From the NCBI GenBank assembly GCA_963920765.1, contig OY987242.1, positions 24,018,002 through 24,082,001 on the forward strand: a stretch of DNA of 64,000 bases, given 5' to 3'. Under the pieces are notes generated by a model. The model was not told where the DNA came from and did no database searches. It saw only the letters and a program-made list of their open reading frames with translations. The stretch comes from Ulota crispa (lineage: Eukaryota; Streptophyta; Bryopsida; Orthotrichales; Orthotrichaceae). Made by a program: the position numbers and the translations under genes. This document shows, piece by piece, positions 1 through 64,000 of this stretch; positions within the stretch are counted from its first letter, which is position 1; every line of letters begins with the position of its first letter.

Positions 1-258
1 GTTTTAGATTTTTATTTTGAAAAAAATGTTATTTTTAGAAAAGTTTTTGGCTGCCTGATCTCCACTATTTTTCAGAAATTCATGCATAACTTCTTCAATA
101 AATGTCAGAATGAAGAAAAAATTAGATACCCACATAGGTTTTTGAATTCTTCATCTTCCAGAAAAGTTTCAAAAAATCATACAAAGTAGTTTAGTTGTAA
201 GTACATGCTCAAAATCCCAACTGTCCCCTTGGGGGATAGTTGGTCCTTTAGGGGTTAA
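1..258 (-). mobile_element. Right part of a TTAA element, family P
   Basis: The segment is the TGTCCC-side end of the repeat seen complete at 53752-54691 and 30210-31168. It ends GGTCCTTTAGGGG followed by TTAA at 255-258. The other end lies outside the window. No coding capacity is visible. Confidence 0.75.
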
Positions 259-2366
259 GGACCACGGTTGATTTGGGGGGTGGGCAATCCTTTGTATGGT
301 CATTTGAAGGAAATTTTCAAACTTTTGAATATAGATGTCTACGTCAAATCTGACCGTATAGATATGAGGGTTTAGTGTTATGCATCATGAATTATGCTCA
401 TTCTTTAGTTGTTATGGCCATCTTTTTGCATTTATTGGTGTATTTTCAGCCGGTACTCATTTAGTTTTTTCAACCCTCTAGCCACTTGCCACCTCAGATT
501 GGCTTGATTATTGTCCTAAACTCTTCACTTTCCAATTCCCCAAACCCATTCCCTTTGCCACATCATCAAATTCCTTGACATGCTCTCTACAAACTGAAAA
601 GAGTCAAAATTGACCACAAACAAGTCGACCTATCCTTAAAGGGTTAATGACTCTAACATCTTGTTTTGGGGGTCAAGGTAAAATAGGTTTGTCATTTTAT
701 GACAAGAGCAAGAGCAAAAGTAAGAATGTGCTCCAATTTTCAGTTTGTTCATTTTTACTCCCTTCTTGGGCTCCATAGACTTAAAGTCTCTAAATCTATA
801 TAAATTCAAAATTTTCAAATTCAACTTACGAATGATAAATTTTTAAAATCTCACAATTTTTGGCATGTGACTAGCTTTTTCACCTAGGTCCCGTAAACTA
901 GGTGCCAAAATCATTAAGATTAGCAACAGAATTTTAGTGTGCTTCCACATAAGAAGTGTGAAGGATCATGTGAGTGTTGCCCAATCTCTAATTGATTCCT
1001 CCATTGGTTGTTTCCTCTATTTTTAGTGTCAAAATGAGGTAAATTAGTATAGAAGAATCCCAAACATTAGTAATAGATTTTTTTTGCATTATCCGAGCTC
1101 CTTATGTATTAAGTGGAAGATGTAGTAGAAATTGACATTCTTCAGTATAAATAGCAATTCCTACGGTGTATAACAGGGAAATATTTATGGGCAAATTTTT
1201 GCCAGCAGCATATCTAATTTTGACACCGGCTACCTTGACACTAACAAAAAAAAGTAGGTGAACAAATTGGGATGAGATTATCAAATCTCTGTCAAGGAAA
1301 CATTGAGTAGGCCAAAACTTAGATGAAAGTTACTACTATTCTTGGATGAACGTGAACACATGGATAATTCTATTCATTTCTTTTTGTACTTGTGCTCATT
1401 CTAGTATACATGTTGCTGAGCCAATGAAATAAGAAAGAAAGAAATAAATTTATAAGATGGAGCAGCTTTTTTTACCATAATCTTACCTTGTTTTGACACC
1501 GGAAACCCTAAACCTCATAAAAACCGTGTGAAACATTTGGATGGAATTGTCAAATGCCTTTCAAAGAAATGTTATGCTTGTCAATGATTTGAAAATTTTC
1601 AAATGCAACTAATAGATGAACATGCATACATGGATGATTCTATTCGTATTTTCCTTAGCTACACGCATTAAGAATATAAAAAAAATACAAGTAAGAACAA
1701 TTAGCCATGCATAGCAAAAAGAAAACGAAGAGGATCTTAAACTGGCTTATGTACAGTAGGTTATGTATTTTATTGATAGATATACAATGTGCCTTACTTC
1801 AAAGTTTGGCAAATTTCTAGTAAAGAATACAATTGCAAATAGTACAGGCTAAAAATGTTGGAGAAATTGTTGACATACATTGATAATAGAAGTATTGCAG
1901 TCTAGCAAGACTCTTTATCCCAAGGAAATTCTTTTTCAAAGAAAACAAGGCTTTTTCATTAGCAAAATTTTGAACCCTCCACAAGGTCCTTAAAAATTGA
2001 CACTCTTAACATTTATTGAGCCTAGGCCGGGTACATTAGAAGCATGTGAGAACTTGTGTGAAGTGTCTCTACCTCATATGACTTTTCTATTGTACATCAC
2101 AAAAACTATGAGTAGAAAATGGCAATCTAGTACTATGTCACAATTTCTTAATTATTCTTGTACTGTTGTACACAATCATAAGTAAATGTTATCCTCACAA
2201 GTACTAGGTTGAAGGTTTTAATATATAGAAAAAGGACCATGGTAATTTATACATGTAATTGTGGCACCAAATGAAAATTGGACATGCCAATGTGAGCCAT
2301 GATTGTACTCAAAGGCATAGTAGGGTGTATGGAATTTTTGCTATCCCAAAGTACAAGTTAAAACAA
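259..2366. other. AT-rich intergenic stretch, no gene recognised
   Basis: I see only short chance ORFs, homopolymer runs and diffuse repeats. A sequence CCTTAAAGGGTTAA at 634-647 resembles a TTAA-element end, but I found no partner end. Confidence 0.5.
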
Positions 2367-3019
2367 TTAACCCCTCATTGCCCATGGTATTTTTGCGTAT
2401 CTTAGAATTTTCTTGAAAGTGAACAAAATGCCAGTATTTTGATCAATCTTATTGATTTTCTCTAATGCGCAACCGTACAAATTCAAAGTAGACATGTTGT
2501 AGATCACATAGGAAAGAAATCACAACAATATCATTTATGGATTGAAAGACTATAATGTTTGATCATAAGGGTGTTAAAACTACAAAAGCAATTTGAGGCC
2601 TTTCAATCCTCTTTGTGCATCTCAAACCTAAAATTGAGGGTACCAAAAAAATATGAGTGTATAAAGTATAACATGCATAACCCCAATCAATTTACAGCTT
2701 CTCAAAATCTATTCTACAATTTTTTAAATTGAATTTTTAATGTGATTTGTTCTCCAAGTTCTAATGTACTTGAGGCTCATTTCTAAGAGCCTTCAACACT
2801 AGAAAGTGAAGATTTGCAATGGACACCCTTGCACAAAATCTTGAATAGACAAATTACTTTAAGTCATTTTCAAAATCTGCCTCCTAATGCTAAAACTAAA
2901 CTTCAATAAGAAAATTAAAAATTATAACAATCACTAAAAAAATCTTGAAGAAAGGTCGTACATCTCTATATAAAATTTAGAGGGGCCCAATTTGAGCCCC
3001 TTGGACGGTGAGGGGTTAA
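2367..3019 (+). mobile_element. TTAA element, family Q (653 bp)
   Basis: The element is bounded by TTAA on both sides (2367-2370 and 3016-3019). The left end CCCCTCATTGCCCATGG pairs imperfectly with the reverse complement of the right end, CCCCTCACCGTCCAAGG. The interior is homologous along its length to 40453-41105, which has the same total length of 653 bp. No ORF of note, so it is non-autonomous. Confidence 0.85.
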
Positions 3020-4619
3020 GGAGACCCCTTGAAAAGGATTGTTAGGGGCCTTGTGGAGGGCTCATATTTTTGCTAATGATCTCAAGGAAATTCTTTTGCA
3101 AAAGAAAGCAAGGCTAAATATACGACTGAAGCAATGAGTACGGAGGTCCAAAAACCATGTAAGAAAAACGGTTGAAATTTGAACCAATCGTATCAGAATT
3201 GGCTATACTTTTGAAAATCTTCAATTATAGTAAAAGTACATACTCAATATGCATGCATTAAACAAATTTGTTGAAAATGAGGAATGTTCAAATTTTACTA
3301 AGCAAGCTCAGAATCTCCCCAAACACAGTGAAACAACCAATTGGTTTTCGAAACGTCCAAGCAAATCAAGTTCCAAGCGTCCAAATATTGATGTAGTAGA
3401 AGGTACCTTCTCGAACTAGAAGTATAAGGGCAGCTCCTACAAAGAGCAAATTTACACTTTTAAAAGTATCTTTTAATTTACAATAGCCCACACAATTAAC
3501 CAAGGTTGCCCTATACATCACTTTTTTTGTATTTTTTTTTTACCTAATTCAACTTTTTTTTAAATTTTATATGCTTCATTAATCTAATTTGAGTTAGAAT
3601 CCTATAAAAGTTCAATGAGAACGATGAGGCAAACTCAAAGGTTTTTTGATTGATTATTCATATGCTACAAAGTAATGGTATGTGACAAAGAAGCTACATT
3701 TACTCCAAAGATCATAAATAATAATTCAAGAAGTGTTTTGATCACCAAAACAATAAAAGATGCATACAAAATGTCAAGATATATACGTATCACTAGATGA
3801 AGAAACATGCAAAACTTAGAGAAAAATAAAAATAAAAAAATCAATAAACCTTCAATGTTTAAGTACATTGAAAATCCATATTTGCATGAACAAATCCATA
3901 TTCACTTAAATGTGCCATAAACCAACCTTCTAGCAACATCTACTACAAGCGTGTTCCACAAACTTGTCAATTCCATTGCCTAAAACAAGTTTATTTTTCC
4001 ATAATTGAGATTTTTCTAGCATCAGCTACTTAAAACAATTCTGTGTACTAGAAATATAATGTAGATACTTTTTTATTACAATATATAAAAAAAACCTTTG
4101 ACATGTAATACTAAACGCCAATTCATACGCAAAAAGCATATGAAGATGAATACTAATCCACGTGTCAAATTTACTTGTAAAAATATCTAAGCATTATAAA
4201 TATTCTTTTCTAAAGCTCTAGCTCGCTCCAAAAACAGGCAAAAGTTGGAAAATACCATCAGTCAATATGAACCAACTTCATGACAACACATGAACTACAT
4301 ACGTCCATGGTGTTTATTCGAAATGTTGTTATTTAGACTACCTTCAAGATCAACTTGGTTATTTACTAATTTGAAGGAAGCCAAAGTAAGTACCATTACA
4401 CGGGTATCTATTTTTTTTTAATGACGTCATTACTTGCTTCTAGAGAAAGCAGCTCGTCAAATGCTTGCAGTAACTTAACTTATCACCAACTTCGCTTGAA
4501 GCTAACTAGGAGACGAAGCCAACGAACGTTGGACGTCTCAGTCGTCCTCACCAACTTCGTCGTCGGTTTCATCTTCGTCGTCGCCATCGCCTTCGTCGTT
4601 GTCATCGTCTTCTTCGTCG
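3020..4619. other. Intergenic AT-rich stretch
   Basis: No convincing gene, RNA or complete mobile element is seen. It lies downstream of the minus-strand gene that ends at 4620. Confidence 0.4.
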
Positions 4620-5261
4620 TCACCACTCGCTATCGTCGCCATTGTCTTCGTCGTCGGTGCTCGTGCTGCTTTTGCACTTACATGTTTTGCTGGACGTCGA
4701 TGAAGGCCCTGGAGATGGTGCTCGATCTGATAAAATGTATCGGGAAACTGATTCAGTAGTTGCATCATTTGTTCCCTGTGCAGAAGCTGGAGGACCTGGT
4801 GCCGGAGACGGTACCGGAGTTGAAGGAGATGGTGCTGGAGAAGGTGAGTGACATTTGCAACGTTTATTTTTCTTCTTACCTTTGGGTTTCTTCTTCTGGG
4901 ATTTCCCGTTCTTGGAAACCTTGGTGCTTCCACTAGACTTTTCACCTAAGAAACGCTTCATCACTTGAAAATACTGCGACAGAGCCGTAGCATCCGAAGT
5001 GGAGTCCTCGTCGGCTATGGCGTCCGGGATTGAGGTCAGAGCAACTCCGCGCTCTCGATCTCGATCGAGAGAGTCATAATCAGCTGCAAGGACATGCTGT
5101 ACTGCCTTCGCGGATTCTTCCGTCCTTCCGGAGTCGTAAGTTGCAACGGCGCTGCTGCCACTGTTGAAGAGGGAGTCACCTGGTCTGGCACTTCCGAGAG
5201 CGGCCAGGGAAGCTTAGACCAGCAACAGGACTGCCGTCGCGATTGTCATCTTGGAGGTCAT
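4620..5261 (-). pseudogene. Secreted Pro/Ser/Lys-rich protein gene with an in-frame stop in the signal peptide
   Basis: Read from the ATG at 5261, the frame stays open to a TGA at 4620 except for one TAA at 5214-5216. The first residues, MTSKMTIATAVLLLV, then stop, then ASLAALGSARPGD, look exactly like one signal peptide split by the stop. After it come an acidic spacer, a Lys-rich stretch (KSQKKKPKGKKKNKR), a CKC pair, a Pro/Ser/Ala block (SPSPAPSPSTPVPSPAPGPP) typical of arabinogalactan-protein-like modules, a second CKC, and an acidic tail. About 213 codons. If the stop is real the gene is disabled, or translation starts inside, for example at 4961, giving a protein without a secretion signal. 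An alternative is a 5'-UTR splice: CCAGGTACGT, a good donor on the minus strand, lies about 40 bases before the ATG. A TATATATAG lies near 5395-5406. Function not identified; cell-wall or surface role is inference. Confidence 0.6.
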
Positions 5262-5262
5262 G

Positions 5263-5808
5263 GTCGTTGCGCTGTTGTGACGATGCACGCAAGACGTACC
5301 TGGCGCAACAGAGTTGAGATCAAATTTCTACAGTTAAACAATTATCTACGGGTGAGTATTCTTTAAGTTAAAATTTTCCACTATTATGCAGCTACTATAT
5401 ATATTTCACAGTAAGCTCGTTCGTTGCTGGAGTTTGAGCATTAACGCTTTTCACAACCACACGAGAGAGTAGATGTATGGATGGACGCGGCAGGCATGGC
5501 GAAATAACAGACAATGTCGAGAAAACGAACTTCGTTGCTGTAGTGACGATGCAAGCAAGAAGCTGGAATGTGCCTGGCGCAACAGAGTTGAGATCAACCC
5601 ACAGTTAACAATTATCTACGGGTGAGTATTCTTTAAACTAAAATTTTCCACTATTATGCAACTACTATATGTATATATCACATCAAGCTTGTTCGTTGCT
5701 GGAGTTTGAAGCATTAACGCTTTTCATATCCACACGAGAGAGTATATGTATTGATGACGCGGCAGGCATGGCGAAATAACAGACAATGTCGAGAAAACGA
5801 ACTTCGTT
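5263..5808. repeat. Tandem duplication (about 273 bp x 2) upstream of the 4620-5261 gene
   Basis: Two adjacent copies, about 5263-5534 and 5535-5808, share long near-identical blocks, for example the run around GAGTTGAGATCAA at 5311 and 5585 and the block ending CGAACTTCGTTGCT at 5526 and 5798. The first copy abuts the ATG of the minus-strand gene and holds its likely TATA box, so the promoter and 5' leader are duplicated. In the distal copy the TATA-like stretch and the GTACGT donor are altered. Confidence 0.8.
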
Positions 5809-6239
5809 GCTTACATGACTGACACATGCGGAATGAACATAAAGAATGGCTGTATGAGAAACAGGATGCATGAAAGGTTCAGTTTCTGCTAACATTGAAA
5901 CACAGGAGAGTTTACAGGCATAAAAAAGATAGAGTAGCTGATTTATGACATAAGTTGGAGCTACTTACGTTATGTTCACCGGCTTCGAGAACTGAGTAAC
6001 AGTGTATTAGAATCGACTATGAAGGTAGACCATGGTGGTCAAGTACAGGCTCTGAAGTAGAAACGGAGAGCTCAAGAGATGCTGCTACCTCGGGTTGTCA
6101 TAGCTGCTGACAATGTCAGGCAGGCACAGGTCCTATTGCAAGTGTGTTCTTAGTGGAACGTATCATGTCCATTTATATTACTCTTGCATCTGTTAATCAT
6201 ATGAAAACTGTGGCACACATTAATGTGGTTTCGAATTAT

Positions 6240-6960
6240 TGTTTCTTAGTCAAATTCCATGCGAATGCAATGCGATCCTTACTGCGTCGGAACTACTCAT
6301 GACAGGAACATCCAGAGACCACTCGAGTAAAGTTTTGGAATGCTTTGCAAGGAAGCAATTGCACTTCCAGCAGGTAAGCGCTTTTCAAAAAATGTTTCTT
6401 TGTTTCAAATCATAATTATTCAAACGCAGCATAATCCATGCCGATGAAGGCCGATAATATTGACTGACACGTTTATTGAAAGGCCGACTCAAATTATTAC
6501 ATGCGATAGGCATTACAATGTCGTGATTTAGGAATTTAAGGCGGCGTTCCGCAAGGATGCGAATTGGATTTGCGACCTCGGTAAGATTTTCGGGAACAGG
6601 CTGCACCCGTCCTTCTTACTTCATGAAGTAGCATGAGAAATTGTTGAATGGCACGTTAAAGAGATCGGTAGCAGGGTGACTGTGCTTGGTTACAAAGAAC
6701 AGCTTTTGAGTATGTTTTCTCTTTCTTATCAGCAGCCTAAGAACACAAGCTGTTGCAAAAGAAGAGGAAAATTCAAATTCTTATACCTGGAATATTCTAC
6801 TGTTCGTCCTAATTATGCCGGTAGGTCTCGAGAGAATTTCAGCACCAGATGGAGGGGATTGAAGTCGCAAAAAAGAATCTCGGTCTCCAGGTGAGCTTAT
6901 CGAGTTTGTGTACAAGGATCATTGGTCCTGGAACGCGGGGGAGGAGGCTTTGCATGGAAA
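6240..6960 (+). other. Possible exons of an unidentified gene
   Basis: Less AT-rich than its surroundings and with several short open stretches ended by good plant donors: a block ending CACTTCCAGCAG|GTAAGC near 6372, one ending GACCTCG|GTAAGA near 6578, one from 6823 ending GGTCTCCAG|GTGAGC near 6891 (readable as VSREFQHQMEGIEVAKKNLGLQ), and one ending AAGAAG|GTAATT near 6966. The phases do not give me one clean protein and I recognise no family. It could be a decayed gene or a non-coding transcript. Confidence 0.25.
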
Positions 6961-6966
6961 GAAGGT

Positions 6967-7762
6967 AATTTATAACGAGGAAGTTTAAGTACCTTGACAG
7001 ACAGGACTGCTTGTTTTAAGAGCTAATGAAATCTTTACATTAGATGTAACTGCATTAGACTGTCAAAATAAGTATCGAACACATGGAGTCGGAAGTTGGG
7101 AAATCTGTGCGGATGTTGAGCGACTTGAGAGAGAAATCAATGAGTGTGAAACAAACTCACGTCCTGTAACTTAATGAGATTGTTTACATGCAGATATTGA
7201 AATTTCTTGCTTTGCATCTGAGGTGAATCAACCAATCGCAACCAGGATGCAATAGGAAGGGAAAAATGACGGGGAATCAATATCGCTGTCATCACTCTCG
7301 GAGTCTTAGGTGACTTCTATAAATCTCAAATCCTAAATGCATATGAGCTTCGGACAAAATACTCAGATGTACTACAATGTATGACTTCCTCAACGTTTTT
7401 AAAGATTGTGTTAAAAAGAATGATGCTTGACATGATTCTCAGAAATCATTTGTAGAAACCCTCTATATGATCAAATTTTGTAGAAATCTGCAGACCTTTG
7501 TCAAATGAAATTAGAAGCATGTAAAGTTCAAAAAATTCATCAAAAGTAGCCAGGGTTCCTATATTTTATTTTTTAAAACTTGTTACGCGAAGAGGACATT
7601 GATAGGGTTATATAGAAGCACTATAATTTTTCTTATTTGTGTAAGTTTTCTACGTGTGTTGAATCTATTAACAATGGAATAACGTGGACCCTCATTTATA
7701 CATTTTTTTTGTAGAATGGTACTATGTATTTACAATGTACTATCAGCGGCTTATGAAAGTAA
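6967..7762. other. Intergenic stretch, nothing recognised
   Basis: Mixed composition becoming AT-rich after 7300. No ORF or repeat partner was found. Confidence 0.4.
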
Positions 7763-8332
7763 TAAATTGCCCCCTAGCTCTAAGCTTTTCCATCGGAAGT
7801 TGTTTAGTTGTTACTTCCTTTGCAGTTTCTAAACTAGATCAAGGTCTCTAAATCCAAATTTGAATTCAAATTTTTCAAATTGAGCTTTTTGATGATAAAT
7901 ATTCAAAATTTATCCCTCCGCTAGTGTGCATATATCAAACCCCAAGTGTGCTCATATCAATTTCCATAAATAAACATGCACAAAATTTTCATCACCTTAG
8001 TTGCAAGGCCTACTTTTGATATATGATGAGGCCCAAGGTCTAGGAAGAATCTATGGCCAATTCAAAGCTTGACGGTTGAAATGAGAAAAAACCATTTGCA
8101 ATTTGGAAACATCTGTTGAAAAACTAGTTGAAAATCTTTTTTTTTACATTTATAGTATGAAATAGAGAAAATAACAAAAAAAATTCCTTGATAAACCACT
8201 TTGGGAATTGAAGAAATCAATCAGAAAACTCAAATATCCAAACCCCAATCAAGCCTATTTTTGATATTTTCCAATTGTTAGGCCTATTTCTGAAATATGG
8301 CCGATTGTTAGGCCTATTTTTGATATTTTCCC
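7763..8332. mobile_element. Half of a GGGAAAATATC hairpin element (9-bp target-duplication group)
   Basis: The segment matches the right arm and loop side of 50826-51984 and 10549-11151 and ends in TTTTTGATATTTTCCC at 8332. The matching left arm is absent, so it is a truncated copy. Confidence 0.65.
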
Positions 8333-8639
8333 TTAAATAAATCATTAAAATTTACAAACATCAAAATACTTGTTTGTGCCAAAAGTCTAGACCAAATACT
8401 TTGAAATAGTAGAATGTACTTGATTGTCTAGAACTTCAAATCTATCATTTACTCATGAACTTTACAATATTGAAAGGTTAACAATGTTAAGACCAAACTA
8501 CTATAACATACTCCAAAGCACACTAAAACACCAAGTTTTTTTTTGGTGTTAATTTAAAAAATCGTGTAAGTATTAGTTTGTCATTGCCTTTTTCTCAAAT
8601 CCATAATGTAATAACAACCCTCAAATCGTCCACAGCCGT

Positions 8640-8830
8640 TTATTCTATGTTCTAAGTCCCAAATCCCGTCATTTGCACTATGTTTCAAGAGCCAAATCCC
8701 ACAACATGTTCCAAGCCCCAAATCCCACTACATGTTCCAAGCCCCAAATCCCACTACATGTTTCAAGCCCCAAATTCCACAACATGCTCCAAGTCCCAAA
8801 TTCCACAACAAGCTCCAAGCCCCAAATCTC
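8640..8830. repeat. Minisatellite, unit CCAAGCCCCAAATCCCAC-like, about 24-26 bp
   Basis: About six to eight imperfect direct copies of a unit reading CAAGCCCCAAATCCCACTAC with ATGTT between copies. No coding role is visible. Confidence 0.8.
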
Positions 8831-8885
8831 AATGAATTCCCAAAGCAGTTGACAAGATGCAAATTGAAACTTACACCTTCACACT

Positions 8886-9216
8886 AAGGTAAGAGGCTCA
8901 TAAACCGACCATCTAAGAGCTAAAACTGAAATTTGGGGAGGTGAAACTTCTTGAAATACTTCTTCAGTAAATTTTTCTTGAAAGACAAGAGGAATTGGCA
9001 TTTAACTCAAGTTATTTTATATTTTTTAAAGCAATGTGGAATTGGTGATGAAACTTTGAAGTGAAAAAGTCATATGACTCTAAAACTGCCCACCTCTTCA
9101 AATGTATGCCCATTATACATTTCTGAAAGGCTACAAATAAGAACATGTACTGACAGAGTTCATTTGGAGAGATGAGCAATATTAGTGCTCTAATGGAGAT
9201 CAAAGCCTCCTACCTT
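8886..9216. mobile_element. MITE of the AAGGTAGGAGGC-ended family
   Basis: The ends AAGGTAAGAGGCTCATA and (right end, reverse complement) AAGGTAGGAGGCTTTG are inverted. Related copies are at 36839-37238 and 53428-53752. A TA adjoins both ends. No coding capacity. Confidence 0.65.
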
Positions 9217-9218
9217 AC

Positions 9219-9345
9219 GCCCCAATTCCTAAGGCCTGACCGAAGTTCTAAGACCTGATCCAAATCCTGAGACCTGGTCCAAATCCCGAGACCTGATCCA
9301 AATCCCGAGACCTGATCCGAATCCTGAGACCTGATCCACTTAGAA
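9219..9345. repeat. Minisatellite, unit about 19 bp (CCAAATCCCGAGACCTGAT)
   Basis: Six to seven imperfect copies of a 19-bp unit in direct orientation. An ORF on the minus strand here simply encodes the repeat. Confidence 0.85.
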
Positions 9346-9768
9346 GAAATGCTTAGTTGCTTACAAGAAATCAAGTTTTGAAAATTGGTTTTTCTAGAAG
9401 TTCCTCGTGCCCAACTTCCACGAAATCTATGCATACGTCTTTGGGAAGGACGACTGGCACCCTCGTCTTCTGAGAGCAGCTTCACAACGGTTGTTGCGAT
9501 TGAGGTCGCACTGTCTTGCTAACTTACTGCGGGAGATGATCTGGTTGCTTGAGAGATGCTGCTGCCAGGAAACCCTTGGAAGTCTCACTGCTTTCTAGAA
9601 GCAGCCAAGCGCTTCAAGCACCTGCGGCACCCGTAAATCCATCACGGATGGTTCCACGGTCACTTCGAAGCACGGCCCTGGAGTTACTTTCTGATTGCGG
9701 CGAGGTGACCTAATCTACTTAACCACGTGACAAGAAAGAAAAAGGAAGCAAGGACGAAGAAGTACAAC

Positions 9769-9972
9769 GAAGAAGGAAGAGGAAGGAAGGAAGAAAGAAA
9801 GAAGGAAAGAAGGAAGGAAAGAAGGAAGGAAAGAAGGAAAGAAAGAAAAAGAAAAAGAAAGGAAGGAAGGAAGGAAGGAAGAAGAATGGAAGGAAGGAGG
9901 AAGGAAAGAGGAAGGAAAGAGGAAGGAAAGAGGAAGGAGGAAAGAAGAAAGAAGGAAGAGAGAAGAGAGAAG
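9769..9972. repeat. Polypurine tract of GGAA/GAAA repeats
   Basis: About 204 bases on the + strand are A or G with a single exception, a T at 9887. Units GGAA and GAAAGAAGG alternate. The long Arg/Lys/Glu-rich and Phe/Leu/Ser-rich ORFs on both strands are a product of this composition, not genes. Confidence 0.95.
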
Positions 9973-9991
9973 ACAGTTAATTTTGGTATTG

Positions 9992-10295
9992 AGGTAGGAG
10001 CACCTATTCTTGTGAGGGTCTCTATGAGCGTGACCTCTGAAATCTTGGAAAATTTGTGGAAGTAGATAGATGTAATGACAAGAATGTACAACATATGAAC
10101 ATGAAATCTTAGTGTTGGTTATGGATATAGCTCTTTAATAATTCACAACTTATTTGCACAATATTCAAATAATACATTCTAAAGTGCAAACGCATTATTT
10201 TTCTGTTGCTAACAGGTTCCTATAATTTGTTAGATGTTTATTACTAATCATCATGTTCAAAACCCTTTAACTCATGCTTATGGGTGCTCCTACCT
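9992..10295. mobile_element. MITE of the AGGTAGGAGCACC-ended family
   Basis: Left end AGGTAGGAGCACC and right end GGTGCTCCTACCT are inverted. The interior is clearly homologous to 60017-60330, including the block around ACATGAAATCTTA and the block ending CATGTTCAAAACCC. It lies directly after the polypurine tract. Confidence 0.75.
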
Positions 10296-10548
10296 TAACC
10301 CGTGAATGTCTGAGCGTGTTGTTGTAGCTAGTAGAATATGAGATGTTTTTTTTGAATTTGAAAAATATTCACACCTTTACTACATTTGAGATTAATAAAG
10401 AAGTTGGAGAATAGGTCAAAGCAATTCTATTGAGCTACTTGAGATCCAAATTAATACATTCCATTGGTAGCAAATGCCAATTGTACGGCATTATATATAC
10501 TATGCCCTATGGCAATTTAAATGCAATATTCAATGTAGATTACTTGAA

Positions 10549-11151
10549 GGAAAAATATCAAAAAGAGACCTAATATTGGCCATATTGTGAAAATAACCCT
10601 CACAATTAAAAAATATTGGAAATAAGCCTCATCATATATCAACAATAGGCCTTGCAACTAAGGTGACCAAAACATTGTGCATGTTTATTTAGAGGGATTG
10701 ATATATACAACACGTCGAGGGGAGGGTAAATTTTAGATATTTATCATCAAAAAGAACTATAATGGAGGTTACGATTGAACAACACCTAATGGAAAAGCTT
10801 AGTTTTTTTACAAACAAGGGTAAAATTAAGTGTTTGCCCCCTAGCTAAGCTTTTCCATTGGGCATTGTTCATTTGTAACCTCTGTTGTGGTTCTAGACTA
10901 TATCAAGGTATCTAAACCCAAATTTGAATTCAAATTTTTCAAACTCAAATTTTTGATGATAAATATCTAAATTTCACCCCCCTCCCAATGTGCATATATC
11001 AAATCCCATAAATAAACATACACAAAATTTTGGTCACCTTAGTTGCAAGGTCTACTTTTGATAAATGATGAGGTCTATTTTTGGTATTTTTTAATTATCA
11101 AAATGATTTTTGAAATATGGAAAATTGTCAAGCCTATTTTTGATATTTTCC
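10549..11151. mobile_element. Hairpin element of the GGGAAAATATC group (about 603 bp)
   Basis: The two halves are inverted copies: GGAAAAATATCAAAAA at the left and TTTTTGATATTTTCC at the right, with a long imperfect stem. Flanks TTACTTGAA and TTCATTGAA agree at 7 of 9 positions, consistent with an old 9-bp duplication. Same family as 50826-51984. Confidence 0.75.
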
Positions 11152-11301
11152 TTTCATTGAATGGAGTGTTTCTTAAAAACCAATGCTTGGACATGATCAA
11201 CGATTCTTCTCTCCAAAAGCATTAACCCTTAAACGTTGGGGGGTCACCGTGGGTACACAACCCCATATATTCCTAGGGATGAAAATTGTCCTCTTTGGCG
11301 T

Positions 11302-11651
11302 TTAACCCCTAATCATCCAGGAGGACAAAAATTGTCCTTTTAGTGCCAAAAAAACACTAGGAAGGTGGAAAGAACAGTTATTTTCAAATTTTTTTTCAAA
11401 GTGGTCACCTAGATGTTCTCCATCATTAAATGCAAAAATAGCTGCCTTGAATGCTCCCACATTTTTTTAAAGTCCAGTTTGTGAAGAGATGTCTAGGGTC
11501 CTCTATTGCCCCTCTTACGATTTTCATATGGGCAGCATGCACTATTCACTTTTGCAACCTTTTTGGAGAATATTTTATTGTGGGGATAGCATTGTACATA
11601 GCACTGTTCACCGGGCAGGCACGATTATCACCTTCAACATTTAGGGGTTAA
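11302..11651 (-). mobile_element. TTAA element, family B (350 bp)
   Basis: TTAA at 11302-11305 and 11648-11651. Ends CCCCTAATCATCC and ACATTTAGGGG. The interior resembles 24497-24863 in reverse orientation. A further TTAACCCTTAAACG at 11222 suggests an older end just outside. It shares its right TTAA with the next element. Confidence 0.7.
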
Positions 11652-12374
11652 CTCCTAAAGGACCAAGTGTCCCCTTGGGGAACAAATGGGATTTTGGGCT
11701 TCTCCTTATGGCTGTACTACTTTGGGTAAGTTTTTGAAACTTTTATGGAAGATGGGGAATTCAAAGATCTATGTGGGCATCTAATTTTTACCTCATTCCA
11801 ACATTTATTGAAGAAGTTAAAAATGAATTTATAGGAATTTTTGTTTGGCGGGCAATCCAAAAACTTATTTAAAATTTCCATTTTTTAAAATAAAAATTTG
11901 AGGTTAGTTCTTTAGACTTATGTATAAGTGGATAGCTTTGAATCATTCAATTCTAATTGATGAGATGAAAGTTATGAGAAGTTTTAGTTCACTAGTAGGT
12001 GTGGAAAATCTCAAAACTATACCTACTCGCAAACTAAAACCTCTCAAAACTTTTATCTCATCAATTAGAATTGAATGATTCATAGCTTTCCACTTATATG
12101 TAAGTCTAAAGAACTAACGTCAAAATTTTACTTTAAAAAAGTGCAATTTTTTAAGAAGTTTTTGGGCTGCCCGCCAAACAAAAATTCCTATAAATTCATT
12201 TTTAACTTCTTCAATAAATGTTGGAATGAGGTAAAAATTAGATGCCCACATAGATCTTTGGATTCCCCATCTTCCATTAAAATTTCAAAAAATTACACAA
12301 AGTAGTTTAGCCTTAAGTACATGCCCAAAATCTCATTTGTCCCTTGTAGGGACATGTGGTCCGTTAGGGGTTAA
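11648..12374. mobile_element. Palindromic TTAA element made of two family P ends (727 bp)
   Basis: TTAA at 11648-11651 and 12371-12374. The left half (to about 12000) and the right half (from about 12020) are inverted copies of the same family P end, so the element folds into a hairpin of roughly 350 bp per arm with a short loop. Full-length P copies have different halves, so this copy is an inverted-duplication derivative. Confidence 0.88.
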
Positions 12375-12736
12375 CCCTTAAAGGATGGATGGATCATCGT
12401 GGCTTGCCCTACCTGTAGTAGTCTACAGTACTTTGCACATGGACACCAGTAGTATTGCTTCAAAAAGTTGGAAAAGTCAACAGTACATGGTGCCCTTATG
12501 AAAATTGCAAGAAGGGCAGCTTGGGAGCTAACACCATGTTTTTGAATCTTATCACAATTTGGGTTACAAAAAAAATGAATGCATCTCAAGAGGTAACTTC
12601 TTGTCTTCCATGATAAACCATGTGTTATGGTCACTTCTGAAAAAAATCAGATGAAAAAAGACTTTTTTCTCAATCACAAAATCTTTTTTCAGAGCCAGAG
12701 GATGTTTTTTTGTCCTCCACAACGTTTAGGGATTAA
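12371..12736 (+). mobile_element. TTAA element, family B
   Basis: It begins at the TTAA that ends the preceding element and reads CCCTTAAAGGATGGATGG. It ends ACAACGTTTAGGGA followed by TTAA (12733-12736). The interior is about the same length and sequence as 24497-24863. Confidence 0.8.
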
Positions 12737-12839
12737 GGGTTAACCTTATCCATGCACCACTCTAGTAGAAAGAGAAAAAAAGAAAAGAAATAGATGAGAC
12801 AATGCAAAGCGCTGATAAGGCCTACTTGTAATTGGCAAG

Positions 12840-12962
12840 AGACTGTGACCCATAACCCGTGACCGTGACCCGTAACCCGTGACCGTGACCATGACCCATG
12901 ACCGTGACTAGGACCCGTGACCAATAACCCATGAGGCCATGACCTGTGACCGTGACTGGCAG
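12840..12962. repeat. Minisatellite of CCCGTGACCGTGA type
   Basis: Irregular repeats of GTGACCCGTAACCC and GTGACCGTGACC, with units of 6-13 bp. Locally GC-rich. Confidence 0.8.
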
Positions 12963-12991
12963 GTCAACGACCATGAAGAGAAGAAGCTTAT

Positions 12992-13347
12992 CTAGCCCCT
13001 AAACGTCGGCACAGACGAAAAATATCTATTGTCTCCAAAAAAAACTCTGTATTCCAGAAAAAGATTGATTTTTATCTCTATTTTTTATAGAAGTGATCAT
13101 AAAAGCATAGTGCATCATGGAAGGCAAAAACTTACCTCTTGAGATACATTCATTATATTTTGTAACCCAAATTGTGATACATGGTGTTAGCTCCTGAGAT
13201 GCCCTTCTTGCAATTTTCATAAGGGCACCACGCACTATTGATTTTTCCAACTTTTTGAAGCAATACTATTGGTGCCCATGTGCAAAACACTGTAGAATGC
13301 TACAGGCAGGACAAGCCACGGTGACCCATTGGTCCTTTAAAGGCTAG
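12992..13347 (-). mobile_element. Family B element flanked by CTAG instead of TTAA (356 bp)
   Basis: The body is a family B copy in reverse orientation. The left end reads CCCCTAAACGTCGG and the right end GGTCCTTTAAAGG. The flanking 4-mers are CTAG at 12992-12995 and CTAG at 13344-13347, a perfect duplication that differs from TTAA at the outer bases only. Confidence 0.8.
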
Positions 13348-13369
13348 ACTTTTAAAACGATGCTTCTTT

Positions 13370-13640
13370 GAATCCGCCTAAGCTTTGGTAGCTTCTTCCC
13401 CATTCACTGCCTCCGCGCTTAACTTAGTTCCGCCATGACCAGTGAAATCACGCTTCGCTTTACCTCCAAGAAAACAGAATCGTTCCTCGAAGTTCAAGGT
13501 CGCACGAGTACAGTAGGTCGAGGTGGACAGAGAAACTTTTGTTTTTGTTTGATTCCAGATTCCGGTCAACGATGGAACGATCGCCGTCATGCACTGTGCA
13601 GACTACAATGGTGCGGGGAGATTTTGAGCTTCTTCTGTAA
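13370..13640. other. GC-richer island, unassigned
   Basis: ORFs are open on both strands (+13435, -13590), but none shows a recognisable domain and the strand is undecidable. It may be a decayed exon. Confidence 0.2.
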
Positions 13641-14005
13641 AAAGCCTACATTTCTCATTTCAGCCGGTTTTTTTAATGGATGCATTGGCTATTCCCTATA
13701 TATTTCAGAAAGGTGCACCCATAAGTGTGGAAATAAGGGTCTTGGAGTAGGTAAAACAATTGACTAACTTAGAAGAAAATTCTGGAAGTTAGGAAGTGGA
13801 AACCAAAAATATTGGCATCAATTTCAAGGTTTCAATTGCAAGCATTTGTTCACAAAGATTTTTCAAAGTCCAAAATTACTGAAATTGTAAAAACCATGTG
13901 TAAGAGATGCTAAAAACAAGGCTTGTTGGTTCTTAATAGTGAGATGGGTACTCAAAATTGTCATGCGAGTCACCCACAACCATCACTTTGTCACCCATAA
14001 CTATC

Positions 14006-14523
14006 AATGTGTTATTTGTTAAATTGGGAAAAAGCTTACATTTTGGGACTTTTGAAGGTTTCAAGAGGCCTCTTGAAATTGAGCTCAGCATTATTTTTTG
14101 GTGCACGTGTCCTCACTTGAGAGGAGGAATTTGCGAGGGAAAAAATCTTAGTGCCTCAAACTGAATCTAATACCTTTGAATCTAACATCATATTAGGTAA
14201 ATTGGGAAAAACAAAGGTACCATTTTGTACTCCACCTTAAACCCAAAAAGTTATCTCAAACCAAATTCAAAAGTATCATATTCAATATGAGCCACTAAGA
14301 CTTTTTCCCTCACAAATTCCTCCTCTCAGGTGAGGGCACGTGTACCCAAAAATATGGTGGAGCTCAGTTTGGGGTGATCACCCCAAACCTTTAGAAGTCC
14401 CAAAATGAACTTTTTGACCCAATTTAATGAATATGGTGTTATCTGGTTTAAGGTGACTTTTTGGGTCTAAGATGGAGTACAAATTGGTACCTCCGTTTTT
14501 CCCAATTTCACAAATAATGTGTT
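14006..14523 (-). mobile_element. 4-bp-duplication MITE interrupted by a copy of itself
   Basis: Inverted ends AATGTGTTATTTGTTAAAT (left) and AACACATTATTTGTGAAAT (right, complement), flanked by TATC at 14002-14005 and 14524-14527. Removing the inner copy at 14184-14440 with one ATCT leaves about 257 bp, the standard length. Confidence 0.88.
14184..14440 (+). mobile_element. Inner MITE, 257 bp, flanked by ATCT
   Basis: Ends AACATCATATTAGGTAAAT and (complement of the right end) AACACCATATTCATTAAAT. ATCT is duplicated at 14180-14183 and 14441-14444. Opposite in orientation to the element it interrupts. Confidence 0.88.
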
Positions 14524-15000
14524 TATCACTTAATTACCCATAACCATTTGATTTATAATTGTTAATCCCAAACAATGTCAAGTAACACCTATGGGGACAC
14601 AATGGGGATGGGTACATCTACCTTATATTTAGTTTTTTGTCAAAAATTGAGTCGATTCTTAGCCAGTTATTGTTGTGATTTTTAATCGATATTTTGCAAA
14701 TTTCATTCGGCTGACTTTCTATAGTTTTTCGGCTCTCCCCGTAAATTGGTGTTGAGTCTGCAGATCGACTGCAATGCCGGATTCAGGTCAGAGGTTGAAC
14801 GTATGCAACTATGCAATTTAAGCAATTGCCTCGATGTGACGTGGTCGAGTAAATTTACTACTACAACACAAGTACGTACACAACGCTCTTGCTTAGAAGC
14901 GAGCGGCGAACCAGCCGGGATTCACCATGGCGAGGGTGAGTGATCGATCGACGCGCTTTCTGCAGGATGACATTTTTTTATTTGTGATTTTTGAGCTGCT

Positions 15001-15362
15001 CGTATAAATCATAGCTCCCTTCCTTCATTTCTTTAATCATCTCCATCAACAACAAGTTCTCACTTACCGTACTCTCTTCGTGACGCTTTCTGCGAGGTTG
15101 AAGCAAGGAAGCGCTTAAGGTGTCAAGAATCGAACGCGATTTTTTGTGGAAGAGAAGGTTGTATAGATCAAGAAGATCTGTCGTATACATCATAGCTCCC
15201 TTCCTTCATTTTATAATCATCTCCATCAACAAGTTCTCATTTACCGTACTCTTCGTGAAGCTTTCTGTACGAGGTTGAACGAAGCAAGCGCTTCGGGAGT
15301 CAAGAATCTAGATCGGCGAACGTTTTCTTTGAGAAAGAGAAGGTTGTATCGATCAAGAGAAT
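15001..15362 (+). promoter_or_regulatory. Duplicated 5' region (about 181 bp x 2) of the secreted-protein gene
   Basis: Copy A (15001-15181) and copy B (15182-about 15362) start CGTATAAATCATAGCTCCC and CGTATACATCATAGCTCCC and align throughout. Copy A keeps a TATA box, TATAAAT at 15003-15009; in copy B it is TATACAT. The ATG follows at 15389. The start site is therefore probably about 30 bases after 15009, with copy B in the leader, or copy B drives the gene with a weakened box. Confidence 0.7.
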
Positions 15363-15388
15363 TTGTTAACGATTTGTTGTAACGTACG

Positions 15389-15712
15389 ATGGCGAGAACG
15401 ATTGGAGTATTGGCAGTCATGCTTATGTGTGTTGTGGCCGTGAGTGCTGCAAGGCAAACTCCGGGACGATATCTCGCAGACGTCCCTTTCAATGCACCAC
15501 CGGCGGACTCGCCCCTTCCAGATTGGGCGCCGGTTTGGGAATCAGCCTCAGCTCCCGATGGCGCTCCTGTTTCCCCGCCCATGGAATCGCCCTCTCCAGC
15601 TTGGGCACCGGTTTGGAGTTCAGCCTCTGCTCCCGCCCCCGCCACTCCAGTCGCCGTCCCTCCAGTCACTCCCTCTCCAGTTTCTGCTCCTCCTCCGATT
15701 CATGGCTACTAA
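15389..15712 (+). CDS. Small secreted Pro/Ala/Ser-rich protein (107 aa)
   Basis: The protein begins MARTIGVLAVMLMCVVAVSA, a clear signal peptide with likely cleavage after VSA or VSAA, so it should be secreted. The mature part is rich in Pro, Ala, Ser and Val and has a tandem repeat of about 25 residues: DWAPVWESASAPDGAPVSPP and AWAPVWSSASAPAPATP. AP, SP and PP dipeptides are the contexts in which plant arabinogalactan and extensin-like proteins are hydroxylated and glycosylated. No cysteines in the mature chain, no transmembrane tail, no GPI signal. The ORF is intronless and the start is the first ATG after the 5' repeat. GC content is higher than the surroundings. A role as a cell-wall or surface protein is inferred from composition only. 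The Tyr-Ala-Pro gene at 37378-37617 has a related design. Confidence 0.75.
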   Translation: MARTIGVLAVMLMCVVAVSAARQTPGRYLADVPFNAPPADSPLPDWAPVWESASAPDGAPVSPPMESPSPAWAPVWSSASAPAPATPVAVPPVTPSPVSAPPPIHGY

Positions 15713-15759
15713 ACCAATAGAGGTCGCTAAAGCAAAACTCTGATTCTCCTATGGTTGTT

Positions 15760-18290
15760 CATTTTTGTTATACTAGTTTATTCACTTGTTGTTCCAACAG
15801 GTTGATTCTTGTGTCTCTTTATCCTCGTGTTCGCCTATCCCTATGCCCCTATTCATATGTCCCTTTATCCCGTGCCTCTCAAATTTTACTATATTCCATC
15901 TATAACTTTAGTTAAACTTGTACTCTACTCTATTTTTAAGTGGAATTAAAAATGGGCTTTACTGAATTGTCTTCCTCACCTATAGAACCGTCGAATGCAA
16001 CTACCGCCCATTCAATTATTATATAGATATTATGAGACACAGTTACTCAATTAAGTCACTTCGTATCCTTCAAATCCTAGTAGTATGACTCTAGAATTTT
16101 CATTCCCTTCCTTGTTGCTGACACATTCTCAGCAACAGCTAGACCTTATTTAGTTTACAGGATACTCATAATGCAACGTTTTCATTGTCATTCAGCTTGC
16201 CAGGAGAGTTGATGTTTTGATTTACTTAGCATGATTCTTTTGGAATAAAACACAAAGCTTATTGAAAGCTTCTATGTGAGATAGCATGGGTAGATGTTAC
16301 TCCATGCTACAATCCTCTTTTACAGCTTCATTGTTGCAGTTCATGCAATTGTCAATTTGTTGTTGACATTGATAACTCTTGCTTGCACATCGTTTTGTTA
16401 TTGCATACCTGCACTTTCTGCAATATAGTGCAAGTCATTAGGGGTTTCAAATTGCTGTTGATTTTGCAGCAAGTTTTCTTCCTCAAGAACAATTGTCTCC
16501 GCAGAAGAACAATCTTGATTGCTTAAAGTGGTCTCAAAGTACGGGGTGGTGGACTGGAGAAGCAACGTTGGTATGTATGTTGCTTCTCGAATGTTCTCTT
16601 ATGTGAGAGAGCTCTATCCAAGTTTACTATATCTCTTGATGTGCAGACACTACAAAGAAAAGGGCTCCTAATTGACATAAAGTTGACATAAAAAATTTCA
16701 AAGTGACACAATGATTGTTTTGGTTCCTTCATTGAATCAATTTGTAAGTTTTTAAAATCTAGGCGCCCACACCAAAACTAGCCTTACTTTTCCAAAAAGG
16801 AACAGGGTTGAGGTCAGGATATGTGTCTTGTTGAATTTTGAGATCCGTGCCAAGTCATTGTACCATTCCAGCATGGGCTTTGGTGCAAACCTGTAGTCTA
16901 ATTTTTAGGAGACTTGACTGCATGGATCCACAAATTATAAAGGTCAAAGTCCGGGAGAAATTTTCAAAAGTGGCTTCAAAGACATACTTTTGGGGCTTTA
17001 AGATGGCAGTGTTGTTTAGTGCTGTACTTTTACTGCATGAAAATTTGGGAGGTGGTTTGTGTAGGGGTTGGGTGCATTCATATCAAATTTTAGGACAATC
17101 CAAAAATCGCAACGACTATGGCAAGTTCTCAAATTCTGTAAGGTCAAGATTGAGGGGTCGCAAGTTTACCAGCAGCCATTTATAGGAAACTGACACAATG
17201 CCAATCCTGCACTAGTCCCCCGCGCTTTCATTGACAAGTCACATGTGCCCGCTCCAACACAGCGGGTTTAGGGGCAAGTTGAACCACTAACGTCTGGACT
17301 AACAAGCTGTCTAGCAAAAGGCAGAGCTCCAAGGTTAGCCTTTGGAATCACAGCAAACCAAACTCTTCCAATGACAAGGAGGGAGCAGGGTCTCATAAAA
17401 ATGAACTCCTACATGGGAGACAAGTCCCTCTCAACATGGCGCCAACATGCCTACTTTGCTCCCCCCTCTGAAATCGGCCATTGCCAGTGCTCCTAGTCGG
17501 CTTGAAGGTGCAATAAAGTTGGAAAACAGTTTTTCATGCAACTTACATTACATTTGATTGCAGGTCCTAGAGGTGTGTGGGACCCTAAATAGCTAACCCC
17601 AATCCTTACAACCCCGAGGAAGTACAAGGACCCTTCTATACTCTTAACCACATGGTACACTGAAGATCCAGACCATATTTGGCAAAAATTAAATCTAGAG
17701 AGATCAAAATTTGGTAGCTGGAGTGCTCAAGGGTTAAAATCATTTCATCCTCCACATTTTGGAAGCTAGCACTCTTGTGGATTAACAACTAAGAGTGTTA
17801 ATTGTAAATTTCTAGAATGTAAACAATGGAATGATTTCAAACGTTCACAATTGGAGCAATGCTGAGATGGATGAAGTATACCTAAGCGTATTTGGAGAAC
17901 ATTTTTTTTGTTTATTCTTCAATCATGTAACTAACTTAACTACTTTTCCTTCTTTTAGCACGCATAATTGGACAAATGAAGTATTCAAATTAACACTTTT
18001 TGCTGTGCCTATTTATCTATGTAGTGTTTGTGTTAAATGTGTTTAATGGCGATTTTAATCTCTTTTCAACTTCTTTTCATTTTATGAACTTTGAAATTGC
18101 AAGTCCAGGTTTGAAACATACAAGAACATATAATTCATAGAGCTTCGAGATATGAAGTTAGTATTACCTTTTGAAGGGTTTAAAGCAAATGATTCGAAAA
18201 TCAACAACTTTGGTTGCATGCACAACTATTGGTTTCAAATGACTAAAAATTCTAATATTCAAACTACTCATTCTAAGAACAATATTAACA
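15760..18290. other. Gene-poor intergenic region
   Basis: AT-rich to about 16400, with somewhat higher GC at 17150-17600. Only short ORFs without recognisable domains (the longest at 16838-17185). I find no complete repeat element. Confidence 0.4.
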
Positions 18291-18551
18291 AGGTTTTTTG
18301 GAATCATCGACAACCTTATTACTTTTTTCGGTCATTAACAAGAAAGATACAATTCATAATCCTTCTTGTGACTAACTTAAAAAATGAGGATTAGAAAATT
18401 CAATTTTCATTCAAAAAAACCAGCTCAAGCCTTCCAAGCATAATGATGAATAGTTCCTACTCAATGATTGTCTTAATGTGTTTGGTTGATGAGAGTATTT
18501 GGTTGCAGATGTTTAGTTCTACATAAAATCTAATATGGATTAGGTGAAACA

Positions 18552-19227
18552 TTAACCCTTAAAATTTTCAGCCATTTTGAAGGTGTTTTGGATCTTGATT
18601 TCGTAAGTTATGAAAGGGTAAAGTTAAAAGTACAATGAATCATTTTTAGGCAAAAGTGAGCACAAGATCTTGTAGAAAGTCAAGTCCTTATCATCTTTAC
18701 AAAGTTTGGTTTCAATCCAAGTCATAGATTGGAAGATTATAACAAAAATGTGAAGGGTATTACAAGGAAACCAACATTTTGGAGTAATTGAAACTGTGCT
18801 TTGATTGACTCTTTTGGACACATAATATTTAAAAAGTTGGCATCTTATGCTCATTCTCAAGGTAACCAAGTTCCACATGCATAGAAACAAGTCTTGTATT
18901 TTTAGGGTAAAAAATGAGTGAAAAAATGGTCTTGCAATAGTGACCACTTCATTGTTAAATTTCAAAAATCGTGAGAGAAATAGAAAATTTTCACAAGTCT
19001 AGGACCAAAATTTAACTCTACAACTCCAAGACCACCCATGGTTTGAAAATTTCTGTAAATTCAATAGTGACTCTTCTTCTAAATTTGAAAACATCACTAC
19101 ATAGCTAACTTGTTTCTTATTCAAATGAGCCAAAGTTCAAGTGACTCTTGACATTCCTAAGTTCATAAATGGCCATTCTAAAAAACTGATCAACCCATTT
19201 TGGGTCGCTGAAAAATTTACAGGTTAA
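18552..19227. mobile_element. TTAA element, family R (676 bp)
   Basis: TTAA at 18552-18555 and 19224-19227. The ends TTAACCCTTAAAATTTTCAG and (complement) TTAACCTGTAAATTTTTCAG are inverted. The paralogous locus at 44540-44575 has the sequence without the insert and a single TTAA before GAAAAGGCT, so both boundaries and the TTAA duplication are supported. Confidence 0.92.
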
Positions 19228-19921
19228 GAAAAGGCTTTATAGGAGATAACTACCTAGCGTGGTCAACTTGAAAGGCTAGGAGATACATAATAGACCAAAC
19301 CAGTACCCCCATAGCACCTTAACATGACTCCATTACCTTACATGTGATACATAATGAGTTCAAAGAAACTTTGAATTCAACTCAAACAAAATCAGTTAAA
19401 AAAAAAAAAAACTTGTACCCATCAAGGCATCAATAAAATTTTCATCTACTGATTTGAAAATAAAACAAAATTACCAACCATCAATTGCATTGTTAGGATC
19501 GTCAATTCAACCGCTATAGTAGAAAGCATTCTATCCATGCAACCGGACAGTGGTTTAGTAGGTAGAGAGATTTATCAGATAGTAGATTGCTGAAAACAAG
19601 CTAAAAATAGATGGAGCCAAATCTCACATTTAATCACACGCTGACACATTAGCAAAACTCAAGTCCGCAACAGCTACGGGTGTATAAAATTGTAACTAAC
19701 CACTGCTTATGGAGTCTGAGTGCAACAAATTGTGTGAAAGTTTTACTTTGAAAGCAATAAAGCTGGGAATGGATAGACCAACCTGGCTCCTAAACCCTAC
19801 ACCCTAAACACCAAAACCTCAAGGTCTTCACAATTCTTCATAAAATTCACGACACTGAACCCCAGTCAAATGTCATAAAAACCTTAAATCAACATGAACT
19901 TGCCACATTACTGCACCCTCG

Positions 19922-21713
19922 TCAATCATCTTCTTCAGCAGCGTCTTCGTCCTCAGGGACACCTCTAAGGTACATGACATTGTTACATCTGCAAATACAA
20001 GGAAGACTTCAGAAGGCATCATCTGGAAAGGCGAAAAAAAGGCAAGAAAATTAAAGGTTTTAAAACAACTTTTCATACTATTGTATATGGAAACAAGGAG
20101 CACAAATATAGAGGAGATATGCATGAGGGATATGGAAAAGCTAGACCTGATCAAGACTTCTCCCAAGTTGCCAGTAAATGCCCCATCCACATGCTCCTCG
20201 GTGCTTGCTAGCTGTCCACCACACAAAAAAAGCAAATATTCAAGGAGCTCGTAGGATCATCAATCAAAATTAAACGCCAAATTTTATGATTACCGTGTAA
20301 TGCACAATGCGTCAAAAAACAACAGGGAGTCCTTTATGACATTGTATTTGTGAAAACTTCACATATGAATGTGTTATTTTTGTAAGGCCAGTTAAGTTCA
20401 AACATATAGAAAATGGTTTTGATTATTTACGTCCAAAGTTATTCATTGTTTAAGTCGTGGATATTTTAATATTGACATATGTGTGCATTAACTTTGCATT
20501 TGGCACAAATTGTGACTTGACTTTCTCGAACTTGCAAAAGCATTACTTGCGATAATGTCATATGCCATGTGGCGTTTTCCCAGATATTATGTTTCATGTA
20601 TGATTTTAGGATTTAGATAGACCACTCTAAGCATGCCACTCATCAAAAGCATTTGCATTTGCACAACCTAATAAAGGTGCTCTAGGTTCAATTTGGATTC
20701 ATTCAAAGATCAGTGAGAATTTGGAACTAGTAACTTACCTGCAGATTCATATAAGAATCAACTGATACCAAATACCCTGTATTTCAGGAATCAATTGAAA
20801 CGATCCTCATCAGTACAATGGCAAAACCCCAAACCACTCATGCATGTAAGTTAGAGGTACCTAAATGCAACAAATACCTACGAATAAACCCTAAAATCAT
20901 GGACAATGAGAAAACATTGATTTTAAGAATATACACCATCGAGAACCTGTGTTAGTTAGTTTTAGTCCATCCTTTATAACTTTGCATACAGTATATCTGA
21001 ATAAGACGTGGTCAATTGGAATGCTCTTACACTTGCTTACTATAATCAATGAAGTTTCTATCATTCTAACAAGAATTACATTCAGCACCTCGCTCAAATC
21101 ATAAAATCCTAATATCTGTACAGTTAGGGTTTAAGGAGAGTTAAGGGGCACAGTAAATTACAACTTTTTCATACAGTACATCTGAATAAGACGTGGTCAA
21201 CTGGAGTGCTCTTGGAATTGCTTAATATAGTCAATGAAGTTTCTATCATTCTAATAAGAACAACCCTCATCACCTTGCTCACATTATCAAACCCTACTTT
21301 CCATGCAATTAGGGTTTTAAGGAGGGTTAGAAGGGAACACAGTAAAATTTCCCAGTATCACTCTTGCAACGACTCCGAAATGCAAAAGAATAAAAGAAGA
21401 AAGAAGAGATATAACGTACCTTTGTACTCCATGCCCCATTTCAGTTTCACGATCACAGGCTTTCCTGTCAAGTCGTTAAGAAAAGGCTTGGGATTCACCG
21501 GAACAGTCTACACGAGGACTCGGCAACAATGAAAAGCCAAGGTCAGTCAGATTCTTCGTAATCGGAAACGAATACAAAACAAAACGAGCTTGAAAGAAGC
21601 ACACTCTCCATAGTGAAGGCCGAAAGATTTCAAATTCTAGAGCAAAACAGAGCGAGGAAAAAGAAATCTCGAAGAACTGAAAGAGGAGAGAGAGATGGAT
21701 GGCTCACCGCCAT
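19922..21713 (-). CDS. SmF: Small nuclear ribonucleoprotein F (Sm core protein), copy 1
   Basis: Five coding exons on the minus strand: 21708-21713 (ATGGCG only), 21420-21507, 20739-20776, 20147-20211 and 19922-19988, together 264 nt for 87 residues plus TGA. All introns are GT-AG and the phases join without correction. The protein starts [20 protein letters not shown], continues [45 protein letters not shown] and the Sm2 motif [10 protein letters not shown], and ends in an acidic tail [10 protein letters not shown]. This is full length for the family. SmF is one of the seven Sm proteins that form the heptameric ring on U1, U2, U4 and U5 snRNA. The two-codon first exon fixes the start: ATGGCG followed by GTGAGC. 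Intron 2 (20777-21419) contains two tandem 185-bp repeats. The encoded protein is identical to that of copy 2. Confidence 0.96.
20985..21350. repeat. Two 185-bp tandem repeats in SmF copy 1 intron 2
   Basis: Units start at 20985 and 21170 with CATACAGTA(T/C)ATCTGAATAAG and run to a TTAGGGTTT(A)AGGA block. The paralogous intron has five units. Confidence 0.88.
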
Positions 21714-22055
21714 GAGGAATGATTGGAAGTTGAAAAGAGGGGATTTGCGTTTGTTGAATGAAGATGATGATGATGAAGTGCAGCGCAAGAAGAAAGTTGC
21801 AGACGATAATGAAGAGGGTTACGCGAGTATGAAAAGGGTTCCGCAACTGCGAAAAGGGTTCTACGAGTGTGAAAAGGATTTTACACTAAGTTCTTCTAAC
21901 CCCGAGTACTTCAACCCCTAAAGGTTGTCAAAAGGGTTGGCTGTATTCATACGAGGATCATTTTGTACTTGAAGAAATGGCTTTATGACAAATACATGCC
22001 TCATCTTTGTCTTTAGTTTTTTTGTTCACTATTTTGTTAACTTTCATTAATTTTA

Positions 22056-22493
22056 GGAGAAATTACAAATAGGGGCATGAAAATGAAAAATATTACAAAT
22101 AGGGGCACATTTTCAAAATAATTACAAATAGGGGCGTAATTTCAGAATAAATTGTAAGTTCTTGTAATTTTTCTTGGTTTGGACATTGGTTTACTTAGGT
22201 ATATCACATCAAATGTTAACCAACTTCCCAAAATGCTTAAAGGTCTTTCTAAAAATTGCCATCCCCTTTACTAAAATTTCTTTTATTTAATCTTGATTTG
22301 GAGAGGCCTTTAAGTTTTTTGGAAGTTAGCTAATATTTGATGTGATGTATCTAAATCAACCAATGTCCAAACCAAAAATATATACAAAAACTTACAAATT
22401 ATTTTGAAATTGCGCCCCTATTTGTAATTATTTTGAAATTGTGCCCCTATTTGAGACATTTTTCATTTTTGTGCCCTTATTTGTAATTTCCCC
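22056..22493. mobile_element. Hairpin MITE with 9-bp duplication TTAATTTTA (438 bp)
   Basis: Ends GGAGAAATTACAAATAGGGG and (complement of the right end) GGGGAAATTACAAATAAGGG. Flanks TTAATTTTA at 22047-22055 and 22494-22502 are identical. A 9-bp duplication is the mark of Mutator-like (MULE) transposition; assignment is by that length only. Confidence 0.9.
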
Positions 22494-22696
22494 TTAATTT
22501 TACTATATTGTAAATATTGCATTTTCTCTAGCTCAAATCTTGTCCTTCGTCTTGTATGAATCTTGTCCTACTTAGAATATTGTATTTATTTGATTTTTTT
22601 GTGGATCTTGACTTTCTCCTACTTTAATTTTTTTGTGTTTTTGTTTCATTTCTTGTGCTTATTTGGAGCAATGCTTAGATTTTAAATATTATGATA

Positions 22697-23107
22697 AGGA
22701 ATTGATATGTGTACCACACCCTTTCAATTACTATACCACACCCCTAAAGTAAATTTTAGATTTTTACCATCAAAAAGTTGAATTTGAGGATTTGGAATTC
22801 AGATTTGGACTTAGAGATCATAATTTAATCTAGATCCACACAAAAAGTTGCACTTCAATAACACCCAATGAAAAAGCTCATTTTTTTACAAACAAAAGTA
22901 AAAGTAACACTTTTCTCCCTAATTAAACTTTCTCATTGGGTATTGTTGAATTGCAACTTTTTTTTATGGTTCTAAACTAAATCATGGTCTCTAAGTCTAA
23001 ATCTAAATTCCAAATCCTCAAATTCAGCCTTTTGATGGTAGAAATCCAAAGTTTACTCTAGGGTGTGGTATAGAAATTGAAAGGGTGTGGTACACATATC
23101 AATCCCC
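22697..23107. mobile_element. Hairpin MITE, GGGGATTGATATGT ends, 9-bp duplication
   Basis: The two halves are inverted copies. Flanks ATTATGATA (22688-22696) and ATTATAATA (23108-23116) match at 8 of 9 positions. Same family as 36190-36612. Confidence 0.88.
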
Positions 23108-23116
23108 ATTATAATA

Positions 23117-24250
23117 TTTGTACTTTCTTTGCATTATTTTAATCTTTTTTTTCTACGTATAATATGTCATTTTTGTAAGTATTTTTTATTTTCTTCTTTT
23201 GTAAATTTATTATGATTTATCACTTTATTTTTATTCTTATTCAAGTGCTACTTATGGCAATTATGTGTTCTATTTTTATTTTTTATTTTTTTCTCTCTTA
23301 AATAGTTTTTTTTATAATATTTATTTTCACTACAATTTTTATACTTTCTCTTTTGCAACTACATCTTTTCCCTATCATTATTTTTTGTGCCTTTTTTATA
23401 GCAATCTTTGTCTTTTTTATCATTTCATCTTTTTTTACTTTTTTTTTGTTGTGTTTCTTGTAAATAAAATCATTTTTACATATTTTTTGTTTTATATCCT
23501 ATTTTTGATATGTTATTTTTTCTTACACACTAGTCTATGTATCTGTTATACCAACGGAGGCAACAAAAATATCCTTGCAATAAACACATTGTGCAATAAA
23601 ATTCTACTATAAATTTAGTTTTTTTACTTTGGTTAAACTTGTACTCTACTATATTTTTAAATGTATCCTTGTGCCCCCCAAATTTTACTTTATTCCATTT
23701 ATAAATTTGATTAAACTTATACTCTATTCTATTTTACTTTTCTTCCAATATGTGATTTTTTTGTATATATGAGATTTTTTTGTATATATGAAATTTTTTT
23801 TATTGTAAATTTTTTGTTCTTTCATTTCTTTTATTTCTACATGAACTAATTTAAAGTCTTGCAAAAAATTACAAAGTTCTCAATAACCTATGTCAGACAC
23901 ATCTTGAATTATGAGCTTCCATAACAGTTATCCAAAAAAAGTTATCAACCACCTCTCGAGGTGGTCAATAACTTTTATCAAAGCACTCTTGTCATTGCAT
24001 AGCTTGTTGTCATGCAGCTCTCTTGTGCTCGTTGCGCAACTCTCTCGTTGTCCCTGCGCAGCTTTCTCTCTCTCAATTCTTCCAAAGTAAGAGTCAATTG
24101 ATCTTAAACCTAGATGCTGCAAGGGTTTTCTTCTCCGCTACTTGTCGTTGCAGCTCATCCCCAAAATCTCACTTGTCAAGCCTGATTGCAACCTTTGTGC
24201 CGTTCTTCTTTTGATGGTGGTAAACTTTGGAACCAAACCTCTTCGCTTGC
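23117..24250. other. T-rich low-complexity DNA
   Basis: Very T-rich on the + strand to about 23900. The Phe/Tyr-rich ORF at 23265-23612 follows from composition. No gene is recognised. Confidence 0.6.
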
Positions 24251-24496
24251 ATCTTTTCTTGTACAGTACCAGTACCAGTTAATAAAAATAAATAGTTACT
24301 TATCTTGCAAGTCAAAAAACTTGCACAATCATTAGAGAAATAATAGACCTTATAAAGGGCCTTCAAAGTTTGACAACCAAGTCTATAGTCTAGTCATAGG
24401 GAGCTACTAGGTAGGACAGAAACTTTGGCTGAATTCTATCACTATCTAATCTAAATTTCCACAAGGAAGTGTGGTTGCAACGAAGGTCAATCTCCA

Positions 24497-24863
24497 TTAA
24501 CCCTTAAAGGATGGATGGATCACCGTGGCTTGCCTTGTCTATAGCAATCTATAGTGTTTTGCACATGGGCATCAATAATATTGCTTCAAAAAATTGGAAA
24601 AGTCAACAGTGCATGGTGCCCTCATGAAAATTGCAAGAAGGGCAGCTTGGAAACTAACACCATGTTTTTGAATCTTAGCTTAATTTGGGTTACAAAAAAA
24701 AATGAATACATCTCAAGAGGTAATTTTTTGTCTTCCATGATAGATCACGTGTTTATGGTCACTTCTAAAAAAAATCAGATGAGAAACGACTTTTTTTTAA
24801 ATCACAAAATCTTTTTTTAGAGCCAAAAGACGTTTTTTGTCCTCCTCAACGTTTAGGGGTTAA
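24497..24863 (+). mobile_element. TTAA element, family B (367 bp)
   Basis: TTAA at 24497-24500 and 24860-24863. Starts CCCTTAAAGGATGGATGG and ends CAACGTTTAGGGG. It is the cleanest copy of the family (others at 12371, 11302 and 12992). It lies within the left side of the foldback region 24270-25960. Confidence 0.88.
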
Positions 24864-25142
24864 CCCTGGTGAATATGCTTATTTTAATCGCTTGGTGTAC
24901 TCCTCTAACACAATTCATGTTTGTTTGTAAGATTAAAGCCTTGGATTCTAGTACACCAACTTTTGCCAACCAATAAGAACTACCCTCCTTGTCCTCTTAT
25001 CATGATTGTCTGCCCTAATCAATGTGAGTGAGTATAGGGGATTAGTTCATTACCCTAGTATACAAGTACACATTTAAATGTAAAGTAAGGTCCCGTTAAC
25101 AACTTCTGAAGGGGCCTTCTATTGGGTTCCTTTTTTCTCTAA

Positions 25143-25900
25143 TGATAGAGTATAGATGGCATTTTCTTGTCTTAGCATCACAGCTTTGTAATTCTTGTGC
25201 AATCCTGATCAAGCATACCAAATTTTGTTTCCAAAAAACCTATATCCCATTTTTGATGAATGATTTTGTATTGAATTCATCATTTTACATGGTAAATGAT
25301 TGACAAACATTGGTGATGAATTTTTAAGATTTGATTGCATGGGTATGTAGGAAACATCCATATCCACATCTTTCCTTCTTACAAACATCTTCAAAAGTTT
25401 TAAAATTTCATCAATAGAAATTTTAATGTTGAGGTGATCATGACCGAATTTAAAAAAATAGATATCTCACTATGATAATTATACTTTGTTATTTAACTCA
25501 TACATTATGATTAAGTTTGAACCTTTGAGCATGAAGGTATATTTATTTTGCCAAGATTTAACAAAAAATTTGATATATCTATTTTTCTAAATTTGGTCAT
25601 AATCACCCCAACATTAAAATTTCTATTGATGAAGTTTTGAAACTTTTGAAGATGTTTGTAAGAAGGAAAGATGTGGGTATGGATGTTTCCTATATACCCA
25701 TGCAATCAAATCTTAAAAATTCATCACCAATGTTTGTCAATCATTTATCATGTAAAATGATGAATTCAATACAAAATCATTCATCAAAAATGGGATATAG
25801 GTTTTTTGGAAACAAAATTTGGTATGCTAAATTAGGATTGCACAAGAATTACGAAGCTATGACGCTAAGACAAGAAAATGCCAACTATACTCTATATTGT
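25143..25900. repeat. Large foldback 1 (about 340-bp arms)
   Basis: The left arm (25143-about 25470) and right arm (about 25573-25900) are near-identical inverted copies; for example CTTTCCTTCTTACAAACATC appears inverted as GATGTTTGTAAGAAGGAAAG. A further 50-bp inverted pair (about 24272-24322 and 25895-25945) extends the stem outward, interrupted on the left by unrelated DNA and a TTAA element. Open frames across the arms are not genes. Confidence 0.88.
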
Positions 25901-25960
25901 GCAAGTTCTTTGACTTGCAAGATATGTAACTACCTATCTTTATTAACTAGTATTGTACAC

Positions 25961-26781
25961 TAACACTCTTACCATTCAAAGAATTTAGCACTTTAGAAAA
26001 TGCAATTGGCATTATTTTAGTTTGTGTCACTAATATTTAGTTCTTAGTAGCAATCCCAATCAAGCATATCAAAATTCAATTTCAAAAAACCTAAATCCAA
26101 ATTTTGGTGAATTATTTTGTACAATAACCATGGTTTTACAAGAAAATTGATTGAAAAACATTGATGATGAATTTTTGAGATTCAATTGCATGGATATTTA
26201 GGAAACATCCATACGCGCATTTTTCACACTAAAAAAAAATGCCTTAAGTAACAAAATTTTGATCCACAAAAATTTGAATGTGGCTTTTGATATGCCCAAA
26301 TTTTGTGGAATAGATATTTCTTTGTAAGAATCAAATTTTTCTACTTTACTCATACATTGTGACTAAGTTTGTACTTTTAAACTTGATATTATGTTTCCTT
26401 AGTGAAAACTTAGTTACAACATGCAAATATCTATTTCACAAAATTTGGGCATATCAAAGGCCACGTTGAAATTTTTGTGGATCAAAATTTTGTTACTTAA
26501 GGGGTTCCTTTTTAGTATGGAAAATGCGCGTATGGTTTTTTCCTAAATATCCATGCAACTGAATCTCAAAAATTCATCATCAATGTTTTTCAATCAATTC
26601 TCTTGTAAAATCATGGTTATTGTACAAAACAATTCACCAAAATTTGGATTTAGGTTTTTTGAAGTTGAATTTTGATATGCTTGATTAGAATTGCTATTGA
26701 GAACTAAATATTAGTGACACAAACTAAAATAATGCCAATTGCATTTTCTAAAGTGCTAAATTCTTTGAAGGGTAAGAGTGG
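25961..26781. repeat. Large foldback 2 (about 360-bp arms), diverged sister of foldback 1
   Basis: Arms about 25961-26320 and 26420-26781 are inverted copies. Arms and loop are homologous, but diverged, to foldback 1; both loops hold ACTCATACATT(A/G)TGA(T/C)TAAG. The stem ends CACTCTTACC / GGTAAGAGTG. Confidence 0.85.
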
Positions 26782-26985
26782 TAGAAAGGGGTAGCAATAA
26801 TTTATGTCCGGGTACTGTACTTTTATTAAATGTTGACAATTTTGAGAATTCCCTGACATTGTTGATATGTAGCGGCGTGCGTCTCTTCGGACTTTCTTCA
26901 ACCCTCTATTTAGAGTATTGATTTTATCTCGATTTGGTAATTGATTGAGGTTATCTTTCCTTCCTCTATGTTTTTGGATTAGTGA

Positions 26986-28112
26986 ACAGATTGTACTAGT
27001 GAATTCAAAGCCCTTTTTGAATGACTTGACATGGAAGCTAGGCTTTGTGAAACTCAAATGGGACATGGAGTACAAATTTGTGTGGCTTCCATTTGATTTA
27101 ACAACTTTTTGTAATGGAATGGTTGTCGTTTAGTTGCATCGACACTAGAAGAAAAACATGCCATAAACAACTGCCACAAATTGTCATGACTAGGTCACAA
27201 TAACTGCCTTGCAACTGCATAACAATTGCACAACTACAATCTAGTTGTGTAATTGTTGTGCAATTGTAAGGCAGATATTGTGACTTAGTCATGACAATTT
27301 GTGGCAATCGTTTATGACATGTTTTTCTTCTAGTGCGATGCTATGAGAGGATTTTTTTCTTGCCACTCTTGAAAACCCTTGCTAAACCCTAATAGTGCCA
27401 AAATTAGGGTTTATGTTTGAATTTGCCGTGGTCTTTGATGTTGTATCATTTTAAAGAGAAAATTAATGCAGTGTTCTCTTATTCTTTGTTACAAAAAATC
27501 ACACTGACAAGTAAAATCCTATGATAAGCCATGTTGTTCAAGAGAGGTTAACAATAACTGTACAAGTAACGATGGCATATAATACAATAGCAATAAGAAA
27601 GAATTTTAGCTTCCTATCAATGCTGAAACATGGATTTTTGGGTAAATTTTTTGACGAGATCATGACGCTTGGATGGTTTTATGGGAACATGTTATTTGAT
27701 ATTGATTGATTTGTACATGAACCATCAAGTCAGTACTTGCTTTCAAATCCTTCCTCTTTGGTAACTAAAGTTGATTATGGTTATGAGTATGTTAAGTCTC
27801 ACTTTTGGTTTTGCAAATCCCTTCCTCTTTGGTAATTGAAATTGACTACGGTTATGAGTATATTAGGTCTCACTTTTGGTTTTGCTTGTGATTTACAACT
27901 AGCAAGCACAGAGGAGCATGTGGACGGGGCTTTTACTGGCAACTTGGGAGAGGTTCTTATCAAGTATTGCCTTTTATTCCACTCAAAGAATGTTTTCAAT
28001 TTGCTGCCGTAGTCAATGTTTTGGAACTCCTAATTCCAAGTTTCAACATTTAGAGCTAGTTCTTCTCTTGTATTTGTAGATGCAACAATGTCATGTACCA
28101 AAGAGTAGGGTT
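26986..28112 (+). pseudogene. Decayed SmF copy on the + strand
   Basis: Three pieces of the SmF gene lie in order in the orientation opposite to both intact copies. An exon-2 remnant (about 26986-27075) reads [13 protein letters not shown] and VKLKWDMEYK, with the donor lost. An exon-4 remnant (27899-27964) reads [20 protein letters not shown], with the acceptor AG changed to AA. An exon-5 remnant (about 28077-28110) holds ATGCAACAATGTCATGTACC. Exon 3 was not found and a CACTA-like MITE sits in the former intron 2. Introns are retained, so it arose by DNA duplication and inversion rather than by retroposition. Confidence 0.88.
27143..27335. mobile_element. CACTA-like palindromic MITE (193 bp)
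   Basis: Starts CACTAGAAGAAAAACATG and ends CATGTTTTTCTTCTAGTG, with inverted pairing over almost the whole length. Flanked by CGA at 27140-27142 and 27336-27338. CACTA termini with a 3-bp duplication are the signature of the CACTA/EnSpm superfamily. Confidence 0.9.
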
Positions 28113-30209
28113 GTCTTCCCCGACATGGCGACAACTTGACAAACTCAAAGTCACAGATGGACAAAAGACCCTCCGTCCGTCTAGTAAAGTCAATTTTAAG
28201 GTTGACTTTTAAATAAAGCATTTTCTACTTTTAATCGTGACATATTAACATTTCATTTTCTTGAAGTATCTCAATTTAATATACACTTATTAAATTCTAC
28301 ATTTTGGGTCATATTTAAAGTAGATTATCAAATTATCTTAGCTATTAAATAGAGCCTTATTAGACAAGAATGTCACTCATACTTGACATTTGTCATACGC
28401 GACATCAGACGTCAGATAGACAACACAACAACTAGACCCCAAATCTGTCCGACAAGACAACTCTAGTGAGAGGTGTTCCCCCAAGACAAAAATGCAATTG
28501 AAAACAACGATTGATTGTAAGTTTGCTCTGTAGCGTCTCTCCATATGAAATGGTAAACAAGAAACATCAGCCTTCGTCTTTGTAAATGAGTATATGGTGA
28601 AGTTTATGTAGTATATGCTCTTTCAAATTTTATGATTATGTATTGCAAGGTTAGTGGTGTTGGTTCACTTAGGTGGCATAGGGTTCTTCCAAGCCGACCT
28701 TTCTTGAGATACTAAATGGACGGCAATACTTGTGTGCCAAACCTAATCCACCTCAAGAAGGTCCACATTTTAGGAATTAGTCAGGTGCTGTATTTAGATT
28801 GTTAGAAGTGTTAGGACCCGGAACATTATTGGAGAACCTTAGAATTGATTTTTTTGCCAAATGTCTCCATTAGTGCATCTATGGATTTTCATTGTGTCAA
28901 TATTTTGAAGATTTTTATGATTTTCACAACAGCAAAAACCAATTCACTACATTTGAGGATGTTACAAGCTAACAAGGACTTTCAGTGGAGATTGCATTGG
29001 CGTGTAAAACATTGATGAAGTTCTAAGTTCTATCTTAGTTTCTCAGGCTTGCACAGTATCCCGTTTGGTTCAAGCACTTTTCTGCAAGGACACTTTCAAC
29101 TAGCAAGACATCTAGTTGATTTGTTGTTTTTGTCTTTGTGAGGTTATTGACACCTTGCAAGTTCATTTAGTTCTAGAGTTTGAGTGTAGGATGCAAGAAT
29201 AGAAACAAGTGCAATGTGAAAATACAAAAAAAAGTATCACTAGTATTATGATTATTATAATACGGTAATTTGGTAATGTAATTGCACTGGGTCACCACAT
29301 TGTGTTTTGATCTCATTGAAGTATGACATTAACTCCCGAGTGCCCCAAATTTGACCTCTCAAGCTTTTCGGGGCCTCTTTGAGGGATTAGATCTAATTTT
29401 TTGACTTTGCTATAAACTGTAATTATGAGGATATTCAAGCAGGGTTTTTTTTTTCTTGGCTGCACATAGCCAAATTTGAAATTGCTTTATTTGATTTTGA
29501 CCGGTGAAATTGTTTCTCTCTCAAAATTCTCCGTACCCATGCTAGCAAATAGGCTTCCAACTGTTCATGAACAGTGCCAAAAAAAACCATGTATTCAAGT
29601 GATCCATGCAAGTGGAGTAATGGCAAGCCAAGTCAAATGTTGCACAAGCACCTATGGAGCCTTGATTGCATGGAACACCATATGTGGTGATATGAGGTGG
29701 CAAGTAGCATCTTAGAGTTTATAACCAATCAATATCCATTAGGATTTCAATGAGGATTTCAACTACATACTAAAAAAAGAGGACATGACGTAAAAGTCCT
29801 TCTCTACTATTGGTCCATGATTACTTTAACTAAAGTAAACTCTAACCAAATTATAGTTAACTAGAAGTCATTTGTAGAGAAATTAGAATATGAGTTTTTG
29901 TAATTAAAGTTGTAGCTCTCTCCACAACTCCTTCCCATATTTATCTACTTCTTCTTTTATTTAGGGTTTAGCCAAACTCTTCACAACACGCCCTAAGTTG
30001 CATCACAACAAGTACAATAGAGCAAGATGCATGTGTATGAAGACCTTTGGACGATAGTAAGATGAATAGTCATAACTATGTGTGTGAAGGCGCTTGCGGG
30101 AGGCCATAACTTTGACATGGGACACTCATAACCCCTAGTTATCAAAGCTCATAACTTGGGTTTGAAACTTGAGTTATGGAAGGTGTGAAAACTCCATGTC
30201 TGACGTAGC
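28113..30209. other. Intergenic region, no gene recognised
   Basis: Only short ORFs, such as 29476-29715, without recognisable motifs. TTAACTCCCGAGTGCCCC near 29331 looks like a TTAA-element end without a partner. Confidence 0.4.
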
Positions 30210-31168
30210 TTGACCCCTAAAGGCCTAAGTGGTCTATCGGGGGCCAAGTGGGGTTTCAAGCATGTACTTATAGTTAAACTACTTTATGGGATTTTCTGAC
30301 ACTTTTATCAAAGGTGGGGAATTCAAATATCTATGTGGGCATTTAATTTTTTCTTCATTCCAACATTTATTGAAGAAGTTATGCATGAATAATTGAAAAA
30401 TAAGGGAGAAGCGGGCAACCCAAAAAAAAGTTTGCTTTTTTTAAAAATAAATTTTTGAAATTGGGTCTTTAGATTTTTGTTTACGTGAGAAGCTTTGGAT
30501 CATTCAATTTTGATAGATGAGATGAAATTTATTAGAAGTTTTAGTTTGCGGGTAGGTACAAGACTCCCAAACCTCCATTTCTTTTGCCCCCTATAAAATT
30601 TGGTGCTTTACTTTTTTGAGCTCTTTGTATATTTTTTTTGACTTTTTTTTTCCCAAGTTGTAGTAGACTAAGATTCCTTGGTTTTCACCATTTGGATTAA
30701 AGTAATTCAAAGTCTTGAAGTTTACATAAATCCTCCAATTTTGCCTAGTGTATATGCAAATTTGATAACATTACAGCATTGCAAGATTTTACAAAGTATG
30801 ATTCACACCTCCAATTCATTTGAAATTTCTCCCACACATACCTAACTTGGTCTTCTCCATGGGAAAAAAAACCTAAGTTTTGTGTAGAGCAATTTTTTTT
30901 GATATAGAAGTAGTCAAAGGCTTCCAAAGTTTTTAGGCAGGAGGGAAAAAAACTTTTTTTTTTCATTTCAAATGTCAATATCTCATTCCTCTACATCTAG
31001 AATGATCTAATTTTTTTTTTCCCACAAGTATCTTCCATAGTCTAGGGCAAGATCTTACAGTTGGATTTTTGAAAAAAACTTTTTTTCCTACCATTCTACT
31101 TATTCCCCCAAAAGTGGCAACTTTTAGTGACTTTCATAGAAAAAAGGGCTTGGGCCTTTAGGGGTTAC
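30210..31168 (+). mobile_element. TTAA element, family P, flanks mutated (959 bp)
   Basis: Full-length family P copy starting CCCCTAAAGGCC and ending GGGCCTTTAGGGG. Flanking 4-mers are TTGA and TTAC, which look like decayed TTAA. Homologous end to end with 53752-54691. Confidence 0.82.
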
Positions 31169-31199
31169 TAAATATGCTAGTCACATAGTTGAAAACTAG

Positions 31200-31335
31200 A
31201 CAATAACAGCTTCCTAATCATACTTGGATGTACTTCATCCGTTTCATACAGCTACTACCAACAAAAAACTCTTGAATTCATTCATCCTTAGCATACTGGA
31301 GTAACTGAACGCCTCGAGCACTCTCAAGGTCCATT
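31200..31335. repeat. Direct repeat, partner 32467-32580
   Basis: A block of about 115-130 bp containing CATACTTGGATGTACTTCAT and CTCATCCTTAGCATACTGGA-like sequence recurs at 32467-32580 just upstream of eIF3g. The interval between the copies holds unrelated DNA and the 17-bp minisatellite. Confidence 0.85.
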
Positions 31336-32064
31336 CTCACTTGGACTTTGGAATTAGTAAGTAGCGGCCCATGAGGGACTTAGGAAAATGCGTGTTCACA
31401 CATCCTTGGAAAACTAGTGCCCAAACCTAACTAGTGGGCTCAATGGTGGTTTGTTTTGAGCGGATGTAAGTGTGATTAGAGGAAAATGATCCGTAATATA
31501 TGGGGTAATTAGTGAAGACCCTGTAGCACAAAATCTTTGAGGATTTGAGGATTTGAGAGAATATTGGCCTAGTAAGAGTAGCCTTTGCTAATGGCACCTT
31601 GTGAGCTAAATTACAGAGCACCACGGTCTTAATATCACCAAAAGTTTTGGTTCACTTGTGGGAACACCCTAGTCTTAACCCCCTCCCCTCAATGTAAGGT
31701 AGGAGCACCCATAACCAAGAAACTTTTTATTTTAGGATATCTGAGGTTATGAAATAGGTTTGAAATTAATATTCTTAGGTTAGGAAATGGAAGTAAAAAA
31801 TATTGGATATGACAAAAACTTGTTTACACAGCCATTTATTTGTGCAATTTATTCAAAGTGCTAAATATTTTCTTACCCATGGGCATTGACATAGTGAGCT
31901 TAAACCATACATCATGGAACCTCTTACTGTCTTTAATTGTTAGAAAAACCAAAACCTTGATACCCACAAATTGGTCAATCTAAACCCACCAAGCACCGGC
32001 AAATAAAAAACAAACAACACCAGAGTTAAATGAAACCATAGCAAAGTTGGGTAAAACAGCAGGT

Positions 32065-32317
32065 CACGCCCATGGGGATGTGACGCCCATGGGATGTGAC
32101 GCCCATGGGGATGTGACGCCCATGGGGATATGACGCCCATGGGGATGTGACGCCCATGGGAATGTGATGCCCATGGGGATGTGACGCCCATGGGGATGTG
32201 ACGCCCATGGGGATGTGACGCCCATGGGGATGTGACGCCCATGGGGATGTGACGCCCATGGGGATGTGACGCCCATGGGGATGTGACGCCCTTGAAGATG
32301 TGACGCCCATGGATGCG
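32065..32317. repeat. 17-bp minisatellite, unit GTGACGCCCATGGGGAT
   Basis: About fourteen to fifteen head-to-tail units with few changes. Each carries the palindrome CCCATGGG. Because 17 is not a multiple of 3, three units (51 bp) give a 17-residue repeat in every frame, which explains the long Gly-Val-Thr-Ser-Pro-Trp-type minus-strand ORFs. They are not considered genes. Confidence 0.95.
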
Positions 32318-32863
32318 CCTACCTTAAAGCGAGCGATTCCAAAATAAAAATTTGTCGCCCCGGGTTCTGTGGGAACAGTGTAAAGTTTTACCCTTATGTT
32401 ACGTTATTTAGTGCCGACTGCCGAGTGGGAATGGACCATCAGGGGAAAGAGACGAGCCAGTTAGGGTAGCTTACTAATCATACTTAGATGTACTTCATCC
32501 ATTTCTTACAGCTACTACCGACAGAACGCTTCCGATTTCATTCATCCTCAGCATACTGGACGCCTTGAGCACTCTCAGGAGAAAAGAGACGAGCCAGTTA
32601 GGGTTTGCTATTTTCGCTTTCAAAGCTGCGCGCTCTCGCTCGTCGCAACTCCAGCTTCGTGTCTGCCGTCCTTTGGATTGCAAGTGTATTGATTCGTATT
32701 CGATTTGCATTTGTGTTGATTTGTATTCGATTTGCAATTGATTTGCGGTTGTGTTGATTTGCTTACAAACGGCGGCTTTCGCAAATACGTTGAGCTGCTT
32801 GCTACTCTTGTGACCACTTCGTTGGAGCTTCGATTTACAACAGAGGTGAGCCCTTCTTTCAGT

Positions 32864-35348
32864 ATGGGAGGACGAAGGGATTTCCGGTGGGGAGACGCGG
32901 CGGAGGAGGACGACGGAATCGAGGGCGTTCTCCCGCCCACGCAAATCATCGGCCCCGACGAGAAGGGCATCAAGGTCACCATCGAGTGGCGCAAGAACGA
33001 GGAGGGCGTCCGTTACAAGGTCACCACGACTGTCCGCGTCAAGAAGCAGGTATCGCAACACATCTGCTTGGTTTGCTTTTCTAGGGTTTCACTGAACCTC
33101 GATTCAGAGATCATGTGCAGATGATCAGTTCCATTAATAGCGAGCAGGTTATGGTTCATAAGGTTAGGGTTTTGTGTATCTCAATTTTCACGATCCAGAT
33201 CATTGTTTTTTGAAACTTCAACTTTTGTATAGTACAAGACACCTTAAACCAACCAACATTTGGCCACAAAATGCTCGATTTGGGTGCTATCAACTTATTT
33301 TTGGCAATGATGATTCAAATATGTTTTTGTAGCCTTTTTCCTAAGATCTCTCCTTGCTTATAGTTACAAAGAGTTTCAATTTATTGAGGGAGTGTTATGA
33401 ATAGCTTTATATGGTTGGTTGTTAGGTCTTTGTTGTTTCATGCTGTAATACCTTTCAATAAGTTGAAACTCTTTGTATTCATAAACCCCTGAATAAGTTG
33501 AAACTCTTTGTAACTATAAGCAGGGAGATCTTAGGAAAAAAGCTACAAAAACGCATTTGAATTATCATTGGCCAAAAATACGTTGATATCATCCAAAGTC
33601 GACCACTATTTGGCATATTGTGGCCAAATGTTTGTTGGTTCATGGTGTCTTGCACCCTATATCAAATAGGGAAAATTTTATGGTTACCCCTAAAGTTTGC
33701 CATATTTGTATAGATACCCCTATTTTTTCAGAAATTGCACAAATACCCTTGGACCATAAGTTATATGCATTTGTTTTATTGTGCATGCCACTTCTTTCTT
33801 CCTTGTGCGCAAGCTGCTTCTCTTCTGTTTTATTGCACTCCTTCCTTTAACATTGGTCATGAAGGAAGTAGCTTGCACAACAAAACAAACGCTTGAAAAT
33901 TATGGTCCAAGGGTATTTTGTGCAATTTCTGAAAAAGTAGGGGTATCTATACACATACGGCAAACTTCAGGGGTATCCATAAAATTTTCCCTATCAAATA
34001 AAGAGGAGAAATATCACCATCTTCTGACCAGTTAAACAGAGAGTGGCACTATTGTGTTTTTATTTATGATTTGCTGAATATTGTGAGTTTTACAGGTGAA
34101 AAAGCTGAATCCGGCCGCGATTCAGAGGCGTTCGTTGAAGAAGTTTGGTGATGCGTTAGGTCAAAACGCATCCGAGAACAGAACAGTTGTGTCTACCGAG
34201 GAGATATTTCTGGAGAGGACGAGACTCGCTGGTGCAAAGGCGGAGCCGGAGAAAGCGGCAGATTTGAGTAGTCTTGGAAACGCCTCGCTTATTGTATGTA
34301 GGACTTGTGGAAAGAAGGGAGATCATTGGACTTCCAAGTGTCCGTTCAAGGATATTGCGGCGGCGAAGGGGTTTTCTGTCGGAGGCGAGAAGCCGCCAAC
34401 AGATGATGACATGAGCACGAGCACTTCTGCTGGTCCAGGAGGGAAGGGATCGTATGTGCCGCCTAGTATGCGGTCAGGCGGTAAAGCTGATGGCGGAGAA
34501 AGCATGCGGCGGGGAAGAGACGACAACTCTGTTAGGGTTACGAACCTGTCCGAGGACACTCGGGAGCAAGATCTCCAGGAGTTGTTTCGACCTTTTGGTT
34601 CTATTTCTCGTGTTTACGTCGCGTTTGATCGTGAAACTGGACTCAGCCGTGGCTTTGCTTTCATCAATTTTGTTAACCGGTACGTTCTCCATCCATTCTT
34701 TCATGACACATTGGTTGTATGCTTCAGTTTTGTCATTTCTCATGTTCAAAATGACGTTGCTAGGCATACTGCTACGATTCCTGCTGCTTTAGAAACGTAC
34801 ATGATAAGATAAGCATTGGTCTGAAGCACTTTGTGATAGAGATGCCTCTGCCATTGAGCTCTCCTTTTCACTTCTGTACATCTCTTTTAGATACAGTGGA
34901 AACAGCTATCTTCATCAGGGTTGTTACGTTTCATTAGGCATTGTTAGACTTTACTCTTTTCTAGGACACAACGGCCATAGTATTTGAAAACGTCACGTCC
35001 ATTATTAAGGGTTTATGTAAATGCCATCTGACGATGTCGTAGGAGTTGTTTAGCGCTCTTCCAGTTGACCTTGTTTAGTTGGCTTTTGCTACGCCTGCAA
35101 GCAAATATCATTCCGGATTTTGACACGAAAGATGCTTTTTTAAATGTTTACAGCACTGACCGTTGAGTGAATGAGTATTTCTAGGAGTGTTTTTAATTTA
35201 TTGCGGCCGAAGCTAAGAAGTTGTTATGATTGTGTGGGTTTGTTGCAGCGATGATGCGGTTCGGGCGATCAACAAGCTGGACGGTTACGGATATGATAAC
35301 CTCATTTTGCGTGTGGAATGGGCAACCCCGCGGGCGGATAGATCCTAG
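32864..35348 (+). CDS. eIF3g: Eukaryotic translation initiation factor 3 subunit G (289 aa)
   Basis: Three exons, 32864-33049, 34096-34679 and 35249-35348, join in phase to 870 nt ending in TAG. Splice sites are CAG|GTATCG, TACAG|GTGAAA, CCG|GTACGT and TTGCAG|CGATG. Residues 1-62 hold the family's N-terminal block (LPPTQIIGPDEKGIK); then VVSTEEIFLERTR; then a CCHC zinc finger CRTCGKKGDHWTSKC at about 135-149 adjoining the eIF3 conserved region; then a Gly/Ser linker; and a C-terminal RRM from about 215 with RNP2 VRVTNL and RNP1 RGFAFINF, ending VEWATPRADRS. Length and order match plant eIF3g. The protein is part of the eIF3 complex on the 40S subunit and contributes to scanning and reinitiation. 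The start is the first ATG in the frame with family homology. Intron 1 (1046 bp) contains two hairpin repeats. Confidence 0.97.
33227..33662. repeat. Foldback in eIF3g intron 1
   Basis: Left arm 33227-about 33395 and right arm about 33487-33662 are inverted copies; AAACTCTTTGTAACTATAAG pairs with CTTATAGTTACAAAGAGTTT. Probably a transposon relic; no flanking duplication was resolved. Confidence 0.8.
33669..33991. mobile_element. MITE in eIF3g intron 1, perfect 9-bp duplication TATCAAATA
   Basis: Ends GGGAAAATTTTATGG and CCATAAAATTTTCCC are inverted. TATCAAATA occurs at 33660-33668 and 33992-34000. Mutator-like by duplication length. A related copy is at 35882-36144. Confidence 0.93.
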
Positions 35349-35881
35349 AGTTTTCAGACTCGTGCAATTCTGGACTGAACATTGAGGGTTTAGTTTTGTC
35401 CCTTGGACCTTTTTGTAGGAAGCTTTGATTTTCACATTAAATTCTGGATCTTGTTCCCTTGTCAGTGTGCTTATGCAAGTGCTGTTTAAGAATATTGGAA
35501 CCTTGAAGAGCGGCTATTGCACTATCTTCGTTGACAGAAATTTGAAAAATTGGCATTTTTTCGTTCCAAGTCACTAGGTGCCTGAATGTTTCCAATATTT
35601 TACCTCGTTTTGCGTCTAAGAGTTTTGTGCTAAATTGAGTGTCGCATTTCCGAACCTCTGAATTTTGACAACATTCTGGTATAGATGCTTTTACTTTTAC
35701 AAGTGCCAATTTGTTTGGAATAAATGAAACCGAAAAGTGAATCCCATCAGTCCAACACCCTTTCAAGCTCCTCTACCTACTACAAGGGAGCCAAAACAAC
35801 ATCCTCCGACTATAATTTTGTATCCCTCAATGTTGTTCAATAAACAAACAAGCACCCAACACAAAATTCTAGTAGAACGAA

Positions 35882-36144
35882 GGGAAAATTTCATGGGTAC
35901 CGCTGAAGTTACCAATGTTTTCATAGATACCCCTGCTTTTCAGAAATTTCACAAATAGCCTTGGACCATAATTTATAGGCATTTGTTTTTGCACAAAGGA
36001 AGAAGGCAAGTGAAGAAGGCAAGTGGTATGCACAACAAAATAAATGCCTAAATTTTTTGGTCCAAGGTATTTGTGATATATCTGAAAAAGCAGGGGTATT
36101 TGTGTAAATATTGCAAACTTCAGGAGTATCTATGAAATTTTCCT
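35882..36144. mobile_element. MITE, GGGAAAATTTCATGG ends (263 bp)
   Basis: Inverted ends related to 33669-33991. Flanks TAGAACGAA (35873-35881) and TAAAACAAA (36145-36153) match at 7 of 9 positions, both differences being G/A. It lies about 530 bp downstream of eIF3g. Confidence 0.85.
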
Positions 36145-36189
36145 TAAAACAAACACACCAAAATCTAAGAATGTCGTTATTTCTAAAAA

Positions 36190-36612
36190 GGGGATTGATA
36201 TGTCTACCACGTCCACACCCTTTCAGCTATTCTACCTCACCCCAGGGATAAATTTTGGATTTCTACCATCAAATAGTTGAATTTGAGGATTTGGAATTCA
36301 GATTTGGACTTAAAGACCTTGATTTTGTCTAGAACCACACAAAAAAAGTTGTAATTGAACAACACCAAATGAAAAAGCTTAACTTGGGAGAAAATATTAC
36401 TTCTACTTTTGTTTATAAAAAAGGATAAGATTTTTCATTGGGTGTTGTTCAATTAGAACCTCATTTCATGATTCTAGACTAAATCACGGTCTCGAAGTCC
36501 ATAATTGAATTCCAAATTCTCAAATTCAACTTTTTGATAGTAGAAATCTAAAGTTTAGCCAGGGGGTGGTAGAATAGCTGAAAGGGTGACTGTGGTAAAC
36601 ATATCAATCCCC
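36190..36612. mobile_element. Hairpin MITE, GGGGATTGATATGT ends, 9-bp duplication (423 bp)
   Basis: Flanks TTCTAAAAA (36181-36189) and TTCTGAAAA (36613-36621) match at 8 of 9 positions. The halves are inverted copies; same family as 22697-23107. Confidence 0.9.
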
Positions 36613-36838
36613 TTCTGAAAAAGCCTCATTATATCAAACCCATCAAGGCATCAACACATAGAGCACTCAGTGTCTGTAAAAAAAGTCCAAAAGATTGGAG
36701 CTACCTTAACTTCAACCAAGTGCCGTCCATATCTCAAACGCACGGTACCACAAATCACACAAGCCGCCCAGAACTCAATCGGCTAACAAAGATTTACAAC
36801 AATTTGGACCTCTCACTCACGACCTCTTAGGTAGGAGG

Positions 36839-37238
36839 GCCGTAAACCGACCATCTAAGGGCTCATCCCCATTTTTCAGGGTCTTCCGTGGATGGGAGGA
36901 TTTTTAGATCATTTTTCAGACAAAGAGAAAGAGATGCAAAGAGATGCAGAATGTAACACAAGTTGTTTCATAATTTTTGAAGTATATTTGAGTTATTTAT
37001 GAATATTCAAAGGGCATGTGTCATAGGTCTCTATTTATGAACCTAGATCTTTCAAAAATAGTTCACTTGTAAGTTGTGAAGAAATTTGAGGAATCAAGGA
37101 GGATGATTAGCTCTTACAACTTTTCTCCCATGCATTCAATAATTGTAAGTGAATGATTTTAGAGCCACCTCAAATTCATTTTGATGGCGTTTACATGGAC
37201 GGTTCAAAAGGACCACACGCAATATGAGCCTCCTACCT
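36839..37238. mobile_element. MITE of the AGGTAGGAGG-ended family (400 bp)
   Basis: Starts AGGTAGGAGGGCCGTAAACC and ends ATGAGCCTCCTACCT. It shares CCGACCATCTAAGGGCT with 8886-9216 and 53428-53752. Confidence 0.65.
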
Positions 37239-37377
37239 TATCTCGAAGCAGTTAAGCAAAATCCTTATCCAACATTATCTCCTGAGATTTCTCAAGCGTT
37301 CTAACTTTACTCAAACTGCAATTATTGTGCGCCATCACCGTTTCTCGATCACAAATCAGCCGAAAACAGGCCCGGAA

Positions 37378-37617
37378 TCAGGCGCCGGACGTAGGTCCTG
37401 GAGCATACGTAGGAGCATACGTGGGAGAATAAACGTTAGGAGCACCCACTGGCGCGTACACTGGAGCATAACTTGGCTCGTATCCTCGCATGTAAGGCGC
37501 CGGTGCAAGCCAAATGATTTGACCATTCACTTGCTGCACAGACGACGACATCATGCACACGCACAGCACCATCCCCACCACCACCATCGCTGCCACGGTA
37601 CCGCATTGCTTCGCCAT
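37378..37617 (-). CDS. Tiny secreted YAP-repeat protein (79 aa)
   Basis: The ATG at 37617 is the first one that gives a signal peptide: MAKQCGTVAAMVVVGMVLCV, then CMMSSSVQQVNGQ. Longer in-frame translation upstream is only read-through of a MITE and is discarded. The mature part of about 45 residues has YEPSYAPVYAPVGAPN and YSPTYAPTYAPGP, a Tyr-Ala/Ser-Pro repeat reminiscent of small proline-rich cell-wall proteins. Ends in TGA at 37378. A nested pair of MITEs begins only 23 bp upstream of the ATG, at 37641, so the promoter or leader is displaced; alternatively the MITE lies in a leader intron, since GCAG before GCTCTG could be an acceptor. Possibly silenced or partial. Function unknown. Confidence 0.6.
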   Translation of the reverse strand: MAKQCGTVAAMVVVGMVLCVCMMSSSVQQVNGQIIWLAPAPYMRGYEPSYAPVYAPVGAPNVYSPTYAPTYAPGPTSGA

Positions 37618-37640
37618 TGCAAATCTTGTACAGAGCCTGC

Positions 37641-38169
37641 AACGCCATATTATATTAAGTAAATTGGGAATAACGGAGGGACCATTTTGTACTCCAAACA
37701 CCATATTCGTTAATCTGGGAAAAACAGGGGTGTCCCCCCACTTTGCACTCCACCTTAAACTCAAAAAGTTACCTTAAACTAGATCCAAAGGTATTAGATT
37801 TAGTCTGAGCTACTAAGATGTTTTCCCTCACAATTCCCTCCTCTGAGGTGAGGACACATGTACAAAAAAAACACTGCAAGCTAGGTTTTAGGAGACCTCC
37901 TAAAACTTGCACCTCAAAATTTGAAAGTCCCAAAATGTACGGTTTTTCCCAAATTAACAAATATGGTGTTGTGCACCTTAATCCCACATCAAAAAATGTA
38001 GGCATAGCTATTGCTCAAAAATTGTAATTATTTGAAATTCTTGGAGACAATCACTAAGACTTCACTGATTGTACAAGAAAAGGCACTTTCATGATTTTAC
38101 ATACATAATGGCAAAAATAGTGAAAGTCCCAGAATGTACTGTTTTCCCCAATTTACCTAATACGGTGTT
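37641..38169 (+). mobile_element. 4-bp-group MITE interrupted by a copy of itself
   Basis: Ends AACGCCATATTATATTAAGT and (complement of the right end) AACACCGTATTAGGTAAATT. The inner copy is 37697-37970. The outer flanks (CTGC / GAAG) do not match, so one side has been altered since insertion. Confidence 0.75.
37697..37970 (+). mobile_element. Inner MITE of the same family
   Basis: Inverted ends AACACCATATTCGTTAAT and AACACCATATTTGTTAATT. The target was the conserved stretch GTACTCCACCTTAA of the outer copy. Flanks TCCA / TGCA are close but not identical. Confidence 0.8.
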
Positions 38170-38640
38170 GAAGACTCCTGTCGAGCTCAGTTGGTCGAAG
38201 CTGGTTTGTTCGGAACTCTGCGCTGCTCTGCTCTTGTGAAGATGCCGGTGCTGTAAGCTTTGTCGGTACTTGACACCGGAGTGTGTGTGGTTGATCCGGA
38301 CGTCGACGACGTGAAGCTTGTTGCAGTGAGATATGTACTAGTTAATATAGAGCTTGGTTTGTGAGATATATGGGAGTATATATGCTGGCACTGCCTGGTC
38401 ATGGCTGGAGCTTGACTGTGTGGTGATGGCGAGAATTCTTCCTTCTATCCAGCGCGTCGTTCGAGGCGGCAGTGGAGCCGGTTCAAATGTTCAATCATAC
38501 CAGGCTGCTGATCGAGGCATGTGCAGATGTGCACTGATTGAGTCGGACCAACGTTTCAACGTGTTCCGGGCGGACCATGCACCCCATGACCCTCTTTAAT
38601 ATTCTTCCCGTTTTTCTGGCTGCGTGGGACCGGGGTCTCA
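38170..38640. other. GC-richer segment upstream of the YAP gene
   Basis: Probably the original upstream DNA of the minus-strand gene. A + strand ORF at 38426-38599 starts MARILPSIQRVVRGG (57 codons) but has no recognisable domain, and I do not call it. Confidence 0.35.
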
Positions 38641-38685
38641 AAATTTAGTAATTGTAAGATATTTTGTAATAACAAAGAAGTTATT

Positions 38686-38933
38686 AACACTAAATTGGGA
38701 AAAACAGGGGTCCCATTTTGTACTCCACCTTAAACCCAAAAAGTTACCTTAAATCAGATTTGAAGGTATAAGATTCAGTTTGAGCCACTAAGATTTTTTC
38801 CCTCTCAAATTCCTCCTCTTAGGTGAGGGCACATGTACCAAAAAAAAATACTGGAGCCCAGATTAAGTTGATGTCCTTAATCCTGAGAAGTCCCAAAATG
38901 TACTATTTTTTCCAATTTAACTAATATGGTGTT
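38686..38933 (+). mobile_element. 4-bp-group MITE flanked by TATT (248 bp)
   Basis: Starts AACACTAAATTGGGAAAAAC and ends CCAATTTAACTAATATGGTGTT-type sequence. TATT at 38682-38685 and 38934-38937. Confidence 0.9.
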
Positions 38934-39037
38934 TATTACATTAGCAATTTCAGAGGGGTGCTGAATGAAACATCAATCTCTACAAGTTGGTGTACCTTTT
39001 TTTTTTTTTTTTGGACAAGAGAGAAAGAATACAAAGA

Positions 39038-39292
39038 AACACAATATTCATTAAAAGGGAAAAAGCTTACAAAGTGGGACTTTTGAAGAATTAGGGTGGT
39101 CACCTAAATTCGAGCTCCAGTGTTTTTTTGGTACACGTGACCTCACCTAAAAGGAGGAATTTGAGAGGGAAAAAATCTTAGTGGCTCAAACTGAATTTGA
39201 TACCTTCAAACCTAATTTAAGATGGCTATTTTGGATTAAGGTGAAATACAAAATGGTACACATGTTTTTCCCTTTTTAATAAATATCGCGTT
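39038..39292 (-). mobile_element. 4-bp-group MITE flanked by AAGA (255 bp)
   Basis: Starts AACACAATATTCATTAAAAG and ends with the complement of AACGCGATATTTATTAAAAA. AAGA at 39034-39037 and 39293-39296. Confidence 0.9.
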
Positions 39293-39432
39293 AAGATTGA
39301 TGGACTCAGATCGACGCAGCCAGCACCCATAGAACATTGGAACAACGCTTGCACTACAAGCCTCCTAGGCAAAGTTGGGTGCAATTTGAATGTCACCTTT
39401 TGGTGCTCCGAGGTACAATTTCTTTGTTTTTC

Positions 39433-40332
39433 TTAACCCGTAAAGGACCATGTGTTCCTATAGGGACAAATGGGATTTTGGGTAGGGTCATGCTACTACA
39501 ATTTATGATCAAATTTTATATTTTTTTCTCCAAAGGTAGAGTTTTGTAAGAGTTATGGGGGAGAATAATTTTTATTGAACTTTGATTTACGGTTCAAAAG
39601 TCATAAGGGTAAACATGTGAATTTTAGTTTTAGTTGAAGGGGCAGCTTGGGCATGTCATATTTTGTTGACTTCTCCCAAGGGGAACCAATGAAGGGATGC
39701 CCCTCAATGGAATCTATCCAAAGCAATAGTGCACTAAATATATACTTTATTGTATTTGATAAATACATTACCCTTTGAATTGCAATAGTTATTTGAGATT
39801 TAGTTTTTTTTCTAATTTTCTTTCTTGAGATTGTCTATGATGCTAAACTCTTCCAATCCGCCGCTTGGATTCTTATATTCTTTAATATACTTTTAGTAAA
39901 ATTGGTTGGCAAAAAACCTCAATGTAGTGTGAATTTCAAGCACATGGGCCATGGAGGGTGTGTTCCAATAGTTCCATGTCTTGATTGATCATAAAAACTT
40001 GGAGAGATATGCCTAACATGATTTAGAGCATGTTAGACAAATCTCTTCAGCACCTATAGTGCAAAAAATTGTTCATCACATGTGGTCAAAGGCACTTGAA
40101 AGTTTTGGGCAGGGGTAAAAAAACTTTATGTACTACCTTCATATGGTCATATCTCTTGATCTGTATGGTTGAACTTCACAAAATTTTCATGGTATGTTTT
40201 TGAATGAGTTTACTACAAGATCCTAAAGTTAGGTTTGATCTTTTTTGAAAAAGATTTTTTTTGGGATCAAATCACTAGAAATGATAGTTTTGAGCGTTTT
40301 TTGAGAGATGTGCTTGGTCCTTTAGAGGTTAA
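39433..40332 (+). mobile_element. TTAA element, diverged family P (900 bp)
   Basis: TTAA at 39433-39436 and 40329-40332. Ends CCCGTAAAGGACCATGTG and CTTGGTCCTTTAGAGG. The interior is only partly similar to other P copies. Confidence 0.85.
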
Positions 40333-40452
40333 GGAGGTTGAGCAACACTTGCTCTCTTAGAGGAGGGCAATGGCACAATCAAGGTACCCAAAAAGGATTG
40401 CTTAATTTTGATTTGTCCTGCAGTTTGGCCTTAAAGGATTGGTGATTTGGCC

Positions 40453-41105
40453 TTAACCCCAGAACGACATGGAAAATCCTGAGCTTCTAGGAATTTACTA
40501 TAGTTTGAACAAAAAGTCAACATTTTCATAAGTTTTATAAATTCTTTTTGAATTGTAACCATATAAAATCAAACTAGACATGTTAGGGATCATGTTAGAG
40601 AGGAAAACACAACAATGTCTCTTATGGATTGAAAGATTATAATGTTTGATCATGAGGGTGTTAAAACTGCAAAAATAACTTCAAGTCTTTCAATCCTCTT
40701 TTCACATGTGAAATCTAAAAAGTTGGTCACCAAAAATATATGAGGTTAAAGGGCCTAACATGCATAACCCCAATCACTTTATGGCTTCTCAAAATCTACT
40801 CTACAATTTTTTTGAATGAATTTTTAATGTGATTTTTCTCAAAAATCTAGTGTAATTGAGGCTCATTTCCAAGAGCCCTCAATACTACATGAAGTCAAGA
40901 TTGCAATGGACACCCATGCATAAAATCTTGAATAGAAAGATCATAATCAATAATTTGCAAAATCATATTGTTGAAACCAAAACTAAACTTCAATAAGAAT
41001 CCTTCAAAAACATAAAATATTAAAAAGAATAATTTGGTAAAGTTTTATTTTACTTCAAAAATTGATCAAAGACACATTCTGTTCTCAATGTTATTTTGGG
41101 GTTAA
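40453..41105 (+). mobile_element. TTAA element, family Q (653 bp), inside a 25-bp direct repeat
   Basis: TTAA at 40453-40456 and 41102-41105. Ends CCCCAGAACGACATGG and (complement) CCCCAAAATAACATTG. Same length and interior as 2367-3019. The sequence TTAAAGGATTGGTGATTTGG plus CCTTA stands immediately outside on both sides. Confidence 0.9.
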
Positions 41106-41546
41106 AGGATTGGTGATTTGGCCTTACTTATGATGTTTCTCCTATTTATTAAGCCCTTGTGGATAGTGGCTTGATGTTGACATTTTGAAAATAGCATATT
41201 TATATTTGTGAATTAGTGGATGCCAAACATAGTACATAGTGTAGGGGACAATTCACACTATGTCCCACGTCCCAAGTTCCATTGAAATTTGAGAATTCAA
41301 TTGGTGTAAAACCAAAATTTGGAACTTACAGTTCACAATTCACACCACGTTCCATACTTCCAACTTCCAAGTCCCACATCTAGGTTGATTATTTGATAAC
41401 TCTTTTTGAAAGTTTTGGTGCCAAAGAGGATGGGATTGCACTCAAGGTTTGGAACAACCATTTTACTAGACCCAACTTTCCGCCTAAATCTCTCCAATAT
41501 TATTACATGATATATTCTTGGTTTTCTTTAAAACTCTTTGTAACCC

Positions 41547-42094
41547 TTAACCCCTAAACGCCCAAGGGGTTAAGGGGAAAACATAAATGCATTCAAAAAA
41601 TATATTCTTGTAGCTTCAATGAAGTTTGTTTCATAAGAGAAAACAAGAATCATGATGTTTAGCAATTATCCATAAGGTCAAATATTCAAAAAAAGTTTTG
41701 TACTCTTGTATAATGAATTTAGAAGTATTTTCCATTTAATATTCATTAAAATTACAGATATTATTCACAGAGTTTAAAATTTGGTTTGATTGGTTAAAAT
41801 TTGACATTCTATTTAAAAGTTCAAAATGCAATATTTTTGATGGAGAGAACATCATTAGTTTTCTGCAATAGTAAATCTTGTAACACTAGCAAACATTGAA
41901 ATGTTTGTTTTTGAAAAATTCTCCTTGATGGAGTTTAACTTGAATTGACATGATTCAAATTGGGTTAGAAAGAAGACTTGCTTTCCTATATGAGAATATT
42001 TTTAATTTTTTCAAAAAAAATCTTTTTATATTTTGAGCAACCCGCAAAAAAAGGCAGCGACCAAAAAATGATCGATTGGGAGTTTAGGGGTTAA
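41547..42094. mobile_element. TTAA element, family S (548 bp)
   Basis: TTAA at 41547-41550 and 42091-42094. Ends CCCCTAAACGCCCAAGGGG and (complement) CCCCTAAACTCCCAATCG. Confidence 0.8.
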
Positions 42095-43594
42095 TAACCC
42101 AACTAAGTTAAGATTTTGTTGTTAGAGTGGGACTTGCAAAGATGAAACATGGGATATAGTGTGAAGTGTGAACCGCCCCTAAAACCGCCCCTCGAACTAA
42201 TTTTGGGCCAGAAAGGCAAATCCAAATTGTACAAGTCATGGCGATCAAAGAAACTCCTATGTCATGGATATCTCCGAGGTCTCTCCCAGACAAAGCGGGG
42301 CATCTACCCGTGACTCCATGAGCTCTCAGTCTCTGTTTTTTGTGTTGTTTGTGAAAATGACAGACAAAAGAACGAACGTCAATAATTCAACTTGAATTTT
42401 TAAAACCAGTATGAAGAAAGCAACTCTGAATTATTAATAAACGGCCAGGTCTTCAATCCCAAATATCCAAAATGCCAGAAATACCCTATTGTACTACTAC
42501 TTGGCCAGAAATCCAGAATTGTGAAACTCAAATTAAAGTTTCTAGAAGAGCACTTCCGGCAAGTTTCAAAAAGTTGTGCATGCCTTTATCAGAATTGTTG
42601 AAAGTCAAATGGTCCCAAGTCTCCCTTGACCATGACTACCCCTATTGCCACGTGGCCAAGAAATTCTTGTCTCCTGGATGACAAAGCTCTGCTTTAGGGC
42701 ATCCTTATAGTAGGGCATCCTCAGTTGAGGCACAAGTAAGAACTCAAAAAGTAAAAGGAGGGTTTTGTTATGTGTGTAATTTTTGTAATAACCTCTTAGA
42801 GGAATTTGTTGTCCCAATGTGCAACTAGTTTTGGAGTTATCATGGACCACATGGAGGTTAGTTGCAAGAAGGATGAAAGAATTGCAAATGAATCTGTCAA
42901 AGAATTGGTTGTACTTACCAATAAGAGTAAGTGCAACAAACTCTCCAAGCTTTGCATGTTTCCTTTGAATGCCGGCCAAGATTGCGCTTGTGTTGAGGTT
43001 TTGAGCTTTCCATTTGGCTTTGCAAACAAAATTGGAGACAACTTTCTTTCATTATGTTGGGACCCACCTCCATTGTATTGTTATGAGTATACCCTCATTT
43101 TGGCCAAATCGAGGACACCCTTAGCGGGGCTCATATAGCTAGGTATTATTTTTGACTCCTTGATCAGCTCAATTCACTAATTGGGAAAAAAAGGCAAAAA
43201 AAAGTAAGACTACGTAAATAACGGTATTTAGTGGTTTGGTACTTATATTGTTGTTTACCCTGTCGTGAAAACTTACTATAGTTTTTATTTAATTAACAAT
43301 CAATGCTCATATTGACAACTAATGTTCATGTTCAACAATAATTTAGTACAATTTAAACTGTTATGGTACTATTAGTGAAAATTCATTTGACAAATCATAT
43401 TAATGTTGACATTTAGCGTTGATAACACTAACAATATTGTTAAAATTTAATATTACACTTCATAATTAGATTTACCGACATTAAAAATCATTATTAATGT
43501 ACTTGTTACCAAAATTTTCTTTTTTTATGGAAGATTTGCCACGTGGCTTTCAAAAGCAAGGAAGTCTCAGCTTTGCAGAACAGTAAAACACAAA
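42095..43594. other. Intergenic region with unassigned ORFs
   Basis: The + strand ORF 42806-43138 (110 codons) overlaps minus ORFs of similar length. None has a recognisable domain, signal peptide or neighbouring exon, so I call no gene. Confidence 0.35.
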
Positions 43595-43830
43595 TTAACC
43601 CTTAAGCACCTGAGTGACAAGATCTTGTTGTTAGGGCCCATAACTTTATCTCACTTTTTCTCTTAATTTGTACGGTGAAAACAATCATGGCTGGTCCCCA
43701 TCAACAGAGAAATTAGTCATTTTTCAAATTCTACAATCACTTTTTTTGGATGTAATTTTCCAAACTCTAGTGGCCATTAAACCCCCCATTTTCTCCTAAA
43801 CCCTAAAACAACTCCAGGCGCTAGGGTTAA
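43595..43830. mobile_element. Short TTAA element, family T (236 bp)
   Basis: TTAA at 43595-43598 and 43827-43830. Ends CCCTTAAGCACCTG and (complement) CCCTAGCGCCTGG. Confidence 0.75.
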
Positions 43831-43952
43831 AGGGAGGATGAGCAATTGAGCACCAATCGATGGACCCTAGCCTTGAAGGGTGGGTCCAAGCTACATATGA
43901 AATGTTGGATTTTTTTATTGCCCTTCACGTTTGCAAGGTTGTCAAATTAATA

Positions 43953-44295
43953 CTCCCTCTGTCCCAAAATGATCTTCCTATTACACAAAGTGTTATAGAT
44001 TAAGCTTGAAAATAACCATTTTTCAAAAAAAAAATGACATATGAACCTCCTATTGATATGAAATTTTGAGTTTCAAATTAGTTTTCAAAGCATGGTTTCA
44101 AAGTGCTTGAAAATTGAATTTTTGAAGCATTTTTGAAGAGCACCGGTGGCCACTCACTTGATGACATGGAATTGGTTAGCATGCCCATGCTTTTGGACTA
44201 TGTGCAAGTGTTACTAGCTCCCTTCCTCCTCCAACAAGATCATTTTTGGACACTAAATAAAAACCAACATGAAGATCATTTTGGGACGGAGGGAG
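43953..44295. mobile_element. Stowaway-like MITE flanked by TA (343 bp)
   Basis: Starts CTCCCTCTGTCCCAAAATGA and ends TCATTTTGGGACGGAGGGAG, with TA on both sides. These ends match the well-known Stowaway (Tc1/mariner) MITE terminus of plants, best described in grasses. Confidence 0.93.
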
Positions 44296-44599
44296 TAGTT
44301 TTTAACCCAAAAAAAAATTGGAATCACCGTCAACCCTATTATTTTTTGTGGTCGTTAACAAAGAAAGATACAATTAATAATCCTTCTTGTGACTAACTTA
44401 AAAGATGTAGAGTTGAGAATCCAATTTTCATTAGCAAAAATTAACTCAAGCCTTCTAAGCACAACAGTGAGTAGTTCCTACTCAATGAATGTCTTAACGT
44501 ATTTGATTGATGTGAGTATTTGGTTATAAATGTTTAACTCTACATAATATGGGTTAAGTAATAGGTTAAGAAAAGGCTATAAAGGAGGTAATTGTCTAG

Positions 44600-44842
44600 A
44601 ATGCGTTATTAGTTAATTTGGGAAAAAATGTACAAAGTGGGATATTTGGCTTTTTTTTTAGAGAACGCCATATTCATTGGATTGGGATTTTGTTGACTGT
44701 TTTCCAATGAAATGAGATTTATATCATTCATAAATATGTTCTTTTTTGACATAAAGGTCATAAACTTTTGAAATTTTGGATAGAAGTTCATTAACAAGGT
44801 TTCAGATTCCCATCCTTTTCCCAAATTAATGAATAACACATT
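44600..44842. mobile_element. MITE flanked by CTAG, 4-bp group, distinct interior (243 bp)
   Basis: Inverted ends AATGCGTTATTAGTTAATTT and AATGTGTTATTCATTAATTT. CTAG at 44596-44599 and 44843-44846. The paralogous copy 1 shows the empty site ACCTAGCGTGGTC near 19253, so the boundaries are supported. The interior is unrelated to the other 4-bp MITEs. Confidence 0.92.
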
Positions 44843-44907
44843 CTAGCATGGTCAACTTGCAAGGCTAGGAGATACATAATACACCAAACTAATACTCCCA
44901 TGGCATC

Positions 44908-45704
44908 TTAACCCTTGAGCGCCCACAATGAAATCTAGAAAATGAGGCCAAGGAGGAGCATGCTCAAAAACATTGTTTGCTCTGAGTTGGGAACTTAGAT
45001 TAGGGAGGATTCACTGCTAAAATAGTAGAAAGGGTGCTTGATGCACCCAATCAAAAATTTGTAGAATTTTTGACCGCACCATTTCAGTGATTATATTAGT
45101 CAAAGTATAGTTGACTATGTGGTAACCAGCCAATTTTGGAGGGGTTTGTGGCTATGGATGCAAAAAATTCATGCCTTAGAGGAGGCTTCTTTTGATGAAA
45201 TTTAGACAGGAGGTGCAATTTACAAGTACCTCACTATCAAATTTGGTGATGATTTGACATCCACAAGGTGCTTTTTTGGAGGCCAAAAGTTGCAAGACTT
45301 ACACATCATGGTGGACGATAGATAGGATATAGGTTTGGCTTTGACCTCCAGAAGGGCACGGTTCCCGGTGGTACAAGTGCAAAATCCTTCTCTAGTATGC
45401 GGCGTGTGTGCCAAAACACCCCTAACAGTATGGAACTAGCCATAGCTGGTGGTCTCTATCCTTGCACCTAAACCCTAAATCACATAAAATGAATTTCTAG
45501 CATACTATTGTCATATTTGACTTGCACAATCCATACTTGTACAAGTGACAAAACCCCCATCGCCCATTATATGACATGAGAATAGTACCATACCCTAAAC
45601 CAAGTACAATTTTTTGGGCAGTACACTTTTGACTTGAACCTACTATTGTGAAAATTTTGATTTCGAGATGCCATATTTTGGCTGATGGGGCGGTCAGGGG
45701 TTAA
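44908..45704. mobile_element. TTAA element, family U (797 bp)
   Basis: TTAA at 44908-44911 and 45701-45704. Ends CCCTTGAGCGCCCAC and (complement) CCCCTGACCGCCCCATC. Copy 1 has the uninterrupted site CACCTTAACATGACTCC near 19317, with a single TTAA. Confidence 0.93.
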
Positions 45705-46153
45705 CTTGACTCCATTACCTTACATGTGGTCCACAATAAGTTCAAATAGAGTTTGAATTCAACTCAAATAAATTAAATTAAAAAAAAGGACTTCTATCCA
45801 TCAACCCATCAATAGATATTTTCATCTACTAATTTGGAAAATAAATCAAAAATTACCAAACATCAATTGCATTGTTAGGAAATTTCGTCCATCAATATCA
45901 ACCGCTATACCGGTAGTAGAGAGCATTCTATCAATGCAACCGGACGGGTTGTTTATGAAGGTGGAAAATTTTACCAGATAGCAGATTGCTAAAAACACGC
46001 TAAAAATAGATGGAGCCAAATCTCACATTTAATCATGTGCTCACAAGTTAGCAAAACTCAAGTCCGCAACAGGTACGGGTGTATAAAACTGTAACTAACC
46101 ACACTACTTATTGAGTCTGCGTACAATAAATTGTGTGAAAGTCTTATTTTAAC

Positions 46154-46485
46154 CATTAGGAAAAATATGGGCCCCAATAAGGCCCCGAGTTTGGGGTCCT
46201 TAGCCATGGGAACCCGGTTCCCAATAAAATCATGCGCAAGCTGAAGTGGCATCATTGATGCCACATCAGCTTTTCCAAATTTTTTAATTTTAATTTGTTT
46301 AAATCAAAAAATCAAAAAAGGTTTCTTATTTTTTTCTAAGATTTTTTTTTTGGATTTTTTGGATTTTTTTAATTAATTTTTTTCTGGCCATTAGTAGGGG
46401 CTGATTCCCCACATTGGGAACCAAAAAAATGGAGGGCTAGAATCGTTTATAAAGGCCTTCTTGAGGCCCCATATTTTTCCTAATG
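46154..46485. mobile_element. MITE with CATTAGGAAAAATATGG ends (332 bp)
   Basis: Starts CATTAGGAAAAATATGGG and ends CCCATATTTTTCCTAATG. It sits one base inside the left TTAA of the outer element. The flanking duplication is not resolved. Confidence 0.8.
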
Positions 46486-47840
46486 CTCCAATTTCCCAAG
46501 GATGTTTTTCTTGTTTTTGGAAGGCAGTTTTGAAGTTCTTGAATTGTCCCTATAAGATAATTATTAAACATCAAACCAAAATTGTAATAGTTGAATCTTG
46601 AATGCCAAAGCTTCTAGATGGCACTACCCAAAAAAATCCAAAATGGTCATTCAAATTTTAAGATATTTGTAATTGAATGATGATGAGTGTAGAATTCTTT
46701 GCTTTTTTGGAGCTGCCTAAAACTTCTAATGCAAATTGGTAACTTTTGGATACAAAACTAAAAAACAACCACTTAGGATGCTACAATGTTTTTTGTTGTT
46801 ACTTCAAAACTAATGGCCCCCCTTCCAAACTCATGACCACAATTTCACAAACGAGCTTGCAATGCAACTATCAAAGCGCAACCCTCTAATACAAAGAATT
46901 TTTTAGCTTTAGTTATTGACCAATAATCATTGTGAATGAAGCAAAACTCAACAATGAATGAATTCCAATTTGTATAACAAAATCACTCCAAGTGAAATTA
47001 GTCCAAAATCACTTTTAGATTTTGTTAGATGTCAAAATTTCAATAGAAAGGCCCTTGTTGCCCAAAGGAGTGTCAAAGGGAAATCTTCAACTTTTGCTCA
47101 ACTTGATACTCGTTTTTTCAATGTGGCAACTTCTCATAGGCTCTATGACACTATTCACAACACTTTTCATGACAAAAAATGTATGCTTGCGGTTAACCCC
47201 TAAAAGACCAGGCCCTTTTCTATGTGAAAAACATTGAAAATTGCCTCTTTTGGGGATGAAAGGAATGGTGATTTTTTTTTTGAAATCTAATTGTAAGATC
47301 TTGCTCTAGACAGTATGAGGTACTTGGGAAAAAAATGAGCTTACTCCAAATGAAAAGGAGTGAGATATTTACATGTGAAGTGAAGATAAAAGTTATTTAT
47401 TGTATCACTCGAGATTTTAGAAGCTGTTGACCATTCTTATATCAAAAAATTTGCTCTACGCAAAATTGAGGTTTTTTTTCCCATGTAGAAGACCAAGTTA
47501 GGTATTGTGTGGGAGAATTTTCAAATCAATTGGAACTATACAACACATGGGAATAAATAGTAAGTAAAAAGAAGTAGAGAATGAGTCAGATCACTAAATT
47601 GTTAAGAATTTAATTATTAAAACAAAAATGCAAATCCCAAATGTTATAATGTTGTGATAAACAATCTACATCCTTTGGTTTTGTTTTTTTTCCAATATGT
47701 TGGAAATTGAGTAATATAAAGGACTTCAAAGTTTATTTTTGAGTAGAGAATCTAGAATTGCCCACAAACAAAAACTCTTCATAACTTTCATCTCATTTAT
47801 CAAAATTGAATGATTGAAAGCTCCCCACATCTATATAAGT

Positions 47841-48873
47841 TTAACCCTTTAAGGACCACGCGACCATATTTTGGTCACTGGGAGTGGTTTTTGGCATGTA
47901 GGTTGAAATTGCTCAAAAATTTGAAATTTGGTCTTGAAGTATGCATGTGATCACAAGTATTTTGCGCCCATCTAAAAAAATAACAATGCAATTGGGTATG
48001 TGAGTTGACAAATAATGATGTTTATATGGCATGGCTTCAAAATTAATCCATTTTTTGTCAAAGATGGATCAAAGCAACAACACAATACATCAAACATCCA
48101 AGAAGAATGTCAAATTTCAATTGCACAATTCTAAAAAAATTCAAATTGCTTAAGAAATATGCTTGTATTGTTTTCCTATACGGTAGTAGTATAATTGTAG
48201 TATTTGAAGATCTACTAAAACGGTGTAGTCATTTTGGCTTTAAAATATGTCATCCTACATTTAAGGCCAATTCTTGATTACTTTCACTGATCGGATTTTC
48301 CATGACAATTATCAAATTTCTTGTAGAATTGTTTTAGGGTAGCAAAGAAAATGGGATTTTTTACCCTTTTTGTCCACTTAGCACCTTGTGATTGCTATTT
48401 TTGTCTATTTTGTGTGAAACTAGTCTTGTTGGAAAGGTGGGAAACCTTGCTTTTTAGAAATGTAAGGCTCTTTTCAATCAAAGCCTACATGAAGCAGTAA
48501 CATTCAAAACCACACAAGCATGAAACACTATAGATTTTTTGCATACAGCTCGCTCAATCATTATAATGTTTTACCTCCAACGGTAGATCTAGCTAAAATT
48601 TTGGTGCTTTAAAGTGAACAAGGTGTACCTCCCATTTGTATGGTTGGATCACTGAAAATGGGTCCATATTTGAGTTAATTGCACATCTAAGCTTACAACC
48701 CATAACCCCATATTTGATTAATATGGAGTTGTCAGTTATATATGGAGTGTATCTTGATCAACACAAAGTCTAGATACACTCCATATATAACTGACAACTC
48801 CATATTGATCAAATATGGGGTTCCATGTTTCTAGTGGATTTTGTGAAAATGGGTGTGGTCCTTAAAGGGTTAA
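47841..48873. mobile_element. Inner TTAA element, family W (1033 bp)
   Basis: TTAA at 47841-47844 and 48870-48873. Ends CCCTTTAAGGACCACGCG and (complement) CCCTTTAAGGACCACACC. The host sequence rejoins as AAGTTTAAAGAACC, matching uninterrupted P copies, for example near 12105. A 54-bp-arm palindrome lies at 48697-48827. Confidence 0.92.
48697..48827. repeat. Near-perfect palindrome inside the inner TTAA element
   Basis: Arms of about 54 bp, including CAGTTATATATGGAGTGTAT and its complement, separated by a short loop. Confidence 0.85.
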
Positions 48874-49495
48874 AGAACCTATTTCAGATTTTTATTTGCA
48901 AAAAATGAAAATTTTGAAGAAGTTTTTGGCTGCCCAAGGAGCAACATATTCTAGATTTTCATGCATAACTTCTTCCTTAAATGTCGAAATGAAGAAAAAA
49001 TTGCATTCCCACACAGATTTTTGAATTCCTCACCTTCAATAAAAGTTTCAGAAAATCACACAAAGTAGTTTAGCCATAGGTACATGCCCAAAATCCCATT
49101 TGTCCCCCAAAGGGACAACGATCCTTTAGGGGTTAATTGTCCACCAGAAACAATTGGAATAAGATATGAAGGAAATTAAATTTGAAAGGTAAAGCTAACT
49201 GCAGCAAGCAACAATTCCAAAATAAAAACCCAAAAACAATAAAATCTGTGCCTTCAACAGGGTTTCAAAGTTTTCTGAAGTTTTTTGAACACCAAAATCT
49301 GGAGCCTTGGGCATTTAGGGGTTAAAAGCAATAGAGCTGTGAGTAGATAGACCAACGTGGCTCCTGAACCCTAAACCCTAATGCCCAAACACCAAGGTCT
49401 TCACAATTCTACATAGAATTCACGACACTGAACCCCAGTCAAATGTCACAAAAAACCTTAAATCAACATGAATTTGCCTTCTAATTGCACCCTCG

Positions 49496-52400
49496 TCAAT
49501 CATCTTCTTCAGCAGCATCTTCATCCTCAGGGACACCTCGAAGGTACATAACATTGTTACATCTGCAAATACAAGGAAAAGTTCAGAAGGCAGCATCTGG
49601 AAAGACAAAAGTTAAGCCAAAAGAAAAGTAAAAGACTAAAAATTTGAATACCTTCTCGTACTACTGTATATGAAAACAAGGAGCAATATATAGGGGAGAT
49701 TCGCATAGAGGGATATGAAAAAGCTAGACCTGATCAGAACCTCTCCCAAGTTGCCAGTAAATGCCCCATCCACATGCTCCTCAGTGCTTGCTAACTGTCC
49801 CCCACAAAACAAAAGAGCAAATGTTAAGGAGCTCGTAGGATCATTAATCACAATTCATAGCCAAATTTTATGATTACTGTATAATGCACAATGCGTCAAC
49901 AACAAAAGGGTGTCCCTCATAACATTGTATTTGTGAAAACGTCATATATGAATGTGTTGTTTCTGTAAGGCCAGTTAAGTTCGAACATATAGGAAATGTA
50001 TGATTTTAGAATTTAAATAGACTGCTCCAAGCATGCCACTCATCAAAAGCATTTTGCACAACCTAGGGAAACAAGCTCTAGGTTCAATTTGAATTCATTC
50101 AAAAATCATGTGAGAATTGGGAACTGGTAAATTACCTGCAGATTCATATAAGAATCAACTGATACCAAGTACCCTGTTTTCCAGGAATCCAATCAAAATG
50201 ATCCTCATCAGTACAATGGCGAAACCCCAAACCACTCATGCATGTAAGTTAGAGGTACCTAATTGCAACAAAGACCTATGAATAAACCCTAAAATCTTGA
50301 ACAATGAGAAATCACTGATTTTCAGAATAAAGACCATTGAGAACCTGTATTAGTTAGTTTCTGACTATCCCTTATAGCTTTCGCATATAGTATATCTGAA
50401 CAAGACGTGGTCAACTATAATGCTCTCAGAATTGCTTAACATGATCAATGAAGTTTCTATCATTCTCATAAGAACTAAGCTCAGAACCTTGCTCAAACCA
50501 TAAGATCCAAACATCTGTGCAATTACGGTTTAAGGAGAGTTAAAGGGGACATAGTAAACTACAACTTTTGCACATAGTATATCAGAATAAGACGTGATCA
50601 ACTAGAATGCTCTTAAAATTGCTTTAATAAAATCAATGAAATTATTTTCATTCTAATAAGAACTACGCTCAGCACCTCGCTCAAATCATAAAATCCTAAC
50701 ATCTGTGCAATTAGGGTTTAAGGAGAGTTAAAGGGAACACAGTAAATTACAACTTTTGCATATAGTATATCTGAATAAGACGTGGTCAATTCGTATGCTC
50801 TTTAGATTTACTTAAATAAAATCAAAGGAAAATATCAAAAATAGGCCTGACTATTGGCCGTATTTCAAAAACAGTGTTCACAATTCAGAAATATCGAAAA
50901 TAGGCCTCATCTAGATCCTGAGTTTTTGTGGTTGATTTTCTTCAATTCCCAAATTCCCGAATCAATTTATGAAGGAACTTTTTCCGTTATTTTCTCTATT
51001 ACATATTATAAATATTGAATTATTAGATTTTCAACCGACTTTCAGCCAATGTTTACAAATCACAAACGGATTTTTCCCATTTCAATCGGCTAGCTTTGAA
51101 CTAGCTTTTGGTTCTTCCTAGACTGCCTCATCATATATAAAAAGTAGGTCCCTTGCAACTAAGGTGACCAAAATTTTGTGCATGTTTATTTATAGGAATT
51201 GATATGAGCACACCCGGGTTTGATATTTGCACACAAGGAGAGGGGTGAATTTTAGATATTTACCATCAACAAGCTGAATATGGAAATTTCAAATTCAAAT
51301 TTGGATTTCAAGACCTTGATTTAGTTCAGAACCACAATGGAGGTTACAATTGAACCACGCCCAATGGAAAAGCTTAGCTAGGGGGCACATTATTGCTTTT
51401 ACCTTTGTTTGTAAAAAAAGTTAAGCTTTTCCATTGGGCGTAGTTCAATTGTAACCTCCATTGTGGTTCTAAACTAAATCAAGGTCTCGAAATCCAAATT
51501 TGAATTTGAAATTTCCCATATTCAGCTTGTTGATGGTAAATATCTAAAATTCACCCCTCTCCTTGTGTGCAAATATCAAACCCCGGATGTGCTCATATCA
51601 ATTCTTATAAATAAACATGCACAAAATTTTGGTCACCTTAGTTGCAAGGGGCCTACTTTTTGTATGATGAGGCAGTCCAGGAAGAACCAAAAGCTAGCTC
51701 AAAGCTAGCCGATTGAAATGGGAAAAATCCGTTTGTGATTAGCTAGCCGATTGAAATGGGAAAAATCCGTTTGTGATTTGTAAACATTGGCTGAAAGTCG
51801 GTTGAAAATCTAATAATTCAATATTTATAATATGAGAAAATAACGGAAAAAGTTCATTCGGGAATTGAAGAAAATCAACCACAAAAACTCAGAACTGGGA
51901 TGAGGCCTATTTTTGATATTTCTGAATTGTGAAGACTGTTTTTGAAATACGGCCAATTGTCAGGCCTATTTTCGATATTTTCCCTAGAATCAATGAAGTT
52001 TCTATCATTCTAATAACAACTACTTTCACCACCTTGCTCACATTCTAAAACCCTAATATCTGTACAACTAAGGTTTAAGGAGAGTTAAGGGACACAGTAA
52101 ATTACAGATTTTGCTTATAGTATATCTGAATAAGACGTGGTCAATTAAAATGCTCTTAAAGTTTCTTAATATAATCAATGAATTTTCTATCATTCTAATA
52201 AGAACTACGCTCCGCAACTTGCTCACATTATCAAACCCTAATACCTGTACAATTAGGGCTTAAGAAGAGAAAGTGATACATTAAATTACAACTTTTGCAT
52301 ATAGTATATCTGAATAAGACGCGTCAACTGGAATGCTCTCAGAATTGTTTAACACAATCAATGAGGTTTCTATCGTTCTAATAACAACTACATTCAGCAC

Positions 52401-52840
52401 CTTGCTCACATTATCAAACCCTAATTTCTGTGCCATTAGGGTTTAAGGAAAGTTAAAAGAGGATACAGCAAATTTTTCCAGTATCAATCTCTCGCAACGG
52501 CTCCGAAATGCAAAAGAATAAAAGAAGAAAGAAGAAAGAAGAAAGACAACGTACCTTTGTACTCCATGCCCCACTTCAGTTTCACGATCACAGGCTTTCC
52601 TGTCAAGTCGTTGAGAAAAGGCTTGGGATTCACCGGAACAGTCTACACGAGGGCTCGGCAACAAACAAAAATCCAAGTCAGTCAGATTCTTCGCAATCGG
52701 AAACGAATACAAAACAAGACGGGCTTGAAAGAAGCACAACTTCGACAATGAAGACCGAAAGAGTTCAAATTCTCGAGCAAAACCGAGCGAGGAAAAAGAC
52801 GCACTAAAAGAAGAGAGAGAGATGGATGGCTCACCGCCAT
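49496..52840 (-). CDS. SmF: Small nuclear ribonucleoprotein F, copy 2
   Basis: Five exons: 52835-52840, 52555-52642, 50136-50173, 49730-49794 and 49496-49562, with the same lengths and phases as copy 1. The 87-residue translation is identical to copy 1, although codons differ (for example TTA for CTA at the start of exon 4, CTC for CTT, CGA for AGA and GAT for GAC in the 3' exons). All substitutions I find are synonymous, which suggests that both genes are under constraint or that conversion acts on them. Intron 2 (50174-52554, 2381 bp) is swollen by three extra copies of a 185-bp repeat and a 1159-bp hairpin element; its splice sites remain canonical. Intron 3 is about 190 bp shorter than in copy 1. 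Confidence 0.96.
50384..52480. repeat. Five 185-bp tandem repeats in SmF copy 2 intron 2, one split by a transposon
   Basis: Units start near 50384, 50571, 50759, 52114 and 52298 with CATATAGTATATCTGAATAA. The third is interrupted at 50826-51984. The intron of copy 1 has two units. Confidence 0.9.
50826..51984. mobile_element. Giant hairpin element, 9-bp duplication (1159 bp)
   Basis: The whole element is an inverted repeat, with ends AGGAAAATATCAAAAATAGG and (complement) GGGAAAATATCGAAAATAGG. Flanks TAAAATCAA (50817-50825) and TAGAATCAA (51985-51993) match at 8 of 9 positions, and the neighbouring repeat units show the empty-site sequence. Each arm is more than 500 bp. Mutator-like by duplication length. 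Confidence 0.93.
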
Positions 52841-53086
52841 GAGGAATGATTCGAAGTTGAAAGAGGGAAGTCGCGTTTGTTGATGAAGATGTCGAAGACG
52901 AAGTGCAGTGCTGGAAATCCAGTGCAGCCTTTATACGTTAGTTTCCTCAAGAAGAACGCTGCAGGCTACGATGAAGAGGGTTGCGAAGTGAGAAAAGGGT
53001 CCTAGAAGTGTGAAAAGGGTTCCAGAGGTGTGAAAAGGGTTCCACTAGTGTGAAAAGGATTTTACGATCAGTTCTTCTAAGCCTAA

Positions 53087-53392
53087 GGGCATCTCCACAA
53101 CTTCCTGAAAATTTTCCATCTGGTTTGGTGAGGTCTGGAGGCTCTCAATCTTCACCCATGCTCTTTGAAAGGTGGCCTTACACAAACACACCTCATAAAT
53201 AAGCAGTTGACCACTTATTTAGGAAAGTAGAGAATAAAACTCACTAAACTTAAGATGAATAGTGCATGAATAGTGGCTTGGAGAGTGGCTTGCTAGACTC
53301 GCCAAATAAGAGAGTTTAAGAGGGGCATGAGAGGGGCTTGGTTACTTTTCATCCACTTTGAGCGAGCCAGAGCCACCGGTGGAAATGCTCTA
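53087..53392. mobile_element. MITE flanked by AAGCCTAA (8 bp; hAT-like)
   Basis: Left end GGGCATCTCCAC and right end GTGGAAATGCTCTA are inverted. AAGCCTAA at 53079-53086 and 53393-53400. Copy 1 of the duplication lacks it (near 21900). An 8-bp duplication fits hAT. A related pair of ends is at 55421-55862. Confidence 0.82.
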
Positions 53393-53427
53393 AAGCCTAA
53401 AACCCCAAGTACTTCCTTACCCTCTAA

Positions 53428-53752
53428 AGGTAAGAGGCTCATAAACCAACCATCTAAGGGCTGAAACTAAATTTTGGGGAGGTAGAACTTCTTGAAATAT
53501 TTTTCAATAAAATTTCATTGAATGACAAGAAGAATTGACATCTAATCCAAGTTGTTTCATATTTTTTGGAGTTTTGTAGAATTAGTTATGAAATTTTGAA
53601 GCTGAAGTGGCATTAGGCTCTAAAACCGTTCACCTCCTCAAATGTACACCTTGTGTATATTTTAGAAATCAATGAAAAAAAGCATGTACATAGTGAGCAC
53701 ATTTTGGAGGGTAGCAATTTTAGAGCATGGATGATTTTCTAGCCTCTTACCT
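53428..53752. mobile_element. MITE of the AGGTAAGAGGC-ended family flanked by TAA
   Basis: TAA at 53425-53427 and 53753-53755 bounds ends AGGTAAGAGGC and GCCTCTTACCT. A TAA duplication would fit PIF/Harbinger, but other copies are not clear. It abuts the next TTAA element. Confidence 0.7.
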
Positions 53753-54691
53753 TAACCCCTAAAAGACTATTGTCCCTTTGTGGGACAATTGGAATTTTGG
53801 GCATGTACCTATGGCTAAACTACTTTGTGTAGTTTTTTGAAACTTTTACGGAAGATGGGGAATTCAAAGATCTATATGGGCATCTAATTTTTTCCCTCAT
53901 TTTGACATTTGACAAAGAAGTCATGCAAATTTTTTTGCTGTCTAAGGGTGGGAGGGCAATTTGGGTAGCCCAAAAACTTCTTTAAAATTTGTATTTCTTT
54001 AAATAAAAATCTGAAATTGGTTCTTTAGATTTTTTTATACGTAGGGAGCTTTGAATCATTCCGTTTCAATCAATGAGATGAAAGTTATGAGATGTTTTAG
54101 TTTGTGGGCATTTACAAATCCTATACTCTAAAATACACTTTGAAGTTCTATATTTTCCACAGTTTTCAATATTTTGGAAAAAAAACTAAACTTCAAGAAC
54201 TAGATTGTTTATTACAACATTATAACCATTGCAATTTGCGTTTTTCATTTCAATAATTAAATTCTTAACAATTTAGTGATTTGACTCATTCTCTACTTCA
54301 TCTTGCTTACTATTTTTTTCCCATGTGTTGTATAGTTCCAATTGATGTGAAAATCCTCCCACACATGCCTAACTTGATCTTCTACATGGAAAAAATAAAC
54401 CTCAACTTTGTGTAGAGCATTTTTTTTTTCCTGTCAGAGTGGTCAAAAGCTTCAAATTTTTTTGGATAGCACGGAATTACTATTTTTTTTTCACTTCAGA
54501 TTTAAATATCTCCCTCCTCTTCATCTAAAATGACTTGATTTTTTTTCCCACAAGTACCTCTTCTATTTTAAGGCAAGATCCTATGGTTGGACCCAAAAAA
54601 GAAAAATAAACCTACCTTCTTACTCATCCCCTAGAAGTGGTAGTTTTCAATGATTTTGACAAAAAAAAGGGCTTGGTCCTTTACGGGCTAA
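53752..54691 (+). mobile_element. TTAA element, family P, full length (940 bp)
   Basis: TTAA at 53752-53755; the right flank is CTAA (54688-54691). Starts CCCCTAAAAGACTATTGTCC and ends CTTGGTCCTTTACGGG. It serves as a reference copy for the family. Its left TTAA was provided by the end of the preceding MITE. Confidence 0.87.
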
Positions 54692-54733
54692 AGTCTAAAC
54701 TGGACATACCTATTTTGTGAGCATAAAAAATTA

Positions 54734-55110
54734 GGGTCTTGATACTGCCACCCCCATTTTTGGTACTGCCACCCTCCTCTTTTACATCATTGTTTCGTTT
54801 TTAGTGGTTTTTGGGGACAACTTTTTTTTTTGAATTTAGAATTAAGTATGTATCACACCAAGTGATTTTTTGGTGGTGTTTTTCAAAATGATAAACGGTA
54901 ATCAAAATTTTTGATAATAAAATACAACACTCTATTATCTTTTCTTATCAAAAAATTAGATTCTTGTTTATCATTTTGAAAAACACCACCAAAAAATCAC
55001 TTGGTTTGATACATATTTAATTTAAAATTCAAAATTTTAAAAAAAAAATCCCCAAAAACCATTAAAAACTAAACAATGATGTAGAAAAGGGGGTGGCAAT
55101 ATCAAGACCC
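54734..55110. mobile_element. Hairpin MITE, GGGTCTTGATA ends, 9-bp duplication (377 bp)
   Basis: Starts GGGTCTTGATACTGCCACC and ends GGTGGCAATATCAAGACCC. Flanks AAAAAATTA (54725-54733) and AAAAAATAA (55111-55119) match at 8 of 9 positions. Confidence 0.85.
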
Positions 55111-55420
55111 AAAAAATAAGTCATGAGCAGTGAGCGAAGATTTTTGTGAGCAAGAAATAATTTTGAGCTCTAAATCAATGGGAAAACTAAGAAAACAACA
55201 AGTTTTTCAAGAGATAAAAATTTCAAATGCATAAATATATGACCCTATGCACATGGTAAAAGGTGATTTTTTTGTTAATTTTGACAAAAAATCCAAGCTT
55301 GTGGCTCACTGCTTATGGATGTCGGCTCATGGTATAGCATTCTATCCTCTAAACTTGTCTTTTTGATTTGAAGTTTTGCAAAGATACTTTGTGAGTAATA
55401 ATTTGGAAAAATTTGCAAGG

Positions 55421-55862
55421 TAAGAGCATCTCCACTCATACACTCCACACGGACAAAGGTAGGTCCTAGGCTCAGCCAGCGTGCATAAGGAGGTCCTTTG
55501 GAGATCCCACATGGAAAGTTTTGCCAAGTCTCGCCATATTTGTTGTCCAAGACACCAAGTTCCAATGCAATCTCTAAATTACAACGCGCTTGATTATTGC
55601 CCCGCTTTTTGCAAGGTAGCCCACTTGACATTATTGCCATGGCTTGATTTGATTTGATTTTATCCGCTTGCATGTATGGAGGAATGGAAATCATTATTTA
55701 GGATCCACTTGTCACATGCGGCTTTACCAATGGCCCTTGGTGTGCTAATTTAAAGAGCAATGATCAAGCTTAGAATTGTAACCACTCCCTTCAAGTTAAT
55801 TAGCACACCTCAAGAGCTGCTTGACGCCCTCCATGTGGAGTGCATGGGTGGAGATGCTCTTA
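55421..55862. mobile_element. MITE with TAAGAGCATCTCCAC ends (442 bp)
   Basis: Starts TAAGAGCATCTCCACTCAT and ends ATGGGTGGAGATGCTCTTA, perfectly inverted. The flanking duplication is not clear. The minus-strand ORF crossing it is not called. Confidence 0.8.
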
Positions 55863-56480
55863 GGCACCTATTAAAAGGTCTTTCTCTAAATAAGATGTTC
55901 CAAGCTTGACAACAAAGATTGAAAGTAAAAAGTACCTCATTTTGGAAAAGGTTTGCAAAAAAAAAATGCCTAGCACAGTGTAGAGGCACCTTCTAAGAGT
56001 ATTTTTGTAAACTTTTGATCAAGCAAGCCTTTTGCAAATAAGTTGCTTGCAAAAACTAGAGGGGCAAGCAAATTTTACAATTTGATGATGATTCTTGAAT
56101 AGAACTTGTGGATTATTGGCTTTTCAAAATTACAATGTATAAATTCGAAATTACAATTTTCCAAGATCCTCTACCACATTAGAAAAATGATTTGTTAATG
56201 ATTCTTGAATGCAATTATTGAATCTCAAAATCTTGAATTTCAATGATTAAGTCATATTTTCTTCTATAGTGTTGCCAACCTTCATAAATAATTTTGAAAC
56301 TCAACATTCATTACTCTTTTTTATACTAGTTACATTATAAATACTAACAAGCGTGGTTGGATGAAATGGTGTGGAATATTCCACACCCATCTTTAGCTAT
56401 GGGGACACGTGGCTAAGTTTGTCAGAGAGTTTATAAAAGAGAGGCTTAGTTCAATGCACATTAGTCAGTGTGGGGAGCTT
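55863..56480. other. AT-rich intergenic stretch
   Basis: No gene or repeat partner is seen. I looked here for missing 3' exons of the LRR gene and found none. Confidence 0.4.
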
Positions 56481-56487
56481 GCAGGGA

Positions 56488-56526
56488 GAAAAAAAAAAAA
56501 AAAAAAAAAACTTTTTTTTTTTTTTT
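56488..56526. repeat. A23-C-T15 homopolymer palindrome
   Basis: A run of about 23 A, one C, then about 15 T. It can fold as a pure A/T hairpin. Length is unreliable in any assembly. Confidence 0.95.
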
Positions 56527-56699
56527 CTTGTCAAGATGAAGTTCATGGATGATACCTGAAGAGAGGGAAAAGCAGCCTCTCTTCAGGCTGCTGAATGTTA
56601 TGAAATGCCAAAAATCAAGTAGGCATGACCTGGAAAATCAGGAATTGTAAGGGCAGCATTTCAGCACAAGCGAGGGTTGTAGAGTGTTTGGCACGTAAC

Positions 56700-58282
56700 C
56701 TTCTTCGGGAAGTACGCTGAGGCGGTTCGAATCAAGTGTCAGAATCTTAAGAGATCGAGGTTTACCAATTGTCGGTGGCAGCCTCTCCAACAAATTCTCC
56801 GCTAAAATCTAGACACATTCCACCCTCTTTCAAACGTGAGCCAAAATCAAGCCACTGTTCTGAAAGTAACAAGGTCAAAACACACAAAAAAAGACTTACA
56901 CAGAAATTTTAAAAATACTAAAGGACCTATTCGATTCTCAAGTCCTGCTTTGTTTGTTTAAGAGAAACAAGAAAAACTCTCACCAATCTCTGAAGGATGA
57001 CAAAGTTTCCAATCTGTTCTGGGAGTGTTCCTGCAAATTTGGTAGAGAAAAGATAAAAAAAGCTTTGAGATACAAGCATCGTGGCTTCGAGCATTTCTAA
57101 CATTCTAGAATGGCTACACAGATTGCCCTTGCGACATGAGGTAAGATCTCAAGACTGCAAAGCAAGAATCTGGATTGCAAGCTTCTCATCAAAAATGTCA
57201 CGTTTCTCGTAAAAAAATAGGAAAAACTAGGCAAAAAAACATACTCCCTCTGTCCCTCTAAAAACGTTCAAAAAGCTTCATTTCAAAGGATTAACTGCGT
57301 TTACACATGCATTCTAGAATCAATATACCATCTATCAAACGTATGCAAAATCTCCGCTTTGATGTTGCCATTTGCGCACCCAAATTCCATGCAAAAAGTA
57401 TCATATTTGTGCAATTTGAGAATGCTACCAACTCCTCATTATTTTAGTCTTTATGCTAGTCACACGTGCATTCTAGAATCAATATACAATCAACCAAACG
57501 TATGCAAAATCTCCAGCTTTGATGTTGCTGTTTGGGCACCCAAATTCCATGCAAAAAGTACCATATTTGTGCATGTTACCAACTCAATATTGATGATTTA
57601 AAGCTTAGTAGCAACAATGATATCTCATATGGGCAAAGCCAAGCTTGCTAGGAGAGGAATGCTCCCTAATTGCTCAACTTGTTCCCATGAAATCATTGAA
57701 CATGACAAACGCTTTCTCAGCATTTGAAATCAGCAAAAGGGAGCCTTTTAGTGGTACAAGAAATGTGTCTGATTTGGACGTTTTCAAAGAGACAGAGGGA
57801 GTAGAATAATAGAAAGAACGAAGAAAAATCCAGTTGCGTCTAATAGAAGGACACATCATATGGCCACGTACCTAATTTATTGTGAGTAGCATCCAAAGTT
57901 CGCACCGAAGCACCGATATTCACCATTTCTACAGGCAAAGTCTGCAAACAAACACAACTTTCATTCTTCTTAGGAAATGCGCAAAACAAACGTACACAAA
58001 CCTCCTCTAAAACGGGGTTCTAGGATACAACCTTGCCACGTTATGCTTGATTGCAGAGCATTCAAATTGTGTCATAGTGAGAAACTTGAGACTCGAGATT
58101 TGAATGTAACGGCCTAACCCTAGGTTGCACATTCTAGAAAGAAGAGCTCTTGAGAAAAGAATAGAAAAGACTTTAAGAAGCTTTAGATTTGAATCCCGCA
58201 GGGCAACAATGCCAGTACTGCGCCATCGAGTGGCCTTCTCCGCTTTGTTCAATCCGCCAGGCTTCGCCTGACAACAGCCCAT
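56700..58282 (-). pseudogene. 5' part of a short intracellular LRR protein gene
   Basis: Four exons on the minus strand: 58172-58282 (MGCCQAKPGGLNKAEKATRW, then RSTGIVALRD), 57872-57941 (TLPVEMVNIGASVRTLDATH), 56984-57030 (TLPEQIGNFVILQRL) and 56700-56808 (ILAENLLERLPPTIGK, then SLKILTLDSNRLSVLPEE). They join in phase and form consecutive 23-residue leucine-rich repeats. Order and the RWRSTGIVALRD block fit, from memory, the roughly 260-residue plant LRR proteins of the At5g07910 type, whose Gly-Cys start suggests acylation. Exons 2-4 have good splice sites; the exon-1 donor is weak (AAA|GTCTTT). After the donor at 56699 (AAG|GTTACG) no further LRR exon is found down to the SmF block, so at least half of the protein is missing. 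Either the gene is a truncated fragment or its 3' exons are unrecognised. A 558-bp Stowaway-like element sits in intron 2. Confidence 0.75.
57244..57801. mobile_element. Stowaway-like MITE flanked by TA, internally duplicated (558 bp)
   Basis: Starts CTCCCTCTGTCCCTCTAAAA and ends GACAGAGGGAG, with TA on both sides. A block of about 120 bp with GCATTCTAGAATCAATATAC is repeated at about 57310 and 57469. It lies in intron 2 of the LRR gene. Confidence 0.88.
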
Positions 58283-58385
58283 TGAGCGAGGGATTCAACC
58301 TCCTCTTTAATTACTGGACACCGCGAGGGATTCCATTAATCTCCTCCGAAATCGGTTGAAAATTCGTTCGTGCTTGTGCCTATCG

Positions 58386-58612
58386 ATCCATCAAAGCCAT
58401 CAAAGCTATCAAAGCTATCAATCCATCAAAGCTACCAAAGCTATCAAAGCTATCATAGCTATCAAATTTATCAAAGCTATCAAAGCTATCAATGCTACCA
58501 AAGCTATCAAAGCTATCAAAGCTATCAATCCATCAAAGCTATCAAATTTACCGAAGCTACCAAAGCTATCAAATTTATCAAAGTTATCAAAGCTATCAAA
58601 GCTATCAAACCC
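58386..58612. repeat. 9-bp minisatellite, unit ATCAAAGCT
   Basis: About 25 units, some ATCAAATTT or ACCAAAGCT. The unit is three codons long, so all frames stay open, giving Lys-Ala-Ile or Ser-Lys-Leu type repeats; not a gene. It lies about 100 bp upstream of the LRR start codon, within its probable promoter. Confidence 0.95.
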
Positions 58613-60016
58613 TATCTAGCTAGCTAACTATGGCAATTCCTATATTCAGGCAGAAAATTTTGGAATGTTGCGATTCAGAGAAACTGCGATGCAATCGATT
58701 CGAGTATGGAGTTTGCAGAATTTGGGAGTCGGAAGAAAGATTGCGCTTTTATCTTTGGTCTTTTGAATGCGTCGTGGAATCGGAGGAAAAAAAATGGACT
58801 CGCGGGATGCATCGAAGAGAAGGCCGATCGGTTCTGAGAGTGTACGCTGATGCCACAAAAAAGTACCGAGAAAGGTACCGAGAAAAGTTCTGAAAAAGTA
58901 CCGAACCCCGCCAAAAAGTGTCCGTCAAGCGTCAGTGCTGATGATGCCGAGGCCACACAGGCCAAATCAGCCGGTTTGAAATGGATGAAGAAGTAACTTG
59001 TATTTTTGGAAAATTATGGGATAATCACTTTTTTCATTTCATTTATTGTTTTCCTAAAGATAATCTCTCCACCATTCTAGGGCAGGAGGTTTGATACGCA
59101 GGTTTGTGAACTATCAAAATGGACAATTTTGAATAGACTAGAAAAGTGGGTCCTAGGAGGTTAAAGAATATGCTTTTTCACAAACATGTAAAATCCATCA
59201 CTTATTTTTCACAAATTGTCAGTTTGAAACGCCGGTTTTGGCTTGTGTGGTCCGGCCTTGATGCTAGGCCCACACAAGCCAAAACAGATGGTTTGAAACG
59301 GGTGACAAAGTTATTTTTATTTTTGGAAAACTAGGAGACAATCACTTTTAAAAGTTTCATCTCTTTTCTCCTAAAGGTAACCTTTCCACCATTCTAAGGC
59401 AAGAGGTTTGAGACACCGGTTTTGAACTCTTGAAAACATCAATTTTGATTAGACCAAAAAGGTGGAAGTAAAAAGTCAAAGAATCTAGTTTTCTGCATAG
59501 AAGTTATAGTTGCTACCTGTTTTTTACAAAGCAACGTTTTCAAACGCTGGTTTCATTTGGTGTGGCTTGGTCTTGATCTTGGTTTTCAAAAAAATGATTG
59601 CTCCTTTTTAAAGTAACTTTATTTTTGAGGAGATAGAAAATGAGTTGCATTTAATGCATTATAAGTATGCCTTGCAAGTGCTTTCAGTCTTGTCTTTCTT
59701 AATTTCATTGTGGTTTTTTATTCTTCTTTTCCCTACCTTTTTGGTGACATACACCTTTGGTAATTGTGGAGAAGGGTATTTCTGCAATTTTGAAAGCATG
59801 TTAAGGGTATTTGTGCAATTTTTGAAAAATCAAGGGTCTTTGTATAAATAACTCAAATATTGGGGGTATCCACCAAATTTTCCTTGAAATAAATGTATGC
59901 TATTACCTTGCAAGTCTTATACAAAAATTACAAGTTCATCCTTGTTTGCCAATTAATCTTTAGGAACCTAACTTCTTGTTGAACTATGTAAGTTATTTCA
60001 ATTCTTGTGCCACATA
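58613..60016. other. Intergenic region with weak repeats
   Basis: The + strand ORF at 58630-58893 (87 codons) has no recognised domain. Two imperfect copies of a block around GGTTTGAAACG(G)G and TTTGGAAAA occur at about 58970-59110 and 59285-59420. A one-sided relic of the GGGAAAATTT MITE ends near 59883. Confidence 0.4.
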
Positions 60017-60330
60017 AGGTAGGAGCACCCATAAGCAATGTTGTCCCCATAACCGTCAGTTCTGAAATCTTTGAAAATCTTTGAAAGTAAATACATGTAA
60101 TGACAAGGATGTACAACATGTGAACATGAAATCTTATAAGTGGTTATGGGTACAATGGCAGTTTCCTCTTCAAAAATTCACAACTTATTCTCATAATATC
60201 CAAATAATACATTCAAAATTGCAAACTCATTATTATTTTGTTCCTAATAGGATCCTATAATTTGTTATCTGTTTTTTAATACTCATCATGTTCAAAACCC
60301 TTAGATTGACGCTTATGGGTGTTCCTACCT
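60017..60330. mobile_element. MITE of the AGGTAGGAGCACC-ended family (314 bp)
   Basis: Starts AGGTAGGAGCACCCATAAGC and ends GCTTATGGGTGTTCCTACCT. Homologous to 9992-10295. A lone end of the family is at about 31697. Confidence 0.85.
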
Positions 60331-60911
60331 TACTAGTAATACTAACTTGCACTAATTCAAGAAGTAGGTGATGTTGCAAGGTGCACTACCAAAGTATATC
60401 ACCTCAATTAAAAAAATTTAATAAGTTGTGAGTTACTATACTTAAAGACCATCTCAAATACTATAACCCAAGTAACCAAAATTCCAATTTTTTTGAAAGC
60501 ATATATATCAATTAGAAAGTGTATGAAGGATGTTGCATTATGGAAATTGTGCCAATTTGTCACCAAATAAAAGAAAAAGAGGTTGAAATTGCATTTGTAT
60601 TTGACAAATAAAGACAAGAGAAACACCACACTTTCACACCAGTGATCCCAAATATGATTTTTGCTTTTAGCCCAAACGGCTAAAAATATTGCTAAAAAGC
60701 TAAAATTTTCAAATTTAACACTGTCATATCCACAAGTTTTTTAGCTGCATAACTTATTTGTTAGCAAACGCGGTAAATTTAGCCTATTTAAAGATCAATA
60801 TTTCACACTAGTTAAACAAAACTCACCCAAATCTTGCAGGATTCAAACCTTGGACAAATTGGACTAACTTGGAGTGACTTCAAATTCTTGTAACTTCCAC
60901 TTTTTCTCTCT

Positions 60912-61168
60912 AACATCATATCAGGTAAATTGGGAAAAACAAAGGTACCTTTTTGTACTCCACCTCAAACCCAAAAAGTTACCTCAACCTAGATTCAAAA
61001 GTATCAATTTTAGTTTGAGCCACTAAGATTTTTTCCCTCACAAATCCCTCCTCTCAGGTGAGGACACATGTACCCAAAAAAACGGTGGAGCTTGGTTTGG
61101 GGTGATCACCCCAAACCTTCAAAAGTCCCAAAATGAACGTTTTGACCCAATTTAATGAATAACGCGAT
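60912..61168 (+). mobile_element. 4-bp-group MITE flanked by CTCT (257 bp)
   Basis: Starts AACATCATATCAGGTAAATT and ends with the complement of ATCGCGTTATTCATTAAATT. CTCT at 60908-60911 and 61169-61172. Closest relative is 14184-14440. Confidence 0.87.
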
Positions 61169-62022
61169 CTCTATTTAGATTTTAGTATCCCTTTGCATAA
61201 CAAAACCTCACAAGGCATTAAACATCCTCATGAGATACTTGGCTAACAATGCCATACCTAAACCCATATTAGAATAAGAGATAAAACTGAAACCCTTCCC
61301 ATGCATGCAATCCTTCTTTAAACCTAAAACTAATTACACATTTAAAAGCCTAGAGCTCAAAATTGCCTTGACTCAAGCAAGCCTCTTGTAGATTGAGAAC
61401 GTATTAGTGATAAATTGACGATGAACTTTTTGTGATTGTAATAGCATTTTAACCATGATTTGATGTTTTTTTCAAATAATTCTAACAATTTTCTTATGTG
61501 ATTCATGTCAATCTTAATGCATTGTGTCCTTGTTTTTGGGGGCTTTAAAAAGATGTAATTATTTTTTAGTTTGGTAAAGAATCGATTGCATGAGAGAGGT
61601 TTGAGTGAGGAATGGATATTTGTGAACCCTACTCTAAACTCCAACCTTCACAAGTTGATACCCAATGACTATTGTGTTTTATACCACAATACTCCATTCA
61701 AAAATCGTATCTTCCATAAGGTAGGAGGCTCAAATTCTCTTTGGATCTAAGAGGGTCTTTCCATGCTCACTTGGTGGCCAGTCAATCTAAAATGCCCCAC
61801 CAATAATTGGTTAGATGGAGTTTCAAAAAAAACCAAAATGCCATTCGACCAATTATCAATGGGGTATTTTTAGATTGACCAACCATTGGGTGAGCATGAA
61901 AGAATGTCCTAATTGCGTTTACAATCTAGGAACAGTTGACATATTCTTTCAAATATACATTATTGTTATTGATGAATTGGGTAGGCTTAGTGTATATTTT
62001 GCTAAACCTAACTATTAGATAT
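61169..62022. other. Intergenic stretch, no gene recognised
   Basis: Short ORFs only. AAGGTAGGAGGCTCAA near 61718 is a lone end of the AGGTAGGAG family. Confidence 0.4.
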
Positions 62023-62098
62023 TTAATCCCTAAAGGACCAAGCCCTTTTCTTTGTGAAAATACTGAAAACTACCACTTTTGGGAGGATGAAAGGAATA

Positions 62099-62145
<47 letters not shown>

Positions 62146-62424
62146 AGACTGTATGAGGTACTTGGGAAAAAAATGAGTTTATTCCAAATGAAAAGGAGTG
62201 AGATATTTACATGTGATGTGAAGAAAAAAGTTTTTTTTCATACTGCCCAAAAATTTCAAAAGCCGTTGACCACTCTTATATCAAAAAAAATGCTCTACAC
62301 AATGTTGAGGTTTTTTTTTTCCATGTAGAAGACCAAGTTAGGTATGTGTGGGAGAATTTTCAAATCAATTGGAACTATACAACACATGGGAAAAAATAGT
62401 AAGTAAAAAGAAGTAGAGAATGAC
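62023..62424 (-). mobile_element. Truncated TTAA element, family P
   Basis: Starts TTAA then TCCCTAAAGGACCAAGCCC, and follows the P sequence until about 62424, where similarity stops. A (TA)n run at 62098-62142 has expanded inside it. Confidence 0.75.
62098..62142. repeat. (TA)n microsatellite
   Basis: About 22 TA units. Confidence 0.98.
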
Positions 62425-63469
62425 AATACTAAACGTAATACTATTGTCACTCCAAAAAATCATCCATTTTAACAAAATTAGCATAAAAAGGTGTAAACAA
62501 AAATCAACTAAATGACAATCAATTTAATACAAAAATATTTTCAAATTGTATTTGTTAAAATACATACTAAGCAAGTGTGACTTTGGTAAATTGGTGCTAT
62601 GAGAGCCTTTATCCTTGTAACATTGGCTTACCTTTTGAGTAGGGTACCTCCAACTTCCTTGAGATAGCTTCTCTAAATAGAAACCCTCTTCTAAGATCAA
62701 AATTCAATAAATCAAGGCAGTAGGCTTCATTGATACAGTACCACAATTAGAACTTGTTTAAACATAATTGTGTACTTGGTAATTTAACTTTATATCATGG
62801 CCATGGAATCACCACTTGTACATGTTAAACTCAATGTAAATTTTAACAACTACGCATAAATGTGTGATGAACATGATGATTGTGAAGAGTGTAGTTTGAT
62901 TGATCATTTTCAAGTGTTGGTGATATCCATTACAAATATCTTGAAACTACAAAATTCTGCATAAGGGTCTATATGTTAATCACGTATGAATTAGGGAAAT
63001 GCTATTCCGTGAGCATAACTTTGTGAGCCGTCAGTCGCCAGCAAGAAATTTTGATAGAAAAATGAATATATCTATGATCGTGGAGAAGTACCCCAAGACC
63101 GTGTGCATATTTTCTTGCAAATTTGACTATTTGAATTACCATTTTCAAGTAAAAACACAATAGCAAAATTGAATTTGACTAACTCAAATAGGAGAATAAA
63201 AATATTTGAAATTAACAAAGATCACAAAACATAACAAAATTGAGCATATGAATAATTGGAATTTAGAAATGAATAGGGGAATTTAAAAAAATTCAAACAT
63301 ACACAATATTGATTAGAGAAGTAATGAAGGCATATGTCCAAATATAGAAATCAACAAAATTGATAAGGGCAAAGAGGGTGATGGAAATATTATATGTAAA
63401 TGCAGTAATAACAAGAAAATCCTTGGTAGGAATTGTGGCAAACACCAAAGAAAATGAAATTTAGCACAA
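62425..63469. other. AT-rich intergenic stretch
   Basis: Nothing recognised; no repeat partner in the window. Confidence 0.4.
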
Positions 63470-64000
63470 TTAGAAGGCAACAAAGATAGGAAAGAAAAAT
63501 TGCCTATAATCAGGAAATTTAGGAGCCACACTTGGAGTGTTTGCGCTACTCTCCAAATTAGAATTGCTAAACAATTGAGCAATGTGCCATTTTGTCTCAT
63601 TGCAAGCACTCTCTTGAATGCTGATGATATGTGCTATAGAAGAACCAAGTGAGCAATTTGGAGCAGGCCTAGGAGGCAAATCAATTGCAATACCAGGGAT
63701 TAGGGTTGGTGACTCTTCAGGTTTAGACTAAAGATTGCTAGTTTGATTGAAACAGTGAGCACTTCTTAGCTCAATTCTAGGATGGGAAAATTTCACCTTG
63801 TTAGGCCAATGTGACTCACATTCAAAACCAAGAGGAACCTCTGCCTTCCATTTGAGGGATCCAAAAATATCTTCTCCTTCCAAATGAGGTAATTGGGTAC
63901 AAAATTCACCTACACCTGGAACTTCATTCATAGCCCTTGCTACCTTAGAAGGGTCTCCTATGCGCACCGCAATTTGATGAGTAAGTCTCATTTGAAGTTT
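63470..64000 (-). pseudogene. Interrupted ORF of unknown family, continuing beyond the window
   Basis: The frame is open from the right edge (KLQMRLTHQIAVRIGDPSKV and onward) to a TAG at 63728-63730, and then open again in the same frame to a TAA at 63470. In total about 176 codons of non-repetitive, protein-like composition (for example GVGEFCTQLPHLEGEDIFGS; later APNCSLGSSIAHIISIQESA). I recognise no domain. A single stop suggests a decaying gene or transposon-derived ORF, with its start to the right. Confidence 0.45.

Follow-up and report, generated by a model that had tools for sequence, protein, structure and literature searches.

Short TTAA-flanked elements of a plant-like genome as probable non-autonomous piggyBac-superfamily transposons

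The 64,000-nucleotide stretch of DNA analysed here (the window) contains many short repeats that begin with CCC, end with GGG and are flanked by TTAA, which raises the question of the transposases that moved them. The piggyBac elements, the workhorses of genome engineering, have been described mainly from animals and some protists. Sola3 elements also duplicate TTAA, as the window elements do. The host appears to be a land plant and, if so, many copies of a piggyBac transposase are unexpected in it. The window elements are almost certainly non-autonomous, MITE-like members of the piggyBac superfamily, mobilised by DDD transposases of piggyBac type whose genes lie outside the window.

The initial annotation described about nineteen TTAA-bounded CCC...GGG elements with at least seven unrelated interiors, and such elements are real. 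The window has 18 copies of TTAACCC and 17 of GGGTTAA, whereas 60 Markov samples average 5.65 and 5.1. An 18-base end weight matrix, trained on the same window that was scanned, finds 45 sites scoring more than 11 bits, and the same scan of 10 Markov samples yields 0-7 (mean 2.9); five of the 45 (21134, 50533, 50721, 52263 and 52446) lie within a 183-188 bp tandem repeat and were rejected as element ends. Fifteen elements of the form TTAA-CCC...GGG-TTAA were delimited, covering 15.3% of the window (Table 1). Fourteen of them measure 236-1,033 bp and the other one, which has another element inside, 1,944 bp; a proposed 3.2-kb element was not confirmed. The flanking tetranucleotide is identical on both sides in 13 of the 15 (TTAA in 12, CTAG in one) and unequal in two. 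The estimate of nineteen is fair, because six single ends (258-, 647-, 11222+, 17737-, 49325- and 62023+) belong to truncated or unpaired copies. Comparison by blastn between elements (E ≤1e-4, leaving out matches that lie wholly in the terminal 50 bases) yields 8 interior groups, in agreement with the estimate of at least seven.

Genome-wide, the end 18-mer TTAACCCCTAAAGGACCA has 7,555 exact occurrences in 275 Mb, whereas its reversed control has 0; none was found in the viral contigs searched. The four bases preceding CCCCTAAAGGACCA across the genome would be expected to be mostly TTAA. An Rfam scan of the window at gathering scores returned no match.

Table 1. Elements and element parts in the window
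Positions	Strand	Feature	Remarks
1..258	.	End part, 11648/53752 group element	Cut by window start
2367..3019	.	Non-autonomous element, 653 bp	TTAA on each side; base-25 palindrome at 3' end; empty site in L017, 94% identity
11302..11651	.	Element, 350 bp	TTAA both sides; 5' end palindrome at base 25
11648..12374	.	Element, 727 bp, nearly palindromic, 265-base arms	TTAA common to both neighbours
12371..12743	.	Element, 373 bp	TTAA both sides; weak end pair (9/16 positions agree), 3' end disturbed; 89% identity to 24497-24863
12992..13347	.	Element, 356 bp, relative of 12371-12743	CTAG both sides (non-TTAA duplication)
24497..24863	.	Element, 367 bp	TTAA both sides
30210..31168	.	Element, 959 bp	TTGA/TTAC flanks; 15/16 end positions agree; last 525 bases resemble L027 3' end region, 71%
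39433..40332	.	Element, 900 bp	TTAA both sides; L019 has full-length relative; internal stretch of 133 bases resembles sequence downstream of L003 transposase
40453..41105	.	Element, 653 bp	CCCCA(G/A)AA ends, as in L020/L021/L026 transposase lineage
41547..42094	.	Element, 548 bp	L016 relative interrupted by 5.3-kb transposase-bearing element
43595..43830	.	Element, 236 bp	TTAA both sides; weak end pair (6/16 positions agree)
44908..45704	.	Element, 797 bp	TTAA both sides; empty site is window 19254-19402
47193..49136	.	53752-54691 family copy, 1,944 bp	Interrupted by 47841-48873
47841..48873	.	Element, 1,033 bp, inside 47193-49136	TTAA both sides; ends resemble L011/L013/L018 lineage
53752..54691	.	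Element, 940 bp	TTAA/CTAA flanks; last 366 bases resemble L027 3' end region, 68%
62023..62423	.	Part (~401 bases), 53752-group element	Sequence match to group

Empty sites and copy boundaries document the insertion of these elements. Of 26 elements examined, five have a related empty site that holds a single TTAA-like target; two of these five carry a transposase. The 5.3-kb transposase-bearing element of locus L016 is inserted, with TTAA duplicated, within a relative of 41547-42094, and this window element therefore shows an empty site. The loci L016 and L017, on different contigs, hold copies of one transposase-bearing element, and their alignment begins and ends exactly at TTAACYCC. A match in L019 was dropped from the empty-site search, as it was the 3' end of L019 itself, and 50826-51987 was rejected as an empty-site case, being an unrelated, MULE-like sequence on account of its foldback with direct repeats of ~9 bp (TAAAATCAA / TAGAATCAA). 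Convincing ends were picked by eye around 7 of 20 transposases, where the dense MITEs make false pairs easy. Because of this density, ends paired only by their similarity were not accepted as evidence, and copy boundaries and empty sites were used instead.

The spread of common ends through recombination of one satellite or through gene conversion, without transposition, is exceedingly improbable. It is excluded as the main cause by the single-target empty sites, and insertion-exact boundaries, nested insertions and the presence of one family on ten contigs (C1-C10) among its scored copies likewise stand against it. It would accommodate the pair 2367-3019 and 40453-41105, in which the interior is common at 78% and the ends are different, which points to exchange, or to uneven divergence, of ends and interiors. 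In the 11648-12374 family, the best 40 of 6,140 candidate genome places were scored, the element itself included, and the others have 84-89% identity over nearly the full length.

The piggyBac transposase domain, PF13843 (DDE_Tnp_1_7), has at least 120 matches genome-wide. Among the matches listed, stop codons occur in 110 of 120 and none falls within the window (C1:24018002-24082001), as had been noted initially. The domain is present in 6 of 7 ORFs scanned, and the structure matches are to piggyBat 9c0f (2.6e-24) and piggyBac 6x67 (7.6e-20), with the catalytic aspartates aligned in both. These residues (D268, D346, D447 and D450) are retained in 24, 20, 23 and 22 of 25 loci, respectively. 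A predicted structure, based on an alignment of seven rows, was set aside (mean pLDDT 37.7). A Cys-rich C-terminal tail is seen by eye in some copies (L012, L016, L017 and L020); the L020 tail aligns with that of piggyBat at -0.2 bits (domain 2), below significance, and the L017 tail has no Pfam match. Target duplication, common ends, and transposases with catalytic motifs and the same ends are thus present in one genome. The piggyBac assignment made from the window, and the search it called for, of a DDE_Tnp_1_7 transposase with the same ends, are borne out by these PF13843 matches and by the 5.3-kb element, which is TTAA-CCC ended and has TTAA duplicated.

A palindrome centred at base 25 from the end is common to transposase-bearing and window elements. 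It is found in 19 of 95 ends, which include related copies, so that counts are not independent, whereas each of 62 other centres gives 0-3 and a mixed-half control 1.3%. The signal is sharp only at this fixed centre; when each end was searched at any centre, 12 of 50 scored ≥6 versus 3.2% in shuffles, a mild rise only. In piggyBac, the site of the Cys-rich domain is an internal repeat at bp 17-33, centred around bp 25 (PMC7351741). The position of the base-25 palindrome coincides with that of this palindromic internal repeat, and a fixed base-25 palindrome offers a simple sequence test of piggyBac membership for orphan TTAA MITEs.

The transposase loci and the window elements also have longer sequence in common. 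In L027, the 515 bases that directly precede the 3' TTAA, a stretch 1.2-1.8 kb downstream of the transposase domain, align with the end of 30210-31168 (E 5.4e-70), and the 53752-54691, 47193 and 62023 elements also match this region. A second locus of the L027 lineage, L003, matches 39433-40332 over 133 bases. All other blastn matches that link window elements with the fetched loci fall within adjacent MITE copies, outside the transposase-bearing elements. A search for the 5' end of L027 found none, and for this reason the match could still represent a truncated MITE. Membership in another TTAA-duplicating superfamily (Sola3 or Kolobok), with the piggyBac transposases of the genome unrelated to the window elements, is very improbable. 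Such an origin is compatible with TTAA duplication by itself, but the transposase-bearing elements with the same CCC ends contain PF13843, and both the base-25 palindrome and the L027 3' end region are shared with window elements.

At 50% amino-acid identity the 25 transposase loci form nine lineages, with a minimum pairwise identity of 27%. This diversity gives no support to the initial suggestion that one transposase mobilises many families, but a clear best lineage by ends was obtained in only 2 of 15 window elements (40453-41105 and 47841-48873). A single piggyBac transposase serving every family in the window is unlikely, since these two elements clearly fit better the end variants of other lineages. 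On its side are the CCC-YTAA common to the ends, the palindrome common to some of them, the 13 elements without clear assignment, and six group-1 fragments that, together with 39433-40332, point to the L003/L027 lineage directly or via relatives.

We infer that piggyBac transposases of the genome moved the window elements. DDD transposases, encoded by relatives of 5-6 kb located elsewhere, would excise each element at the TTAA on its two borders and insert it at a new TTAA. The opening bases, CCC-YTAANGRCC, would constitute the recognition site of the catalytic end, and a dimer of the C-terminal Cys-rich domain of the transposase probably binds the palindrome, which about one fifth of the ends possess. 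The genome has several coexisting lineages of transposase, whose ends differ slightly.

The system resembles piggyBac and piggyBat in its TTAA duplication, CCC/GGG ends, PF13843 domain with conserved aspartates and palindromic internal repeat centred at base 25. On the other hand, it differs in its many lineages, thousands of short copies and plant-like genome, in its ends (CCCYTAANGRCC) and in palindrome letters that vary between families. PiggyBac is named among the angiosperm MITE superfamilies in a review (PMC10004981). Two plant repeat lists give PiggyBac a share near zero (1,230 copies, 122 kb and 0.00% in Ceratopteris, PMC6890710; one copy of 75 bases in Stipa, PMC8319324), in contrast to the fraction delimited in this one window. 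Among the matches listed in a literature search, which most subscription papers lie outside, none reported piggyBac in large numbers from a land plant. The chances are about even that a land plant, perhaps a bryophyte, has piggyBac as a leading cut-and-paste class, with at least nine coexisting transposase lineages, of which several possess an end variant of their own, and a base-25 palindrome rule conserved with animals. If true, a large and diverse population in a plant would extend the natural range of piggyBac, and many natural transposase/end pairs would provide material for asking what sets end specificity. The CTAG on both sides of 12992-13347 stands against the piggyBac reading.

The initial annotation had described many TTAA-bounded elements with at least seven unrelated interiors, and the analysis bears this out. 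Pairing of the ends delimits 15 elements, which occupy 9,795 bases (15.3% of the window) and fall into eight interior groups (blastn, E up to 1e-4, leaving out matches limited to the terminal 50 bases). The same tetranucleotide flanks both sides in 13 of them, TTAA in 12 and CTAG in one. The motifs TTAACCC and GGGTTAA occur 18 and 17 times in the window, against a chance expectation of about five each. An 18-base weight matrix, trained on the window itself, yields 45 end-like sites above 11 bits, five of them within an unrelated tandem repeat; 10 Markov samples average 2.9. In 262 kb of DNA, the four bases ahead of 134 sites that match the 14 bases after the target, with the matrix trained on window ends, are TTAA in 79 cases, a one-base variant in 16 and another sequence in 39.

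When flanks were joined and searched, empty sites were recovered for five of 26 elements (14 from the window and 12 transposase-bearing candidates). The empty site of 2367-3019 lies in the transposase locus L017 (94% identical stretch, single TTAA) and that of 44908-45704 at window 19254-19402 (87% identity, single TTAA). L016:1894-7201 (flipped coordinates), an element of 5.3 kb with a transposase, sits within a relative of window 41547-42094, whose own sequence has a single TTAA, and the empty relative of L024:1896-6997 in L026 (76% identity) reads TTAG. The element 47841-48873 is nested in 47193-49136, which belongs to the 53752 family; the insertion point reads CTAA in eight and GCAA in one of nine related-copy matches. 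Adjoining elements share a single TTAA junction at 11648-11651 and 12371-12374, and five further such junctions occur across 20 transposase loci, as expected if one element inserts into the border of another.

The population is large and mostly old. The exact 18-mer TTAACCCCTAAAGGACCA occurs 7,555 times genome-wide and its reversed control is absent. In the 727-bp family, scoring covered 40 of 6,140 first-look candidates, window copy included; the other scored copies are nearly full length, spread over contigs C1-C10 and 84-89% identical, a divergence level that indicates age.

The genome search for a DDE_Tnp_1_7 transposase returned at least 120 PF13843 matches in 274.8 Mb (157 contigs), all above the family cut-off; scoring covered 116 of the 527 candidates from the first look, and a few copies are split into two pieces. 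None of the listed matches falls in the window, in agreement with the initial annotation, and PF13843 was not found in 14 control genomes. Ten of the 120 listed matches carry no internal stop. The open frame of L009 (389 aa) matches the solved structures of piggyBat (9c0f, 2.6e-24) and piggyBac (6x67, 7.6e-20), and its TVDE, VTDNFFTS and GVDIVDQ align on their catalytic motifs. L016 (contig C1) and L017 (contig C2) are 89-93% identical across 5.2-5.3 kb, and the alignment ends exactly at TTAACYCC on both boundaries. By eye, seven of 20 loci have a convincing end pair 5.0-6.0 kb apart around the transposase. Two pairs of equal-score transposase matches in opposite orientation, 15-20 kb apart (C7:18203169/C7:18223004 and C2:36765124/C2:36779670), represent either inverted duplications of large size or an error of assembly.

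That one transposase mobilises the many families is not supported. Across 25 loci the median identity is 36% and the minimum 27% (query-anchored comparison), and single linkage at 50% identity gives nine lineages. Some have their own end variants, for example CCCCA(G/A)AA in L020/L021/L026 and CCCTTT in L011/L013. Several transposase systems thus coexist. By ends, 40453-41105 fits the former variant best (margin 5 of 28 positions) and 47841-48873 the latter (4 of 28); the other 13 of the 15 window elements lie within two positions of a tie, and only the first two have a clear best lineage. The interiors of 2367-3019 and 40453-41105 are 78% identical and their terminal variants differ, as if ends turned over faster than interiors.

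Where window elements match the loci, the match is in most cases to a MITE copy that happens to lie near a transposase. The exception is L027, whose final 515 bases up to the 3' TTAA align with the terminal 525 bases of 30210-31168 (71%, E 5.4e-70); this region also matches portions of 53752-54691, 47193 and 62023. The inner border of the match shows no MITE start. In L003, of the same lineage, 133 bases located about 1.35 kb downstream of the transposase domain match 39433-40332. Together, the two matches suggest this lineage as the source of the abundant CCCCTAAAGGACCA families. A 5' end for L027 was not located, and its match is possibly a truncated MITE.

A palindrome about base 25 (at least 6/7 complementary pairs) is present in 19 of 95 ends scoring above 15 bits (29 from the window, none in the tandem repeat, and 66 in 20 loci), which include related copies and are not independent events; the other 76 fall below threshold. 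Each of 62 other centres gives 0 to 3 ends, and the mixed-half control 1.3%. In the piggyBac cryo-EM structure, as far as the excerpted text goes, a Cys-rich domain dimer binds a palindromic internal repeat (bp 17-33), with the minor groove centre around bp 25 (PMC7351741). Several elements carry the palindrome at one end only, which recalls the asymmetric ends of piggyBac.

Loci, element ends and further features (window positions unless a locus is named)
Feature	Position	Observation
Window ends with base-25 palindrome (5 of 19)	258-, 3019-, 11302+, 12374-, 47841+	
Loci with convincing end pair	L016, L017, L020, L022, L023, L024, L026	judged by eye
12371-family member	12992-13347	CTAG either side; possible non-TTAA target use
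MULE-like element	50826-51987	long foldback, ~9-bp direct repeats, inserted in 183-188 bp tandem array
Related array	20974-21346	lacks the foldback
Long hairpin	25145-25895	325-base arms, 95% complementary; class unassigned; no TTAA-CCC ends seen
Adjacent long hairpin	25960-26784	380-base arms, 92% complementary; class unassigned; no TTAA-CCC ends seen
17-bp tandem repeat	32066-32312	14.6 copies, 94% matches, upstream of eIF3g exon

Abundant piggyBac would be ordinary in an animal host. The window encodes eIF3g, and the genome is therefore eukaryotic; the MULE-like element and proline-rich ORFs, which by eye resemble arabinogalactan proteins and have no Pfam match, are consistent with a plant. 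Nine contigs measure 19-41 Mb, lengths compatible with a bryophyte but no proof of one. Among the literature matches listed, none describes a land plant with a large piggyBac population. The excerpts of PMC10619864 (with the word 'piggybacking' only), PMC7466625 and PMC13182070 have no bearing on the question. In the excerpts retrieved, a fern genome has 1,230 PiggyBac copies (0.00%; PMC6890710) and a grass one copy of 75 bases (PMC8319324); one review includes PiggyBac among angiosperm MITE superfamilies (PMC10004981) and another among plant superfamilies (PMC10794571).
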